Part shown: positions 1-64,000 of the stretch, piece after piece
Layout: each line of letters opens with the position of its first letter
Numbering within the stretch: the stretch's first letter is position 1
Assembly (NCBI GenBank): GCA_947586255.1
Contig: CANPXP010000003.1
Coordinates: 1-64,000, forward strand
Reading direction: 5' to 3'
Source: an uncultured Lachnospiraceae bacterium
GTDB lineage: Bacteria > Bacillota > Clostridia > Lachnospirales > Lachnospiraceae
DNA length: 64,000 nt
The notes under the pieces: model-generated
Told to the model about the DNA's origin: nothing
What the model saw: the letters and a program-made list of their open reading frames with translations, nothing else
The model's database searches: none
Program-made: the position numbers and the translations under genes

Positions 1-500
1 AAGTACACCCGCTCATGGAGCCTTGTCGCCGCTGTCCACTGCCCTGTTCCCTCATAGTACACGATGGGCAGAACCGGAGGATAGCAGAAGCCCTTCGTCT
101 TGCTGATGCCTTCCTGCTTTCTCTCCTGTCTTTTCTCGTAGTCTTCCCAGATGAACACTACATATCTGAGTATCTGCATGACTACATTATAATCCACATC
201 CGACTTATGTTCAATAAGTGAAACAAGATAAAACGGTATTTCACCATTATCTTTATGCTTCAGTCGGATGCGCTTCACCACGTCCGAGTTCCGCTCTTCC
301 GTGAACATGTGGACGAAGCATTCCGTCTCGTCCTCGATGTCTTCCGGCTGTACGTCCTTTAAGAGCGGGATATCCACATAGCCCCGCAAAAACTGCGCGC
401 AGAGGGTCGGATCCTCGAAGATGATCTTCGCAGAGCTGTCACGAAACTGTGTGTTCTGCTGCCCCTGTGCACTTTCGGTTTCATTTGTCTTCTGTGTCAC
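1..500 (-). CDS. Rpn family recombination-promoting nuclease / putative transposase, copy 1 (3' part outside window)
   Basis: The reading frame is open from a GTG at 500 to the window edge, giving about 166 residues. It is almost identical to the N-terminal half of the copies at 6360-7433 and 21101-22183 (for example KIIFEDPxLCAQFLRGYVD and LIEHKSDVDYNVVMQILRY). The GTG follows AGAGAGGTGCAA; the copy at 7433 uses ATG at the same codon. Rpn (YhgA-like, Transposase_31) proteins carry a PD-(D/E)XK nuclease fold, and E. coli members promote RecA-independent recombination. The E-HKSD stretch fits the catalytic core. The C-terminus cannot be judged because it lies outside the window. Confidence 0.8.
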   Translation of the reverse strand, partial: MTQKTNETESAQGQQNTQFRDSSAKIIFEDPTLCAQFLRGYVDIPLLKDVQPEDIEDETECFVHMFTEERNSDVVKRIRLKHKDNGEIPFYLVSLIEHKSDVDYNVVMQILRYVVFIWEDYEKRQERKQEGISKTKGFCYPPVLPIVYYEGTGQWTAATRLHERVY

Positions 501-823
501 TTGCACCTCTCTTTCCGCGTGGGAAAGAAGATACATTCAGTTTACAAAGAAACTTTGAAACGCCCATCCCACGCTCTGCTATACTATTGCCTGCTTCTCT
601 CGTTGGGATACTTACTCTGAAAACGAGAACTATCCATGTGTCAAAAGATTTCCGGCAGCAAGACCACTGCCGATAGCAACACTATAACAGATGCCTGCAG
701 AAATTGCAAGATATTTACGGTTCAAAAATTATTTTATTTCTGATATAAAGTACGAAATTGTCACGGTGCGCTTTTCAATACACTACTCTCGCTTACTAAG
801 AATTCATTACTACAATTTGTATT
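501..823. repeat. Conserved non-coding leader of Rpn copy 1
   Basis: There is no convincing gene in this stretch. About 650-767 is nearly the same as 7699-7819 and about 22319-22436, upstream of the other two Rpn copies. The shared block ends in (C)CTGATATAAAGT (740-751 here) followed by GAAATTGTCA. The block therefore travels with the gene, and its end matches the arms of the hairpins found downstream of copies 2 and 3. Confidence 0.65.
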
Positions 824-1393
824 TTATGATATAAATTTTACTACATCTTCCCTATTTACCGACTGCTTTCCCGCTGCCTTAGGATACCCCAGCGCAATCA
901 TATCCCACACGACATGATTTCCGGGGATATGCAATTCATCCATCTGTGCTTTCACAGCCGCCTCATCCTTTAAAGTCATAAGAATACCTGTCATCATTGA
1001 ACCAATTCCATAGGAATAAGCTGCCAGCACCATATTCTCCGCCGCACAGGATGCATCCTGACAGCCGTACGGATTTCTCAAATCATTCGATACCAGGATC
1101 AGGCATGCCGGATTTATGGGGCAACAAAAATCAAGACGCCTTTTCTCTGCGATTGCCGTAATCACTGCAAGAAGCGACTCTATCACAGCCCCCCCCCGAA
1201 CCACCGTAAACTTCCAGGTCTGCATATTGTGTCCGCTTGGCGCGTAATACCCCGCCTTTACGATTGCTTCCATTATTTCCTCCGGAATCTCTTCCTGTCG
1301 AAACGCAAATATATCCTTTCTGTTCATAATTGCCTGAACCATTGGCGTCATCGGCACGCCACTTTTATTCATATTTTCCGTAAGTTTCGTCAT
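824..1393 (-). CDS. Nitroreductase family protein (FMN-dependent), with a G9 tract
   Basis: This 189-residue protein is a nitroreductase-family flavoprotein. The N-terminal RKDIFAFRQEEIPEE and the APSGHNMQTWKFTVV block match the FMN-binding region of the family. It is a paralogue of the nitroreductase domain at the C-terminus of the upstream gene (residues about 505-681 there), so a tandem duplication is likely. A run of nine G (1189-1197) encodes Gly67-Gly68 with parts of Arg66 and Ala69; the fused paralogue has no such run. The gene is last in the 6196-to-824 operon, 19 bases after its neighbour. Family members reduce nitro compounds or oxidise carrier-bound intermediates; the operon suggests the second, by inference. 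Confidence 0.85.
   Translation of the reverse strand: MTKLTENMNKSGVPMTPMVQAIMNRKDIFAFRQEEIPEEIMEAIVKAGYYAPSGHNMQTWKFTVVRGGAVIESLLAVITAIAEKRRLDFCCPINPACLILVSNDLRNPYGCQDASCAAENMVLAAYSYGIGSMMTGILMTLKDEAAVKAQMDELHIPGNHVVWDMIALGYPKAAGKQSVNREDVVKFIS
1189..1197 (-). repeat. Poly-G tract (9 G) in the nitroreductase gene
   Basis: Nine consecutive G on the coding strand span codons 66-69 (CGG GGG GGG GCT). The length is in frame. A change of one base would truncate the protein in its first half. Confidence 0.9.
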
Positions 1394-1412
1394 AACATAT
1401 CCTTTCTGCCTG

Positions 1413-3458
1413 TCACAGCCATTCTACAACATCCGCGTTCTTTGCCAGCAGTACGCCTTCCGCTGTCGGATACCCCAGAGCGATTGTGCTCCATACGATG
1501 TGGGTCTCCGGAATATGCAACTCATCGAGCATCGTTTTGGCCGGTTCAGCATCCCTCAGCTTCATCAGCGCGTTGATCCACACGGAACCCAACCCATAAG
1601 AATGCGCCGCCAGCATGATATTCTCCGCTGCACAGGAAGCATCCTGACAGCCGTCTTGATTCCTTTTGTCATTGGAAACCAGAATCAGGCAGACCGGATT
1701 CTCGAATCCGTAAAAATAAACCCCGTTCTCGCGCGCCGTCTTCTCCATGACATCCCTGATATGCGCAATCGTTTCCGGCGTCTGCACGACAGTAAACTTC
1801 CAGGTCTGCATATTATGTCCGCTCGGCGCATGATACCCTGCTTTGATTAGTACTTCCAAAATTTCCTCCGGGATCTGCTGGTCCGTAAATTTACGAATAC
1901 TTCTCCTGGTCAGGATTGTCTGCACGACCGGATTAATCAAGGATTCCCGGCCGTGGGAATCCCACAATGAACGCAGCGAACGGCGATCTACCTTCTTCAT
2001 ACTGTTTCTCGGCAGCTCCGCCACCTGGATAAATTCCTGCGGCACCTTATATTTCTCCAGCCGCGTGTGCAGATACTCCTTAAAATCCTCCAGTCTGAAT
2101 CCCTCTCCGCTGACCACATAATACATCGCCGGAATAAAACCGAGTACTTTCTCCGGATCGGGCACGCCGATACACGCACATTCAGCGATACCCGCATATT
2201 CTCCCGCGATGTTCTCCACTTCTACCGGCGATACCTTTTCGCCGCCGACATTGATGATATCGTCCGCCCGGCCCAGCATATAGACAAAACCGTCCGCATC
2301 CGTATATACCATATCTCCGGTGATAAGCCATCCGTCTCTTATACTCTGGGCCGTCTCCTCCGGGCGGTGCCAGTATCCGGACATTTGCATATTCCCCTTC
2401 AGCGCCATGCGTCCGGGCTGCGCCCTGTCGCCTGCCGTTTCCGTGCCGTCCTCCGCCAGCGTACGTATCTGAATCCCATCCAACGGTTTCCCGATCGCCG
2501 CTTCGCGCCCCGGCACCGTCAGAGCTTCTCTCACATTCAAAAACAGCGCACCACCTGTTTCGGTGCTGCCCCAGGTGTTGTGAATTTCTACAGTCGGGAG
2601 TTCCCTGCACAAACGTTTTCGCTGCTCTACAGACAAGGAACCAGCCGATACCTCTATATATCTGAATCTGCCCATAATTTTCGCAAATTGTTCCTGCATC
2701 TGCCTCGAGATCGTCTCCACAGATGCCGGTACAATAGCAATCGCTGTACAGCCATAGCGTTCCATATTGTTCTCAATCTCTTTGGCAAACGTAAAGCCGT
2801 TCTGCAGTACCACAGTTGCCCCCAATGCGAGCGCCGCTCTGAATACTCGCAGCGCAAAAGAATGATTCAGCGGAAGCGGAAGAAGCACAATGTCATTACT
2901 TTCCATCGGTGTACCGTCAACAGTATTCTTCCAGATATGGTATACCGCTCTATAGGTCAACATTGCGCCTTTCGGTTTCCCTGTTGTCCCGGATGTATAG
3001 ATAATTTCTGCGATCTCCTCCTCTTTGGGCATCACATATTTTGCATCATCATTTCCGTGGCCCGGATCACATTCCACCCTCTGAAAAAGATTCTTTGCAG
3101 AACATGTCCTGCACTTTTCCTCCACCACCTGATTCCGCCTGTCTGTCAGAAATAAAACCGCTTCTGTATCCTCATATAAAAATATTACATTTTCCGGCGT
3201 GGCATTTTTGTCCACAAAGACAACCACCGCCCCTATATACTGAATTCCCAGATAAAGCGCAGCCATCTCCGGCTTAGATACTGCAGACAGCATCACCCTG
3301 TCTCCCCGCTTTATTCCCATCCCGCGTAATGCGACAGCGATACCGCGTATTCTGCCGCGCAGTTCTCCATAAGACACCGCTGTATCCTTGAAGCAGACCG
3401 CCGGCTTGTCCGGTATCGTCTCACCATAAGACAAAACTTGTTCCACTAAAGTTTTCAT
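1413..3458 (-). CDS. AMP-dependent acyl/amino-acid ligase fused to a nitroreductase domain
   Basis: The protein has 681 residues. Residues about 1-500 form an adenylating enzyme: P-loop YTSGTTGKPKGAML, HNTWGSTETGG, the GDMVYTDADGFVYMLGRADD block and a C-terminal lysine in NSMKKVDRRSL. Residues about 505-681 form a complete nitroreductase domain (RRSIRKF, APSGHNMQTWKF). The ATG at 3458 is preferred because AGGGAG lies seven bases upstream; the ATG nine codons earlier has no such site. An acyl carrier protein gene lies just upstream, so the ligase probably loads it as DltA loads DltC. The fused flavin domain may then oxidise the tethered group; this is inference and the substrate is unknown. 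Confidence 0.85.
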   Translation of the reverse strand: MKTLVEQVLSYGETIPDKPAVCFKDTAVSYGELRGRIRGIAVALRGMGIKRGDRVMLSAVSKPEMAALYLGIQYIGAVVVFVDKNATPENVIFLYEDTEAVLFLTDRRNQVVEEKCRTCSAKNLFQRVECDPGHGNDDAKYVMPKEEEIAEIIYTSGTTGKPKGAMLTYRAVYHIWKNTVDGTPMESNDIVLLPLPLNHSFALRVFRAALALGATVVLQNGFTFAKEIENNMERYGCTAIAIVPASVETISRQMQEQFAKIMGRFRYIEVSAGSLSVEQRKRLCRELPTVEIHNTWGSTETGGALFLNVREALTVPGREAAIGKPLDGIQIRTLAEDGTETAGDRAQPGRMALKGNMQMSGYWHRPEETAQSIRDGWLITGDMVYTDADGFVYMLGRADDIINVGGEKVSPVEVENIAGEYAGIAECACIGVPDPEKVLGFIPAMYYVVSGEGFRLEDFKEYLHTRLEKYKVPQEFIQVAELPRNSMKKVDRRSLRSLWDSHGRESLINPVVQTILTRRSIRKFTDQQIPEEILEVLIKAGYHAPSGHNMQTWKFTVVQTPETIAHIRDVMEKTARENGVYFYGFENPVCLILVSNDKRNQDGCQDASCAAENIMLAAHSYGLGSVWINALMKLRDAEPAKTMLDELHIPETHIVWSTIALGYPTAEGVLLAKNADVVEWL

Positions 3459-3503
3459 TATATTCTCCCTTTTATCCAGACCCATAGGCGATCACAATCA
3501 TTC

Positions 3504-3731
3504 CTATGCCTGCAACCTTTCCACCATTTTGGCAAGGCCGGAAATGGAATTGAAATTTTCCTCAATAATCTCCTCATAGGGAATCGTAATGCCAAATTCC
3601 ATTGTCAGCGTGGCAATGATTCCCGTAATCGTCAGGGAATCCAATATACCATCATCCACCAGCTCATTAGAAGCGGTAAAATCCACCTCTGGAAACTCCT
3701 CCGACAGCACCTTCAAAACTCTTTCTTCCAT
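3504..3731 (-). CDS. Acyl carrier protein (DltC-like)
   Basis: This 75-residue acidic protein has the carrier-protein motif DGILDSLTITG; Ser32 is the expected phosphopantetheine attachment site. It lies between the MBOAT acyltransferase (upstream) and the adenylating enzyme (downstream), the set of parts that DltB, DltC and DltA provide in D-alanylation of teichoic acid. The acyl group is unknown. Being encoded beside a dedicated ligase argues against a role in general fatty acid synthesis. Confidence 0.88.
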   Translation of the reverse strand: MEERVLKVLSEEFPEVDFTASNELVDDGILDSLTITGIIATLTMEFGITIPYEEIIEENFNSISGLAKMVERLQA

Positions 3732-3770
3732 AACTTATCCCTCCCTGTTTCTTCAATAAAAATTTTTTAT

Positions 3771-5351
3771 TTAAAATTGACCGTAAACAAAATTAACCGC
3801 ATTGTATCCCGGTCCATAGATACCGAAAATGATAATGGCAAAAATGGCGGCATAATAAATCGCCCAACGAATCACGATGTTTTTTCGCGCAATACCTTCC
3901 CGCACAGACCCCCGCTCCTGCCAGATACTGATCTGCCTGATCAAGAGCAGCGAAAGCACCGCCAGACATAAATTCCGATAATTCAAACCCAGGGTATATA
4001 ATGTTCCATCCCAGAGGATCCATGGATTAAAGCTCTTAAAGATCTGGCGGATCATCTGCCATGTCGCATGAAGCGAGCCCGGAACCGTAATCAGCCTGCC
4101 TACCGTAAACACGCAAAAGGTCCTGACCATCTGAAAATACGAATATCCTCTTGACTCCATATTGATATGCAGCAGTTCAGCCAACTTTTTATATTTAGCC
4201 GCAAAAAGAGTGGCACTGGTAATAATCGTCCCATAGTACAGACCCCAGGCCACATAATTCCAACCCGTTCCGTGCCACACGCCTGTCAGCACCCACACAG
4301 TCATCAGCGGAATAATCGTATTCAGATTTTTAGCTACCTTCCTGCCAAATTTCTCCTTCACTTTCGAAATTAATTTGATCAGCCAGGGCGAAGTCGCCGT
4401 CGGCATATACACATAATCTTTGAACCAAGTCCCCAGCGTCATGTGCCACCTTCGCCAAAATTCCGCCGTACTCTTTGAAAAAAATGGATGGTTAAAATTC
4501 TCATCCAACTCTATGCCAAAAATCTGCGATGTTCCTCTTACGATATCCACGCATCCCGAAAAATCTGCATATATCTGAAAGGAACAGAAAATCAAAGTGA
4601 TAACCAAAACCAGCCCCTCATAGGCGCCTATGTCTCCCAGAACATGCCCCGTAAAAATTGCCAGCCTGTCCGCAATAACCATTTTCTTGAAATAACCGTA
4701 CAGCATAAGCTGTATACCAAAGCACACCCTGTGATAATCAAACCGATTTTCTCTCGTAAACTGCGGCAAGAGTTTCTGATATCTGGCGATCGGCCCCTGC
4801 ACAATCTGCGGAAAATAAAATACGCACAGCGCAAACTGAAAATAATTGGATATATACTTTGTCTTTCTCCAATAAACGTCCAATAAATATCCCAACGAGG
4901 AAAAAGTATAATAAGATACACCCAGTGGAACTATCACTTCCCAAGTAATCCTGTCACCCCTTGTCACCCTTGCGATACAGTCCAGCAATGATCCGAAGAA
5001 CTTACAGTATCCTAAAAATCCCACTACGATAACAATTGTCGGAAGCAACAAATAATTCCGGCACTTTCTTTTACATGCTGCCATATATGCTGCCTTTTCT
5101 TTTCCGGACAGCAGCTTGTCCTGCGCCTCCTTTTCCGCCCGATCATATAACCCGGTCATCCCCTTCGAGGAGAGCCAGATGAGCAGTGAACTGACCAAAA
5201 CAAACGGAAGCGCTTTTATGCCTCCTGCTAAAATATAAAACACGATACTGGAAATCAAAAGAATTCCCCACCGCATTTTAGATGGATACACATAATAGAG
5301 CGCCACACACAGTATCAAAAATATAATATAGTACAGTGAATTATATTGCAT
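3771..5351 (-). CDS. MBOAT family membrane O-acyltransferase (DltB/AlgI-like)
   Basis: The 526-residue protein has many hydrophobic segments and the MBOAT signature: a conserved histidine in LTGVWHGTGWNYVAWG, plus QIVQGPIARY and YADFSGCVDIVRG. The ATG at 5351 follows GGGAGAGAG and is preferred to the ATG 15 bases earlier. MBOAT proteins of this type move an acyl group from a carrier across the membrane onto a cell-surface polymer. The carrier protein and ligase genes follow directly, so it is probably the transferase of a surface-glycan acylation system. Confidence 0.9.
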   Translation of the reverse strand: MQYNSLYYIIFLILCVALYYVYPSKMRWGILLISSIVFYILAGGIKALPFVLVSSLLIWLSSKGMTGLYDRAEKEAQDKLLSGKEKAAYMAACKRKCRNYLLLPTIVIVVGFLGYCKFFGSLLDCIARVTRGDRITWEVIVPLGVSYYTFSSLGYLLDVYWRKTKYISNYFQFALCVFYFPQIVQGPIARYQKLLPQFTRENRFDYHRVCFGIQLMLYGYFKKMVIADRLAIFTGHVLGDIGAYEGLVLVITLIFCSFQIYADFSGCVDIVRGTSQIFGIELDENFNHPFFSKSTAEFWRRWHMTLGTWFKDYVYMPTATSPWLIKLISKVKEKFGRKVAKNLNTIIPLMTVWVLTGVWHGTGWNYVAWGLYYGTIITSATLFAAKYKKLAELLHINMESRGYSYFQMVRTFCVFTVGRLITVPGSLHATWQMIRQIFKSFNPWILWDGTLYTLGLNYRNLCLAVLSLLLIRQISIWQERGSVREGIARKNIVIRWAIYYAAIFAIIIFGIYGPGYNAVNFVYGQF

Positions 5352-5386
5352 TTTTCTCTCTCCCAACCATCAATCATAACAGCCTG

Positions 5387-6196
5387 TCAGTTCCTGTAAA
5401 TATAGGCATCTATTGTATCCACCACTTTCGCCCCAAGCTGCATATGCAGATTAATCGACGCCACATTAGCGCTTGAAATATCTCCAACATACCTCCGGTA
5501 CTTATTTTCAAAAGCGCTTTCCGAGCCAAGCTGCAACATGCTCTTATAGAGCGGCACCGCTGCCATTTTCCCTTTCATCCCCGGAAGCGTCGCTCCCAAT
5601 ATGTTCTCAAAACAGTTCTTGTCTCTGTTCTCCCTGATTACGGTAAAACCAAGAAGTTCCTGCCGGTGAACAGCCTTTATCACCGGATAGTTTTTTTCGT
5701 TAAATTCCTTCAAATAAGACGCTATAACATGATTGGCAACGTTCTGGTCAAAGCGCTGCTCCAGATGAAATCTCCGATCGGTTGTATAGGCCTCACATGC
5801 CAGCCGATACATTTCTTCTGTATACTCATCCGATAAGCTTATCGAAATCTCCCCCCCCCTTACAGGAATATCGATATCATTCAAAAAGCTGCCGGAATTA
5901 TCCTTCAAGAAAATTTCAACCCGCAAAATTCTGTCGTGAAAACGAAAGCCGTTCTCCAATAACTCTGCTATCCTGATATCATCCGTACTTTTCACCTGCT
6001 GTATATTGTACTTCTCCGTACAGTCCTGCAAGTATGCATCACAGTTGGCAATCACGCATTTTTCACCTTCAAACTGAATGTATCTGACAGAACCGCTATT
6101 TTCTTTTCTCTTTAAAATCAGGCAGGCGTCAATGGGAAGTCTCTTTTTCTCAGCTTCCTTCAGCGTCGTGTTGTGCACGGTTATGTACTCCTCCAT
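5387..6196 (-). CDS. GNAT family N-acyltransferase (WecD-like), with a G9 tract
   Basis: This 269-residue protein has a GNAT-like C-terminal half. The RRFHLEQRFDQNVANHVIAS stretch resembles the RF-x-A region of WecD-type sugar N-acetyltransferases, and SSANVASINLHMQLGAKVV matches the last GNAT motif (N-x-A-x-x-L-x-x-x-LGA). The N-terminal half is not recognised. Nine G at 5851-5859 encode RGGE at codons 113-116, so the gene is intact now but open to slippage. It starts the operon that continues with the MBOAT gene 35 bases on. The acceptor is unknown, probably an amino-sugar. Confidence 0.75.
   Translation of the reverse strand: MEEYITVHNTTLKEAEKKRLPIDACLILKRKENSGSVRYIQFEGEKCVIANCDAYLQDCTEKYNIQQVKSTDDIRIAELLENGFRFHDRILRVEIFLKDNSGSFLNDIDIPVRGGEISISLSDEYTEEMYRLACEAYTTDRRFHLEQRFDQNVANHVIASYLKEFNEKNYPVIKAVHRQELLGFTVIRENRDKNCFENILGATLPGMKGKMAAVPLYKSMLQLGSESAFENKYRRYVGDISSANVASINLHMQLGAKVVDTIDAYIYRN
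5851..5859 (-). repeat. Poly-G tract (9 G) in the GNAT gene
   Basis: The codons read AGG GGG GGG GAG, in frame at nine G. The tract lies ahead of the GNAT core, so a one-base slip would remove the catalytic half. Confidence 0.9.
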
Positions 6197-6262
6197 GATA
6201 ATCTCCAGCCCCGCTTCCTTTATAAGTCTTTTTTATTGCGGGCGACCTCACTTTTCACTAAT

Positions 6263-6312
6263 AAAACTCCTGATATAAAGTCATCACTTTCACACTTTAT
6301 ATCAGGAGTTTT
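6263..6312 (-). terminator. Perfect 19-bp stem-loop at the 3' end of Rpn element 2
   Basis: The arms AAAACTCCTGATATAAAGT (6263-6281) and their exact reverse complement (6294-6312) flank a 12-base loop. It lies about 50 bases beyond the Rpn stop and ends in TTTT on the minus strand, so it may act as a terminator. The same arms occur at 20946-20992, and their inner 13 bases recur at the far end of the Rpn units (7790-7802), so it may also be an element end. Confidence 0.75.
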
Positions 6313-6359
6313 GATTTCATGTTGTATTAATGTTCGTTTGTGAGATTGATCCGCTAAAT

Positions 6360-7433
6360 CTACCAGTATTTCTGCGCTGTTGCAAGCGCATCGTCCCCGC
6401 TCATACCACACTGGGCAGCCAACTGTTCTGCTGCCATCTCTACGGTGCCCTGCATTCCTTTTACCGTTTGCACGATTCCGCGGATGCGACCTTCTTTTCT
6501 TCCTTCTTTTCTTCCTTCTTTTCTTCCTTTTTTTATGCCTTCTTTCAGTCCCTCCGCCTTAGCTTCCCGCCTCGCCGCCTGCACATCATATCCCTGAAAG
6601 TTCGCAAATAACTCGCCCACCTTGCGCTCCTTCACCTGATCCGCAAACCGCCGCGCCTCTTCTCCCGGCACGTTCAGCCTGCCCAACAGGATTTCCACTA
6701 CCTGACCTATAATTCCCAGCAGATACTCAGGCGTCTGCGCCGTCACCCTCTCCAGGTATTCCTGCGGCACCTCCCTCTGCAGAACAGCGAAGTCCGCCGT
6801 CTTCTGCAGGCGGTTCAGCATCATCACGATGGAGAGTTCGTCTTCCTTCTCCATCAGCATCCGGTTGCTGTACCGGTTCAGCTGCACCATAAGGCAGCGA
6901 TAATCGGGAATGTAATCACCCAGCACATCGCTTAAGTACACCCGCTCATGGAGCCTTGTCGCCGCTGTCCACTGCCCTGTTCCCTCATAGTACACGATGG
7001 GCAGAACCGGTGGATAGCGGAATCCCTTCGTCTTGCTGACGCCTTCCTGCTTTCTCTCCCGCTCCTTTTCGTAGTCTTCCCAGATGAACACTATATATCT
7101 GAGTATCTGCATGACTACATTATAATCCACATCCGACTTATGTTCAATAAGCGAAACAAGATAAAACGGTATTTCACCATTGTCTTTATCCTTCAGCCGG
7201 ATGCGTTTCACCACGTCTGAGTTCCGCTCTTCCGTGAACATGTGGACGAAGCGTTCCGTCTCGTCCTCGATGTCTTCCGGCTGTACGTCCTTTAGGAGCG
7301 GGATATCCACGTAGCCCCGCAGGAACTGCGCGCATAAGATTGGATCCTCGAAAATGATCTTCGCGGAGCTGTCGCGAATCTGTGTGTTCTGCTGCTCCTG
7401 TGCACTTTTCGTTTCATTTGTCTTCTGTGACAT
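6360..7433 (-). CDS. Rpn family recombination-promoting nuclease / putative transposase, copy 2
   Basis: The protein has 357 residues. The N-terminal two thirds match the Rpn/Transposase_31 family, with the PD-(D/E)XK-like core around EIPFYLVSLIEHKSDVD and the conserved LPIVYYEG. The C-terminus is a charged tail of GRKE repeats from 12-bp DNA repeats. The ATG at 7433 is chosen because AGAGAGGTG stands just upstream; a longer frame to 7532 exists but lacks a good site. The unit, with its leader and hairpin, lies between the acylation operon and the glycan genes. Family members are linked to RecA-independent recombination; activity here is untested. Confidence 0.85.
   Translation of the reverse strand: MSQKTNETKSAQEQQNTQIRDSSAKIIFEDPILCAQFLRGYVDIPLLKDVQPEDIEDETERFVHMFTEERNSDVVKRIRLKDKDNGEIPFYLVSLIEHKSDVDYNVVMQILRYIVFIWEDYEKERERKQEGVSKTKGFRYPPVLPIVYYEGTGQWTAATRLHERVYLSDVLGDYIPDYRCLMVQLNRYSNRMLMEKEDELSIVMMLNRLQKTADFAVLQREVPQEYLERVTAQTPEYLLGIIGQVVEILLGRLNVPGEEARRFADQVKERKVGELFANFQGYDVQAARREAKAEGLKEGIKKGRKEGRKEGRKEGRIRGIVQTVKGMQGTVEMAAEQLAAQCGMSGDDALATAQKYW
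6491..6526 (-). repeat. 12-bp tandem repeat (3 exact copies) in the Rpn C-terminal tail
   Basis: The plus-strand unit CTTCTTTTCTTC occurs three times, followed by a decayed fourth copy. It encodes repeated GRKE. The unit is a multiple of three bases, so copy-number change alters tail length without breaking the frame. Copies at 21101-22183 have a different tail. Confidence 0.85.
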
Positions 7434-7883
7434 CTGCACCTCTCTTTCCGCATGGGAAAAACGAAATGCCAACTGTCCAGAAGATTTGCTTACACGGTCA
7501 CTTCCTGAAAAAAACGCCTGCTGCCGCAACACTTACGCCCATCCCACGCTCTGTTATACTGTTGTCTGTTTCTTTCGTTGGGATACCTGCTCATATTTGA
7601 TGTGGAGATAAAAAACATCTCCTGAGATGATTTTCATCTCCCGAGCCCGATTCCTGTGACGAAACGGCTAGATATGTATGAAAGATCATATCCACCGTAT
7701 TTCCGGCAGCAAGACCACTGCCGATAGCAACACTATAACAGATACATGCAGGGATTGCAAGCGCTTTATGGTACAAAAATCATTTTATTCCTGATATAAA
7801 GTATGAAATTGTCAAGGTTCTCTTGTGTCAATATGCATCTATATCTACAATTATCTTGTAATAACCTCCACCTTTTCTTACGC
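7434..7883. repeat. Non-coding leader of Rpn copy 2
   Basis: This 450-base stretch has no supported gene. Its outer part (about 7699-7819) is shared with the leaders of copies 1 and 3 and contains CCTGATATAAAGT at 7790-7802. The middle (about 7595-7690) differs from copy 1 and contains small inverted repeats such as CATCTCCTGAGATG. A promoter for the Rpn gene is expected here but was not pinned down. Confidence 0.55.
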
Positions 7884-9992
7884 TTAAAGTATGTCTGACA
7901 TCTTAGTCATTCTGTTGAAAAACGGATCCTCAATCGTCATATTCCGAAAATCCTCATCTCTAATGACTAGCTTATGGATAAGTCCAAGACAGGCCCCGCT
8001 TAATCCCGTATTCGTTTTCCAATCCGTTTTGGGACATATCTCCAAGTATTTCTTAAAAAAATCCACAACACCTTGCTGCACCTTCATAGAACACCGAATA
8101 TCGTTCTCCTTTCTTGTTTCCTCAGCATAAACTGGCTCTCCGTTCTCTCCAAAATCACTCACGGACGGATGCGGCGCCGTCATAAATGGCTCCATAATAT
8201 AGTAGCTTTCATATAGATCCGCGGCATGTACATCCCCGTTTTCATAAAGCGCTTCAATATCAAGCCCTTTATCTCTCATATAGGCAGGTTCCAACTGCAT
8301 AAAATAGAAGCCTTTCACATGGTTGTCGGTCAAACGTTGCAGATACATCTGAGTGGTGCCCTTAGCCACGAAATCAAAAAAAGCAATCTTTCCGGGTTTC
8401 ATTTCCAACCCGTCTATGTATTTTTTATAGTTTGTCCGAGCCTTATGAGCATTCGCAAGAATCGCTTTTTCATATTTTAAAAGTCCGGGCGCATCACTGT
8501 GCAATTCGCCTTTGCGTATTTTATCAGCCTCAATATGAAAGCGACTGTACAGGTTGTCCTCCAACGAACCGCTAAATTTCATGCTTTCCACATACCGTAT
8601 ATCCTGCTCATCCTGAACGCCGCTTCTGATCGCCGCCATTCTGGATGTTAGGAAATAAACAGAATTATCTGCTTCTCCATGAGCCTGTGCAAGATTCGCA
8701 TACAACTTTTTGATCAAATAACCGTCCCTGGCCCCCAACCAGATATTCTCAATTTTCTGCTCTTTTACTCTGTGATAAAACCACAGGACAAAATCCGCAA
8801 TCACAGGCGCAAACAGAACATATCCGATATCATACGCCTCTGCAAGACCGATTCGCCGCTCCTTCGTTTCAAACCAAAACGGACTGTTAAAAAGCGCTGC
8901 TGTCAGCATCCCAATTCTGATACGGTCCGACAGTGTGTCATCATACTTTCGGATTCCCAGTCCCCCTGTCGCCTCCAGCAGATCTCTGCCACTGTACAGT
9001 CTGCAGGCTGTGATTCCGCACCTTGCCGCACTCTCCATATCTGCCAGTACGTCATCACCGATATGTAGAATTTTTCCTTTTTTCTCCTTTTTCTTTAGGA
9101 TTTCGAACAATCCCTGTGTCTTTCCCGTCTCATATTCGCACGATGCCAGGATATCCGTGTATTCCCCGAGTCTGCACTTTTCAAGTATTTGCTCCAACTG
9201 TCTTTTCGTGTAGTAGGTGTCTGACACGATATATACTTTTTTACCTGCCGTTACAGCGATTCGGAACAAATCACATACTTCTCTGCGCGGAACAATAAGA
9301 CTATAGTCAATCTTCCACTCCAGCTCGGCAAGCTGCCTTGTCGAAACACAGCCGCGCCCATGTCCTGTCTCCAATGACTCTTCTTCCAGCACGCGTTCAT
9401 ATATCTGCTCTAGCATCGGCGCGCCGGTCCCGGACAATTGCTTCTCCGCTGCGAGCCGTCTTCCGGCAAAATTGCCGATCTCAATTCCCGTTTCCTTCAA
9501 ACGATGCTCCACAATCTCCAGAACATCCTCCGCATATAAGGTTCTCCGCATCACCAGCGTATCAAACAGGTCAAAACTTATCACATCCGCTCCGCTGATC
9601 AGCTCTTTGAGCTCCCCTTTGGTCATTCCCTCAAGATGCCTGAAATCATAAGTTTCTTTTGCTTCCTGAAGTAAATCGTTTCCCCTGATATCAAATAAAG
9701 CCACCTGATTCTCTCTGCAAAGCTCCCCGATACGTTTTACGATTGCCCTGCAGGAAGCGGGACGTGCGACGACGATGATCAACGCGATTCCCAATCCGAT
9801 TGCCCTCTTTACAGGCAAGATCGGCAGTCCATATAAAGTGCCATTCTCACGGAAACCGTCTAACAAACCTACAATCTCACAGCCATTCTTCACTTCCCTC
9901 AGTACTTTTTCTGTCTCCGTGCCTAATCCATACAATGCAATCTTTTTATGTTTATATTCTGCAAACAGTCTTTCAACATCAGACACGTTCAT
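7884..9992 (-). CDS. HAD-superfamily hydrolase with N-terminal Rossmann-like module (COG5610-like)
   Basis: The protein has 702 residues. Residues about 12-100 form the recurrent Rossmann-like module (KIALYGLGTETE). Next comes a HAD hydrolase with DLFDTLV (catalytic Asp), IVSDTYYTKRQL and HIGDDVLADMESA. The C-terminal 350 residues contain IENIWLGARDGYLIKKLY and resemble large HAD proteins of polysaccharide loci. The start at 9992 is preferred because GAGAGGTG lies just before it, four codons inside the longer frame. It follows the GT4 gene by 12 bases and is the last gene of this glycan run. The substrate is unknown; a sugar-phosphate or glycan precursor is possible. Confidence 0.8.
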   Translation of the reverse strand: MNVSDVERLFAEYKHKKIALYGLGTETEKVLREVKNGCEIVGLLDGFRENGTLYGLPILPVKRAIGLGIALIIVVARPASCRAIVKRIGELCRENQVALFDIRGNDLLQEAKETYDFRHLEGMTKGELKELISGADVISFDLFDTLVMRRTLYAEDVLEIVEHRLKETGIEIGNFAGRRLAAEKQLSGTGAPMLEQIYERVLEEESLETGHGRGCVSTRQLAELEWKIDYSLIVPRREVCDLFRIAVTAGKKVYIVSDTYYTKRQLEQILEKCRLGEYTDILASCEYETGKTQGLFEILKKKEKKGKILHIGDDVLADMESAARCGITACRLYSGRDLLEATGGLGIRKYDDTLSDRIRIGMLTAALFNSPFWFETKERRIGLAEAYDIGYVLFAPVIADFVLWFYHRVKEQKIENIWLGARDGYLIKKLYANLAQAHGEADNSVYFLTSRMAAIRSGVQDEQDIRYVESMKFSGSLEDNLYSRFHIEADKIRKGELHSDAPGLLKYEKAILANAHKARTNYKKYIDGLEMKPGKIAFFDFVAKGTTQMYLQRLTDNHVKGFYFMQLEPAYMRDKGLDIEALYENGDVHAADLYESYYIMEPFMTAPHPSVSDFGENGEPVYAEETRKENDIRCSMKVQQGVVDFFKKYLEICPKTDWKTNTGLSGACLGLIHKLVIRDEDFRNMTIEDPFFNRMTKMSDIL

Positions 9993-10004
9993 TGCACCTC
10001 TCAT

Positions 10005-11411
10005 TTATTGCAATTTTTTATGTACCACGTTCGACAGATGTTCTGTAAAGGCTTGCCTGGAAAAAAACTGTTCATAGACCGCTCTCGCATATCTTCCCAT
10101 GCCGGCAAGCTTTTCCCGGTTGCAAACACTCCACGCAATAGCCTGCACAAGTTCATCAACGTTTTCACTCTCAAATACAAGCCCGCTTTCTCCATCTCTT
10201 ATATAGTCCACGGTCCCCGCCGCGCTCGACATAATACACGGCACCGAATGCATCATCGCCTCTGCCGCCACTGTCGGCATTGGATCTTCCCGCGACGGAC
10301 ATATCAGCATATCCGTTTGCTCAAGCATTGCATCAATCTCTTCCCGCCCGACTGTTCCTGTGATCACAATCTGCGGAATATCCTCCGTTTCCTCCATGAT
10401 CTGCCGCGCCATCACAGACGTGTTCTGACCGACCAGACAGAACTCACATCTTTCGAGCAGCGTCTTCGGCAATCGCCTAATTGCAGCTATCAGAATATCC
10501 TGTCCCTTTCGATTCTCTATATAGCCGATCGTGGCAAAGCGCACCGTGGTATTATCCCGCACCTTTTTGTCTGGTGTGCCGACTGTGTCATCAACACAAT
10601 AAAGCAATTCATTGATTGTCAGCTGCGGAATGAATTTACGTATCGCCTTAGCTGGCACAGAACCCACTGACAAAATATCCATATTATGAAAATCTATTTT
10701 TCTCAGTAGCTCTTTATCTACTCCATCATAGAAGAACTCCGAATCATGCAGCCACCACAGAACTGGAATATCCCGCTTTCTCTCTGAGAGAAATACGTAA
10801 TAGCTGATTGTATTGCAGATGAGCAAATCAAAATAATGTGTCCAAGCTGCCTCATTCATAGTCTCAATCTGCAAATTCTCATCCACGATAACAGGAAACC
10901 CATCTTCCAAAAGGTGCGGCCGCAACGTACCGTCCAGCATCGAGGCAAATACAACCTCATATCCATGATCCCGCAGCACCTTAGCCGCATTATATAAGGC
11001 AAGCGCTGGTCCACCAAGCGTAAGGTCATGGGACAGCAGCAGAATCTTTTCTTTACCTTGTAGATAGGCAGCCTTAAATATGATAGATTCAGCGGCGCCA
11101 TAGTACTGCACCGGCCTGCGCGCCACCTTGCCACCCCAAAGCCTGTGAAGATCAAAAAAATGATAAATCCGGTCCTCCGCAATTCCCAGTTCCATAAGCT
11201 GTGCTTTCATCTGCGCAACATAAAAACTCAAAATTACAATGACATCAAATTTCAGCCCGATTCCATCCTGCGGAGACATCACCCTGATCCCGTCTATCAA
11301 AGTCCCCTGCCTGTCCTTCGCATTATCCAATAATGCCGCGACGTTCGCCGGGTCAAACCAGTGTTTGTACCTGTTGTAATATTCCCCTGTCCCGAAGAGA
11401 AGATAGCGCAA
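10005..11411 (-). CDS. GT4-type glycosyltransferase with N-terminal Rossmann-like module
   Basis: The 468-residue protein starts with the recurrent module (YLLFGTGEYYNRYKHW and FDVIVILSFYVAQMKAQL). A GT-B enzyme follows: LSHDLTLGGPALALYNAAK near its start, FATIGYIENRKGQDILI and the donor-site CPSREDPMPTVAAEAM with the paired glutamates of GT4. The start codon is a TTG at 11411 with GGGAGA upstream. It probably adds one sugar of the surface glycan in the cytoplasm; donor and acceptor cannot be read from sequence. It is 12 bases ahead of the HAD gene. Confidence 0.85.
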   Translation of the reverse strand: MRYLLFGTGEYYNRYKHWFDPANVAALLDNAKDRQGTLIDGIRVMSPQDGIGLKFDVIVILSFYVAQMKAQLMELGIAEDRIYHFFDLHRLWGGKVARRPVQYYGAAESIIFKAAYLQGKEKILLLSHDLTLGGPALALYNAAKVLRDHGYEVVFASMLDGTLRPHLLEDGFPVIVDENLQIETMNEAAWTHYFDLLICNTISYYVFLSERKRDIPVLWWLHDSEFFYDGVDKELLRKIDFHNMDILSVGSVPAKAIRKFIPQLTINELLYCVDDTVGTPDKKVRDNTTVRFATIGYIENRKGQDILIAAIRRLPKTLLERCEFCLVGQNTSVMARQIMEETEDIPQIVITGTVGREEIDAMLEQTDMLICPSREDPMPTVAAEAMMHSVPCIMSSAAGTVDYIRDGESGLVFESENVDELVQAIAWSVCNREKLAGMGRYARAVYEQFFSRQAFTEHLSNVVHKKLQ

Positions 11412-11491
11412 TTCTGTCGTCTCCCTGCTCTATTGTTTTGACTGCCATCAATTCACATAAATTATTTATATCCCTCCCCCTGCTCTGTCTC

Positions 11492-12541
11492 CTATGATAT
11501 GGCATACAGAACCGTGTCATAATCCGCAAAGGAATAGTGTCGCAAATATAATTTATAATCAGAATGACAGCTTAAAATAATCTCCGGAAGTTCATGAATA
11601 TCTTCCGGTCTATGATAGATGCTAATCGCCAGTCTGGGATGCAGTCTTGCGATTGTCTCTTTAGCCCCAAGCAGCGCTTCTTTCTCCGCTCCTTCTATAT
11701 CCATCTTGATAAATGTTACATCTCTCTCCGGCTCCTCCATCAGAAATGCATCCAGTGATGTCGCCTCTATCATCTGAGTCTCTCTGTTGCTTACCCCCTC
11801 CCAGCTAACCGATGTCGCGAATGAACCACGAAGTTCCATCGACACAGCACCTGGTTCAGACCAAAGTACTTTAGGGATGACTCTATAATCTGTCACACCT
11901 GAAAGATTCTTGTTTATTCTCTCTATATTTTGTGGATCAGGCTCAAAACAGTAGGCATAGGCCTCGCTGCCACACCATTCAAAAAAGCGTCTTGCTGTCA
12001 AACCGTCAAAGGCTCCCGCATCAACAAACACTTCCGTTGATCGCTGCGGCAACAGCGCCGGCAAATCAAAGTACATGGCATACTCTGTAAGTTTATATAT
12101 TACCTCGCCTGCATTGATGATATTTTCTTCTGCCACACCACATTTCTGCAATTGCCGCAGCATTTCATGGTAATTTTTATATGAAGATATAACGACTGTT
12201 TCCCCTCTGTAGTTCTCTATAAACTCATCGAACCCTATACCCGTCATTCCTTCAATCTTTCTTTTCGGATCACTGTCTACAACACATGTCCATTTTACGA
12301 AACGGCATGTTTCTCCATATAAAATATGTCCCCACACTCCTGCGCCAAAAATAACCATATCGTTCTTCAATGATTTTTCTCTGAGAAACCGACAGAAGCG
12401 TGTCCAGTTGCTGTTGCTTCGAACAGTTCCATCCGCCAGACTTCTTATGCAGGCTGTATCCTTCGTCCTGCTGTACTGCTCCCTCTTTACATAAATGTAT
12501 TTTGACTCCTCATCACAAAAGTATTTGCGCATATCGCCCAT
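11492..12541 (-). CDS. FkbM family methyltransferase with N-terminal Rossmann-like module
   Basis: The protein has 349 residues from the ATG at 12541, which follows AAAAGGAG by eight bases; an earlier ATG at 12595 has no such site and would overlap the upstream gene. Residues about 60-150 are the recurrent module (MVIFGAGVWGHILYG, VVDSDPKRK). The C-terminal half is an FkbM SAM-dependent methyltransferase: VFVDAGAFDGLTARRF, YCFEPDPQNIERI and FIKMDIEGAEKEALLGA. FkbM enzymes O-methylate sugars or similar hydroxyls, so a methylated sugar in the glycan is the likely product. Confidence 0.85.
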   Translation of the reverse strand: MGDMRKYFCDEESKYIYVKREQYSRTKDTACIRSLADGTVRSNSNWTRFCRFLREKSLKNDMVIFGAGVWGHILYGETCRFVKWTCVVDSDPKRKIEGMTGIGFDEFIENYRGETVVISSYKNYHEMLRQLQKCGVAEENIINAGEVIYKLTEYAMYFDLPALLPQRSTEVFVDAGAFDGLTARRFFEWCGSEAYAYCFEPDPQNIERINKNLSGVTDYRVIPKVLWSEPGAVSMELRGSFATSVSWEGVSNRETQMIEATSLDAFLMEEPERDVTFIKMDIEGAEKEALLGAKETIARLHPRLAISIYHRPEDIHELPEIILSCHSDYKLYLRHYSFADYDTVLYAIS

Positions 12542-12569
12542 AAATACAACTCCTTTTCCTCCCAGACCA

Positions 12570-14102
12570 CTATCCCTGTTTTTGAAAAATTTCATCTATC
12601 ATTTCTTCAATAAAAATGATTTTCCCTTTAAACTTCATCATTAACTGCTTTCTAATATTCTCCGCATCGTATGATGTTATTACAATTGCGTCTACTTGAG
12701 GAAATTGATCTTCGGGTCTGTATATCTTAAATTCTTTTCCAAACTGACCTACATAGCGGTCAATTCCAAAATCCACACTAATTCCTTCTTTTCTTAACTG
12801 CATCAAAAGATGTTTTCCAAGAGAGGCCATGCCATAAATTGCTATACTTCTTATATCCTGAGCTTCTAAATAAGTTTTAAATCCACTTTCGCCTGCCTGT
12901 TCAATAAACAACCACTTGTCTATGACCTCAAATAATTTTTTAAATTTTCTGGCGTTATAATCCAACTTTGCCAATTCCTGTGTTATACTGATATCATTCT
13001 CCTCTTCCACAATTCCAGTACTTTCAGCAGTTTCCTTCTTTGCGCGTGCTAATGCCTCCAAAAAGTCATATTTATCTCTTTCATCCGGTTCAAGATACAT
13101 TCCCTCGCCCCATTCATTCCACGCATTAATAAAAACAAACTGATTTCCATATCGCACACTTTTTCTGATTAATTTCCCCATGCCTTGCTGAAATAATTGG
13201 GGAGAACTGTTCATCAGGCATTCTCCGCTTTTTCCTCGCCTTGGCGTATCATCATATCCTGAAACTCCACAAAAATATGTTTTGTATGCATAAACAGGCG
13301 ATGTATTTATTATTTCTTCCCATGCCTTCTCATAATCAAAACACCTCACTTCGTTATTCAACCAGACGTTTCCGCTTGCGTTAAGACAATTTATAGCATT
13401 TCGAGGCTCATATATTATCGCAGCGTCTAAATCGTCATTTCCTGCATGCATATTCGCACCGATTAAATACAATCCCCGCAATCCACTTTCATCGGCAAGC
13501 TTTCTCCAATATAAAACCATCTCGTGCAAACAAGACACATCATTCGGGCTATAAAAAATAAATACTGGTTTTCCATCCATTTTTATATATCTGTCATCCT
13601 TAAAAAAAGGCAATAGATATTCAAAATGCTTTTTCCATATTGCTTCTCTCCCATAGTCTTGAAGCGCCAATACCCCATTGCGATTTTGAGATCCTTTCTT
13701 TTCATATTTCTCCGCCCAGACATTTCCTGTCATTCTGCTCCAAGAACGAATCCATGACTCACTCGCCCAATTAAAACAAAAGGGCATATCTATATCTTTC
13801 CATCGCAACAAATTTTCCGCCGGCAGTTCTAATTCCATTTTTCCGCCTTTAAAATAATAGTGATAAAAGCAGAATCCATCTATCCCGTATTTCTTTGCCA
13901 TAGCAGCCTGCTGTTTCATGACATCCTTTTCACTCAGATCATAATATTTACCACCAAGCGGTACTCGCGGCTCATTATGATCGGGAAAGTACTTTTCTGC
14001 AGTACGCACTGTTTCCCAGTCAGTAAATCCTTTCCCCCACCACTCATTATTGTCCTCTGTTTCATGAAATTGCGGCAAATATATTGCCAATATTTTAGGC
14101 AT
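12570..14102 (-). CDS. WbsX-like glycosyltransferase (GH99-like fold) with C-terminal Rossmann-like module
   Basis: The 510-residue protein opens with PKILAIYLPQFHE and NEWWGKGFTDW and ends its first domain with INAWNEWGEGMYLEPD, all marks of the WbsX family of polysaccharide loci. Residues about 420-505 are the recurrent module (RSIAIYGMASLGKHLL, FGIDR, VDAIVITSYDAENI). The ATG at 14102 is used because the family normally begins at this motif; a TTG at 14114 overlapping the previous stop is possible. The fold is that of family 99 glycosidases, yet WbsX members are usually assigned to O-antigen or capsule assembly. Its exact reaction is unknown. Confidence 0.8.
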   Translation of the reverse strand: MPKILAIYLPQFHETEDNNEWWGKGFTDWETVRTAEKYFPDHNEPRVPLGGKYYDLSEKDVMKQQAAMAKKYGIDGFCFYHYYFKGGKMELELPAENLLRWKDIDMPFCFNWASESWIRSWSRMTGNVWAEKYEKKGSQNRNGVLALQDYGREAIWKKHFEYLLPFFKDDRYIKMDGKPVFIFYSPNDVSCLHEMVLYWRKLADESGLRGLYLIGANMHAGNDDLDAAIIYEPRNAINCLNASGNVWLNNEVRCFDYEKAWEEIINTSPVYAYKTYFCGVSGYDDTPRRGKSGECLMNSSPQLFQQGMGKLIRKSVRYGNQFVFINAWNEWGEGMYLEPDERDKYDFLEALARAKKETAESTGIVEEENDISITQELAKLDYNARKFKKLFEVIDKWLFIEQAGESGFKTYLEAQDIRSIAIYGMASLGKHLLMQLRKEGISVDFGIDRYVGQFGKEFKIYRPEDQFPQVDAIVITSYDAENIRKQLMMKFKGKIIFIEEMIDEIFQKQG

Positions 14103-14106
14103 CGTT

Positions 14107-15195
14107 TTATCCAATTTTCTTCACCACCGCATACACAATCAACGGATAATAAATATCATTCGGCTCAAAATCCTCTTTTTTCAAATCCTCTTGGCACAAA
14201 CCAGCCAAATGAGCCAAAACTGTTTTTACATTTCCATAACTACCTGTTTCAACCACGGAAAGAGAATCTTCATCCTCAAACATTTTTTCAAAAACTGCTG
14301 CATTAAAATTGAAGCAACAGCCATAATTATCCATACATCGTCTAGAATTCTGTGATAATCCCGAACAGGTTATCAGCGCATAGCCTCCTGTTTTTAACAG
14401 CCTGCCTATATTTTTCGCCGCTTCCTTTATATCAAAAATATACATTAAGGTTTGTGTACAGATAAAACAATCCGCTACCTGCCGTCGAATTCCTTCTCCC
14501 GTCTCAAGGTTAGCGTTAAATGTTATCTTTTCCGTATCTGCACTGACGTCCATAACCAATACGTGATTCAAGCGCTCTTTTTTACCGAACATTTTCGTGT
14601 ATGTACTATCTTCTATTTCCAATACATCGCCTTTTATAAGTTCATTATGCTCCTTTAAAAATTGTTCAATATAATATCTGTCTACAGGTGTCCCCCGCTC
14701 AGTCGCAAATTGCTTGCTAATAGGTATCGTTTCCATAGATGCTATTGCTGTAATAAGCGGATATCTGCTTTTATACGCCTTACACAAAAAACCTGTCCAA
14801 TCCTCTTGTGTCACAATACAACTTTTTTCTTCCGACTTAGATAAACAAATAATTTTATCTTTTTCGAACTCCATCTTTTCCACATAAAAATCCAATGCAT
14901 CGTCACTTTCAAAATATGGTTTTTCATAATAAGGAAACGCGAGTCTTTGTGGTGAAACGCCGATTTCCATTAATTGCTTCCACATACTTATAAAATGAAC
15001 CGACATCAGAAAAATATCCGTATGATCTGCCATATCTATATCATTCGGATTTAAAACCGTAAAATTTAAAAATGTCTCATGCTCACCCTGCTTAACTTTG
15101 TTATCAATAAAATATTTAACTTTATACTTTTTCATTATTTCTTTTTCTTTGGCGCGAAAATATTCACCCATGCCAAAAATAATGATTTCTTTCAT
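14107..15195 (-). CDS. SAM-dependent methyltransferase-like protein with N-terminal Rossmann-like module
   Basis: The protein has 362 residues. Residues 1-90 are the recurrent module (KEIIIFGMGEYFRAKEKE, FIDNK, DIFLMSVHFISMWKQL). The C-terminal part resembles a class I methyltransferase: GDVLEIEDSTYTKMFG, HVLVMDVSADT, FICTQTLMYIFDIKEAAKNI and LLKTGGYALITCSG. The glycine-rich SAM loop is atypical (LEIEDST rather than DxGxGxG), so activity is uncertain. The ATG at 15195 follows GAGGTG and is preferred to one five codons earlier. The stop nearly touches the start of the WbsX gene. Confidence 0.7.
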   Translation of the reverse strand: MKEIIIFGMGEYFRAKEKEIMKKYKVKYFIDNKVKQGEHETFLNFTVLNPNDIDMADHTDIFLMSVHFISMWKQLMEIGVSPQRLAFPYYEKPYFESDDALDFYVEKMEFEKDKIICLSKSEEKSCIVTQEDWTGFLCKAYKSRYPLITAIASMETIPISKQFATERGTPVDRYYIEQFLKEHNELIKGDVLEIEDSTYTKMFGKKERLNHVLVMDVSADTEKITFNANLETGEGIRRQVADCFICTQTLMYIFDIKEAAKNIGRLLKTGGYALITCSGLSQNSRRCMDNYGCCFNFNAAVFEKMFEDEDSLSVVETGSYGNVKTVLAHLAGLCQEDLKKEDFEPNDIYYPLIVYAVVKKIG

Positions 15196-15206
15196 CGCAA
15201 AACACC

Positions 15207-16250
15207 TCATAATGCTGTAATCATATCACTTAGGGATATAACATTTTTATAATCTAGTTCTTCCAATTCCTTTTTTATTTCCTCGTAATAATAAATTGCC
15301 GTAACAATTACCGCCTGAACCGGTTCAAGATTTTTTTGCGGCACATAAATCTTTATGTCTTCTTCCTCGGAAATTTTTATATCTTTTTTATCCATAATAT
15401 ACAGTACTTTTATTTGACTCCCGTTTAATTCCTGATACAAAAGCCTGCCGCATTCCGCATACCCATAAATAGCAATTTCGGTGTAATGCCTGTTTAAAAG
15501 AAAATCTTTTATATAACGTTTTTGATTTCTCTTCTCAAACCATTTTACAAATAACTGATAAAACAGAATCTGTTTCTGTAATTTCTGTTCCAGTTCAAAT
15601 AACGTGGACTCATCATTATCCCCTATACCTACCCGCTGATAGACTTCTATCAGTCTGTCCGGCATACGATTTTGTAATGCCCGGTATTCAGCAGTCACCC
15701 GAGCCATCCTGTCATATGGCATCTGAGACACCTGTGAGCCATGGCATTTTATAAGCTGAAGTTTTTCACCGATCTTTTCAGTGATATCCAGCAGATGCGT
15801 CGGATTTTGTAGCGCTGTATGTACTTCATATACAAAGACCTCTATATCGAAAAGCTTTTGCTCTTTTATACAATTCATGACGGCATGAAACGCCGCTGTA
15901 TGATCCGGATGATCGTCATGTGTTCCTGTCACAAATATTTTTGTGTAACTGCTTAAATCCATCCCAAGCAGACAATCCGTATGCTGCATCAATACTCCGT
16001 CTTCTAAATCCAACATCCTATAGCTTTTTACTTTTGCGAGCTGCATTTCCTGCAAAAATTCATTCTTTCTGATCTTCTTTATTTCTCCGGCTTCTATATC
16101 ACCTTGCCCTATTCTGCCATCTGTCAGCACAACCACATCACACTGCGACGCATAGCATGAAATAATTCCACCAGCTCCAATACACTCGTCATCCGGATGC
16201 GGCGCCACAATCAATATATTTTCTTTTTCGCCAATATACATATACCGCAT
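15207..16250 (-). CDS. PIG-L family deacetylase with C-terminal Rossmann-like module
   Basis: The 347-residue protein has an N-terminal LmbE/PIG-L zinc deacetylase domain: APHPDDECIGAGG holds the HPDDE metal site, and GTHDDHPDHTAAF holds the second histidine motif. Such enzymes remove N-acetyl groups from GlcNAc-type sugars. The C-terminal 85 residues are the recurrent module (EIAIYGYAECGRLLYQEL, VQAVIVTAIYYYEEI, VISLSDMI). The ATG at 16250 is chosen because GAGGAG lies six bases upstream. It probably makes a free amino-sugar that other enzymes can modify. Confidence 0.85.
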   Translation of the reverse strand: MRYMYIGEKENILIVAPHPDDECIGAGGIISCYASQCDVVVLTDGRIGQGDIEAGEIKKIRKNEFLQEMQLAKVKSYRMLDLEDGVLMQHTDCLLGMDLSSYTKIFVTGTHDDHPDHTAAFHAVMNCIKEQKLFDIEVFVYEVHTALQNPTHLLDITEKIGEKLQLIKCHGSQVSQMPYDRMARVTAEYRALQNRMPDRLIEVYQRVGIGDNDESTLFELEQKLQKQILFYQLFVKWFEKRNQKRYIKDFLLNRHYTEIAIYGYAECGRLLYQELNGSQIKVLYIMDKKDIKISEEEDIKIYVPQKNLEPVQAVIVTAIYYYEEIKKELEELDYKNVISLSDMITAL

Positions 16251-16260
16251 CCGTTTCTCC

Positions 16261-17259
16261 TCATCTCTCAAATCCGGATTTTTCCGACAAGAGCGTTTCC
16301 AATGCTTTATTGATTTCTAACTTGATCGCTTCAAAGTTCCCATCACCCGTCTCATTTAAGCTTATAATAGGGTATTTCTGTTCCCTGACTGCCTCTGCAG
16401 CCTCTTTGTAATTAGTATCATCTACCAAATACATTTTCCCTTGGTATTTATGCGGCACAAACATTCCTGAACATATCTGCCACATAGTGATAAGCCTCTG
16501 CGTAACATCCGAATATGCTCGAAATTTATTGCGCGAAGCTCTGTCTAACGCCTCCGGCTCTTTTTTCCATATTTCTTTCAAAACAGATTTTTTCATCGGC
16601 ATCGCTTCATGCGGATATACAAATGATTCAAAATTATTCCAAAATTCCAAGTTGACATTCTGCTGCAAACGGCTTCCGTATATCGGAGAAAACCATTTGT
16701 CGTGGTTTTGTTTCACCACTTTTCGTTTGTCAAAATTGCGATTCAAAATAACCATATTATTGACGCACGCATAATTCATCTGCAAATCCATGCCTTTATC
16801 TGCTTTAAGAATAAAATGCGTCTCCACCGCTTCTTCACATGGCAGCCCGTTTTGGAAATAATATGTTTCCGGTATCGGCTGTACAGGAAAAAGATCATCA
16901 TTAAAAAGAATGAAATTCTCGCTTAATTCTCCTATTCTGAAGTAATTCATTTCTATTACATTTGAGTTAAACGTTGGAAGATATTTCTGCGGAATGTATT
17001 CTTCATGGCGAATAATCCTAAGTTTCCCATAGGAAACATTAAGCCATTCCGGGATATGTCCCCATGTGATGAAAAAAACCTTATGCACCCATGGCATATA
17101 TCTCTCTATTCCTCTGAAAATATACTGAAGATTATCCCATGATTCATAGCGAACATTGGATACAGTATTTTCTTTATCATATTTGCTCTTTTCTGACTGC
17201 CACTCCGAATCGCTGCCGTCTACCCAAGGTATAACTATGTCAATAGGCGCATTTTTCAA
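16261..17259 (-). CDS. Stealth family sugar-phosphate transferase
   Basis: The 332-residue protein carries Stealth conserved region 1 (DIVIPWVDGSDSEWQ) and region 2 (HKVFFITWGHIPEWL, FNSNVIEMNYFRI and FILFNDDLFP). Stealth proteins transfer hexose-1-phosphate from a nucleotide sugar, as in capsule synthesis and in the GlcNAc-1-phosphotransferase of animals. The start appears to be a TTG at 17259, about eleven bases after AAGGAG. It has no Rossmann-like module, unlike its neighbours on both sides. A phosphodiester linkage in the glycan is implied by inference. Confidence 0.87.
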   Translation of the reverse strand: MKNAPIDIVIPWVDGSDSEWQSEKSKYDKENTVSNVRYESWDNLQYIFRGIERYMPWVHKVFFITWGHIPEWLNVSYGKLRIIRHEEYIPQKYLPTFNSNVIEMNYFRIGELSENFILFNDDLFPVQPIPETYYFQNGLPCEEAVETHFILKADKGMDLQMNYACVNNMVILNRNFDKRKVVKQNHDKWFSPIYGSRLQQNVNLEFWNNFESFVYPHEAMPMKKSVLKEIWKKEPEALDRASRNKFRAYSDVTQRLITMWQICSGMFVPHKYQGKMYLVDDTNYKEAAEAVREQKYPIISLNETGDGNFEAIKLEINKALETLLSEKSGFER

Positions 17260-17261
17260 CT

Positions 17262-18350
17262 TTACCTTTTCTCCTTAATTCCTCTAATAATACTTTTGTT
17301 CAAACTTGTAGAAACATAAGTTTGTCTCAATTTTGTCGGGAACCACATGTAACCAGCGCTAGGGTTATGACTTATGCCATTTTTATCCATAAAACTCTCT
17401 ATCAATTCCTGATCAAAGTCACTGTGATATGAGCATATTGCCAATTTTAACCTTGAAGAATTGGTAATCATCTGTGTCGCACCTCTAAGCGCATCCCATT
17501 CATTTCCTTCGATATCCATTTTTATAAAATTAACCGGCGAATCAATCACTGCATCCAAAGTAATGTGGAGTCCTTCATTATAAGAAGTAGCATATCCTTT
17601 GATGATTGTTACCTTATCCGCATAATTTTTAAATGTGCACTGTAACGCTTCAATCCATTCGTCCTCAGCCTCAACCAAATATAGATGTGCTGCTCTGTCA
17701 ATAACATCTAATGAGAAATTTCCTTCAGCTACTCCTACATCTAAAACAATATCGCCCTGCTCCACATAACATTTCTCGCACCAATATCTATGTGGCGATT
17801 TTTCATCCTGTTCCATTAACAGGGAATTATAATAGTCATTGACTTCCTTTTCGGATTCAAATTTTCTCGAAAAATACATTCTTTTACCATTATGTACCAC
17901 GAAATATAATTGATTTTCTTCATCTTTCCATACTTTGTTCTTTTTATCTTTATATTTGAGCACAAATGGATAATTGAAAACTTCTAATCCGTTTTCCTTT
18001 ATGTACTCTAATACCTTTTCTATTTCCGGTTCTTTATTGTTCTGATATCTTAGCAAAATGCTTTCTTTATAAAAATAATTTTTATTTTCTACCCGGATAT
18101 CTATATCGGGATAGCAATCCTCAATTTGTTTCTTTATTTCTTCAAATTTGTCAGTTAATATAACTACCACTTCCGCTTCTTCTTTAAGTAAAACTTCTGG
18201 CGAAGATATCAATATCCCCCGAAAGTATTTCCCCCATTTTGTTTTATCATTGTCTATAACACCGACAAATTCATATTGATTAAGTGTCTGACATTCATCA
18301 AATACTGTATTGGCAATATATCCTGTTCCCCAAACTAAAATTTTCTTCAT
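17262..18350 (-). CDS. FkbM family methyltransferase with N-terminal Rossmann-like module
   Basis: The protein has 362 residues. Residues 1-90 are the recurrent module (KILVWGTGYIANTVF, GVIDNDKTKWG, AEVVVILTDKFEEI). The C-terminal half is an FkbM methyltransferase with IVLDVGVAEGNFSLDVID and FIKMDIEGNEWDALRGA. It differs clearly from the FkbM gene at 11492, so the two probably methylate different positions. The start codon follows AGGGA, and the stop lies two bases before the Stealth start. Confidence 0.85.
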   Translation of the reverse strand: MKKILVWGTGYIANTVFDECQTLNQYEFVGVIDNDKTKWGKYFRGILISSPEVLLKEEAEVVVILTDKFEEIKKQIEDCYPDIDIRVENKNYFYKESILLRYQNNKEPEIEKVLEYIKENGLEVFNYPFVLKYKDKKNKVWKDEENQLYFVVHNGKRMYFSRKFESEKEVNDYYNSLLMEQDEKSPHRYWCEKCYVEQGDIVLDVGVAEGNFSLDVIDRAAHLYLVEAEDEWIEALQCTFKNYADKVTIIKGYATSYNEGLHITLDAVIDSPVNFIKMDIEGNEWDALRGATQMITNSSRLKLAICSYHSDFDQELIESFMDKNGISHNPSAGYMWFPTKLRQTYVSTSLNKSIIRGIKEKR

Positions 18351-18373
18351 TCATTCATTCCCTATTTGTTCTT

Positions 18374-19573
18374 TTAATTAATTGTTGCAACTAACTGCTG
18401 TCTATATATCTCCTCAATAGATGGCTTGCTCTTCCAAAGTTGGGAAATCTCCGCCACCAATTTTCCTTCTATTGCCACCCTGTCCACTTCCTTATTTATA
18501 TACCAATCATATTCATTATCAATCTGACCTATATCAATTGCTTGATATCCTTCCACTGCAAAGTCATATGCCAGCACAGTTGCCGCTGCTCCTAAGGAAA
18601 TAAGTAACAGTTCATTTTGGGAAATATTATCCATAACATATTGCTTAATTTGCTCATGCCTGTTCCATGCATTTTGAGCCGGGCAGGCAATTCTCTTAAT
18701 ACTACATGCAGTATCCAATAAATCATTGCCAATTCCCAAGCGTCCAAATTGGCCCTCAATTACACAAACTTGTCTATTTCTCCACAATTCTTTAAATAAA
18801 GGGAAAATTACGTCCGCATTATTTGAATCCTGATATATACAATATGGTCTGGAAACATAAGCATCATAATATACCTTATGTTCAGACAACATCCTTAAAA
18901 TCTCCTGTCTGATATTTCCTTCCATATGTACCCGAATCTCGTCTGCTGCTTTTTCCTTATATCGCTCAAAACCTATATAATTTTGTGCAATCGCAATATT
19001 AATATTGGAAATATTAGTATTCAAAATTTCCCGCAATCGTTTCGCAAGTAAATCACTCTTAGTTTGAAACCATATTTTACTTCTGTTAAGCATAATGTCA
19101 AATTCGCCGTCTCCATAGCGGCATAAAGAACTGTTATCACGAATCATTTTCTGCAGCAATGCTTCGGCTGATTTTATCTTGGGTGTTTCTTTAATTCCAA
19201 GTTCAAACGGCATACTGTCCAAACGTGCCCTATATATCTGCAATTCCCCTGACATTATTGCAATTCTGTTTTCAAACACTTCTACGTGATTTTTTTCATT
19301 GGCGTAATCTTTCCAAAAGTAAATTGTTTTTTCGGAAAGCCTCATTGCTCTAATATTATCTTCAATAGATTGGTAGTCCTTTACTGAAACAATGATTAAA
19401 TCAAATTCTATCCGCAGCAACTTCTGTGGAGCTATAATTTCATAAATATCAAAGATTTTGCTTCCCTGTTTTTTCTTATCACTATCAACAATATAGTGGA
19501 CTTTAACGTTCTCACTAATATACTTGAGTACAAATTCCAAGTTATTACCTGCACCCCAAATCACTGCCTTCAC
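18374..19573 (-). CDS. SP_1767/GT-D family glycosyltransferase with N-terminal Rossmann-like module
   Basis: The protein has 399 residues starting at GTG 19573, six bases after GGAGGAG. Residues 1-90 are the recurrent module (AVIWGAGNNLEFVLKY, YIVDSDKKKQG). The rest matches the GT-D (former DUF1792, SP_1767) family: SLCRYGDGEFDIML, WFQTKSDLLAKRLREIL, VIEGQFGRLGIGNDLL and LLISLGAAATVLAYDFA. Family members add glucose in the glycosylation of streptococcal serine-rich adhesins. This leaves open that the target here is a protein-linked glycan. Confidence 0.82.
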   Translation of the reverse strand: MKAVIWGAGNNLEFVLKYISENVKVHYIVDSDKKKQGSKIFDIYEIIAPQKLLRIEFDLIIVSVKDYQSIEDNIRAMRLSEKTIYFWKDYANEKNHVEVFENRIAIMSGELQIYRARLDSMPFELGIKETPKIKSAEALLQKMIRDNSSLCRYGDGEFDIMLNRSKIWFQTKSDLLAKRLREILNTNISNINIAIAQNYIGFERYKEKAADEIRVHMEGNIRQEILRMLSEHKVYYDAYVSRPYCIYQDSNNADVIFPLFKELWRNRQVCVIEGQFGRLGIGNDLLDTACSIKRIACPAQNAWNRHEQIKQYVMDNISQNELLLISLGAAATVLAYDFAVEGYQAIDIGQIDNEYDWYINKEVDRVAIEGKLVAEISQLWKSKPSIEEIYRQQLVATIN

Positions 19574-19647
19574 AATATACTCCTCCACGTTCAGTTTTGT
19601 TTAAAACATACAACCGCAATTCCCCGCCAAAATATTTATGTCGAATT

Positions 19648-20391
19648 TTAATCAAGACCCAGCAATGCCTTTTTTAGCAATGAAATATAATATGCACATG
19701 GCTCATATTGTTTTAATATGCATTTTGTTTCATGCTTCACTTTTTCCCGATTTTTTACTCTGGCACTTTCTCCCCGCACATCATAATTGCATATTGTAAA
19801 ACCCAAATTTATAAATAGAGCCTTCCTCTTATAACAATATACAAACCATTCATAATCAGCACGAAATTTGTAACTCTCATTAAAATAATGTTCACGCAGA
19901 TAATGTGTAGCAGAAATAAAGCTTTGATGACATGGCATATCCCCGTTTAATATTCCTTGAATTACACTAGAATATCTCTTTCCAAAATCAATAACGGGGT
20001 TATGTATTTGTGAATTTATTAAGCAAGTTGACCCATAATATATTGCATCCTTATTTTTCTGCTTCTCAATAATGTATGCTACTTTTTCCAATACTTTGTT
20101 ATCGTAAAAACTATCTCCCACATTCATAAAAATAATATAATCACCGGAAGCCCTTGCAATTCCTCTATTCATAGCATTGTAAATTCCAAAGTCTTTTTCG
20201 CTGAATACCTGTATATCAAATTTACTTTTCTGTTTACATTCATCGATAATTTTTAATGTGTCATCCGTAGATTTTCCATCGCATATTATATACTCTATGT
20301 TCTTATAAGTCTGTTCTTCAATATTCTGTATTGTTTTGCCAATGGTCTTTTCCGCATTTTTGCATACAGTAATAACTGTGTATTTGATCAT
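19648..20391 (-). CDS. GT2 family glycosyltransferase
   Basis: This 247-residue GT-A enzyme begins YTVITVCKNAEKTIGKTI and has CDGKSTDDTLKI for nucleotide binding, IYNAMNRGIARASGDYIIFM before the metal site and NVGDSF in place of DxD. It is a short family 2 transferase resembling WcaE-type capsule enzymes. It has no Rossmann-like module and no membrane segment. The sugar is unknown. Confidence 0.85.
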   Translation of the reverse strand: MIKYTVITVCKNAEKTIGKTIQNIEEQTYKNIEYIICDGKSTDDTLKIIDECKQKSKFDIQVFSEKDFGIYNAMNRGIARASGDYIIFMNVGDSFYDNKVLEKVAYIIEKQKNKDAIYYGSTCLINSQIHNPVIDFGKRYSSVIQGILNGDMPCHQSFISATHYLREHYFNESYKFRADYEWFVYCYKRKALFINLGFTICNYDVRGESARVKNREKVKHETKCILKQYEPCAYYISLLKKALLGLD

Positions 20392-20431
20392 ATCTGCCTC
20401 TGACGCTCCTTCTTTTTATTGCGTACTGTCA

Positions 20432-20908
20432 TTAAACTTCATATAGAATATCTTCCAGCGAAATAATCGGGCAGTCCAACTTGGCAGATAGTTTCTCTTC
20501 TATCTCATCAAAAAATGTGATTGCTGTCACTATGACTGCATCCACTTGCGGCAGATCATTTTCCACAGGAAATACATCTACATCCGCATAAATACTGTCT
20601 GCATTCTTATCAATTCCATATATCACTTCAATGCTGCTTCCTTTAAATTCCTCAATAAGCGTTTCACCCGCAAAGCTCATTCCATATACTGCAATCCTTT
20701 TATATCCTTTTGCTTCAAGATATGACGCAAGATCCTTCCCTTCCTGTTTTACTCTTACCCACTGGTTCATCATCTGAAACAGTGCAAGATGCTTGTCCGA
20801 CATTTTTTGTTTATCATCTATCTGTTTGCCAGTCACCCGGCTTACCCCTGCTGCACCAAGAATCGCTCCTCCTATTACTGATATCGCTGATAATGTTCCT
20901 TTTTTCAT
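20432..20908 (-). CDS. Small protein: N-terminal hydrophobic segment plus free-standing Rossmann-like module
   Basis: This 158-residue protein has no catalytic domain. Residues 4-22 (LSAISVIGGAILGAAGV) look like a membrane anchor or signal-anchor. After a linker, residues about 68-158 are the recurrent module on its own (RIAVYGMSFAGETLIEEF, YGIDKNADS, VDAVIVTAITFFDEI, IISLEDILYEV). It is closest to the C-terminal modules of the PIG-L and GT2 (23809) proteins. It could be a partner that docks enzymes at the membrane, or the remnant of a longer enzyme; the hydrophobic start favours a designed protein. Function unknown. Confidence 0.7.
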   Translation of the reverse strand: MKKGTLSAISVIGGAILGAAGVSRVTGKQIDDKQKMSDKHLALFQMMNQWVRVKQEGKDLASYLEAKGYKRIAVYGMSFAGETLIEEFKGSSIEVIYGIDKNADSIYADVDVFPVENDLPQVDAVIVTAITFFDEIEEKLSAKLDCPIISLEDILYEV

Positions 20909-20945
20909 GCCACCATTTCCTTTCTACTACAAAAATTAAAATACA

Positions 20946-20992
20946 AAAACTCCTGATATAAAGTCAATTCAACACTTTATATCAGGAGTTTT
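20946..20992 (-). terminator. Perfect 19-bp stem-loop at the 3' end of Rpn element 3
   Basis: The arms (20946-20964 and 20974-20992) are identical to those at 6263-6312, but the nine-base loop differs. It lies about 110 bases beyond the Rpn stop. Conserved arms with variable loops suggest that the stem itself is selected, as a terminator or an element end. Confidence 0.75.
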
Positions 20993-21100
20993 GAATATTT
21001 TTTCTATTCAGTTATTCACAATTTAAAGCCTGCCCCTGTCTGCAGTCAATATATCAACTCATTTCAACTTCACCTGCTACACTGTTTCAGTCTGATACAC

Positions 21101-22183
21101 CTACTCTTCACTCTCGTAATACTTCATGACCTCCTCGCGGGTACAGTGCGCATACACCTCATTCTTGACAACTGCGTTATATATCGTCTCGAAGTCAGGG
21201 AATACGGGTTTCATGGTTTTTATAAGTGCCGAAAGCCCTTTTTCTATCCCTTCTTCCAGACCTTCTTTTCGGCCCTCCGCTCTGGCTTCACACCTCGTCG
21301 CCTGCACGTCATATCCCTGAAAATGCGCAAATAACTCGCTCACCTTACGCTCCTTCACCTGATCTGCAAACCACCGCGCCTCCGCTCTCGGCACATTCAG
21401 TCTGCCTAACAGGATTTCCACTACCTGCCCTATGATTCCCAGCAGATACTCCGGCGTCTCTGCCGTCACCCTCTCCAGGTATTCCGACGGCACTTCCTTC
21501 TGAAGAACAGCAAAGTCCGCCGTTTTCTGAAGGCGGTTTAACATCATCACGATGGAGAGCTCATCTTCTTTCTCCATCAGCATCCGGTTGCTGTACCGGT
21601 TCAGCTGCACCATCAGGCAACGATACTCCGGAATATACTCTCCCAGCATGTCGCTTAAGTACACCCTTTCATGGAGTCTCAGTGCTGCCGTCCACCGACC
21701 TGTCCCCTCATAGTATACGATGGGTAAAACCGGCGGGTAGCGGAACTCTTTCGTCCTGCTGATGCCTTTCCGCTTCCTCTCCTGCTTTTTCTCATAGTCT
21801 TCCCAGATGAACACCATGTACCGCAGTATCTGCATGACTACATTATAATCCACATCCGACTTATGTTCAATAAGGGAAATAAGATAAAACGGTATTTCAC
21901 CAGTTGCTTTGTCTTTCAGGCGGATGCGTTTCACCACGTCTGAATTTCTCTCTTCTGTGAACAGATGGACGAAGCGTTCCGTCTCGTCCTCGATGTCCTC
22001 CGGCTGCACATCCTTTAAAAGCGGGATATCCACGTAGCCCCGCAGAAACTGCGCGCACAGGATCGGATCTTCAAAGATGATCTTAGCGGAATTATCGTAC
22101 AACTCAGTATTCTGCACATCATGATTCCCGTTTTTCTCCCGTCCGCTTTTTACGTCTTCGGTTGCGTTTGTCTTCTGTGTCAC
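21101..22183 (-). CDS. Rpn family recombination-promoting nuclease / putative transposase, copy 3
   Basis: The protein has 360 residues from GTG 22183, which follows GGGAGGTGCAA. It matches copies 1 and 2 closely through residue about 290 (DPILCAQFLRGYVDIPLL, LISLIEHKSDVDYN). The C-terminus then differs: instead of GRKE repeats it has EGRKEGLEEGIEKG and a new ending (KPVFPDFETIYNAVVKNE). The tail is thus the variable part of the family. The unit splits two blocks of glycan genes, as expected of an insertion. Nuclease activity is inferred from the family only. Confidence 0.85.
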   Translation of the reverse strand: MTQKTNATEDVKSGREKNGNHDVQNTELYDNSAKIIFEDPILCAQFLRGYVDIPLLKDVQPEDIEDETERFVHLFTEERNSDVVKRIRLKDKATGEIPFYLISLIEHKSDVDYNVVMQILRYMVFIWEDYEKKQERKRKGISRTKEFRYPPVLPIVYYEGTGRWTAALRLHERVYLSDMLGEYIPEYRCLMVQLNRYSNRMLMEKEDELSIVMMLNRLQKTADFAVLQKEVPSEYLERVTAETPEYLLGIIGQVVEILLGRLNVPRAEARWFADQVKERKVSELFAHFQGYDVQATRCEARAEGRKEGLEEGIEKGLSALIKTMKPVFPDFETIYNAVVKNEVYAHCTREEVMKYYESEE

Positions 22184-22642
22184 TTGCACCTCCCATTCCG
22201 CATGGGAAATGAAATACAAGAAGAAGTAAAACACCTTTCCCACGCTCTGCTATACTGTTGTCTGTCTTTTTGTTGGAATACTTACTCTGAAAACGAGAAC
22301 TATCCATATGCCATAAGATTTCCGGCAGCTAGATCGCTACCGATGACTACACTATAACAGATGCAGATGGAGATTGCAAGCAGTTTATGGTACAAAAATC
22401 ATTTTGTTCCTGATATAAAATATGAAATTATCAAGGTACTTTTTGTATACCCTTTAGCCAATATAACAGGTACTGCACACAAATATTTTTCATAAAAGAT
22501 ATTTTATTTTAATAAAATAATCAGACAATTCCCAAATCAGAGTTAGTATATATCTTTAATCACTGCCCTTCACCTACTTGCTATAGTTTCCATCACTATC
22601 TCTTGCAGAACTTTCTTCTCATTCGCTTAACTCTGCTCAATA
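22184..22642. repeat. Leader of Rpn copy 3 and AT-rich spacer
   Basis: About 22319-22436 repeats the leader block of copies 1 and 2, with a slightly changed end motif CCTGATATAAAAT (22409-22421). From about 22450 to 22642 the sequence is unrelated and AT-rich; no gene, RNA or clear promoter was seen there. Confidence 0.5.
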
Positions 22643-23755
22643 TCACATCATATCCCGCAGCCATAAACATACATTGGGCAATTTCATCAATTCGATACTT
22701 TGAAGTACGTTTTCACTATTTTCATCGCTTACGCTGACAAAAATAATATCGTTTTCCTTAATCTCAGATGGTGATATGATAGGTATTCCCCACATTATAT
22801 TTCCTTGTTTTTTCTCATCTATGTCTACAAAACTATCTACTCTTATATTAATATCATCCAGAAAAATCTTTATAATCTGACCATATCTTCCTGCTCCCCA
22901 CAAACGAATTGTTTGGGAGCGATAATTCCACAATGCGCTTTTTATGTTATCCCAAAGTCTTAAATCATTTAAATATTTCGATATTTTTTGTTGCACTGCG
23001 TAGTTATTCATATTAATTTCATCTTCATTACCGGTTTTAATCCACACATCATCAAGCAAGTAGCCATCTTGTTCTATAATAGGCCGCCAAAAATCAATGT
23101 CATATCTTTCCCATGCATGACATCCAAACGGTAAATTTTTTTCATTCAAATCAAAACATTTTCTCACCTCTGTTTCAAAAGAAAATCTAAGTGCTATTTC
23201 TATAGGCGCAACTTTAAACATTTGATCTTCTGCATATGAAAAGAACATATCCTCTTGTAACTTAGATAAATATAATTTATGATATAAATTCCACTTCCTT
23301 TCAATAGCAGAAACACAAGCCTTCACTCTTCTTAAAGATAAGCCTCCGTTACCTACATATACTACCTTCCTCCCCATGCCATAGCACGCACTTTGACCAT
23401 ATAACCACGGCGCACCAATATAATCATATTCCATATTAGCGAAATCCAATAAAGTGTCTCTAAAAACATAAGCATCTAATTGATATATCAGGATAAACTC
23501 ATACTCAATAAAAGTGTCATAAAATTCTTTTGACATCATTAATTGATTATAAGTGTCTTTACTCATAAAGTTATAATCTGCAAAACGTATAATCTGTAGC
23601 TGTTCCGGCACTTCACTTACATATTCTGGTGCTATACCAAAAATGTCATACTCCTTTAACACTTTCATTAATCTATCAAAAGATATTTGTTCCAGATAAT
23701 TAAGTCCATTCTTATAAAAAGGAATTACAATTGCAATATCACTTTTGTTATACAT
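22643..23755 (-). CDS. DUF5672-like glycosyltransferase with C-terminal Rossmann-like module
   Basis: The protein has 370 residues from the ATG at 23755, which follows GGAGAG; an in-frame ATG at 23809 overlapping the upstream stop is an alternative. The N-terminal part has IAIVIPFYK, FILIYQLDAYVFRDTLLDF, YDYIGAPW and VGNGGLSLRRV, as in DUF5672 proteins of GT-A type found in capsule and O-antigen loci. The C-terminal 95 residues are the recurrent module (TIRLWGAGRYGQIIKIF, FVDIDEKKQG, DIIFVSVSDEN). It is the last gene of the 39-to-22 kb run. Confidence 0.78.
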   Translation of the reverse strand: MYNKSDIAIVIPFYKNGLNYLEQISFDRLMKVLKEYDIFGIAPEYVSEVPEQLQIIRFADYNFMSKDTYNQLMMSKEFYDTFIEYEFILIYQLDAYVFRDTLLDFANMEYDYIGAPWLYGQSACYGMGRKVVYVGNGGLSLRRVKACVSAIERKWNLYHKLYLSKLQEDMFFSYAEDQMFKVAPIEIALRFSFETEVRKCFDLNEKNLPFGCHAWERYDIDFWRPIIEQDGYLLDDVWIKTGNEDEINMNNYAVQQKISKYLNDLRLWDNIKSALWNYRSQTIRLWGAGRYGQIIKIFLDDINIRVDSFVDIDEKKQGNIMWGIPIISPSEIKENDIIFVSVSDENSENVLQSIELMKLPNVCLWLRDMM

Positions 23756-23808
23756 ATCTCTCCATCTTACATATTCACCACTCTGACAATTCCGCCTGCT
23801 CTTAAACA

Positions 23809-25014
23809 TTATGTGGTAATCAAATCCTTAATAGAAATAATTCTTCCGTCAAATTTACCTGAAAGCACCTCACAAATTTCTTCATATTGCTGAAAGACGG
23901 AGACAATAATCACCTCAATATCTGTTGGTATCTCATCTGGTCTTACGACAACTACATCTCGAAAGTTCTCTTTTTCTCTATCTATTCCATACAGGACTTT
24001 GATGCCTTGTCCTTTCAATTCATCATAAATGAGTTCTCCCCATTTACCCAATCCATAAATAGCAATCGTAACTCCGTTCATATCTTTATAGTTTGAAAAA
24101 ATAGTCCTAGCCGGATTCCTTTCCAAATTTTCTTTCCATTTAAGCAAAGTTTCGTAGTACTCTGTTTGGGTATACAATTCGTTCAGTAATTTATACAAAA
24201 TGTGTGAGGTATTAGCTATCTTACTGGCCGCCAATAATTTCTTTAATCTATCTTCATCCTGCCCTTTGATATTTTTCTTAATAAGCGTCCACATATGCTC
24301 GGTAATACTATCAGCATTCAACGTCTCTATGTGTTTTTCAAGAAACAATAACAGTGCATCAATATGTTTCCTTTCATCTCTGGTTATACTATCTGCCTGA
24401 ACCACGTTATAATCTAATACTTCATTCACATACTCAACTGCATATTGATATACAACGATTATCCTATAATATAATTCCCAATCCTGTAATCGCGGCATAG
24501 CCTCATCAAATCCACCAACTTGGTGAAATACTGACCGTTTGATAAGCACAGTATTATTATCAATTACATTTTCTTTGCATATAATTTTATTCAATTCATC
24601 AATATTCAAATTATCTGGTGGAATTATATATGTATTTATATAATTTAACTCCATTCTCCCAAATACAAATGCCACATTATCATTACTATAAGCCAGCCTG
24701 TCTATTTGCAGTTCGAGTTTATTTGGGATCCAAGAGTTATCACTATCCAAAAACGCAAAGTAATTTCCTTTAGCGATTTTGCAACCTAAATTTCTGGAAT
24801 AGTTTGCTCCCATATTCTCGCTATTCCTAATATAAACAATCCGCGCTTCTTTTATGGCCTCTACAATTTCCCGCGTATTGTCATCAGACGCATCATCAAC
24901 AATAATAAGTTCCCAATTACAATATGTTTGTTTTATAACGCTAGTAATTGCTTCTTTTATGATATATCCTCTATTATAAGTCGGCATAATAACCGAAATC
25001 AGTCTGTCATTCAT
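23809..25014 (-). CDS. GT2 family glycosyltransferase with C-terminal Rossmann-like module
   Basis: The protein has 401 residues. The N-terminal GT-A domain shows SVIMPTYNRGYIIKEAI, IIVDDASDDNTREIV and FLDSDNSWIPNKLELQ (DxD-type site). The C-terminal 90 residues are the recurrent module (TIAIYGLGKWGELIYDEL, YGIDREKEN, IEVIIVSVFQQYEEI, IISIKDLITT). The ATG at 25014 is used; a GTG at 25026 is possible. The stop overlaps a possible start of the next gene by one base. Confidence 0.85.
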   Translation of the reverse strand: MNDRLISVIMPTYNRGYIIKEAITSVIKQTYCNWELIIVDDASDDNTREIVEAIKEARIVYIRNSENMGANYSRNLGCKIAKGNYFAFLDSDNSWIPNKLELQIDRLAYSNDNVAFVFGRMELNYINTYIIPPDNLNIDELNKIICKENVIDNNTVLIKRSVFHQVGGFDEAMPRLQDWELYYRIIVVYQYAVEYVNEVLDYNVVQADSITRDERKHIDALLLFLEKHIETLNADSITEHMWTLIKKNIKGQDEDRLKKLLAASKIANTSHILYKLLNELYTQTEYYETLLKWKENLERNPARTIFSNYKDMNGVTIAIYGLGKWGELIYDELKGQGIKVLYGIDREKENFRDVVVVRPDEIPTDIEVIIVSVFQQYEEICEVLSGKFDGRIISIKDLITT

Positions 25015-25027
25015 CGCCTTCACCAAA

Positions 25028-26101
25028 CTACAAATCTCTTTTTAACTTTGAACACACCAATAAAATATCTTCTCTAATCAGACCATATTTTTCTATATCT
25101 TCATTCGTTAAAAAATCTTTCGGTGAAAACACCTTAATGTCCAAGCCATACTGTTCAAATCTCTCCTTATAATCCGTTCCGTAAAGTCTTACGTGATCTT
25201 TTTGCCCATAATACCTAACTCTGTCTTCATCAGAAATAATGCTGCTATCCTCAAATGTTTTTTGTTTCATAGAAATTGGAAATGACATAATTATTTTTCC
25301 GTCATCTTTTAAAATTCTCTTTAGTTCATTTATAGCTCTTTTCTCGTCAGTCACATGTTCCATGACATGATTGATGATGATATAATCTGCTATTTTATCT
25401 GCATAAGGTATATTAGTCACATCTATTTTATGCAAGTTTGAGGTTCGAACAACATCGCCAGCATAATAATCACAATTATCACTATCTTCCAACTTAATTT
25501 GTATCTGTTTTTCCGGTGCAAAATGAATGGCTGTACATTCTTTTTCCAATATTTTCGTATAATTTTTTAGCACCCAATATACCCACCTTGTTCTATCAAG
25601 GCTCCCACAACAGGGACATACTGCATTTTCCCTATACCCCCCCCCAATAATCTTTTTCTCTGCAAAAATCGGGTTGGATTCACCAGCTGCCCTAAATTTT
25701 TCAACTCTATTTCCACACAAAATACACTCCCTTGAACCTGTGTAACTATAATATTCACGCTCTCTGTTGGTTATAATGAAAGAATACATATCAAAAACCA
25801 GTGACAGATTATAGCCATGCTCTCTGAGTATATTTATCACCTTTTGTCTAACTTTCAGATCCGCTATGGCGATAAAAATAACGCAGCTTTCTTGCATTTC
25901 AAATAACTCATCTACAGACATAACAGGAAGTCCTTCCAACACAGTCTGTCCGCTCTTGGCTGTCTGGACAAAACAAGCCACTGCTATATTTGCTTTCCTC
26001 AATAATTGCAATAATCTATGACCGAATTGGCCTGCTCCATAAATGGCGATTTTGTTTTGCACGATTCGATTTGTCCCTTTCCTATTAGAATATTTTTTCA
26101 T
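25028..26101 (-). CDS. Class I methyltransferase with Rossmann-like module and zinc-ribbon-like cysteines, G9 tract
   Basis: About 357 residues. The first 100 are the recurrent module (KIAIYGAGQFGHRLLQLL). Next come two CxxC pairs (CILCGNRVEKF and CPCCGSLDRTRW) and a methyltransferase ending in DYIIINHVMEHVTDEKRAI and ILKDDGKIIMSFP. Nine G at 25637-25645 encode three glycines in KIIGGGYREN, just before the second cysteine pair, and keep the frame. The start is uncertain: the best ribosome site (GGGAGG near 26139) precedes no usual start codon; ATG 26101 is the first ATG before the module. Confidence 0.78.
   Translation of the reverse strand: MKKYSNRKGTNRIVQNKIAIYGAGQFGHRLLQLLRKANIAVACFVQTAKSGQTVLEGLPVMSVDELFEMQESCVIFIAIADLKVRQKVINILREHGYNLSLVFDMYSFIITNREREYYSYTGSRECILCGNRVEKFRAAGESNPIFAEKKIIGGGYRENAVCPCCGSLDRTRWVYWVLKNYTKILEKECTAIHFAPEKQIQIKLEDSDNCDYYAGDVVRTSNLHKIDVTNIPYADKIADYIIINHVMEHVTDEKRAINELKRILKDDGKIIMSFPISMKQKTFEDSSIISDEDRVRYYGQKDHVRLYGTDYKERFEQYGLDIKVFSPKDFLTNEDIEKYGLIREDILLVCSKLKRDL
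25637..25645 (-). repeat. Poly-G tract (9 G) in a methyltransferase gene
   Basis: Three GGG codons in a row, preceded by ATT ATT and followed by TAT AGG. In frame at nine G. Slippage would remove the methyltransferase core. Confidence 0.9.
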
Positions 26102-26221
26102 TCTGAAGCATGATATAAAAATCGTATTTGCTTCCTCCCAATAACATCCCAAATTTCTGATGTAAAATTTTCAATGTACACATATTCTTATTTTGTGTTC
26201 CCACACACATATGTATATAAA

Positions 26222-27325
26222 TTACAAGTTAATAAATGCCGGCAAATCAGCATCTGTTTCTTCCATTAATGTATTCGCCTTTTCCAGTTTGGGCTTTAAA
26301 ATCTTAGTATAACTGTCAAGAGAAAACTGCATTGCTTTTTCCTTAATTGTAAAATCAAAAGTATCTATTTCTGAAATAAAGACATTGCGTGAATAATATA
26401 TTCCTATGTATCTGCCATCTATAACGTATTCAAAAGTGTAATCCCCCCTCCCATCATCTTCTTCAGCATAGAGCTTAACAGCTTTCATTTCATGACTCTC
26501 TCTATTTACAAATAAAACACTATTACATATGGTTTCCGGGAAATTCCACGGTATAAAACAAAGATATTCGTTTAGACATATACTAGTTTTAAAAAGCATT
26601 TTTTGGTATAAGCCTGTTGCAGAATGATCTTTGATAACTTCAAATTCAGATGGAAAACTATTATAATAATGAACACTTGTTCCATCCCATGCATATATAC
26701 ACTTTTGAGTACCAGATAACCATAAATTACTACTATCAAAAACTATTGTATTTATCCTATCATCGATATGTGGAAGTTCATATTTTTTCATTTGCTTACA
26801 TGTAGTATTAAATTCATAAAGTTTTGAATTTTCTACTGACATGATGTAAATATTATTTTGATAAGCAGCAGCCTGATACGCATAATCTTCCTCTGCATTA
26901 TTTGATATTTTATAATAATTTTTTATTGTATCATTATCCAAATCCAACTCCATTAGTTGTTTGAGTCTATATGACCATATCCACAATATACGGTTAATGA
27001 TCCAGCAATATTCAATATCTATTCTGACAGCATTCGGATTCAATATTGACAATTGTTTAAATTTTTTCTCCTCTAGGTCATATATCCATATGTATTCTCC
27101 TGTATCAGGCAAACATATTATACGGTTATCGAATTTAATGCACAGCGGATTAATTCTAAATCCCAACTTACCGCTTAATGGGATTTGTGTCACCAACTCG
27201 CAGAATTCGGTTGCAATATTTCCTTTATACAATTCATTATTTACCCGGCCTACGAACCACATGTTTCCGTCTTCCACGTAAACATGATCATTAGGAACCA
27301 TCAGATTAAATACTTTTACTGCCAT
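26222..27325 (-). CDS. Hypothetical protein, probable beta-propeller
   Basis: The 367-residue protein matches no enzyme that can be recognised. It consists of repeating units of about 45-50 residues with a hydrophobic strand, an aromatic turn and a polar loop (for example MWFVGRVNNELYKGN, RIICLPDTGEYIWIYDLEEKKF, ILWIWSYRLKQLMELDL, LWLSGTQKCIYAWDG). This pattern suits a kelch- or WD-like propeller. No signal peptide or membrane segment is seen, so it is probably cytoplasmic. It sits between two methyltransferase genes, with two bases to the upstream one. It may be a scaffold or sensor. Confidence 0.6.
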   Translation of the reverse strand: MAVKVFNLMVPNDHVYVEDGNMWFVGRVNNELYKGNIATEFCELVTQIPLSGKLGFRINPLCIKFDNRIICLPDTGEYIWIYDLEEKKFKQLSILNPNAVRIDIEYCWIINRILWIWSYRLKQLMELDLDNDTIKNYYKISNNAEEDYAYQAAAYQNNIYIMSVENSKLYEFNTTCKQMKKYELPHIDDRINTIVFDSSNLWLSGTQKCIYAWDGTSVHYYNSFPSEFEVIKDHSATGLYQKMLFKTSICLNEYLCFIPWNFPETICNSVLFVNRESHEMKAVKLYAEEDDGRGDYTFEYVIDGRYIGIYYSRNVFISEIDTFDFTIKEKAMQFSLDSYTKILKPKLEKANTLMEETDADLPAFINL

Positions 27326-27326
27326 A

Positions 27327-28430
27327 TTATATTATCTTTACTCCTTCAGCTTTCAAATAAGCAATTCTTTCCCTGATAATGTCTATGACATCTTGTTTTT
27401 CACTCCCACAAACTATATACTTTACTCCATCATCATGAACTTTTTTAATGTCTAGTACTTGCATACTAATCATGTCAAACTGAACAAAAGAGCCACTTTG
27501 AATGTTTCTATCATATATACCTACAATATTCTTTTCATATCCTGATAAATCATGTAACATTTTACTTACAGTTTTACCACTTCCATATATTGCAATTTTA
27601 TCATTTGATTTTCCTGCACAGATCTCTTTTACTCTATTAATTCTATATTGATAAGAATATCTTTCATAATTTCGAGGAATACTCTCAAATAAACACTTAT
27701 ATGAGTACTGTGTGAATCTATTGTCATATTTCTCTACATTAGCTACTTTTGTAGCATCGCAAATCAGTAAAACATTCATACCTTCAGCATAAGTTCTAAC
27801 CCACTCATCTGCATCATTATATCTAACATCTGGCGAAACAACATTGATAACTTTCAAATTTTTATAATCATATCCAACCATATAAATATCGTTGATAAAA
27901 AATCCATTATTAGTATAATAGTCAATTAAAAATGTGGGCGAAAATGAATAAAATCCATGGTCAACCCATCCTGCCACTGGTATATCGTGTATAACTCTTC
28001 CTCCAATTTTTAGCATTTGGGATATATTAATTATAGCTTGTGGCGCATTAAAAATATGTTCCAGCACTCCGCCATCATATATAAAATCAAAACGATTTCT
28101 ATATTTGTCCTCTATACTTTCAATTGCCAAGTCCATAATAATATCCGCGCCTTCGTATTCTGAAATATCCAAGGCATGCACTTCTTCAAAACCTAGTATT
28201 TTAAACAAATCATAACTATCAATTTTCTTATTGCTATTATCAATATCATCAATATCCACTATATTTTTTCTATATTGAAAGCCCCTTCGCGATAAAACTT
28301 CTTTTAATTTTCCACATCGAAAATTAACATCCTGCTTTCCAAGCATTAGTATATTTTTTTGCTTAAACTCCCCCCCCCTTCCCGCATATTTAAGTATCTG
28401 TGTAAAGCCCATATTCAAATTAATTCCCAT
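27327..28430 (-). CDS. SAM-dependent methyltransferase with C-terminal Rossmann-like module, G9 tract near the start
   Basis: The protein has 367 residues from the ATG at 28430, which follows GAGGGAGTG. The N-terminal domain is a class I methyltransferase (FDFIYDGGVLEHIFNAPQAI, MLKIGGRVIHDIPV). Residues about 275-367 are the recurrent module (KIAIYGSGKTVSKMLHDL, GIYDRN, VKYIVCGSEKQDVI). Nine G at 28370-28378 encode RGGE at codons 18-21. This early position means that a slip would abolish almost the whole protein. Confidence 0.82.
   Translation of the reverse strand: MGINLNMGFTQILKYAGRGGEFKQKNILMLGKQDVNFRCGKLKEVLSRRGFQYRKNIVDIDDIDNSNKKIDSYDLFKILGFEEVHALDISEYEGADIIMDLAIESIEDKYRNRFDFIYDGGVLEHIFNAPQAIINISQMLKIGGRVIHDIPVAGWVDHGFYSFSPTFLIDYYTNNGFFINDIYMVGYDYKNLKVINVVSPDVRYNDADEWVRTYAEGMNVLLICDATKVANVEKYDNRFTQYSYKCLFESIPRNYERYSYQYRINRVKEICAGKSNDKIAIYGSGKTVSKMLHDLSGYEKNIVGIYDRNIQSGSFVQFDMISMQVLDIKKVHDDGVKYIVCGSEKQDVIDIIRERIAYLKAEGVKII
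28370..28378 (-). repeat. Poly-G tract (9 G) near the start of a methyltransferase gene
   Basis: Codons AGG GGG GGG GAG, about 50 bases after the start codon, in frame at nine G. Position and length fit an on/off translational switch. Confidence 0.9.
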
Positions 28431-28435
28431 TATAT

Positions 28436-29365
28436 TCACTCCCTCGATAATTGTTTTCCACATTCAATTTTTACTTCGTTATTATAGGTACAATAATCAC
28501 ATATGTCCGAATTAATGTTAACATATGATTCCCATAACGTTTCCACTCCAAAATCGCTACTGTGTATATCTAAAAAGTCCTGCAGAATTTTATGGTGATC
28601 TACCAAAAAAACTCCTCTCGCACAAGACAATAATTTCCCTTTATATACAACGCGGCACAAAGCTGGCTGATAACAACGATTATAAAATTCATCATTTATT
28701 TTTTTTTCTCTTTGGTTATAATTCGGAGAGCCAAAATCCCACCAATGCTCTTGCTCAAGCACACGAAAATTTATATGATGCGCTCTAAATATCTCCGACA
28801 ACGTTTCAACATGTTTCCCATTGACATCTCCATAATCACTTATAAACACCGTGACTTTGGGATTCTCCAATACTTTTATTATTTCATCCGGTAAAGCTAC
28901 TGTCGCATTTGTTGTCAGTTCAATCGATTTTACTTTCACAGACTCAACTGCGACGCATAATATCTCTTTAATATTTCTATGTAAAAATGGTTCTCCTCCA
29001 ACTATATTTAAACAGCAAATAGCTTTTATGTCACTATTCAGCAATGCCTTCATATCGCTAAGCACACATGCTAAATCTACATCTCTACATTCCTGAAAAT
29101 ATGGTATTAGAGCCGCACAGCCATCACATCTTAATGTACATCGGGTCGTAATAAAAAAGGAAAGCCTCGGTATTATAAAAGCTTTTTTACATAACTCTCC
29201 AACGATTACATCCTTTGTCTCTCCCCCCCCCTTCCAATATCTGAATAATGGCATATAATACTTATCTAATTTTATTTTCCATGCATCCAAATTATTTAAA
29301 TTTCGTGCATAATATATTAGCCTGCATATAAGAAGAATCATTTGGTTTTTGAATGAAAATCTCAT
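28436..29365 (-). CDS. Radical SAM protein, G9 tract
   Basis: The 309-residue protein has the radical SAM cluster motif CTLRCDGC (CxxxCxxC) after FFITTR, then INIVGGEPFLHRNI (the GGEP motif). C-terminal cysteines (CYQPALCR, LLSCARG, CDYCTYN) resemble a short SPASM-type region for an extra iron-sulfur cluster. Family members of this kind modify peptides or sugars by radical chemistry. Nine G at 29223-29231 encode KGGGE at codons 45-49, upstream of the cluster motif, so slippage would remove all activity. The stop lies five bases before the next start. Confidence 0.83.
   Translation of the reverse strand: MRFSFKNQMILLICRLIYYARNLNNLDAWKIKLDKYYMPLFRYWKGGGETKDVIVGELCKKAFIIPRLSFFITTRCTLRCDGCAALIPYFQECRDVDLACVLSDMKALLNSDIKAICCLNIVGGEPFLHRNIKEILCVAVESVKVKSIELTTNATVALPDEIIKVLENPKVTVFISDYGDVNGKHVETLSEIFRAHHINFRVLEQEHWWDFGSPNYNQREKKINDEFYNRCYQPALCRVVYKGKLLSCARGVFLVDHHKILQDFLDIHSSDFGVETLWESYVNINSDICDYCTYNNEVKIECGKQLSRE
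29223..29231 (-). repeat. Poly-G tract (9 G) in a radical SAM gene
   Basis: Codons AAG GGG GGG GGA GAG, in frame at nine G, ahead of the CxxxCxxC motif. Confidence 0.9.
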
Positions 29366-29382
29366 ATTTTATCCTCTCTCCA

Positions 29383-30279
29383 CTAATCAATAGGTTTAAC
29401 GATGGCAACACTACACCTGTCGCACAATCCTATATAACCCAATTTCTTTTCTTTGCAAAATTGAACAACTGCCTTCTCTGCACCAGCATATACATAAAAG
29501 TCATGTATAAAAATATAACCGCCAGAACTTAATTTTTCCCAAAAAAAGTTCAATCCTTCATAAATGGGCAAATATAAATCCATATCTAAATTAACAAAAG
29601 CAAATGTTTCATTTACATCTTTCAAAGTTTCAGGTATATATCCTTTTTTGACAATGACTTGATTCGGAAAAGTCATTTTCTTCATAACTTCTTCAACAGA
29701 TGTATCCTTTAATCGATTTATAAAGCCCGCTGTTTCATCTTTATTATCAAATTTTTCCACCACACTTTCTTTTCGAAAACCCTCAAATGAATCAAATAAA
29801 TATAGCCTTCGGTCCGGAAATATCATATTAATATGTTGCGCAAAATCGCCTTTATAAACCCCTGCTTCTGCAACTGCTCCTGAAATATTTTTCTTATATA
29901 TTTCATCTGCCACCATAGCCAAAGAAACTATTCTCAAATCACTAGCAAACAACTTTGGATTATCCGAAAGCATGTCATATATATTTTCTTCAGGAACATA
30001 CTTTCTAGCTGTCAACCGAATATCACGAAAATACTTTTCATTATTCGATGCAATCAATACCACATCTTTTTCGTTCCATATAAGCCCACTTAATTCATGG
30101 ATCGGAATAATTTCCTTATTATATTTGCATAAGTCATTATCAATCCGGATAATATTCGTGATCCCATATCTTCTTGTCAATATTTCTTCAATTTGCATTG
30201 CTATTGTTCCATAAGGATATAGGTATATTCTCCCCCCCCCTTGCGCTTTCATTATAATTTGATCCATTTGAAATACCAT
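29383..30279 (-). CDS. TylF/MycF-like O-methyltransferase with N-terminal Rossmann-like module, G9 tract near the start
   Basis: The 298-residue protein begins with the recurrent module (RIYLYPYGTIAMQIEEIL, IRIDNDL, DVVLIASNNEKYF). The C-terminal half matches the TylF/MycF macrocin O-methyltransferase family: AEAGVYKGDFAQHI, RLYLFDSFEGF, FAFVNLDMDLY and GGYIFIHDFY. MycF-type enzymes methylate sugar hydroxyls and need a metal. The start ATG follows GAGGAGG. Nine G at 30232-30240 encode Gly14-Gly16, in frame, so a slip would cut the protein almost at its start. Confidence 0.87.
   Translation of the reverse strand: MVFQMDQIIMKAQGGGRIYLYPYGTIAMQIEEILTRRYGITNIIRIDNDLCKYNKEIIPIHELSGLIWNEKDVVLIASNNEKYFRDIRLTARKYVPEENIYDMLSDNPKLFASDLRIVSLAMVADEIYKKNISGAVAEAGVYKGDFAQHINMIFPDRRLYLFDSFEGFRKESVVEKFDNKDETAGFINRLKDTSVEEVMKKMTFPNQVIVKKGYIPETLKDVNETFAFVNLDMDLYLPIYEGLNFFWEKLSSGGYIFIHDFYVYAGAEKAVVQFCKEKKLGYIGLCDRCSVAIVKPID
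30232..30240 (-). repeat. Poly-G tract (9 G) near the start of the TylF-like gene
   Basis: Three GGG codons, 14 to 16, only 39 bases after the start codon. In frame at nine G. Confidence 0.92.
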
Positions 30280-30295
30280 TTTTACATCCTCCTCT

Positions 30296-31819
30296 TCAAA
30301 TATTCAACAATGTACACATATATTTTAATATATCTTCTTTTTTAACCGGTTCCTTATTTCCAGTTATATTGGATGCTAATGCCCCACCTATATTTCCCAT
30401 AAACGCGGCCACGTCAATTGGCGCTTCCACAATACACATCATTCCAAACAAAGAATAAAAGGCATCTCCTGCCCCTATGGTGTCAGACACTTCTAATACA
30501 AATGCAGGGCATTCTTTTATAATGTTGTTCTCAATATAAAGGCATCCTCTTGATCCTCGTGTCAAACACCCACTGCCATGTAATCTATTCGAAAGTTTTT
30601 TTAAACTTTCTTCTTGATTTTGAGAATAGTCGGAATAAGCTAAATGCAGTTCTTTTTCATCAAGTGTGAAGAAGTCTGCTTTATCATATTTTGTTATCAA
30701 ATTCAATCCATAATTAGATGAATTTGTTTGACAATTTAATACTATTTTTTTTGCACGCAATTCTACAGTACTTTTCACTTCCTTATCAATTAATCCATGC
30801 CCAAAATCGCATAAGAATACTGCATCATAATCGTCAATAATATTCACTAATTCCTGTATAAATTTTCTCTTTTCTTCTTTATCTATCGCCATACTGTCAG
30901 ACAAGTTGTTAATAGCAAAAATTTTATCCAGCAGTTTTCTCTTTTCATCAGCTTCTACATAACGTGTTTTTATGATTGTTTGATATTTGTCTGTACTTAT
31001 TATATCTAGGTTAAATTCGCACTTATCCTCCATTATCTTGTGTATTTCTGGTTCATTTCCCATAATAGATAAGAGCGTTACATTGTCAGAAAATTCTGCC
31101 ACTTCTCGCGCTATTGCCACGCTGCCGCCTAAATATTTTTCATTGCTCACAAATCTAGCCGAATAACCAATGTTTTTTGACATTAACCCTTGCAATTTAC
31201 AAAATATGTAGTCATCAATAATAACATCTCCAACTATAAGTATTTTCTTATCCCTAAATTTTTCTATGTATTCCAACATTTCATTACGCCCATGTTGCCT
31301 GCTAAACTTGATTAAGAAATTTTTCATCTCGTCAGAGAAAACTGGCATAACATTATTTATTAACTTAGTAGAGCTAAAAACTTCGCCTCCTGTATAACGC
31401 ACCTCTCCACCGTATTTTTTTACCAATGCAACTTCACTATTGATCATTCCAGTAAGATCATTTGTCTCGTCTTTATACTCTTCTCCTTTTACATATATAT
31501 CTGGTTGAACTATAGGTACAATATCGTCTACTGTATAAGATTCTGATAAAAGCACATAATCTATTACTTTCAATGATTCCAAAAATTTTATTCTTTGCAT
31601 ATTGTCAAAATAGGGACGTCCTGGTCCTTTTCGCACATATTGCGCCGCTGTTATGGACACTACCAGTACATCACCATAACTTTTAGCCTTCTCAAAATGC
31701 TCTACATGCCCTACATGCACTAGGTCAAATACGCCATGGCATAAAACCACTTTCTTACCACATTCTCTTATATTTTGACGTATTTCTTTAAAATCTTCTT
31801 TTTTTACAAATTCTCCCAT
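30296..31819 (-). CDS. Bifunctional nucleotidyltransferase-sugar kinase (HldE-like, domains in reverse order)
   Basis: The protein has 507 residues. Residues about 20-155 are a cytidylyltransferase-type domain: CHGVFDLVHVGHVEHFEKAK has the HxGH site, and GGEVFSSTKLINN the SSTxxI site. Residues about 185-500 are a PfkB/ribokinase-type kinase with DTIGAGDAFYSLFG as the anion-hole motif. E. coli HldE has these two activities (heptose-7-phosphate kinase, heptose-1-phosphate adenylyltransferase) in the opposite order. GmhA and GmhB genes at 40-41 kb would complete the pathway to an activated heptose. Substrate is inferred from these neighbours; a related sugar is possible. Confidence 0.82.
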   Translation of the reverse strand: MGEFVKKEDFKEIRQNIRECGKKVVLCHGVFDLVHVGHVEHFEKAKSYGDVLVVSITAAQYVRKGPGRPYFDNMQRIKFLESLKVIDYVLLSESYTVDDIVPIVQPDIYVKGEEYKDETNDLTGMINSEVALVKKYGGEVRYTGGEVFSSTKLINNVMPVFSDEMKNFLIKFSRQHGRNEMLEYIEKFRDKKILIVGDVIIDDYIFCKLQGLMSKNIGYSARFVSNEKYLGGSVAIAREVAEFSDNVTLLSIMGNEPEIHKIMEDKCEFNLDIISTDKYQTIIKTRYVEADEKRKLLDKIFAINNLSDSMAIDKEEKRKFIQELVNIIDDYDAVFLCDFGHGLIDKEVKSTVELRAKKIVLNCQTNSSNYGLNLITKYDKADFFTLDEKELHLAYSDYSQNQEESLKKLSNRLHGSGCLTRGSRGCLYIENNIIKECPAFVLEVSDTIGAGDAFYSLFGMMCIVEAPIDVAAFMGNIGGALASNITGNKEPVKKEDILKYMCTLLNI

Positions 31820-31830
31820 GTTTTAATGCC

Positions 31831-32847
31831 TTAAATAGCCTTTCGTTTTTCATAGTATTCCGGGATTGTAGCATCAATATAATTATCCCTTTTTATCCAT
31901 TGACGCACTTTATTATTTAGCCCAAATTGTAAAGTGAGATATAACATTCCTTTATTTATATAAAAATTTTTTATATCATTAATATTTTGTCTTTCCAATT
32001 TATATCTACTTTTAAGACAATTCAATGCTACATTTTTTAATACTTTTATATATTCTTCTTTACTTTCTATGCTTCTCATTTTCTCATATCCATAACTGAT
32101 GCCCGATCTATAAGATACCTTCTTGACATAGTTAAACGTTAACCTTTCTTTAGTAACTACATGTTTTACAGATGCCGCCGGATAAAACATTGCTTTCCAT
32201 CTTTTTTTCTTAATATAAGTCGTAACATAACTCTCTCCATCGCCTCTATATCTTAATAAATTATCAGGCATTCCATCAGGATGAAAACCTCTGATCTCAC
32301 ATAATACTCTTTTTCTAATTGCAAAATTGCATCCAAATATAGCACCTGCATCAATACGCCTAACTTTATCGCCAATTATTATGGCGCTATATATCCCTAA
32401 CCTTTTCAATTTTTCCTTTCTATCATATATCCATAAATCTTTAACCCACTTAGGTGGCCTTACCTCAAACCATGGATAATTATTTCCGCCAATTAAAACA
32501 GTCTCTTCATCTTCAAATCCCAAACAAATTGCCTCCAACCATGTTGGTAAAGCAATAATGTCGTCATCTGCATACACTAAAATATCAGCTTTGCTCTCTA
32601 AATAACCTCGATTACGACCTATATGTAATCCTGGTCTGTCATCGTATATATATATAAGATTATTGTGCTTGCGCTGATACATCATGCATACATTCTTTGT
32701 ATGGTCCGACGAACCATTGTCGATAACTATTATCTCAAACAATTCTTCACTTAATGTCTGACGAGCGATTGATTCCAATGTTTGCTTCAATAATTCTGCT
32801 CTATTTAATGTGGGTATAATGACCGAAATTTTTGTATCAGTTCCCAT
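31831..32847 (-). CDS. GT2 family glycosyltransferase
   Basis: The 338-residue GT-A enzyme has SVIIPTLNRAELLKQTL, IIVIDNGSSDHTKNV and ILVYADDDIIALPTWLE with the metal-binding DDD. The C-terminal part is helical and basic, as in transferases that act on lipid-linked or membrane-near acceptors. GAGGAA stands before the ATG. The gene start overlaps the 3' end of the broken methyltransferase frame by 43 bases, so translation of the two is probably coupled when that gene is on. Confidence 0.87.
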   Translation of the reverse strand: MGTDTKISVIIPTLNRAELLKQTLESIARQTLSEELFEIIVIDNGSSDHTKNVCMMYQRKHNNLIYIYDDRPGLHIGRNRGYLESKADILVYADDDIIALPTWLEAICLGFEDEETVLIGGNNYPWFEVRPPKWVKDLWIYDRKEKLKRLGIYSAIIIGDKVRRIDAGAIFGCNFAIRKRVLCEIRGFHPDGMPDNLLRYRGDGESYVTTYIKKKRWKAMFYPAASVKHVVTKERLTFNYVKKVSYRSGISYGYEKMRSIESKEEYIKVLKNVALNCLKSRYKLERQNINDIKNFYINKGMLYLTLQFGLNNKVRQWIKRDNYIDATIPEYYEKRKAI

Positions 32848-33592
32848 ATTTTTTCCTCTAACAGTTTTTTAATAGTTCTGTTATTTTTTAATTCTGCTAT
32901 TTGATTCTCATATATACGTATCTTCTTTTCATACATATCAGGGTTCACTATATCGCCTATATATTTATTGTTTAATAATTTATCCACTCCACTTCCCGCT
33001 TTAACAAACAACACTATATTATTTCTGTACCACACCGGAATCTTTCGGTCATTCCATATATCCGCCCTAATTGCATCTTTAATAACAAAATCACTCTTTT
33101 TAAAATGTGATATCCAGTACGATAATCTTTGCTCATTTACATGACCATTCCCGCCCTGTTCTGGTACTGCTGCCGAAAACAAAACTAAATCACCTAAATT
33201 ACATAGTTTATGTACAAAATCACTGGCGTACTTTTTATTGATATGTTCGGCCACCTCCAAACATATTACTAAATCGAATTTTTTATCATCATTAGCTTTT
33301 ATAAGTTTTAAAATATCAAATGTCTCCAAATTATCCGCCCAAAAATCTCTTGATGATATCATCAAATATTTTTGAGGAACATATTCACCATCCACACCAA
33401 TAGTCCTTATGCCCCCCCCTTATATTTTTGAGCCTCATTAAGCCATGTCCCAACACCACAACCTATATCAACTATACTGTCTGGGGAAATACCAGTTTCA
33501 TCAAATACTATCTTTAAAATAGTTCTGGCCGCATATTCAGAATTTCTATTTCTGTTTTTGTAAAAATTATCATCATAGAACTTATTATCCAT
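32805..33592 (-). pseudogene. Class I methyltransferase split by an 8-G tract (probably phase-off rather than dead)
   Basis: Two frames hold one protein. The first, from 33592, reads MDNKFYDDNFYKNRNRN and reaches the SAM loop SIVDIGCGVGTWLNEAQKYK, then stops at the G tract. The second, ending at 32805, continues with GVDGEYVPQKYLMI, FDLVICLEVAEHINKKYA and LVLFSAAVPEQGGNGHVNE. Adding one G to the eight G at 33412-33419 joins them as KGGGIRTIGVDGEY, a natural methyltransferase of about 262 residues. All seven other tracts in the window have nine G. A sequencing error at the homopolymer is the main alternative. Confidence 0.82.
33412..33419 (-). repeat. Poly-G tract (8 G), out-of-frame state
   Basis: The minus strand reads AAG GGG GGG GCA TAA, a stop straight after the tract. 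Nine G would give AAG GGG GGG GGC ATA AGG and open the frame to the end of the methyltransferase. Confidence 0.88.
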
Positions 33593-33618
33593 ATTAATCA
33601 CTTTTACCTTGTTTTTTA

Positions 33619-34692
33619 CTATATACAACTTTCTTGCAACAATTTTATTACTTCTTGTATATTTTCATTTGGCTGATCCGGTCCACCTGGCATATAGAGC
33701 AAATGCTTTTCAAAATAATTTGCATTATTATAAGTTGTCCTCTTTTCAAAATAATCTGCATTGTGCAAACAAGCTCCAGCAGGTCTAACCTGTATCTCTT
33801 TATCTTCAAGAAATTTACGTAGCCCAACTGAATCACTACATAAAATATCTGGTGTATATACCACCTCATTTTCTTTAGTTGGGATCATACTAATATTTTT
33901 TAATCCTGCCAAAGACGTTTTATACATCTGATAGTGTTCTTTGCTCTTTTTTACTTTTTCATCTATTTTACTGAACTGCACTAGACCTATAGATGCCAGT
34001 ATATCGGTATATTTCAAGTTAAATCCCGCAAGCTGATACAGATTACTTTCAAAAATGTTATCCATACCCTGCATTTTTAATTTCTTCATGCGGTTATACA
34101 ATTCGTCATCATCCGTTGTTACAAATCCTCCCTGCGCAGTAGTCATAATTTTTGTCACTGCGAACGAATAGCATGCAATATCCGCATCACATCCGGCATA
34201 ATTACCTACCGTACCTGACGCAAACGCCTGACACGCATCATCTACTACATATATGCCGCTCCCCTTTAACAAATCTTTCAATTTTCTAGTATCCGCGTGC
34301 CTTCCGTTTAAGTGCACCGGAATGATTGCTTTTGTTCTAGATGTTATAAGATCCATAACTTTATCTACATTTATAACCGGGACTTCTTCGCATACATCTG
34401 CCAAAACAACGTCCGCCCCCAACAATTTAGGTGCATGTCCCGTAGCTATAAAAGTAAAGTCCGGAATAATAACCTCATCTCCTGGTTTAATCCCGATACC
34501 CATCATTGCCAATAGAACAGCAGAACTTCCATTTGGTACACAAACAGCATATTTTCTTCCAAGAAATTTTGCCAATTTCTCTTCGAGTTCCTTGACTTTT
34601 ACGCCTTCGCTAAGATTACGCTCCATAATACTATCATAAGCTGCTTGCGCTTCTTTTTCTCCTAATGATATATTCCATGTATTTATTCTCAT
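33619..34692 (-). CDS. DegT/DnrJ/EryC1/StrS family sugar aminotransferase
   Basis: The 357-residue PLP enzyme has EKLAKFLGRKYAVCVPNGSSAVLLAM, VDDACQAFAS for the cofactor-binding aspartate and CYSFAVTKIMTTAQGGF, where the lysine is the expected Schiff-base residue. Such enzymes convert keto-sugar nucleotides to amino-sugars. ATG 34692 is chosen because the family starts close to its first helix; an upstream frame to 34764 lacks support. It probably supplies an amino-sugar that could feed the GNAT or PIG-L enzymes; this is inference. Confidence 0.87.
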   Translation of the reverse strand: MRINTWNISLGEKEAQAAYDSIMERNLSEGVKVKELEEKLAKFLGRKYAVCVPNGSSAVLLAMMGIGIKPGDEVIIPDFTFIATGHAPKLLGADVVLADVCEEVPVINVDKVMDLITSRTKAIIPVHLNGRHADTRKLKDLLKGSGIYVVDDACQAFASGTVGNYAGCDADIACYSFAVTKIMTTAQGGFVTTDDDELYNRMKKLKMQGMDNIFESNLYQLAGFNLKYTDILASIGLVQFSKIDEKVKKSKEHYQMYKTSLAGLKNISMIPTKENEVVYTPDILCSDSVGLRKFLEDKEIQVRPAGACLHNADYFEKRTTYNNANYFEKHLLYMPGGPDQPNENIQEVIKLLQESCI

Positions 34693-34744
34693 CAAAATCA
34701 CTTGCCCTTTCTTTATTTCTCCAACGCAAATACAATTTTTTGCA

Positions 34745-35770
34745 TTATTTATTTTTTGATTCATATATGTATGAGTAATAGCTTACATCTGACATATCCG
34801 TCATGATTTTGTGTCTCAGTTCAAAAACCCCCGTTTCCATAATTAATCTGTGCCCTATTGGTTCAACATAAAAAATATAAACTTTTCTTGGACATGTTTT
34901 AATACTGCCACATATATGATCAAGAACCTTTTTCATAATTTCTAACGAAAATGGGTTAAAAAGAAAAAACCAATTATATTGATCTAATTCCTTCTCTAAT
35001 TGTGACGCATCCGTGCAATAACAGAGTACTTTGTTCATACTCGCCTTATTTGTTCCATCATTATCTACTTCTATAAAATTAATATCTAACAATTCCAAAT
35101 TTTTCTTCATCGTATTGAATATTTCTTTTGTATACTCCACTGCACCTATCTTTCTAAATCCCATATTATATAACGCAATTACGCCACTGCCTTTTCCGCA
35201 CCCAATATCCAACACAGCATCCTTTTGAACATCTAATTCATACTTTTGAAATCCTTCTAAAAATATTCTAAAATCTGTTGGAACATATCCATGAGCATGC
35301 TCTCCCTGTGTAAATGCTCTTTTAACTGTGGTTAATAAATCGATTTGATATGTATATTCTAGCCAATCATAATAAGTAATCTCATAATTTCCCGAACCTT
35401 TTCTTCTCGCCTCCCCACCTTCATATATCTGATTCCACAAGTCAACTATCTGTTTCTTTTCATACAGAAGATTCTGCCATTTTTCTCCAGTATCATCGAA
35501 TTCATCCACAATGTTGATTGCCGTGGTATTTATAATCACATCATCTTCATCATATATATAGTATAATGACCACAAGTGTGGAATTGTCACCATTGGCGAC
35601 AACTCCCATCTATCAATCACCGCTTTTACTTTTTTACTGTAATATCTTTGTAAAAACCATCTGACAAAATCCCCACCACGACTGCAACCATATATAATTA
35701 TTTTTTTATTAAGATATGGTTTCAATTTCTCCCCAAGTATTTCACAAAAAATCTCATATTGAGTATGCAT
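34745..35770 (-). CDS. Class I methyltransferase with N-terminal Rossmann-like module
   Basis: The protein has 341 residues from the ATG at 35770, preceded by GAGG; an ATG six codons upstream overlaps the previous gene. The N-terminal module is somewhat divergent (KKIIIYGCSRGGDFVRWFL, AVIDRWE, DDVIINTTAINIV). The C-terminal half is a class I methyltransferase with AVLDIGCGKGSGVIALYNMG and IGAVEYTKEIFNTMKKNL. It has no G tract. The substrate is unknown. Confidence 0.8.
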   Translation of the reverse strand: MHTQYEIFCEILGEKLKPYLNKKIIIYGCSRGGDFVRWFLQRYYSKKVKAVIDRWELSPMVTIPHLWSLYYIYDEDDVIINTTAINIVDEFDDTGEKWQNLLYEKKQIVDLWNQIYEGGEARRKGSGNYEITYYDWLEYTYQIDLLTTVKRAFTQGEHAHGYVPTDFRIFLEGFQKYELDVQKDAVLDIGCGKGSGVIALYNMGFRKIGAVEYTKEIFNTMKKNLELLDINFIEVDNDGTNKASMNKVLCYCTDASQLEKELDQYNWFFLFNPFSLEIMKKVLDHICGSIKTCPRKVYIFYVEPIGHRLIMETGVFELRHKIMTDMSDVSYYSYIYESKNK

Positions 35771-35784
35771 ATTTTCATCCTCAT

Positions 35785-36855
35785 TCATATAAAATTAATA
35801 TGCTTTTTATCCATAGTAACCAGATAATCCAGCAATTGATTTCTCTCTTCAAAAACACATCTAAAATTACATTCTTCTTTTGGTTTCATACTCTGAAACT
35901 TTTTTGTCGTTTCATCGGAAAACCATAAGTTTTTAAAAGATTGTTTTTCCAAATTTCCAATAATTCCTTGCTTTGTATAAGCTCTTTGATGGCAATAATA
36001 CACATTACAATCAGCACCAATCACTGTAAATATTTCTTTTATATAACATTTTTCACATTTTTTGATGAATTCTTTATCAAAGCTTTCATCGTTTGTATAC
36101 TTATCTATGATACTGAATTTCCCATTTTCAAAATCCATTTTAGCATTCGCGATCTGCTCTTCTACAGATTCTTTAATTTCCATATGATATTCCGGCATCA
36201 TGCCTTTCACAGTTAAAGGGGCAAATTTTACATTATTAACTCCAATTTCAGACAATATGCTACACATTTCATAGATATCTCGATAATTATCTTTTGTTAC
36301 CACGCAATTAACACCAAGTACACAATTATCATCTTTCTCTTTTGAGAATTTCTCCATATTGTCTAAAACCGCGGAATATGTTTTTACACCTCTTATTCTT
36401 TCATACATCTCGCTATTAACAGAATCAAAAGAAACTCTCACCCATTTTGCATTATGCAACGCCTCTCTTTCCTTTTCACCCAGCGCTTGTCCATTTGTGA
36501 TCATTGCATAATCTATTCCACACTGATTTACCAACTTCAATGTCTCACAAATATGGCTATAACATAATGGCTCTCCGCCTCCGCTAAACGTAATCGCTTT
36601 CGTCCCTATATCCGAAAGGTCGTGAATGATTTCCTGCATTTTTACCCATGGTATTGATTCTCTTCTGTCTACTTTTCTATTCTCTATTACCGCATCATTA
36701 GCATATGCACAATACCAGCAATTTTGATTGCATACATTTGTTGGTTTAATTCTTACATATAACGGTGCTGTTCGTTCATTTTGAAGGATTGCCTTCAGCT
36801 TATCCGGATGACATAAAATTTTATAATCACTATATGTACTGCTTTTCTGTTCCAT
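35785..36855 (-). CDS. Radical SAM/SPASM domain protein
   Basis: The 356-residue protein has PTNVCNQNCWYCAYAN, whose CxxxCxxC holds the iron-sulfur cluster, and ITFSGGGEPLCY (GGEP). The C-terminal SPASM-like region has CEKCYIKEIFTVIGADCNVYYC, the GNL turn and CNFRC for extra clusters. Related proteins modify peptides or sugars, for example as dehydrogenases or epimerases. It differs from the radical SAM protein at 28436 and has no G tract. It follows the glycosyltransferase gene at 36876 by 20 bases. Confidence 0.85.
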   Translation of the reverse strand: MEQKSSTYSDYKILCHPDKLKAILQNERTAPLYVRIKPTNVCNQNCWYCAYANDAVIENRKVDRRESIPWVKMQEIIHDLSDIGTKAITFSGGGEPLCYSHICETLKLVNQCGIDYAMITNGQALGEKEREALHNAKWVRVSFDSVNSEMYERIRGVKTYSAVLDNMEKFSKEKDDNCVLGVNCVVTKDNYRDIYEMCSILSEIGVNNVKFAPLTVKGMMPEYHMEIKESVEEQIANAKMDFENGKFSIIDKYTNDESFDKEFIKKCEKCYIKEIFTVIGADCNVYYCHQRAYTKQGIIGNLEKQSFKNLWFSDETTKKFQSMKPKEECNFRCVFEERNQLLDYLVTMDKKHINFI

Positions 36856-36875
36856 ATTACCTACCCTTACTAATA

Positions 36876-38105
36876 CTAAAGCTGATGATAGAATTTGATT
36901 AGTCTGTCAATTTGGTTTTCTATCGCCAATATTTCCCGCGCCCTTTTTGCTTTTTCTTTATTGATTTCTTTGTTTTTCTCCAACCATTCTAACTTCTCTG
37001 GAAGTTCTTCCAGAGAACACGGTATCGCTGCTCCATATCGCGCTAAATATCTGCCAAACATTTCATTCTTTCTGCCATATAAGGCCGGAATCCCAGCATC
37101 GACATAATCAAAATACTTATTTGTAGCATAATATCTGGCTTTAGATTTATAATCATAAACATACCCAAACATCTTTACGTATTCATCTGTTTTTGATTGG
37201 AACTCAACACAGTCTATACCATAGTCCATATGGCTTTCATATTGAATCAGTTTTCGCGGAGACATAGGATTTTTAATCTTAACAAATTTATTCTTTTTTT
37301 CTAAATCCAAAAACTTATAGTAAGCTGCATCACATTTCCTAGAAGGCACAATGACAAAATATCCCTTACTCCGTTCCAGAACGGAGGCCATATAACTAAA
37401 ACCATCCCATTCTATTTTTTCCAGAACGTCTTGCGATCTTGATGATAACAATCTACCGCCATATATAATTTTTAAATTTTTCCTACCTTTATCATTACTT
37501 TGATCTTCTTGAAGGTAATTCCAATTCCAACAATAATCAAAAAACAAAATTCTCTTTGCAAAAGAATATCCGTACTTATGTTTTAAATGTTGTGTTTCAA
37601 ACGATCTGCAGCATATGCCGTCTGCATTTTCAAAGCAAAACTTCTCTCTTCTTTCACACGCACGATTTTTATATCTTGAAAAATCTTTAAAAACGTCATA
37701 TTGATCATATACAATCTTGCCAATATTTTTTTTATTTTTAATGAGATTTTCCGTCCTCACTTTCACATCAGCTTCTGAAAAAATGTGATATACCAATGGT
37801 TTAACAAATAAACAGTTCATGTATAACTTTATTTCCGACTTAAATGGAATAATCTTGTCAAAGTACTTTTTATTGTCTTTTGCTAAACTTTCTTTACTAT
37901 CATCATTGAGAAACAAAACAACTCTATAATGTTTCTTTTTAAGAGCATAACCAATTTTAATAACACGCGGTTTAACATAATCAACAACAAAAACTATTGT
38001 GTTGTCTCTTTGTTTTCTCCACGGCCTAATAAAAAGTAAAACCTTTATCATGATTAAATATATTAATAACTTTAATTTTTCTATAATTATATTCATATAA
38101 CGCAT
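36876..38105 (-). CDS. Probable GT-B glycosyltransferase
   Basis: The 409-residue protein begins with a hydrophobic stretch (KLLIYLIMIKVLLFI), then a Rossmann-like half (NTIVFVVDYVKPRVIKIGYA, VYHIFSEADVK) and a second half with IIYGGRLLSSRS and YYATNKYFDYVDAGIPALYG. This resembles family 4 or related GT-B transferases, but the paired-glutamate donor motif is not clear. It may sit at the membrane through its N-terminus. The start could be the ATG three codons further in. Assignment rests on overall pattern. Confidence 0.65.
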   Translation of the reverse strand: MRYMNIIIEKLKLLIYLIMIKVLLFIRPWRKQRDNTIVFVVDYVKPRVIKIGYALKKKHYRVVLFLNDDSKESLAKDNKKYFDKIIPFKSEIKLYMNCLFVKPLVYHIFSEADVKVRTENLIKNKKNIGKIVYDQYDVFKDFSRYKNRACERREKFCFENADGICCRSFETQHLKHKYGYSFAKRILFFDYCWNWNYLQEDQSNDKGRKNLKIIYGGRLLSSRSQDVLEKIEWDGFSYMASVLERSKGYFVIVPSRKCDAAYYKFLDLEKKNKFVKIKNPMSPRKLIQYESHMDYGIDCVEFQSKTDEYVKMFGYVYDYKSKARYYATNKYFDYVDAGIPALYGRKNEMFGRYLARYGAAIPCSLEELPEKLEWLEKNKEINKEKAKRAREILAIENQIDRLIKFYHQL

Positions 38106-38143
38106 TTGGAAATATTAAATTATTGTCGTTTTTCAATCAGCTT

Positions 38144-39175
38144 TTAAACGTGTTTTATTTTTAAATTCATATCTACATCGAATGTATATAATAATTCATC
38201 CATTCTAAACTGAGTCTTTTTGCATACAAACTCCTTCTGTATACGTTGTGGCAAAAATATCCCGCACATATTGTTATTTGTCACATACACATTTTTAAAA
38301 TCTTCACCCAATACATCCTTTACTGCATATATAACTTCCGAATTATATCTACTATTTTTTTTAAAATCATGCCATATTACTATGGAATCCTTATTACGAA
38401 TAGAAAATATATTTTTAGTATCCCAATATACACCATCATAACTATGGTTTCCATCAATAAAAAATAACGTTATATCACTCGGTAAAATAGAATAATCAAA
38501 TTGTTTCGAATCCTCTACAAACCACTGTTTAATCTTATCACTGTATATCAATCTGTTTGAAAAATCTGGTATTTCTAATTTTTTGCACCAATTCCGCATA
38601 CCATACTTTGAATCTGGCGGAGCCGTTATGCTGTACAAGCATTCACAGGTATCCGTCAATATATTAATGCTTTCTCCTATATATGTGCCTATTTCTAAAT
38701 ATTTCCTACATTGATACTTTTCTGCTATATGCTTAATAAAAGCATAATCCAGTACTCCTGAACCTCCAGGCATGAAAGTTAATTCTTTCAATTTTATTAT
38801 CCTATTCTCACTTAATAAAAGCCCTAAATCGATTGTTCTATTATTCAATTCTTCAAATATATCATGTATATCATGACAACTATGCATTTTCGAATCGTCA
38901 TCACATTGTGCGCTATATATCAATATATTGTCTTGCCTATATTTATAGGCCACTTTCAGAATTTCGTCTTTATATATACTCGCAATAATCAACTTTTCCT
39001 TTTTGCTTTTTTGCATAATATCAGGAGAATATACTATTTTACCGTCTATACTCTCCCCCCCCCACTTATTTGGATCGCTATCCACAAAAAATTCTATCTC
39101 ATACACTTCTTTTAATGCATAATATGCACTTTTCCCAGTATTGCCCGCTCCCCAAATTATTGCTTTTTCTTTCAT
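38144..39175 (-). CDS. Class I methyltransferase (Methyltransf_24-like) with N-terminal Rossmann-like module, G9 tract
   Basis: The protein has 343 residues. Residues 1-95 are the recurrent module (KAIIWGAGNTGKSAYYAL, FFVDSDPNKWG, KLIIASIYKDEIL). The C-terminal part has KYLEIGTYIGESINIL, ITLFFIDGNHSYDGVY and SIVIWHDF, as in Methyltransf_24 and TylF-related enzymes. Nine G at 39055-39063 encode WGGE at codons 38-41, inside the module and in frame. It is the first gene of the AT-rich run; the epimerase gene upstream has clearly higher GC. Confidence 0.83.
   Translation of the reverse strand: MKEKAIIWGAGNTGKSAYYALKEVYEIEFFVDSDPNKWGGESIDGKIVYSPDIMQKSKKEKLIIASIYKDEILKVAYKYRQDNILIYSAQCDDDSKMHSCHDIHDIFEELNNRTIDLGLLLSENRIIKLKELTFMPGGSGVLDYAFIKHIAEKYQCRKYLEIGTYIGESINILTDTCECLYSITAPPDSKYGMRNWCKKLEIPDFSNRLIYSDKIKQWFVEDSKQFDYSILPSDITLFFIDGNHSYDGVYWDTKNIFSIRNKDSIVIWHDFKKNSRYNSEVIYAVKDVLGEDFKNVYVTNNNMCGIFLPQRIQKEFVCKKTQFRMDELLYTFDVDMNLKIKHV
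39055..39063 (-). repeat. Poly-G tract (9 G) in the methyltransferase gene at 38144
   Basis: Codons TGG GGG GGG GAG, in frame at nine G, 112 bases after the start codon. Confidence 0.9.
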
Positions 39176-39211
39176 CTTTGTTCCTCTCTATAACTTAATA
39201 TAAAAATGCTG

Positions 39212-40201
39212 TTATGCCTTCCCCAGATACTTAAACCAGTCCTGCGTCGCCTCACCGATACTGTCCGGCGTCCACACCGGCGCTTCACGCCAGTATTCGA
39301 TATTGTCCAGCACCTTCTGCACACCTTCTTCAAACGACACCCTGGCTTTCCAACCCAGTCTCTTTTCTATTTTCGTAGTATCCGCATAGGTACAGTCCGG
39401 CTCTCCCGGGCGCTTGGGGATATGCGTGATCTCGCCTCCAAGAAGTTCACAGAGCCTGTTCACGGAATAAGTACCGCCGCTTCCAACATTGAATGTATCC
39501 TGCACTACATCGGACATGGCCGCTGTATAAAATGCATCCGCAATATCCGTCACGTAGGTGAAATCTCTTGTCTGACTGCCGTCACCCACCACCGTAAACG
39601 GCTTTCCCGCCAGCTTCTGTGCCAAAAATACACCGAACACAGCCCCGTATGTCCCTGAAGTTCTGGAACGCGTACCATACACATTGAAAAGTCTAAGCGT
39701 CACAACCGGCAGGCCGTACACCTGCCCCCAGTGAAGCACGGTCTCCTCTCCCAGTCTCTTGGTCAGCGCGTAGGGATACTGCGGTCTGATTTCAGCCGTC
39801 TCCTTGGTGGGGTACTCGTCCGGTATTCCGTAACATGAGGAAGATGCCGCATAGACCAGCTTTTTGATTCCTGCATTCTTCGCGCATTCAACGACATTGT
39901 ATGTACCGAGCACATTGGAAGAATAATAATCCCACGGTCGCTGGATAGACGGTACAATATCCGCCAGTGCAGCGAAGTGGAACACATAGTCAACGCCTTT
40001 AAATACCGGCGCGATCTGCTCTATATTTCTGATGTCCATATGATGAACCGTCAGATTGGGATTTCCTTCCTGATGCGCCAGATTTTCAGGGCGTCCGGTC
40101 GTCCAGTTATCTATCACCCTCACCTGGTGGCCTTCCGCCAACAATTTGTCCACCATATGAGACCCTATGAATCCGCATCCCCCGGTAACAAGTGAAACCA
40201 A
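39212..40201 (-). CDS. NAD-dependent sugar-nucleotide epimerase/dehydratase
   Basis: This 329-residue extended short-chain dehydrogenase has the NAD loop GGCGFIGSH, the YPYALTKRLGE motif with catalytic Tyr-x3-Lys, and TRDFTYVTDIADAF. It is most like UDP-glucose/UDP-GlcNAc 4-epimerases. The start is taken as TTG 40201, eight bases after GGAGG. It lies in the heptose-gene run but does not look like HldD, so a role as hexose epimerase or heptose modifier are both open. Confidence 0.85.
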   Translation of the reverse strand: MVSLVTGGCGFIGSHMVDKLLAEGHQVRVIDNWTTGRPENLAHQEGNPNLTVHHMDIRNIEQIAPVFKGVDYVFHFAALADIVPSIQRPWDYYSSNVLGTYNVVECAKNAGIKKLVYAASSSCYGIPDEYPTKETAEIRPQYPYALTKRLGEETVLHWGQVYGLPVVTLRLFNVYGTRSRTSGTYGAVFGVFLAQKLAGKPFTVVGDGSQTRDFTYVTDIADAFYTAAMSDVVQDTFNVGSGGTYSVNRLCELLGGEITHIPKRPGEPDCTYADTTKIEKRLGWKARVSFEEGVQKVLDNIEYWREAPVWTPDSIGEATQDWFKYLGKA

Positions 40202-40259
40202 TGTATCATCCTCCAATCAACTCAAACTGTATCTGAACTCTATTCTGTATCTGCAGACG

Positions 40260-40817
40260 CTATAGCAGCGTCCGCACAAAATCCCGCAGATCCCGCATGA
40301 TATAATCCGGCGTAACAGGTTCTTCCAGCCGCGCCGTTCCATAGCCGGATTCCAATAGAACCGTACTCACTCCGGCATTCTGCCCCAGCAGGATATCCGT
40401 CGCTCTGTCGCCCACCATATAGGATTTGGTAAGATCAATGCCATACTTCTGTACGGCAGCGTCTATCATACCGGTCTGCGGTTTGCGGCAGCTGCAGGGC
40501 CTCGCGTATTTTGCAATGATCCCCTTCTCATAGTGCGGGCAGTAATAGACTGCATCCACTCCTGTCTGCTCCATCAGCAGGCGGTTCATCTCAACCAAAT
40601 CCTCTTCTGCGATAATTCCTCTCGCAACCCCGCTCTGATTCGTGACCACAATCGCCAGATACCCCTTCGCCTTGATCTTGTCCACGCACTCCCTGGCGTA
40701 AGGAAAGATCTCCATCTGATCAATGGTCGCCACATAGCTTTTTTCTCTGGCCAGGACCCCGTCTCTGTCCAGAAAGACCGCCGCCCGCTTGATTGTTTCG
40801 GCCGCGTTCTTTTCCAT
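40260..40817 (-). CDS. gmhB: D-glycero-D-manno-heptose-1,7-bisphosphate 7-phosphatase
   Basis: The 185-residue HAD phosphatase has FLDRDGVLAREKSYV (nucleophile Asp), VVTNQSGVARGI, VGDRATDILLG and the GmhB zinc loop CPHYEKGIIAKYARPCSCRK with one His and three Cys. GmhB removes the 7-phosphate of heptose bisphosphate before nucleotide activation. It lies one base after the GmhA-like gene, and the kinase-nucleotidyltransferase at 30296 would provide the flanking steps. Confidence 0.87.
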   Translation of the reverse strand: MEKNAAETIKRAAVFLDRDGVLAREKSYVATIDQMEIFPYARECVDKIKAKGYLAIVVTNQSGVARGIIAEEDLVEMNRLLMEQTGVDAVYYCPHYEKGIIAKYARPCSCRKPQTGMIDAAVQKYGIDLTKSYMVGDRATDILLGQNAGVSTVLLESGYGTARLEEPVTPDYIMRDLRDFVRTLL

Positions 40818-40818
40818 A

Positions 40819-41397
40819 TCAGAGGCTCACCCCGTCCCTCTCCATAATCAGATCGACGATCTGCTGCAGGATCAGGTTGTGAAGCGATTCCACAATGCCA
40901 TATTGAAAACTCGGAACATATACGTTGATATCTCCAAGTGTTTTTGCCTTATTATCTGCGCGGAAGCCTGTAAAAGTGATGATTTCCGCTTTCTTTGCTC
41001 TCGCCGTCTCTATCGCATTGATGATATTGGCGGAATTACCGGAGCTGCTGATCGCGACAAGCAGATCTCCCTCTCTTGCCAAGAACTCTAACGGACGTGA
41101 AAAAATACATTCATATCCGTAATCGTTTCCCATGCATGTGGTAACGGCATTGTCGTACAGACTGTAGGTGTTCATACCGCCGTTTTTCATAAAATCTGCT
41201 GTCATATGGCTCGCAATGGCGCTGCTTCCACCGTTTCCCACAAAAAACAACTGGCTCTGTCTCTTCTTATGCTCCGTGAAAGTATTGACCAGACGATCGA
41301 TGCCATCGTCATAATCGGCGCATTTCCTGTCTGTTTCTATGTAAATTTCTGTATTTTCGAGTGTGTGTATCAGTTCTTGGACATACGGATTTTTCAC
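40819..41397 (-). CDS. gmhA: Sedoheptulose-7-phosphate isomerase (SIS domain)
   Basis: The 192-residue SIS-domain protein has LFFVGNGGSSAIASHMTADF and LLVAISSSGNSANIINAI, typical of GmhA, which converts sedoheptulose 7-phosphate to heptose 7-phosphate. The start is GTG 41397, after GGGAGACTGAT and one base past the upstream stop, so it is translationally coupled to the gene at 41399. A related SIS isomerase for another sugar phosphate is possible, but the GmhB neighbour supports heptose. Confidence 0.82.
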   Translation of the reverse strand: MKNPYVQELIHTLENTEIYIETDRKCADYDDGIDRLVNTFTEHKKRQSQLFFVGNGGSSAIASHMTADFMKNGGMNTYSLYDNAVTTCMGNDYGYECIFSRPLEFLAREGDLLVAISSSGNSANIINAIETARAKKAEIITFTGFRADNKAKTLGDINVYVPSFQYGIVESLHNLILQQIVDLIMERDGVSL

Positions 41398-41398
41398 A

Positions 41399-42808
41399 TC
41401 AGTCTCCCACCACTTCCGCATTCTGTATCATAATCGGCTTCCCCGTCTTCTTATACAGCTGCACCACGCTGCTCGGATCCCCGTAGTAGGCGTCGCTCAG
41501 GACGATTGCCCGCTCCAGATCCGCCGTGTCGTCGTAGATACCCCAGCCCGCTTCCAGAAAGTCGTCCCGGATTTTCCGGTACTCTTCCCACAGCCCGGGC
41601 CGCATGGACGAGATCGTCGCCTCGATCAGCGGATGAGGCCGCCACAGCAGCGCCGTCGTATCCCGGTACTCCTGAAAGACTGCAAAAACCGATTTCATCT
41701 TGCCGATCATCTTCTCGTCATACTGTAACAGCGCGCTGACGCTGTTGTTGTAGAAGATGACCTTCTTCCGGCTCCCGTCAGGCTTATAGAGAATCTTCTC
41801 CCAGGCTTCCGGGATATCAAGATCTTCCTTTTTTGTGCTGCCGGCCCTGTCTAACTTCGGACTGCCCAACCCCAGGATTTTCTTTTCCCAGACGGCCTTC
41901 GTCTCTCTGCCGAAGGTTTCGACAAGCACGTTGATATAGATTCTGCGCATGTCCTCCGACTGGACGATCACCCTGTCTGCATGGAAGACACCCGGCACTG
42001 TCACGAAGTGCTCCATGCCCTTTACGGCCTCCGCATTGTCCGGCGAGATCTCATCCAGCACAAAATACGGGATATAGACCAGCATATCTGTATACTGCTT
42101 CAGATTTTTCGCATAATAGGTTGGTTCCACGCTGGTCACATAGTTGAACTCATCATATGGATTATGGATAAAAACCACATCGGGCCTGCGCTCCACAAGG
42201 TCGTATTCCCGCCAGTCAGTGACAGGCACATACGCCGGATACTGACTGCCTTCATAGTGCATCGTCCCGAAGCTGCCGTCGGCCCTTCTGTCATAGTAGG
42301 GAATCGGAACCACATAGGCGTCACAGGCTTCATCGGCGTCTGCCGCCTTCCAGACGCTCTCCAGGCTGTCCCACATGCTTGCCTTGTAGGGCAGGAACAG
42401 CACTTCTCTGCGGACTGCGACGTTGTGTCTGATCTCATTTTCTATGGCGGTCAGCTGCTGTTGTAGCCATTTGTACATCCTGCCGGCTGCAAGCGCGTCT
42501 TGTCCCGCTTCCCCGCCTTCCGGCCAGATATCTGCACCGTGTTCCGTATCCGCCTGTTCCCGCGTCAGTCCTTCATGGAACCGATAGATCTGTTCACAAT
42601 ACCTTTCTAACAGCGGAATCACAGGACAGGTCTCTCCCTCTGTCTGTTCCAGCAGGGTGCCGATGGCGATGGCGCTCTCCTGGCAGTCCGCCAGCAGCCC
42701 CGCCGCGGCCGGACGGTTCTTCTTTTCAATTAAGGCTCTGACTTCATCATGGGCCTGCCGAAGCAGTCCCACCGACTCCATGACCTGGTCATACTGTAGT
42801 TTCCTCAT
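41399..42808 (-). CDS. GT-B-like transferase, CDP-glycerol glycerophosphotransferase-related
   Basis: The 469-residue protein has a helical N-terminal third, then KASMWDSLESVWKAA, DVVFIHNPYDEFNYVTSV, DRVIVQSEDMRRIY, LGLGSPKLDRAG, TALLWRPHPL and LSDAYYGDPSSVVQLY. The last two resemble the donor-site RPHP and D-SS motifs of CDP-glycerol:polyglycerol phosphate transferases. It could be a glycerophosphate or sugar transferase of the surface polymer. It starts the heptose operon (41399, gmhA, gmhB, epimerase). Confidence 0.65.
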   Translation of the reverse strand: MRKLQYDQVMESVGLLRQAHDEVRALIEKKNRPAAAGLLADCQESAIAIGTLLEQTEGETCPVIPLLERYCEQIYRFHEGLTREQADTEHGADIWPEGGEAGQDALAAGRMYKWLQQQLTAIENEIRHNVAVRREVLFLPYKASMWDSLESVWKAADADEACDAYVVPIPYYDRRADGSFGTMHYEGSQYPAYVPVTDWREYDLVERRPDVVFIHNPYDEFNYVTSVEPTYYAKNLKQYTDMLVYIPYFVLDEISPDNAEAVKGMEHFVTVPGVFHADRVIVQSEDMRRIYINVLVETFGRETKAVWEKKILGLGSPKLDRAGSTKKEDLDIPEAWEKILYKPDGSRKKVIFYNNSVSALLQYDEKMIGKMKSVFAVFQEYRDTTALLWRPHPLIEATISSMRPGLWEEYRKIRDDFLEAGWGIYDDTADLERAIVLSDAYYGDPSSVVQLYKKTGKPIMIQNAEVVGD

Positions 42809-43087
42809 GACGTCCTGCGCGCCCTGTCCGGGTCTGCAAAAATCCGCTCTCCCTCATCTGTTTGGAATAATAAGGCATATTGGTCACCCTCACAGGGTGA
42901 TGCGGTCTCCTCCGCTTCGCTCCCCGCTACGTCACGCTCCGCGTGTTCACGGGGTCCTGGCATACCCAATGCCCGGCGCTGTTCTTCCGTCGGTTTCTAA
43001 TGCCGTTCTTCTTTTTATATCACGAGCAGCGCTCTCCGGTCCGTCCGGGCGTCTCCGCCTTCCCGGTGAAATGCCGGCTCACCGCCT
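42809..43087 (-). ncRNA. Candidate guide/omega-like RNA downstream of the TnpB-like gene
   Basis: This 279-base GC-rich gap follows the TnpB-like stop. It holds no supported gene but several inverted repeats, including TCACCCTCACAGGGTGA near 42886-42902. TnpB genes usually carry a scaffold RNA at their 3' end whose last part acts as guide. By position, the gap could encode one, with the guide toward the start of the gene at 42808. This rests on position and structure only. Confidence 0.3.
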
Positions 43088-44440
43088 TCATTTATCCGAA
43101 TCGCCTGTTCCTATGATCTTTATTTGCCCTTCTCCGGCCCGCTTCAGCGCGTTCGCGGCGGCGTTGGTCTTTTCATCGGCCTCATATCCGCAGGAAGCAC
43201 AGCGGAATCTCTCTCCTTCCACACTGCCGGACGCACCGCAGCGGCTGCACTCCGTGCCGATGCCTTTTCCCAGCACCTCCACCACTTCCACCGACTGTTC
43301 CCTGCACTTCTGCAGGAGCCGCTTCCTGATGTAGCCCCGTTGCCACACCGAAACCGAATAGTTGATCTTCCTGTTCACCCCGCCCGCCTTCGGTGGCGGC
43401 AGTTTCACCATACAGACTGTCTCAGGCTTCTCATTCTGCAGGAAAAGATTGAGCTGCTGGTTGATATAGCTGTGCAGTCTCTCTTCTTTCCTATGTTTCT
43501 TCGCGGTGTACTTCTTGCGCCCCGCGTTGTCCGCACGGTTGCGCCGATAGACGGAACTCTGTTCTCTCAGCCATTCCGCGTATTCGGTATGCAGCGTTCC
43601 GAACTCCGTTCCGTAGCGGTGTCCTTCCTGCGTCGTAAGCATTGTCTTCATGCCCAAGGCGATGCCCACCCGGTTCGTATAATCGGGATGATTCTTCACC
43701 CTGACGCGGACCGCCGCCATGATCTCCGCCCGCTGTTCCCGCGGAAAAAGCTTCACGTAGAGCTGGCCCGTATACTGTCTGGAGTCTGTCAGCGGCAGAA
43801 ACACCCGCTGTCTGCTCCGCTTCGTGGCCAGGTAAATGCCGTGGTCTGCGTAGCGGTAGGCACGCTCGGTAACGCCGAAGCCGTCCGCCCGCTCGGTGCT
43901 GAGTTTCACCTGATGCTTCCGCACCTGCCTTCTCAGGTAGCCGTGTACCCGCCGGACGTCCGACGCCTCCGCCAGCGCATCGCACTGCGCCTGAACCGCC
44001 TCCGGCAGTCCGGACGGTTTTCCCTCCGGCAGCTTTTCATTCAACACTGCTTCGAAGGCATTGTTTACCTTGAGCAGGAAGCGCAGGTAATGCCTGTCCG
44101 CTTCCGTCAGGTTCTCATTTCGGGCCGCCGCCTTCCGCATCGCCGTTTTGGTTCTGGTCCACTGGCTCTTGATATCGCCCAGCGCATCGAACACCGCCCG
44201 GTAATAGTAGACCGAAGGCATTCCCAGCTCGGCCCGCAGGCCGCAGACCGTCATCTCGTTCTGGACCGTGTAGCCCGGATAGAGTTTCCCCAGGCTGCCG
44301 ATCCCGCCGTAGCGCTCATACACGTAGTTCTTCACTCTGCGGTAATCCCCGGCGATCTCCAGAAGCTTCTCCATATCTTCGCCGGATATCGGCTTCGCAC
44401 TGTACTGGCGCACGGTCCGCACCGCACTTTCCTGGGTCAT
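43088..44440 (-). CDS. TnpB-like protein (IS200/IS605 OrfB family) lacking the RuvC catalytic acids
   Basis: The 450-residue protein has the C-terminal TnpB layout: a RuvC-I-like strand, a RuvC-II-like strand, a CxxC-x9-CxxC zinc finger (CSRCG, CASCG) and a final NAAANALKRA. Key acids are missing. RuvC-I reads VGIALGMKTML where TnpB has GIDLG; RuvC-II reads VCMVKLPPP where TnpB has I-E-DL; RuvC-III reads DEKTNAA where TnpB has D-x-NAA. The fold and zinc finger appear intact, so it is probably nuclease-dead but RNA- or DNA-binding. ATG 44440 follows AAAGGACAGG. A serine recombinase gene lies upstream. Confidence 0.82.
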   Translation of the reverse strand: MTQESAVRTVRQYSAKPISGEDMEKLLEIAGDYRRVKNYVYERYGGIGSLGKLYPGYTVQNEMTVCGLRAELGMPSVYYYRAVFDALGDIKSQWTRTKTAMRKAAARNENLTEADRHYLRFLLKVNNAFEAVLNEKLPEGKPSGLPEAVQAQCDALAEASDVRRVHGYLRRQVRKHQVKLSTERADGFGVTERAYRYADHGIYLATKRSRQRVFLPLTDSRQYTGQLYVKLFPREQRAEIMAAVRVRVKNHPDYTNRVGIALGMKTMLTTQEGHRYGTEFGTLHTEYAEWLREQSSVYRRNRADNAGRKKYTAKKHRKEERLHSYINQQLNLFLQNEKPETVCMVKLPPPKAGGVNRKINYSVSVWQRGYIRKRLLQKCREQSVEVVEVLGKGIGTECSRCGASGSVEGERFRCASCGYEADEKTNAAANALKRAGEGQIKIIGTGDSDK

Positions 44441-44501
44441 ATCCTGTCCTTTGCGCCCGGCGTCTGCCCCGACAGGGCGGCGCGTCGGCGGCGGTTTTGT
44501 C

Positions 44502-44517
44502 AAAAAGTATACTTTTT
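44502..44517. repeat. 16-bp perfect palindrome, copy A
   Basis: AAAAAGTATACTTTTT lies 62 bases upstream of the TnpB-like start. An identical copy lies at 44630-44645. It could be a recombinase site or an operator. Confidence 0.8.
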
Positions 44518-44557
44518 GGTTAAGCTGTCGAGATGGAAAAAATGACCAATACAGCAA

Positions 44558-44664
44558 AATAAATAGGCTTGCTTTTTTGTGCGTTCTGCGTTAAAATAGA
44601 CAAGAATTATGTATACGATATCTTTTCTTAAAAAGTATACTTTTTAACAAAATTTTCTCCTTTT
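44558..44664. other. AT-rich spacer between recombinase and TnpB-like genes
   Basis: This AT-rich spacer, with the leader to 44440, carries the two 16-bp palindromes. No gene was recognised. It must hold the expression signals of the TnpB-like gene unless that gene is read through from the recombinase. Confidence 0.4.
44630..44645. repeat. 16-bp perfect palindrome, copy B
   Basis: Second exact copy of AAAAAGTATACTTTTT, 20 bases beyond the recombinase stop codon. The two copies are 128 bases apart, start to start. Confidence 0.8.
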
Positions 44665-45285
44665 TCATTCCTTTTCCGCCTCTTCGATATCTGTTCCCTT
44701 TTCCCGCGCTTTTCTGTAAAACGACGACGCCGACATACCGCACAGTCCTGCCGCCTCCGTTCCCGATATTTCTCCGGACGCCCATTTTGCGCGAACTGTG
44801 TCAAAATTGTCCGGGAGCGGCTTGATCGGGCGGCCGAATCTGACCCCTCTCTGCCGCGCCGCCAGAATGCCCTCCTTCTGTCTCTCCCTGATATTCTTTC
44901 TCTCGTTCTCCGCCACGAAGGAGAGCAGCTGCAACACGATATCGCTTAAGAAGGTGCCGACCAGATCCTTGCCCCATCTCGTATCCAGAAGCGGCATGTC
45001 CAAAACGACGATGTCGATTCTCTTTTCCTTAGTCAGAATCCGCCACTGTTCCAGGATTTCCTCATAATTCCTCCCGAGTCTGTCGATCGACTTGATGTAC
45101 AGCGTATCGCTCTCCCGAAGCCTCCTGACCAACAGCTTGTACTTCGGACGGTTGAAATCCTTGCCCGACTGCTTGTCCATATAGATATTCTGCTCCGCGA
45201 CGCCCGCCTCATTGAGCGCCAGCAGCTGTCTGTCCTCGTTCTGTTCCTGCGTGCTGACCCTCATGTACCCGTATACTGTTCCCAT
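44665..45285 (-). CDS. Serine recombinase (resolvase/invertase family)
   Basis: The 206-residue protein has the catalytic serine in YGYMRVSTQEQNEDRQ, then LYIKSIDRLGRNYEEIL with the conserved arginines, the long helix ERKNIRERQKEGI and a C-terminal helix-turn-helix (GEISGTEAAGLCGMSASSFY). It is of the Hin/Tn3-resolvase type, not the IS607 transposase type, which has its DNA-binding domain first. The ATG follows GGGGG. It may invert or resolve DNA between palindromic sites nearby. Confidence 0.9.
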   Translation of the reverse strand: MGTVYGYMRVSTQEQNEDRQLLALNEAGVAEQNIYMDKQSGKDFNRPKYKLLVRRLRESDTLYIKSIDRLGRNYEEILEQWRILTKEKRIDIVVLDMPLLDTRWGKDLVGTFLSDIVLQLLSFVAENERKNIRERQKEGILAARQRGVRFGRPIKPLPDNFDTVRAKWASGEISGTEAAGLCGMSASSFYRKAREKGTDIEEAEKE

Positions 45286-45589
45286 TTGTCCCCCTCTTTC
45301 CGCCGTTCACGGCACTGTTTTATCTTTGTCTTACTAGTATTTTAGGACATTCGTTTGCAACAATCTGCCCCAGCCGTGTCCGAAAATCACAGGCGTAAAG
45401 ATAAATTTCTTGACACACGCCGCTTGTGTATGCTACGATATGTTTAGTTCGAAAGGCGCTCTCGTCTTTCCAGACCAAGGTCTTTGGCATATCCGCCAAT
45501 TACCCATATGAGAAAGCATTGTATATTTACACATCGGTTCACGCTTCGCCGTCCGCCGTCAACACCACATCACGAAAGAGGGGTTTTCT
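45286..45589 (+). promoter_or_regulatory. Divergent intergenic region with a sigma-70-type promoter toward 45590
   Basis: TTGACA at 45410-45415 and TACGAT at 45434-45439 are 18 bases apart, with TGC before the -10. They point toward the plus-strand gene at 45590 and leave a leader of about 145 bases. No gene was seen in the region; the recombinase promoter must also lie here. Confidence 0.55.
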
Positions 45590-46780
45590 ATGTCTCCAGT
45601 CACATCTGCCATTTCCGTACCTGAAATTTTGCGCAATGCCACCGGTCCTATCGAGTTCGGTTTCATCAACGACTACATGTTCCGCGCCGTCATGGAGAAA
45701 AATATCCCGGTACTCAAAGGCCTTATCTGCTCGCTGCTGCATCTGCGCCCGGAAGATCTGTCCTCCGTAACTGTCATCAATCCCATTCTGGAAGGTGATT
45801 CATACAGCAGCAAAGAGTTCATTTTGGATATCGAAATCGTGCTGAATAATAACCTGCTCCTCAACCTGGAAATGCAGGTTGCCGACGAGCACAACTGGCC
45901 GGAACGCTCCTTAAGCTATCTGTGCCGACGTTTCGACCAACTGGGCAGGGGAGTAGTCTACATCGACTGCAAGCCTGCCATACATATTGGTTTTCTGGAT
46001 TTTACTCCGTTTCCGGAATGTGCGGAATTTTATGCAACCTACAAACTGTTAAATATCAAAAATCATCATTTATATAGTGACAAATTCACCCTATCTGTGA
46101 TAGACTTATCTCACATAGAACTGGCGACCAGGGAGGACAAAGCCTGCGGTCTCGACAAGTGGGCACGCCTCTTCAAGGCAAAGACATGGGAGGAACTCAA
46201 AATGATCGCAAAAGATGATCTTGCAATGACCGAAGCAGCCGAAAGTCTCTGTATACTCAATGCCGACGAACCGGCCAGGGCCCGCGCCCGTGCCAGGCAG
46301 GAAGCGATTCTCCATGAACAAGCCATGCAGAAACGGCAGGAGGACTTGGAGCGTGCTAAGCAGGAAGCTGTCCTTCATGCTCAAGCCATGCAGAAACGGC
46401 AGGAGGACTTGGAGCGCGCTAAGCAGGAAGCTGTCCTTCACGCTCAAGCCATGCAAAAGCGGCAGGAGGACCTGGAGCGCGCAAGGCAGGAAGCTGTCCT
46501 TCATGCTCAAGCCATGCAAAAGCGACAAGAGGACCTGGAGCGCGCAACACAGGAAGCAATTCTCCATGAACAAGCCATGCAAAAGCGGCAGGAGTATCTG
46601 GAGCGCGCTAAGCAGGAAGCTGTCCTTCATGCTCAAGCCATGCAAAAGCGGCAGGAGACATTGGAAAGGCAATTAGCTGAGCGGACTTCTCAGCTGCACG
46701 GAACAGAAGAAAAATACCGTGCCGCCATGTCTGAAATCGAACAGCTGCGTGCAGAACTTTCCCACTATCAGCACGCTTAA
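45590..46780 (+). CDS. Rpn/PD-(D/E)XK nuclease family protein with tandem coiled-coil repeats
   Basis: The 396-residue protein starts after GAGGGG. Residues about 15-225 match the second type of Rpn family proteins (PD-(D/E)XK transposase-like): EFGFINDYMFRAVM, LDIEIVLNNNLLLNLEMQV and SLSYLCRRFDQL. D-x-E-x-x plus LEMQ fits the nuclease site. Residues 237-362 are six copies of a 21-residue unit (QEAVLHAQAMQKRQEDLERA) that should form one long helix. The gene is the only sizeable plus-strand gene and runs convergent to radA. Its charged helical tail parallels the variable tails of the other Rpn copies. Confidence 0.83.
   Translation: MSPVTSAISVPEILRNATGPIEFGFINDYMFRAVMEKNIPVLKGLICSLLHLRPEDLSSVTVINPILEGDSYSSKEFILDIEIVLNNNLLLNLEMQVADEHNWPERSLSYLCRRFDQLGRGVVYIDCKPAIHIGFLDFTPFPECAEFYATYKLLNIKNHHLYSDKFTLSVIDLSHIELATREDKACGLDKWARLFKAKTWEELKMIAKDDLAMTEAAESLCILNADEPARARARARQEAILHEQAMQKRQEDLERAKQEAVLHAQAMQKRQEDLERAKQEAVLHAQAMQKRQEDLERARQEAVLHAQAMQKRQEDLERATQEAILHEQAMQKRQEYLERAKQEAVLHAQAMQKRQETLERQLAERTSQLHGTEEKYRAAMSEIEQLRAELSHYQHA
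46298..46675 (+). repeat. Six tandem 63-bp repeats
   Basis: Each unit encodes 21 residues beginning QEA(V/I)LH(A/E)QAMQKRQ. Copies 2 to 4 are nearly identical in DNA, which points to recent unequal exchange. A 63-base unit keeps the frame whatever the copy number. Confidence 0.92.
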
Positions 46781-46790
46781 AGTTAAAAAC

Positions 46791-46841
46791 GTGCGCCTCC
46801 GGGCGCACCAAAAAATCCGGAGACAAAATCTGTCTCCGGAT
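46791..46841 (-). terminator. Two tandem hairpins between convergent genes (radA terminator)
   Basis: Stem 1 is GTGCGCC/GGCGCAC (46791-46808). Stem 2 is ATCCGGAGACA and its complement around AAATC (46815-46841). On the minus strand each is followed by a run of five or six T, so both fit intrinsic terminators for radA. No T-run follows on the plus strand. Confidence 0.75.
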
Positions 46842-46872
46842 CTCTCGATATGTCTATATCTTCATGATTCTT

Positions 46873-48246
46873 CTATATTATCTCTATCGCGTCCTGTACC
46901 GTTCTGACACCGATCACTTTGATCCCCTGCGCCGGCCGCAGTTTGCTCCGGTTGACTTCCGGCAGAACACAGGTGGTAAAGCCCAGCTTCGCCGCCTCCG
47001 CCACACGCTGTTCGACCATGGACACGCCGCGCACCTCGCCGCTCAGGCCGATCTCTCCGAAGGCGATCAGCTTATCGTCGATCGCCCGATTTTTAAAGCT
47101 CGACACCACCGCCATCGCTATCCCTAAGTCGATCGCCGGCTCCTGGATGCGCAGGCCGCCGGCCAGGTTCACATAGGCGTCGCAGTCTGACATCTGCAGG
47201 CCAAGCCGTTTCTCCAGCACGGCCATCAGCAGGTTCACCCTGTTGAAATCGGTGCCGATGGCCTGACGTCTCGGTATGCCGAAGCTGCTATGGCACACCA
47301 GTGCCTGAATTTCCAGAAGAATCGGTCTCGTTCCTTCCATGGAGCAGGACACGACGGAACCACTCGCTCCCTCCGGTTTGCCGTCAAGCATAAACGCGGA
47401 AGGATTTTTCACCTCGACCAGCCCTTCCTCCTTCATCTCGAACACGCCGATCTCATTGGTGGACCCGAACCGGTTCTTCACACCGCGCAGAATGCGGTAG
47501 GAGGCATGTCTGTCTCCCTCGAAATAGAGCACGGTGTCCACCATGTGCTCCAGCACGCGCGGTCCCGCCACGGTTCCTTCCTTGGTAACATGGCCCACAA
47601 TAAAAATAGAAGTGTTCAGTCCCTTGGCCAGCTGCAGGAGGATGCTTGTGGACTCCCTCACCTGAGATACGCTGCCGGGCGCGGAGGAGATGTCCTCGTG
47701 ATACATGGTCTGAATGGAATCGATAATCGTGATGTCCGGCTTCACGCTGCGGATCGTATCCTCCACGATCTCCAGATTCGTCTCGCACAAAAGCAGCAGA
47801 TTGTCGGAAAACTCCCCCAGCCTGTTGGCTCTGAGCTTGATCTGGCGCAGCGACTCCTCCCCCGATATGTACAGCACCTTCCTGCCATCCGCCGCCATGT
47901 GCCGGCACACCTGCAGAAGAAGCGTGGATTTGCCGATGCCCGGATCGCCGCCCACCAACGTCAGAGAGCCGGGCACAATACCGCCGCCCAGCACTCTGTC
48001 GAGTTCCGCCATATGCGTGCGCATACGCTCTTCTTCTCTGACGCTTACTTCCGAGAGACTGGCGGGCTTCGCCGCCATGCGCGCTCTCCCTGCTCCCGCA
48101 GCGGCCGCGCCGTGGGAAGAGGCGCTCTTCGGCTCCTCCACCATGCTGTTCCACGCCTTGCAGCCGGGACACTGTCCCATCCACTTGGAAGATTCGTATC
48201 CGCAGTTCTGACAATAAAAAACTGTCCCTGTCTTACTCTTAGCCAT
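46873..48246 (-). CDS. radA: DNA repair protein RadA
   Basis: The 457-residue protein has the RadA order of domains: zinc finger with four cysteines (FYCQNCGYESSKWMGQCPGC), Walker A GGDPGIGKST, the RadA signature VKNRFGSTNEIGVF and a Lon-like C-terminal domain (DLGIAMAVVSSFKNR). RadA is a hexameric helicase-like ATPase that aids branch migration in recombinational repair. Its start overlaps the stop of the upstream gene by eight bases. Length and motifs are standard. Confidence 0.96.
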   Translation of the reverse strand: MAKSKTGTVFYCQNCGYESSKWMGQCPGCKAWNSMVEEPKSASSHGAAAAGAGRARMAAKPASLSEVSVREEERMRTHMAELDRVLGGGIVPGSLTLVGGDPGIGKSTLLLQVCRHMAADGRKVLYISGEESLRQIKLRANRLGEFSDNLLLLCETNLEIVEDTIRSVKPDITIIDSIQTMYHEDISSAPGSVSQVRESTSILLQLAKGLNTSIFIVGHVTKEGTVAGPRVLEHMVDTVLYFEGDRHASYRILRGVKNRFGSTNEIGVFEMKEEGLVEVKNPSAFMLDGKPEGASGSVVSCSMEGTRPILLEIQALVCHSSFGIPRRQAIGTDFNRVNLLMAVLEKRLGLQMSDCDAYVNLAGGLRIQEPAIDLGIAMAVVSSFKNRAIDDKLIAFGEIGLSGEVRGVSMVEQRVAEAAKLGFTTCVLPEVNRSKLRPAQGIKVIGVRTVQDAIEII

Positions 48247-48655
48247 TTTTTACAATCTTGACGGCGATCTCGCCGGCGCCCTCGGGCTCAATGCTGAGAC
48301 TCAGCTTGCCGCTCAGATTCGTCTTCATCGTGCCGATGTTCTCACCGCCCACGCTGACGCTGTACTCCGTATCTTCCTCAAGTCCGACCGTGATCTGTGC
48401 GTCTTCCGCCGCTTCCACCTGAAAGTCGACGCCGTCCTCCGTCTCCCGGAAACCGATCACGCTCGTTCCGGGCTGTGATTCATAGGCAAACATGCCGTTC
48501 TTCTCCAGCTTGGTCAGCTCCCTGTAGGTCTTTACCTTGTACAGGTCCCCGCCATGCTCGTAATTCTCCACCTTGGCCTTGGCGTCCAGCTTATAATTGC
48601 CAAAGCTGAGCGTTCCATCCTTCTCGGTCCGAAGCAGCTCTTCTACTACAGCCAT
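48239..48655 (-). CDS. Conserved hypothetical protein between clpC and radA
   Basis: The 138-residue protein has no enzyme motif. It begins VVEELLRTEKDGTLSFGNY and then alternates charged loops with short beta strands (YKVKTYRELTKLEKNGMF, ITVGLEEDTEYSV, GKLSLSIEPEG), which suggests a beta-rich fold. Similar proteins next to radA in Clostridia have, from memory, sometimes been named endosialidase, but nothing here supports that activity. It is 21 bases from clpC and overlaps radA, so all three are probably co-transcribed. Confidence 0.75.
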   Translation of the reverse strand: MAVVEELLRTEKDGTLSFGNYKLDAKAKVENYEHGGDLYKVKTYRELTKLEKNGMFAYESQPGTSVIGFRETEDGVDFQVEAAEDAQITVGLEEDTEYSVSVGGENIGTMKTNLSGKLSLSIEPEGAGEIAVKIVKNG

Positions 48656-48676
48656 TGCATTATCCTCCTGTTATGC

Positions 48677-51135
<2,459 letters not shown>

Positions 51136-51136
<1 letters not shown>

Positions 51137-51519
51137 CAGTCATTCATCCCTTTCCCATAATCTTCATAAATCTCATCGATAAGAGCATGCACTTCTTCTC
51201 TGGAAATATTCTTGCAGCTGGCCTTCGCCAGCGTTACCCGCAGCTCCCGCCGCACCTCATCGACCGCCCGCATCTTATCGATGTCAAGGGCGATCATGGC
51301 GCCCCGCCTGCGGTCTACCTTGACGTACCCCTCCTGCTTTAAGACAGTGTACGCCTTATTGACCGTGTGCATATTGATACCGATATGCTCCGCCAGCTGC
51401 CGCACGGACGGAAGCATATCGCCTTCTCTGAACTGGTCGGTGGCGATCCCGAGAATGATCTGATTGCGCAGCTGCATATAGATCGCTTCATCACTGTTAA
51501 AATCTATTTCTATAACCAT
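51136..51519 (-). CDS. GntR family transcriptional regulator (YtrA-like)
   Basis: The 127-residue protein is a short GntR regulator: the winged helix EAIYMQLRNQIILGIA, LPSVRQLAEHIGINMHTVNK and LKQEGYVKVDRRRGAMI, then only about 50 residues, as in the YtrA group. It has no large effector domain. It is first in the operon with clpC and may repress it, by analogy with other autoregulated pairs. The operator was not identified. Confidence 0.9.
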
Positions 51520-51554
51520 CTCTCTACCACTCTGCCTGTCGGATCTTCCCGGTA

Positions 51555-52961
51555 TTACAGATCGTTTTTGTCATCCATATTCAGAAATTCAAATTCAAAT
51601 TCATCGTCGTCTAACAGGAAATTCTTCGTCTTTCTCTTCTGTGCCGTACCTCCGGCCGCAGGCGCTTCCTCGGTCCGATTTCTGCGCTTGGCGGGAGGCT
51701 CTTCCTCACCGCGCTTTTTGCGTGGCGCCTCCTCTTCCTGTGCCCGTTTTCTGCGAGGCGGCTCTTCCTCTTCCTGGACGCGCCTTCTGCGGGGCGTCTC
51801 CTCTTCCTGCGCGCGTTTTCTGCGAGGCGCATCCTCCTCTTCCTGCCCGCGTCTTCTGCGGGGCGCATCCTCCTCTTCCTGCCCGCGTCTTCTGCGTGGC
51901 GCCTCCTCTTCCTGGACGCGCCTTCTGCGAGGCGGCTCTTCTTCCTCCTCTTCCTCGTCCTCGTCATCCTCATAATCTTCATAGTACGCGTCGCGCAGCT
52001 TGAACGCCATCACGACTACGGTGACGATCAGCGCCACGAGGAGCACTGCCAGCACAACGATCACAATGCGCTGTCTGACCAGATTTTTGGCGTCCTCCTG
52101 ATCAGCCTCGCTCCGTGCCCTCGTGGCCGCCATGAGCTGTTCCAGCAGATACTTGTCGGACTTTCCCTCCCCGCCGGTGTGATCATACAGATACCACACG
52201 TCGGAACCGTCCTCCCCCTTCTCGCAGGTCAGCTCATAGTCGGTATTGACCGGTTCCTCCGGCTCGGGCGCCGGCGCTTCCTCCGGTTCAGGCGCCTCTT
52301 CCTCAGGGACAGGCACCATATCTCCCATCGACAACAGGTCGGAACGGATATAACCCGTTTTCTCCGAGCCGTCCGCCCCGGTAAAAGTGACGTAATACCA
52401 GGTCTTGCCGTCCCCATCGCTCCCGGACGACTGTCCGCTCACCACCACCTGGGCGCCCTGCGTCAGCTTCTCCACCTGCGCCTCGTGAGCCGAAGGCGCC
52501 GTGCGGACATTGATGGACGCGGACGAGACAGTGGCGTACTGCGCGTCCATCGGCGTCTCCGGATCGATCGAAGCGCCGGACGCCGTGGCCTGCGGCTGCG
52601 CCGCCTCCTGTCCCGCATCGGAGGCAGACTGAGAATCGTCTCCTCCCTCTTTCTCTACAATGTCGGAACGCATGTAGCCCTTCGTATTTCCGTCGATATA
52701 GACCTCATACCAGGTCTTGCCGGAGGAGTCCTTCACCTCGTCGGTGATGGTGACCGTCGCGCCCTGCACCGCGCTGCCGACGGCCTCGCTGTCCGTGCTC
52801 GCCTTTTCCCTTATAACGGCCGATCCCACCGTGACTTTGCCCGTGGTATCCGCCAGACTGACTATAGACTGACACCACAGCGCCGAGACCGCTCCCGCTG
52901 CCATAAGCAGCCCCATAAGATGATGTTTCCCCGCCATTATGCGTCCCTTCTTCCGTATCAT
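51555..52961 (-). CDS. Membrane protein with two bacterial SH3 domains and a charged repeat tail
   Basis: The 468-residue protein has an N-terminal signal-like segment (LMGLLMAAGAVSALW), two SH3b domains (about 40-100, AVIREKASTDSEAVG; about 140-205, SINVRTAPSAHEAQV), a transmembrane helix near 300-325 (IVIVVLAVLLVALIVTVVVM) and a cytoplasmic tail. The tail is a run of units of about 11-12 residues such as EEEDAPRRRRGQ, encoded by imperfect DNA repeats (about 51700-51940). SH3b domains outside the cell usually bind peptidoglycan. The tail may bind nucleic acid or partners; its role is unknown. GAGGGAG precedes the ATG at 52961. Confidence 0.82.
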   Translation of the reverse strand: MIRKKGRIMAGKHHLMGLLMAAGAVSALWCQSIVSLADTTGKVTVGSAVIREKASTDSEAVGSAVQGATVTITDEVKDSSGKTWYEVYIDGNTKGYMRSDIVEKEGGDDSQSASDAGQEAAQPQATASGASIDPETPMDAQYATVSSASINVRTAPSAHEAQVEKLTQGAQVVVSGQSSGSDGDGKTWYYVTFTGADGSEKTGYIRSDLLSMGDMVPVPEEEAPEPEEAPAPEPEEPVNTDYELTCEKGEDGSDVWYLYDHTGGEGKSDKYLLEQLMAATRARSEADQEDAKNLVRQRIVIVVLAVLLVALIVTVVVMAFKLRDAYYEDYEDDEDEEEEEEEPPRRRRVQEEEAPRRRRGQEEEDAPRRRRGQEEEDAPRRKRAQEEETPRRRRVQEEEEPPRRKRAQEEEAPRKKRGEEEPPAKRRNRTEEAPAAGGTAQKRKTKNFLLDDDEFEFEFLNMDDKNDL

Positions 52962-52985
52962 ATCTTTTCTCCCTCTTGTACCTTT

Positions 52986-53483
52986 TTACCAGTCTTTTTT
53001 AAAGCGCTTCGCGCCTTCCTCACCCCTGGGCACCTCCGCGCTGAACCCGGACATGTTCGAGTGAGGCTTGTGTATTCTCGCCTGATCCTCCAACTCTCTG
53101 TGATATTTCGTCTCGCACGACTTGCACAGCCTGCCGAAACGTATATTGGCCCCGCAGGACTCGCAGCGCAGGAACGCGTGGGAACTTGCCGAGATCTCCA
53201 GCCTCTGATCCTTGAGCATCTGGCGGATTGCCTTCTGGGAAACGCCTGTCCCGGCAGATACCTGCGCAGCCGTCGCGCCCGGATTTTTCTCAATAAAATT
53301 CCTGCACTTCCCGTAATCGTCGTACTCCAGATGTCCGCAGTCCTCACACTTGTACTCGCCGACGCCCTTAAACACCATGACGCCCTGACACTTCTCACAG
53401 TAAGTCGGTATGTTTAACTGACTGATGTCCAGCAATTCCCTGCGGAAATGCGCCCTTTTTTCCTCTTTGCCGATGTCGCCCAT
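52986..53483 (-). CDS. Zinc-ribbon/helix-turn-helix protein, probable regulator
   Basis: The 165-residue protein has a first zinc ribbon (YCEKCQGVM and YKCEDCG), a helix-turn-helix-like stretch (GATAAQVSAGTGVSQKAIRQML) and a second ribbon (LRCESCGAN and LCKSCE). This layout resembles YvyF-type proteins encoded in flagellar operons, though no flagellar gene is near. It ends 24 bases before the SH3 protein gene. A DNA-binding regulatory role is likely, target unknown. Confidence 0.7.
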   Translation of the reverse strand: MGDIGKEEKRAHFRRELLDISQLNIPTYCEKCQGVMVFKGVGEYKCEDCGHLEYDDYGKCRNFIEKNPGATAAQVSAGTGVSQKAIRQMLKDQRLEISASSHAFLRCESCGANIRFGRLCKSCETKYHRELEDQARIHKPHSNMSGFSAEVPRGEEGAKRFKKDW

Positions 53484-53584
53484 ATTTTCTGTCTCCTTTC
53501 AGTCCTCAAACTCCCCTTACCTGTCTTCCATTTTACTTTTCCGCCGGACATTCCATATATTCCCCGGCGTTTTATGAAGACTTT

Positions 53585-54856
53585 CTACGCTTCGTCGATC
53601 GCCTTGCCAATATCGTGCCGCATATACTTTCCCTCAAAATCGATCCGCTCTGTCGCCCGGTAAGCATTCGTTCGGGCCTCCTTCAGATTCGCGCCCTTGG
53701 CCGTAATTCCAAGCACCCGTCCGCCGTTCGTGACGACGCCCTGCTCGGTCAACTTCGTCCCCGCATGGAAGCAGTAACAGCCGTCCGCTCCGTCGAAGCG
53801 CTCCAGCCCGCTGATCGGGAACCCCTTCTCATAAGCCTCCGGGTATCCCTGCGACGCCAGAACCACGCAGACCGCCGCATTGTCCTCAAACTGCAGATCG
53901 ATCCGGTCCAGCGTGCCGTCGATGCAGGCCTCCATCACGTCGATAATATCGTTCTTCATGCGCGGCAGCACCACCTGCGCCTCCGGATCGCCGAATCTGG
54001 CATTGTACTCCAATACCCGCGGTCCGTCCTGCGTCAGCATCAACCCGAAGAAGATGACGCCTTTGAAGGGTCTTCCCTCCGCCGCCATGGCGTCCACCGT
54101 CGCCTGATAAATATATTTCCGGCAAAATGCATCCGTCTCCTCCGTGTAGAACGGGCTGGGTGAAAAAGTACCCATGCCGCCGGTGTTCAGGCCCTGATCG
54201 CCGTCCTTCGCGCGCTTGTGGTCCTGCGCGGAGGACATGATTTTGATGGTCTTGCCGTCCACAAAGGAGAGCACGGACACCTCTCTGCCCGTCATGAACT
54301 CCTCGATCACCATGCGGCTGCCGGCGTCGCCGAATTTTTTGTCCTGCATGATCGTCCTGACGCCCGCTTTCGCCTCCTCCAGATTCTGGCAGATCAGCAC
54401 ACCCTTGCCCAGGGCCAGTCCGTCCGCCTTGAGCACGACGGGCATTTTCGCGTGCTCCAGATAGGCGAGCGCCGCCGCCGGATCGTCGAAATTCTCATAG
54501 GCCGCCGTGGGAATCCCGTATTTTTTCATCAGATCCTTGGAAAAAGCCTTGCTGCCCTCCAAGATCGCCGCATTCTTCCGGGGGCCGAAAACGCGCAGGC
54601 CGGCCTCCTCCATCACATCCGCCAGTCCACCGGCCAGGGGGTCATCCGGCCCGATGATAACCAGATCCACCGCCTTCTCTCTGGCAAACGCCGTCAGCTT
54701 ATCGAATTCCATGACGCCGATGGCCACGCACTCCGCAATCTGCGCGATGCCCGCGTTGCCGGGCGCGCAGTAAATTTTGTCCACTCTCGGGCTTTTGGCC
54801 ACGCTCTGCGCAATCGCATGCTCGCGCCCGCCGCCGCCTACAATCAATACTTTCAT
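53585..54856 (-). CDS. purD: Phosphoribosylamine-glycine ligase
   Basis: The 423-residue ATP-grasp enzyme starts MKVLIVGGGGREHAIAQS, with KADGLALGKGVLI, the signature GDQGLNTGGMGTFSP and EYNARFGDPEAQVVL. PurD joins phosphoribosylamine and glycine to form GAR, step 2 of purine synthesis. It is the last gene of the purE-purM-purN-purD run, 12 bases after purN. Confidence 0.97.
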   Translation of the reverse strand: MKVLIVGGGGREHAIAQSVAKSPRVDKIYCAPGNAGIAQIAECVAIGVMEFDKLTAFAREKAVDLVIIGPDDPLAGGLADVMEEAGLRVFGPRKNAAILEGSKAFSKDLMKKYGIPTAAYENFDDPAAALAYLEHAKMPVVLKADGLALGKGVLICQNLEEAKAGVRTIMQDKKFGDAGSRMVIEEFMTGREVSVLSFVDGKTIKIMSSAQDHKRAKDGDQGLNTGGMGTFSPSPFYTEETDAFCRKYIYQATVDAMAAEGRPFKGVIFFGLMLTQDGPRVLEYNARFGDPEAQVVLPRMKNDIIDVMEACIDGTLDRIDLQFEDNAAVCVVLASQGYPEAYEKGFPISGLERFDGADGCYCFHAGTKLTEQGVVTNGGRVLGITAKGANLKEARTNAYRATERIDFEGKYMRHDIGKAIDEA

Positions 54857-54868
54857 CCGTATGCTACC

Positions 54869-55516
54869 TCACTTTTTCTCATCCGCGTTCTCTGTCACGA
54901 TTTTCACATGTCCGTCCTCCACGGACACTCTGCCCGCCGCGATCAGCGCGATGCTCTCGGGCAGAATCTTCCACTCCGCCTCTTCCATCACGCGCCTCTG
55001 CAGCGTCTCCGGGGTATCCTCCGGTCTCACGGCCACGGCCTTCTGCATGATGATCGGCCCCGTATCCGTTCCCCTGTCCACGAAGTGCACGGTCGCCCCG
55101 GTGACCTTCACGCCCCGCGCCAGCGCTGCCTCGTGCACCTTCAGCCCGTAATATCCCGTTCCGCAGAAGGACGGAATCAGGGACGGGTGTATGTTGATAA
55201 TCCTGTTTTCATATTTCTGTATGAGTGCCGGCGGGAGGACGACCAGAAAACCCGCCAGCACAATCAGGTCGGGAGCCGCCTCGTCCACCGCCGCAAGCAG
55301 CGCCTCGTTGAACCTCTCTCTGTCTTCATAGTCGCGGGGCGACACACACACCGCCTCGATGCCGGCCTGTCTCGCCCGCTCCAGCGCATAGGCGTTTCTG
55401 TTGTTGCCGATCACCCGCACAATCTCCGTGTCCTGGATCGCTCCCTGCCGCACCCCGTCTATGATCGCCTGCAGATTCGTGCCGCCGCCGGACACGCACA
55501 CCGCTATTCTGAACAT
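54869..55516 (-). CDS. purN: Phosphoribosylglycinamide formyltransferase
   Basis: The protein has 215 residues from the ATG at 55516, which follows GGAGG; the open frame extends 30 codons further upstream without support. It has AVCVSGGGTNLQAII, INIHPSLIPSFCG with the catalytic His region, and VDRGTDTGPIIMQ. PurN moves a formyl group from 10-formyl-THF to GAR. It lies between purM and purD. Confidence 0.96.
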   Translation of the reverse strand: MFRIAVCVSGGGTNLQAIIDGVRQGAIQDTEIVRVIGNNRNAYALERARQAGIEAVCVSPRDYEDRERFNEALLAAVDEAAPDLIVLAGFLVVLPPALIQKYENRIINIHPSLIPSFCGTGYYGLKVHEAALARGVKVTGATVHFVDRGTDTGPIIMQKAVAVRPEDTPETLQRRVMEEAEWKILPESIALIAAGRVSVEDGHVKIVTENADEKK

Positions 55517-55614
55517 ATTTTTCCTCCGTTTCCGGGCTATCCGGCCGACGGCCCGTGCAGCTCCTGCGCCGCGGCAGCACCGCTCCGGGCGTTTCCACGC
55601 TAGCATTGCCGTCG

Positions 55615-56640
55615 TTACCGAACGACAGCCTCCCGCTCGCCTGCCACAATCTCACCCACCGCGTAAGCCTTCTCGCCCGCACCCTCCAGCGCCGCGATCG
55701 TCCGCTCCGCGTCCGCCGCATCCACGGCCAGCACCATGCCGAGACCCATGTTGTAGGTGTTGTACATCATCTTCTCCTCTAGGCCGCCCTTCTTCTGAAG
55801 CAGTCCAAAGATCGGAGGAACCGGATAGCTGTCCTTGTGAACGACCGCCGTCACGCCCTCCGGAAGCATCCGGGGGATATTCTCGTAGAAGCCGCCGCCC
55901 GTGATGTGGCTGCAGCCCTTGACGGTGATGCCCGCCTCGCGCACCGCCCGCAGCGCTTTGACGTAAATTCTCGTAGGCGTAAGAAGCGTCTCGCCCAGCG
56001 TTGCGCCCAGCTCTTCATAGTAGGTGTCCAGGCTCTCTCTCGTCATCTCGAAGACTTTGCGGACAAGGGAAAAACCGTTGCTGTGCACGCCAGATGAAGC
56101 GATGCCGATCAGCCGGTCGCCCGGCCTGATCTGCTCTCCCGTGATCAGCTCCTTCCGGTCCGCCACCCCCACCGCAAAGCCCGCGAGGTCGTACTCCTCC
56201 TCCGGCATCAGCCCGGGATGCTCCGCCGTCTCGCCGCCGATCAGCGCGGCGCCTGCCTGCCTGCAGCCCTCCGCCACACCGCCGACGATGGCCGCGATCT
56301 TCTCGGGGTAATTCTTCCCGCACGCTATGTAATCGAGGAAAAACAGCGGCTCGCCGCCGGCGCACGCCACGTCGTTGACGCACATCGCCACGCAGTCGAT
56401 TCCCACCGTATCGTGCTTATCCAGCAAAAACGCCAGCTTGATCTTGGTGCCGACCCCGTCCGTGCCGGACAAGAGCACGGGATCCTCCATCTCCCTGATC
56501 TTCGCCAGGGAAAAAGCGCCCGAGAATCCGCCCAGACCGCCCAGAACCTCCGGCCGCATCGTTCCCTTCACATGGTCTTTCATCAGTTCTACCGCCCGGT
56601 AGCCCGCCTCAATGTCAACGCCCGCTGTCTTGTAATCCAT
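55615..56640 (-). CDS. purM: Phosphoribosylformylglycinamidine cyclo-ligase
   Basis: The 341-residue AIR synthetase begins [19 protein letters not shown] and has [15 protein letters not shown], the GGETAEHPG motif with [10 protein letters not shown], and [15 protein letters not shown]. PurM closes the imidazole ring of AIR. GGAGGTAGG precedes the ATG. It lies 39 bases after purE. Confidence 0.97.
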
Positions 56641-56679
56641 GTCCTACCTCCAATATGGTAATATCTGCCGCCCAATCCG

Positions 56680-57189
56680 TCAGTTGCCCGGATAATTCCT
56701 GTATCCCACTTCCTGCAGCTTCGCGTCCTTCTTCTGCACGCTCTCCTTCAGGCTCTGCGAGTAATCCTTCAGCCTCTGCAGCAGCGCCGGATCGGAGGTC
56801 GCCAGAATCTTCGCCGCCAGAATGCCGGCGTTCTGTCCGCCGCCGATGGCCACCGTGGCCACAGGAATGCCGGAGGGCATCTGCACGATGGAGTACAGGG
56901 AATCCACGCCGCCGAGATCGGAAGTCTTCATCGGCACGCCGATCACCGGCATCGGAAAGATCGCCGCGCACATGCCGGGCAGATGCGCCGCCTTGCCCGC
57001 TCCCGCGATGATCACCTTGAAGCCTCTGCTCTCGGCGCTCTTCGCATACTCGAAGAAAACGTCGGGCTCCCTGTGGGCGGAGATGATCGTCATCTCGTAG
57101 GAGATCCCCAGATCCTCCAGGATATCCGCCGCCTTCGCCATTACGGGCATATCGGAATCGCTGCCCATCACAATGCCAACCTGTGCCAT
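56680..57189 (-). CDS. purE: N5-carboxyaminoimidazole ribonucleotide mutase
   Basis: The protein has 169 residues from the ATG at 57189, which follows GGAGG; a longer frame to 57210 is unlikely. It shows VGIVMGSDSDMPVM, ISAHREPDVFFEYA and AGAGKAAHLPGM, the substrate-binding parts of class I PurE. It is the first gene of the purine run, so the operon promoter should lie in 57190-57355. Confidence 0.96.
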   Translation of the reverse strand: MAQVGIVMGSDSDMPVMAKAADILEDLGISYEMTIISAHREPDVFFEYAKSAESRGFKVIIAGAGKAAHLPGMCAAIFPMPVIGVPMKTSDLGGVDSLYSIVQMPSGIPVATVAIGGGQNAGILAAKILATSDPALLQRLKDYSQSLKESVQKKDAKLQEVGYRNYPGN

Positions 57190-57355
57190 ATGTGCCCTCC
57201 TCCTTATCATAAGAATCCTATGTCAAAAACAAAAATCCGCCGTCGCCGCACCACAACATCTTGTGGCAGCGCATAGCAATACTTATAATCAGTGTACTAG
57301 ATTTTCCGGCAATGCGCAACCATCATTTCTATGATTGCCCTCACAAAAACGCGTC
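57190..57355 (-). promoter_or_regulatory. Spacer upstream of purE with a small hairpin and a weak promoter candidate
   Basis: CCACAA-CATC-TTGTGG (57251-57266) is a small perfect hairpin. A weak promoter candidate is TTGCCG (57307-57312) with TATAAG (57282-57287) on the minus strand, but its 19-base spacing is long. No riboswitch or PurR box was recognised. Confidence 0.3.
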
Positions 57356-59482
57356 TCAGCCGGACACCTGAAACGCCCGGTTCAGCTCCTCGCACCCTTC
57401 CAGGACGAATTGACCGTCTCGGATAATGAAAATCCGCTCACCCGACACGGTCGACACAGAAATCTCTCCCAGCTCATCATAAGGGATCGTAATGTCCGTA
57501 TGGCACTGGAAATAAGCCTTGCTGACATCTGTGTCACGTAAAAGTGACACTTCATTGTCTTTTGCGATGATCTCCTTGCCGTCCGGATTATAGACCCGCA
57601 CGTTCTCCGCGTGGGAGTAGCAGGTGTCCCCCACCGCAAAGTGCGGCCCGGTCTTCTCCGCGATCAGAATCGGCAGCTTGTCCTCTATGCCGTATCTGCG
57701 CGCCGCCACATAGGCCGTGGTGTTCGTGCCGATGGCAAACTCCCCCAGCGGCAGCGTATCGTGATGAAAGAGCACATTGTCCTTGATGTATTTGCGGTTC
57801 TCCTCCTCCGATGGGAAGTTCGCACAGCCGTAACCGGCCACCATGCCGTCCTCGAAGCGCAGCCACAGATCCCTGTATTCCAGTCCGTTCAGGAATACTC
57901 GCGTCACGTGCAGCATCCCGTTCGTCCCCGCCAGCACCGGCGAGGTGAAAACCTCCCCCACGGGGATGTTCACATCCGCCACGCAGTTCTCGAAGTTCGT
58001 CTCCTTCGCGGGATCGCGCAGCTCGTGCAGTCTGACCGTCATATCCGTCCTGTTGCCGCCGCATCCTTTGACCGTCACAGTCACTCCGGCGTCCAGCGCG
58101 TCTATGAGCTTCTGCTGAATCCCCCGGTAGAGTCTGTAATCCAGCGTGTTGATCCGCACGATGTCGTCGAAAATTTCCTCGTAGCGCTCGCCGATCTCCG
58201 GCGACGGAAAGGCGATGATCGTAAAGCTTCTCTCCTCGCCCGGAATATATTCGTTCTGCAGCGCGCCCGCCTTGACAGCATACTCCGCGGACAGCTTCTG
58301 CTGCTTCCCGCTCAGCCTGCAGGCCGTCTCCTTTGTCCTGGGCGCAAAGGGCTTCTCCCCGAAGATCTCCACCACCGCCGGGCCTCCGAACACGGCCGCC
58401 TCCGCCCGGTAGCGCTCATAGGCGCTCCGCATGCCCTCCAGCCTGCGCTCCGCGAAGGGCTTATCCAGAATCAGCGCCAGATCCTCCCTGTGATCGTAGT
58501 CGAACTGCCGGTTCGGGTTCGCCCCGAAGAAACCGTTCTTCTCCACGCTCCGTCCCTGAAAGAGATTTGAGCCCGCGCGATACATCGAAGGGCGTAGACC
58601 GATTCGGTCAAAATTCAGAACCGCCTGCCGGATCATCCGTTCAAATCCCAACGCATAGCGGATATTCACCGTCTTCTTGATCGAGATATCCTTATTGCCC
58701 GCCTCGAAACCGATCCGGTATCCCTCCGTGTAGGTATCCGCCATCAGTCTGATCTTTTCCTCCGGCAGACTGCACAGATGCGCGGCCGTCCTGATCTCGC
58801 TGTCCGTCACGTACTCGCCGTAATAATAGAGATAGCGCGGATCGCTCAGATCGCTCTCCATCACGATCCTGCTGGCAAAATCCCGCTCCGGGCACAGAAG
58901 GCCGGCCGTTCTCTCCAGAGCGGCCGTCTCACAGTAATCGCCCGCATACCAGTACAGGATCTGCCGGATCGTCTCCGGCGCGGGCTGCCCGCTATCCGCT
59001 TCGCCCGCGCCCTGTTCCGCAGCCTCCTGCGCGGCGCAGACAAACGCCTGATACACCTCCAGCAGAAGTTCCATGCGGATCACCATATCCGAACGGTTCT
59101 GCTCGAAAGCCGCCGGTATCATGCCGCGCAGTTCCGCACAGAGTAACGAGAGCATCTGTCCGAGCGGCCTGCCCAGTCTGGCGGCGGCATAGTCCGGATC
59201 GGCGTAGCTTTCGGCATAATGCTCCGGCAGAATGTCCGCGTAGAGCTCCCTGTTAAAGTCCTGCAGCTGCGCAAGCGTCATGCGGCGAAGATCGCCGCTC
59301 TCCACGATCCGCCATGCCCTGTCCGCAAGCAGCACGAAATCCGCCATGCGGCCGAAATATGTCTGTACCTCTTCCGCGCAGAGCAACTCGCCCGGTATCT
59401 CCCGGATCCGCTCATACGCCAGGCGGTACCGCTCCGTCTCCAAGTCGTTTCTGTCCGCCTCGGACAGATAGATGTCTTCCAT
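57356..59482 (-). CDS. Probable M29-like aminopeptidase
   Basis: The 708-residue protein starts at ATG 59482 after GGAGGAG. The N-terminal 300 residues are helical and not recognised. The C-terminal half resembles M29 leucyl aminopeptidases: TMKGCGGN-like VTVKGCGGNRTDM, NCVADVNIPVGEVFTSPV, LGEFAIGTNTTAYVAARRY, ILIAEKTGPHFAVGDTCYSHAEN. The conserved E, H and D residues in these stretches would bind the metals. It is a long version of the family, so the extra N-terminal part may set substrate choice. It probably acts in cytoplasmic peptide turnover. Confidence 0.75.
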   Translation of the reverse strand: MEDIYLSEADRNDLETERYRLAYERIREIPGELLCAEEVQTYFGRMADFVLLADRAWRIVESGDLRRMTLAQLQDFNRELYADILPEHYAESYADPDYAAARLGRPLGQMLSLLCAELRGMIPAAFEQNRSDMVIRMELLLEVYQAFVCAAQEAAEQGAGEADSGQPAPETIRQILYWYAGDYCETAALERTAGLLCPERDFASRIVMESDLSDPRYLYYYGEYVTDSEIRTAAHLCSLPEEKIRLMADTYTEGYRIGFEAGNKDISIKKTVNIRYALGFERMIRQAVLNFDRIGLRPSMYRAGSNLFQGRSVEKNGFFGANPNRQFDYDHREDLALILDKPFAERRLEGMRSAYERYRAEAAVFGGPAVVEIFGEKPFAPRTKETACRLSGKQQKLSAEYAVKAGALQNEYIPGEERSFTIIAFPSPEIGERYEEIFDDIVRINTLDYRLYRGIQQKLIDALDAGVTVTVKGCGGNRTDMTVRLHELRDPAKETNFENCVADVNIPVGEVFTSPVLAGTNGMLHVTRVFLNGLEYRDLWLRFEDGMVAGYGCANFPSEEENRKYIKDNVLFHHDTLPLGEFAIGTNTTAYVAARRYGIEDKLPILIAEKTGPHFAVGDTCYSHAENVRVYNPDGKEIIAKDNEVSLLRDTDVSKAYFQCHTDITIPYDELGEISVSTVSGERIFIIRDGQFVLEGCEELNRAFQVSG

Positions 59483-59557
59483 GTCTCCTCCGGTTCCTTT
59501 CCGCAGTGTTTCGATCTCCCCGCATCCCGTCCGCACGCCGGCTGCGCAGCGCCGCAT

Positions 59558-59878
59558 TCAGGCGTATGCGCCGGCGTACAGGATCACGCTGATCACGACA
59601 AGCGCCAGCACGTTCAGCGCTATGCCGAGATAACTGAACAGATAGAACTTGTCCCGCTCCGTCCTGGAGAGCAGTCCGAGCGCGATTCCCACAAACGCAA
59701 AAATCATCACCAGCAGCGCCGCCGCCCCGTACTGGCGCGGAATATCGCCCGCCCGAAGATAGCTCATGACAATCGCGTAGAGCAGCGTCGCCAGCGAGAT
59801 CACCCCCAGGATTGCGGACATGATCCCCTTCTGTGAATGTTCCCTGTTCGTGAACATATAGCTGTTTTTTTTCGCCAT
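59558..59878 (-). CDS. DUF6142-like small membrane protein
   Basis: The 106-residue protein has three likely transmembrane helices (GIMSAILGVISLATLLYAIV, AALLVMIFAFVGIALGLL, YLGIALNVLALVVISVILY) and the start MAKKNSYMFTNREHSQKG. It looks like the DUF6142 family known from Lachnospiraceae. The start at 59878 follows GGGGAACGG. Function unknown. Confidence 0.75.
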   Translation of the reverse strand: MAKKNSYMFTNREHSQKGIMSAILGVISLATLLYAIVMSYLRAGDIPRQYGAAALLVMIFAFVGIALGLLSRTERDKFYLFSYLGIALNVLALVVISVILYAGAYA

Positions 59879-59952
59879 AACCGTTCCCCGCAAACGTTTG
59901 AAATGGGTATCTTCGCCTCTCCGAAAACACCCATTCGTCTTTAGTCTTCCGT

Positions 59953-60105
59953 CTAAAATAAAATCTTGCTTCTTCCCGCCAGCAGCTTGGCGCCGCCGAT
60001 CAAGAGCAGTATGCCGCTCGCCACACCGACCACCAGAACGACCGTGCCGACCGCGATGCTCAGCGCGCCCGTGCCGCCCATCGTCTTATAAGTTTTCTCT
60101 TCCAT
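59953..60105 (-). CDS. Small 50-residue membrane protein
   Basis: The frame reads MEEKTYKTMGGTGALSIAVG, then one long hydrophobic helix (about residues 14-38), ending LLAGRSKILF. GGAAACG precedes the ATG. Gene-like spacing between the DUF6142-like gene and pyrE, a basic C-terminus and the clean helix support a real gene. Function unknown. Confidence 0.7.
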   Translation of the reverse strand: MEEKTYKTMGGTGALSIAVGTVVLVVGVASGILLLIGGAKLLAGRSKILF

Positions 60106-60155
60106 ATTTCGTTTCCTTTCCCTTCTATGTTGTCGCTTCGCCGATCCGCGCCGCC

Positions 60156-60833
60156 CTACTTCGCACCGTACTGTTCATAGTATGCGTCGATCGCCGCCTT
60201 TAATGTGTCGTCGATATAGACTGTCCCCTGATAAGGTCTGTTGTACAGGCACTCCACAACCTCCGCCATCGTCACGATCGCGCCCGTCTCAAAGCCGTAC
60301 TTTTCCCGGATTTCCTCGAGCGCGCTCTTCTCGCTCTCCAGTCCGCGTTCCATCCTGTTCAGGGAGACCATCAGCCCCTTGATCTCCACGTTCGCCTGAC
60401 TCTTGAGAATCGGAAAAGTCTCCTCGATAGATTTGCCTGAAGTCGTCACATCCTCGATGATCACGACTCTGTCGCCGTCCTGCAGCTTGCTGCCGAGCAG
60501 GATGCCCGTATCTCCGTGATCCTTTACCTCCTTGCGGTTGGAGCAGTAGCGGATCTCTTTGCCGTACAGCTCGCTGATCGCCATCGTCGTCGCCACGGAG
60601 AGCGGAATCCCCTTATACGCCGGTCCGAACAATACGTCGAAGTCCAGCCCGTATCTGTCATGGATTGCCTTCGCGTAGTATTCTCCCAGCCGCTTCAGCT
60701 GCGCGCCCGTCACATAGGCGCCCGCGTTCATGAAAAAGGGAGATTTTCTGCCGCTCTTCAATGTGAAGTCGCCGAACTTCAATACCCGGCTGTCCACCAT
60801 AAACTCGATAAATTCCCGCTTATACTGTTCCAT
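60156..60833 (-). CDS. pyrE: Orotate phosphoribosyltransferase
   Basis: The protein has 225 residues from the ATG at 60833, which follows GGAGGAG. It has LKSGRKSPFFMNAG, the PRPP loop RVVIIEDVTTSGKSIEE and FGPAYKGIPLSVATTMA. PyrE makes OMP from orotate and PRPP. It lies 70 bases downstream of pyrF. Confidence 0.96.
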   Translation of the reverse strand: MEQYKREFIEFMVDSRVLKFGDFTLKSGRKSPFFMNAGAYVTGAQLKRLGEYYAKAIHDRYGLDFDVLFGPAYKGIPLSVATTMAISELYGKEIRYCSNRKEVKDHGDTGILLGSKLQDGDRVVIIEDVTTSGKSIEETFPILKSQANVEIKGLMVSLNRMERGLESEKSALEEIREKYGFETGAIVTMAEVVECLYNRPYQGTVYIDDTLKAAIDAYYEQYGAK

Positions 60834-60903
60834 CGCAATCTCCTCCTGACTCCCTGCGCCGCCATCCATTTATTTTCCGCTCATGCGTTTTGGCCGGCAC
60901 AGG

Positions 60904-61848
60904 CTATCCCCTCGCCGCCAGCGCCTGCGCGATATCCTCCTTCATGGCGAGCACCGCCGCTCTGGACGCGTCCGCGAAATTCTCCTCGCCGTACTTCGCG
61001 TACTGCTCCTGCTGGTACGCCGCGATGATTCCTCTGGAGGAATTGATGATCGCCCCCAGCCCGTCCTCGTTGAAGAAATGCACCAGATCCGCGCCCCTGC
61101 CGCCCTGCGCGCCATAGCCCGGCACGAGGATAAAGGTTTTCGGCATGATCGCCCGCAGAATCCTGCCCTGCTCCGGATAGGTCGCACCCACCACGGCGCC
61201 CACATTGCTGTAGGCTGTGCCCATGCACTCCTCACCCCAGGCGGCCACCTGCTCGCCCACGATCTCATAGAGCGGCCTCTCCCTGCCGCCCTCTTCCCTC
61301 ACAAGCCTGTCCTGAAACTCCCCGCTGCTGGGATTCGACGTCTTCACAAGCACGAAGATGCCCTTCCGCTCTTCCCGGCACACCTTGATAAAAGGCTTCA
61401 CGCCGTCCGAGCCGAGATAGGGGTTCACCGTCACGAAGTCCTCGTCGAAGCCCCGGCACATCGTCCCGCCGACCTGCACCTGCCCCAGATGCCCCGTCGC
61501 GTAAGCCTCGGAGGTCGAGCCGATATCGCCGCGCTTCACATCGCCGATCACGATCAGCCCCTTTTCCTTACAGTATTCCACAGTCCTCTGAAAAGCGATC
61601 AGGCCCTCGACGCCGAACTGCTCGTACATGGCGATCTGCGGCTTCACCGCGGGAATCAGGTCGCACACCGCGTCCACGATCGCCTTGTTATACTGCCAGA
61701 CCGCCTCCGCCGCGCCCTTCATCGTCTCCCCGTACTCCGCGAACGCCCTCTTGAGAAGGTGCCCGGGGATGAGTTTCATCGTCGGGTCCAGCCCCACTAC
61801 GATCGGCGCCTGTGTCTTCCGAATCTTCTCTGTCAGTCTGTCTATCAT
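60904..61848 (-). CDS. pyrF: Orotidine 5'-phosphate decarboxylase
   Basis: The protein has 314 residues from the ATG at 61848, which overlaps the upstream stop (ATGA); the open frame runs 46 codons further without a site. It has PIVVGLDPTMKL, the catalytic VIGDVKRGDIGSTSEAYA and FILVPGYGAQGG. Its length fits the type 2 OMP decarboxylases. It forms UMP from the product of PyrE. Confidence 0.96.
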   Translation of the reverse strand: MIDRLTEKIRKTQAPIVVGLDPTMKLIPGHLLKRAFAEYGETMKGAAEAVWQYNKAIVDAVCDLIPAVKPQIAMYEQFGVEGLIAFQRTVEYCKEKGLIVIGDVKRGDIGSTSEAYATGHLGQVQVGGTMCRGFDEDFVTVNPYLGSDGVKPFIKVCREERKGIFVLVKTSNPSSGEFQDRLVREEGGRERPLYEIVGEQVAAWGEECMGTAYSNVGAVVGATYPEQGRILRAIMPKTFILVPGYGAQGGRGADLVHFFNEDGLGAIINSSRGIIAAYQQEQYAKYGEENFADASRAAVLAMKEDIAQALAARG

Positions 61849-62249
61849 AACTCTTTTCCTTCCAGATCTTTCAATACATACTGGTTCTCTATATAATAGG
61901 AGAATTCGTCCCTGGACACCCAGATCCACTCGCCGTAATCCTCCGGGAGCACGATATTGTCCTCGTCCTCCTCCTTGATGGAGCACAGATAGGCGATGCC
62001 TACGCAGTGGGTATCCCCCAGCATGTTCGACCAGGTATACACGATTCTGTCGATCGTTCCCTCTACGGACAGAAGCTCCCTGATCGCGCGGCGCATCGTG
62101 TCATCCGGTGCCTCGCCGTGCTTCACCTCGGCGTCGATAAACTCCCAGACAAAGGGATCCGGAATACGGTCGTCCACCCATCTCTTGATCAAAAGATACT
62201 TGTCACCTTTCTTGATAATGCCCTTTACTCTGATAAAAGTACTCTCCAT
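61845..62249 (-). CDS. NUDIX-like protein with a degenerate NUDIX box
   Basis: The 134-residue protein starts at ATG 62249 after AAAGGCGG. It has the NUDIX layout: strand TFIRVKGIIKKGDKYLLIKR, then WEFIDAEVKHGEAPDDTMRR and AIRELLSVEGTI where the box G-x5-E-x7-REUxEE-xGU should be. The RE-L is present, but the two glutamates are replaced by S and V. Hydrolase activity is therefore doubtful; a binding or regulatory role is possible. It overlaps pyrF by four bases and is probably translationally coupled to it. Confidence 0.68.
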   Translation of the reverse strand: MESTFIRVKGIIKKGDKYLLIKRWVDDRIPDPFVWEFIDAEVKHGEAPDDTMRRAIRELLSVEGTIDRIVYTWSNMLGDTHCVGIAYLCSIKEEDEDNIVLPEDYGEWIWVSRDEFSYYIENQYVLKDLEGKEL

Positions 62250-62317
62250 TCCGCCTTTCCATCCTCCTGAAAATATGTATAGCAAAATAGTACCATCGGC
62301 TCATGCCCTTGTCAATC

Positions 62318-63397
62318 TCATCTCGTCCGCAGAAACTCGTACTCCCGTTTCGCGGCCTCGTCGTCCGGATAGGACTGCAGATAGCTGCTCATGAGCGCCG
62401 CCGCGGTCTTGTAATCCCGCATGTACTCGTAGGTGACGACCTCGTTGAACTTGAGCGTCTGCATCATGTCGTTGTCCTCGACGTTCATCGCCGCCTGAAA
62501 AGCGCTGAGCGCCTCCTCGTACTCCCCCATCTTCATCCTGCACAGGCCGAGCTGATTGTAGATCTCCGCCTTGGTCTGGTCATTCTGCGTGTAGTCCGCA
62601 TAGATTCCCGAGGCATAATTGTAATCTCCCAGCGCCTCGTAGGTCCTGCCCAGATACAGGGCCGCGCCGTAGTCCGTCGCGGGCTTCAGCCGCGTCAGAT
62701 AATCGCGGGCATTCTCGTAATCTCCCATATAGTAACAAATCCGTCCCATATCGTAGTCCGATATGGACTTCTCATTCTCCGTCAATGCATTCTGCAGATA
62801 GACCAGTCCCGCGTCCTTGTACCCGTACTTCTCAAGCGCCATATAGATGCGTATCATCTGGTCATAGTCCCTGCTGTCCAGCGCCACCGCCTGCCCGAAA
62901 TCCGTCTGCGCCTCCTCGAAGCTGCCGCTCGACAGCTTCACCAGCCCGCGCAGATAGTAGGCGTTCTTCTCCCGCGGCCGAAGCGCCAGGATCGCGTCGT
63001 AGGCGCCTATGGCGTCCTGGGGCCTTCCCGCCTTGTAGTAGGCCGTCGCCAGATAATAGTTGATGTCAAAATCAATGTCCTGCACACCGCTGCCGCCGGC
63101 CCGAAGCGCCGCCTCCAGCCAGGAGGCCGCCTCCTCGTACTTCGTCTGTCCCAGACAGGCGATTCCCATGCCGCGACAGAGAAGCTGTTCGTTCTCCCCA
63201 GCCTCCTGCGCTTTCTGAAAACAGTCCAGCGCCTCCTCATACTCCAGCGCCGCAACCGCCTCCATACCCTGCTTCGTGTAGTTTGGCGTCTCTTCTCCGC
63301 AGCCGCCGAGTAACGCGGCAGCGGTCATCAGCGCTGCCGCCGTCCGCAGTCCGAAACCGCCCCTGTGGAGTTCACCTTTTTTCTCTCTCTTCGTCAT
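62318..63397 (-). CDS. TPR-repeat lipoprotein
   Basis: The 359-residue protein starts at ATG 63397 after GGGGAAGAG. Its signal peptide ends in a lipobox (AALLGGCGEE; Cys near residue 32), so it should be anchored outside the membrane. The rest is about nine tetratricopeptide repeats, for example YEEALDCFQKAQEAGENEQL and QDAIGAYDAILALRPREKNAYY. It probably binds or organises proteins at the cell surface. Confidence 0.82.
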   Translation of the reverse strand: MTKREKKGELHRGGFGLRTAAALMTAAALLGGCGEETPNYTKQGMEAVAALEYEEALDCFQKAQEAGENEQLLCRGMGIACLGQTKYEEAASWLEAALRAGGSGVQDIDFDINYYLATAYYKAGRPQDAIGAYDAILALRPREKNAYYLRGLVKLSSGSFEEAQTDFGQAVALDSRDYDQMIRIYMALEKYGYKDAGLVYLQNALTENEKSISDYDMGRICYYMGDYENARDYLTRLKPATDYGAALYLGRTYEALGDYNYASGIYADYTQNDQTKAEIYNQLGLCRMKMGEYEEALSAFQAAMNVEDNDMMQTLKFNEVVTYEYMRDYKTAAALMSSYLQSYPDDEAAKREYEFLRTR

Positions 63398-63533
63398 ATT
63401 CCGATCTCTTCCCCGGTCTGCTCTCCTGCGATCTGCCTCTTCGCCGGGCACGGGGCGTCGCAGGCATCTGTGCCCGCCGGGAATCCTCTCACTGATAATA
63501 GTACCACATCGCGCGCCCGATTCCAAGCGCGGC

Positions 63534-64000
63534 TTAGAACAGATTACCGCAGATGAGATCCTTCAGGATACCAAAAGCCTCCCTGGTCATGTTGTTTGGC
63601 AGATACAGCGGACTGGAAGGCGCCGCGATCCCGCAGACATTTTTCATGCCCGCCGCTCTGGCCAGGCGCACGCCGCGAAAGACATGGAAGTTGTTCGTCA
63701 CGATACCCACGGCGGCGTCCCTGTCCCCGATCAGTTCCATGCTGTACGCGATATTTTCTGACGTATCCCGCGATCTGTCCTCCAGAGTCAGCCGTTCTGG
63801 TGCGATTCCGCGCTCAGTCAGATAGCGGTACATTCCCTCCGCCTCGCTGCAGGGCTCGTTGCCGCCCTGCCCGCCCGACAGGATGCAGAACGTGTCCGGA
63901 TTCTCCGTCAGATAATCGCAAGCGGCGTCCAGCCGATACCGCAGCACCACGCTGGGCCCTGACTCCCGCATCTGCGCTCCCAGCACGATGATGCAGTCCA
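63534..64000 (-). CDS. YdcF/ElyC family (DUF218) protein, 5' part outside window
   Basis: The frame is open to the window edge and begins here DCIIVLGAQMRESGPSVVL, then LSGGQGGNEPCSEAEGMYRY, LEDRSRDTSENIAYSMEL and VTNNFHVFRGVRLAR. These are the DUF218 motifs found in YdcF, SanA and ElyC, linked to envelope precursor handling. The membrane segments these proteins often have at their N-terminus may lie beyond the edge. About 155 residues are visible. Confidence 0.85.
   Translation of the reverse strand, partial: DCIIVLGAQMRESGPSVVLRYRLDAACDYLTENPDTFCILSGGQGGNEPCSEAEGMYRYLTERGIAPERLTLEDRSRDTSENIAYSMELIGDRDAAVGIVTNNFHVFRGVRLARAAGMKNVCGIAAPSSPLYLPNNMTREAFGILKDLICGNLF

What the first reader, a model, noticed from the sequence alone, without database searches (positions are those of the whole stretch)
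1189..39063. Eight poly-G tracts inside surface-glycan genes: a candidate phase-variation system in a Clostridium-type genome
Runs of nine G lie within coding frames at 1189, 5851, 25637, 28370, 29223, 30232 and 39055, and a run of eight G at 33412, always on the coding strand. Most sit in AT-rich DNA where such runs should be rare by chance. All nine-G runs keep their frame; the eight-G run breaks its frame. Intragenic poly-G switching is well known in Campylobacter and Helicobacter, whereas phase variation described in Clostridia mostly uses DNA inversion.
Basis: partly seen in the sequence, partly recalled or inferred. Interest (0 to 1): 0.9.

Follow-up and report, generated by a model that had tools for sequence, protein, structure and literature searches.

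The report
Nine-G slip switches in gut Clostridia
An uncultured gut bacterium of the family Lachnospiraceae carries dozens of runs of exactly nine G in and around genes for its surface and secreted products, which probably act as random on/off switches like those of Campylobacter, although switching itself has not yet been seen.

Summary
It is far beyond chance: 7 G9 runs in the window against 0.33 in shuffles, yet 1 G6 and no G7 against 21 expected. The own genome has G6/G7/G8/G9/G10+ = 26/2/7/39/2. Four congeners share the sharp peak at nine (45-81 runs each); 393 of 397 sampled family genomes have 14 or fewer. Tracts lie in glycan genes, lipoproteins, a giant surface-type protein, the cleavage motif of Nif11-type peptide precursors, and promoter spacers, including a flagellin's. 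One split gene keeps its out-of-frame half under purifying selection in two species (dN/dS 0.12). MutS and MutL look intact. Best reading: a multi-locus poly-G phase-variation system in clostridial commensals, with tract length held near nine. No data here show length changing within a strain, so recoding at a fixed G9 remains a rival; and one other genus has as many G9 runs in housekeeping genes.

The parts
1189..1197 (-). G9 tract in a nitroreductase-family gene (824-1393)
   Evidence: Pfam PF00881 E 5.6e-20
5851..5859 (-). G9 tract in a 269-aa gene of unassigned family (5387-6196)
   Evidence: no Pfam or NCBIfam match
25637..25645 (-). G9 tract between the PglD_N part and the methyltransferase part of one gene (25028-26152)
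28370..28378 (-). G9 tract near the 5' end of a methyltransferase-like gene (27327-28463)
   Evidence: PF08242 below its curated cut-off
29223..29231 (-). G9 tract in a radical-SAM-like gene (28436-29365)
   Evidence: PF04055 below its curated cut-off
30232..30240 (-). G9 tract near the 5' end of a TylF-type methyltransferase gene (29383-30279)
   Evidence: PF05711 E 3.3e-19
33412..33419 (-). G8 tract that splits a gene into two frames (pieces 33407-33628 and 32805-33395); methyltransferase-like by eye only
   Evidence: no Pfam match for the downstream piece, weak NCBIfam UbiG hit far below cut-off, none for the upstream piece
39055..39063 (-). G9 tract in a Methyltransf_24 gene (38144-39175); a congener has a G9 at the same place in a related gene
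   Evidence: G005 L178:12017
824..40216 (-). the tract-bearing gene stretch: glycosyltransferases, Stealth, GT-D, FkbM and other methyltransferases, DegT aminotransferase, epimerase, MBOAT; 38.6% GC over 1-40300 against 57.3% beyond

Best explanation
The tracts are contingency loci. Slippage of the replication machinery at runs of nine G now and then changes their length by a unit. In coding tracts this shifts the reading frame of surface-glycan enzymes, lipoproteins, peptide precursors and surface-type proteins; in promoter tracts it changes the spacing of the two promoter boxes, as before one of three flagellin genes. Cells of one clone would then differ at random in their surface and secreted products. 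Shown: exact positions, strong excess at length nine, coding-strand bias, the kinds of gene hit, split genes with both halves open, purifying selection on one out-of-frame half, tracts inside promoter spacers, recurrence in congeners. Inferred: that length changes in DNA at a high rate, that slippage is the cause, and that biased gain and loss hold the modal length at nine whatever the frame.
For: Excess at nine with a gap at 6-8 in the window and in own, G005, G010, G012, G014 genome-wide: G9 is 39 of 48, 81 of 95, 60 of 68, 45 of 50 and 63 of 81 runs of 8 or more. A/T runs decay normally. No run of 8 or more in 1.50 Mb around radA of 80 relatives and none of 7 or more in 80 kb around mutSL of five tract-rich genomes. 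G-strand coding in 96 of 102 single-strand calls. Tract genes: flagellin promoter, CotH, amidase, GH25, WbqC, solute-binding lipoprotein, transpeptidase, DUF6020/6056/6077, beta-helix protein; acyltransferases, CotH, methyltransferases, TupA in G005. Split gene L169:10534/L225:9132: out-of-frame half dN/dS 0.119 over 208 codons, upstream half 0.137, but 0.93 for the 56 codons that the upstream frame reads past the tract. Promoter spacers.
Against: No length variation within a strain or species was observed. 15 of 18 aligned cross- or within-genome tract pairs are G9 in both, even where both are split, which a stable tract would also give. MutS and MutL are present, unlike in Campylobacter (recalled). 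Genes hit also include regulators, chemotaxis and metabolic families, and enrichment of surface genes was not tested formally. G206, another genus, has 105 G9 runs, and 10 of 10 tract genes scanned there look like metabolic, repair or transport genes.
Confidence: 0.75

Rival explanations
1. Recoding at a stable tract: the DNA keeps nine G, and RNA polymerase or the ribosome slips on it, so split genes give a fixed share of full-length protein without any heritable switch.
For: Length is nearly always nine, in and out of frame; the giant surface-type gene is split in the same way in own, G010 and G012, and the L169/L225 gene in G005 and G012, all at G9, with the out-of-frame half of the latter conserved.
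Against: It does not explain G9 inside promoter spacers or in genes that are in frame at nine. Some paralogues and congeners have G8 or G10-14 instead.
Confidence: 0.12
2. A mutational habit without a switching role: G runs grow to about nine in these genomes and persist where they do little harm, so fast-evolving accessory genes simply show more of them.
For: G206 carries G9 runs in housekeeping genes such as RecJ, NAPRTase, aconitase and glycerol-3-phosphate dehydrogenase. G9 occurs irrespective of frame. Several tracts sit at naturally G-rich spots: lipobox CGGG, leader double glycine, sites just before start codons.
Against: Splits of genes whose halves stay open and, in one tested case, under purifying selection; the same sites kept in several species; G206 lies in another genus with many G6 runs (183 in 1.6 Mb), so it may be a separate case.
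Confidence: 0.1
3. Assembly artefact: homopolymers are miscalled as nine in metagenome assemblies.
For: Nearly all near relatives listed are metagenome assemblies, and the own genome is an 85%-complete draft in 88 contigs; one of its two G10+ runs starts 29 bases into a contig.
Against: The seven window G9 runs all give open frames. Other congeners show runs of 10-14, so longer runs do assemble. Gaps at G7-G8 and normal A/T decay are not what miscalling would give.
Confidence: 0.03

Closest known systems
Poly-G/C contingency loci of Campylobacter jejuni
   Same: Dozens of G tracts in and before surface-glycan and flagellar-modification genes; PMC8437040 (passages) gives 29 poly-G/C tracts in NCTC11168, 23 of them in coding regions.
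   Different: Different class of bacteria; MutS and MutL present here; far sharper length (about 80-90% exactly nine). For contrast PMC4965091 (passages) counts major peaks at G8 257, G9 214, G10 431, G11 77, G12 9 for 11 C. jejuni loci in single colonies, a different kind of count. Switching is measured there, not here.
Poly-G/C promoter-spacer switches such as Neisseria porA (recalled)
   Same: G run between the -35 and -10 boxes, where a unit change alters spacing.
   Different: Here seven tracts of three promoter groups have 19-20 nt spacers, and one lies in a sigma-28-type flagellin promoter.
DNA-inversion switches of Clostridia, e.g. C. difficile flagellar switch (PMC8890394, search listing and abstract start only)
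   Same: Random surface heterogeneity in Clostridia, flagella included.
   Different: Inversion by a recombinase, not a repeat tract; not looked for here.
NHLM/Nif11-type RiPP clusters
   Same: Tandem Nif11-type precursors beside an NHLM HlyD and a peptidase-ABC exporter.
   Different: A G9 tract lies at the double-glycine motif and leaves several core peptides out of frame with their leaders. The two searches pairing phase variation with Nif11 (0 papers) or with bacteriocin, poly-G and precursor-peptide terms (10 of 13 listed) showed no such case by title.

Membership tests
Simple-sequence-repeat (poly-G) phase variation | Homopolymer tracts well above chance | tested here: met
   Window shuffles and genome-wide length counts
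Simple-sequence-repeat (poly-G) phase variation | Tracts inside coding frames or promoters of variable surface genes | tested here: met
   Gene families and promoters; no formal enrichment test
Simple-sequence-repeat (poly-G) phase variation | On and off states both found among tract genes, off genes not decayed | tested here: met
   18 same-frame and 15 different-frame G9 tracts on the G strand, at least one of the 15 a likely gene junction; dN/dS 0.119 in an out-of-frame half
Simple-sequence-repeat (poly-G) phase variation | Tract length differs between cells of one clone or strains of one species | not testable with these tools
   One assembly per species, no reads; a viral-contig search gave no near-identical copies
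Simple-sequence-repeat (poly-G) phase variation | Expression follows tract length | not testable with these tools
   Needs culture or RNA
Campylobacter-type lack of MutS/MutL (typical there by recall, not defining) | mutS and mutL absent | tested here: not met
   MutS_I in 35 of 37 genus genomes, the two misses 67-68% complete; adjacent open MutS and MutL frames in five of five tract-rich genomes, one MutL with a one-residue variant of my motif
DNA-inversion phase variation | Inverted repeats flanking a switch plus a dedicated recombinase | not tested
   A serine-recombinase domain lies at 44665-45285 beside a TnpB-like gene; inverted repeats were not searched
NHLM/Nif11 RiPP system (own contig C10) | NHLM exporter | tested here: met
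   TIGR03796 1020.6 bits (cut-off 853.3), TIGR03794 266.6 (156.2)
NHLM/Nif11 RiPP system (own contig C10) | Nif11-type leader above cut-off | tested here: inconclusive
   Own leaders at most 30.2 bits against 32.3; two in G005 reach it only with their frame neighbours; Pfam Nif11 22.4 against 23.8

The most novel reading that the evidence does not exclude
Tract length is held at a species-wide set point of nine (10 or more in other species of the genus), whatever the frame, in cells with mismatch repair. Each gene's default state is then written in its frame relative to nine: some genes are default-on, others, such as a giant surface-type protein and peptide precursors, default-off in several species, and rare slips give the other state. 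One shared length thus sets dozens of bet-hedging switches with inherited defaults.
Probability: 0.35. Interest if true: 0.85.

Novelty: new variant of a known kind. Interest (0 to 1): 0.72.

Why it matters
If the tracts switch, this is a many-locus poly-G system in gut Clostridia that have mismatch repair, outside the groups where I know such systems (recalled: Campylobacter, Helicobacter, Neisseria, Treponema). Surface glycans, a flagellin, lipoproteins and a family of secreted peptides of commensals would vary at random within a clone, which bears on how commensals meet phages and host immunity. The shared length of nine at dozens of loci also makes a general question testable: what sets the equilibrium length of a repeat.

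Tried and rejected
Loss of mismatch repair as the cause: not supported. Chance or base composition: rejected. A trait of the whole family: rejected; 393 of 397 genomes have 14 or fewer G9 runs, and those with 20 or more are own, G206, G167 and G089. Among 24 genomes of other families of the order the most is 8. Depletion of G6 as a general rule: not upheld; it is low in own, G012, G014 and G019 but high in G206 and moderate in G010. Strain-level length variation through viral contigs: the G005 DNA-methyltransferase query found relatives of at most 55% identity (80 kept of a capped list of 600), so nothing could be compared. The frame-shift label was checked by eye: L158, L168:4106, L180 and L226 were dropped as unsupported; L173, L183 and L197 look like gene junctions. 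Promoter matches had no shuffle control; two of its nine flagged tracts have 17-nt spacers, one of them on the opposite strand inside a gene, and were set aside. The genus name could not be shown; the kinship labels are the tool's.
Full report
Observation. One search finds the eight runs exactly where stated. One search shows that each G9 lies in one open frame on the - strand and that the G8 at 33412 separates two frames. Pfam names the tract genes as nitroreductase, PglD_N plus methyltransferase, TylF and Methyltransf_24, with two hits below cut-off (methyltransferase, radical SAM) and one gene without a match. Around them lie glycosyltransferases, Stealth, GT-D, FkbM, DegT, an epimerase and MBOAT. 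Positions 1-40300 have 38.6% GC, the rest 57.3%.

Chance. Dinucleotide shuffles give a falling series (G6 16.6, G7 4.6, G8 1.4, G9 0.33); the window has 1, 0, 1 and 7. In 293 kb of own sequence (the window plus 20 stretches chosen because they hold tracts, so the count at nine is inflated) G/C runs of length 4 to 9 number 927, 137, 2, 0, 2 and 35, while A/T runs fall smoothly to 1 at nine. The unbiased genome-wide counts are G6 26, G7 2, G8 7, G9 39, G10+ 2.

Relatives. RadA relatives are, by their titles, mostly uncultured Lachnospiraceae (80 kept of 257); titles name deer and goat, and 'Lapin' suggests rabbit; the nearest are 91-92% identical. In 36 congeners the G9 count runs from 0 to 81, and 8 of 36 have 20 or more. 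G005, G010, G012 and G014 share the peak at nine. In six other congeners 35 tracts picked because they were 10 or longer, with one more genome's single tract, measured 10 to 14. In 397 family genomes four have 20 or more.

Frame. Of 153 distinct tracts in the fetched stretches (own 37 of 48, G005 88, and 28 from G010, G012 and G014), a codon model coding on the G strand, 6 on the C strand, 5 mixed, 46 unclear; several clear window genes fall in 'unclear' because the island is AT-rich. By long open frames, 33 G-strand G9 tracts pass the thresholds: 18 same frame, 15 different. The 15 include three orthologues of one gene and two of another, and at least one likely gene junction (L183). Two G8 and two G10 tracts are also of different frame, two of these four (L173, L197) likely junctions; the C strand gives 10 and 9, largely shadows of G-strand genes. 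So nine is found in and out of frame.

Selection on a split gene. G005 L169:10534 and G012 L225:9132 are split alike. The shifted frame after the tract has dN/dS 0.119 over 208 codons, close to 0.137 upstream, while the 56 codons that the upstream frame reads past the tract have 0.93. A giant beta-helix gene is split alike in own, G010 and G012, with 0.59-0.60 after the tract, which is weaker evidence.

Other seats. Seven tracts of three promoter groups lie between TTGACA- and TATAAT-like boxes with 19-20 nt spacers. One DUF4854 lipoprotein-like gene has both a promoter tract and a tract after the lipobox cysteine in own, G005 and G012. Own contig C1 has three tandem flagellin genes, the middle one confirmed by Pfam, the others alike in sequence, the last cut by the contig end; all have a sigma-28-type promoter (consensus recalled), with a pure G9 in the middle one and GGGAGGGGG in the others at the same length. 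Four Nif11-type precursors on own contig C10 carry G9 at the double-glycine motif; three cores are out of frame with their leaders, one is in frame, and a fifth paralogue has no tract. NHLM exporter genes follow. G005 has a like cluster, with an in-frame copy too. A DNA-methyltransferase gene of G005 also has a tract.

Repair. MutS_I is found in 35 of 37 genus genomes; MutS and MutL frames stand side by side and unbroken in five tract-rich genomes.

Against the simple reading. G206, of another genus, has 105 G9 runs. Ten tract genes from 42 kb of it were scanned; they are RecJ, NAPRTase, aconitase, glycerol-3-phosphate dehydrogenase, transporters and other metabolic genes. So an excess of G9 can exist without a surface bias. 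In G005 too the 62 proteins scanned match 69 families, 25 shown, among them EAL, chemotaxis and Mur ligase besides glycan and surface families.

Literature. The ten searches that ran (open-access full texts, six of the listings capped) listed no title on poly-G phase variation in Lachnospiraceae; PMC6437147, returned for the family name, concerns C. jejuni tracts (passages). PMC2831843 (passages) reports excess of poly(A) and poly(T) up to 7 in coding genes. In the passages seen of the 2025 review PMC11868660, Clostridia appear through C. difficile promoter inversion and signalling.

Verdict. The tracts are real and strongly non-random, and are most simply a phase-variation system of known mechanism in a new group of hosts, with an unusually fixed length. 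Switching remains to be shown.

Noticed in passing
window 43088-45285 (-): A TnpB-like gene (NCBIfam guided_TnpB below cut-off, Pfam Cas12f1-like TNB above) beside a serine-recombinase gene, an IS607-like pair, at the edge of the low-GC stretch.
   Followed up: no
window 6360-7532 and 21101-22243 (-): Two YhgA-like putative transposase genes (PF04754) inside the glycan stretch.
   Followed up: no
L151 3827-8717 (own contig C1): Three tandem flagellin genes whose promoters differ in whether the G-rich spacer is a pure G9 or broken by one A.
   Followed up: partly
L168 4106 and 4280; L199 2133 and 2303; L219 2009 and 2185: One lipoprotein-like gene has a promoter tract and a lipobox tract in three species; the tract sits at different places in the spacer but the spacer stays 19 nt.
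   Followed up: partly
L188 2246-3915 (G005 contig C11): Six G9 tracts within 1.7 kb, several in short frames with a repeated motif (GICPT..GGGN), near a PAPS-reductase-like gene split by a further G9 and an adenine methyltransferase gene with another.
   Followed up: partly
L265-L267 (G206, another genus): 105 exact G9 runs in 1.6 Mb held, in housekeeping genes where sampled; cause unknown.
   Followed up: partly
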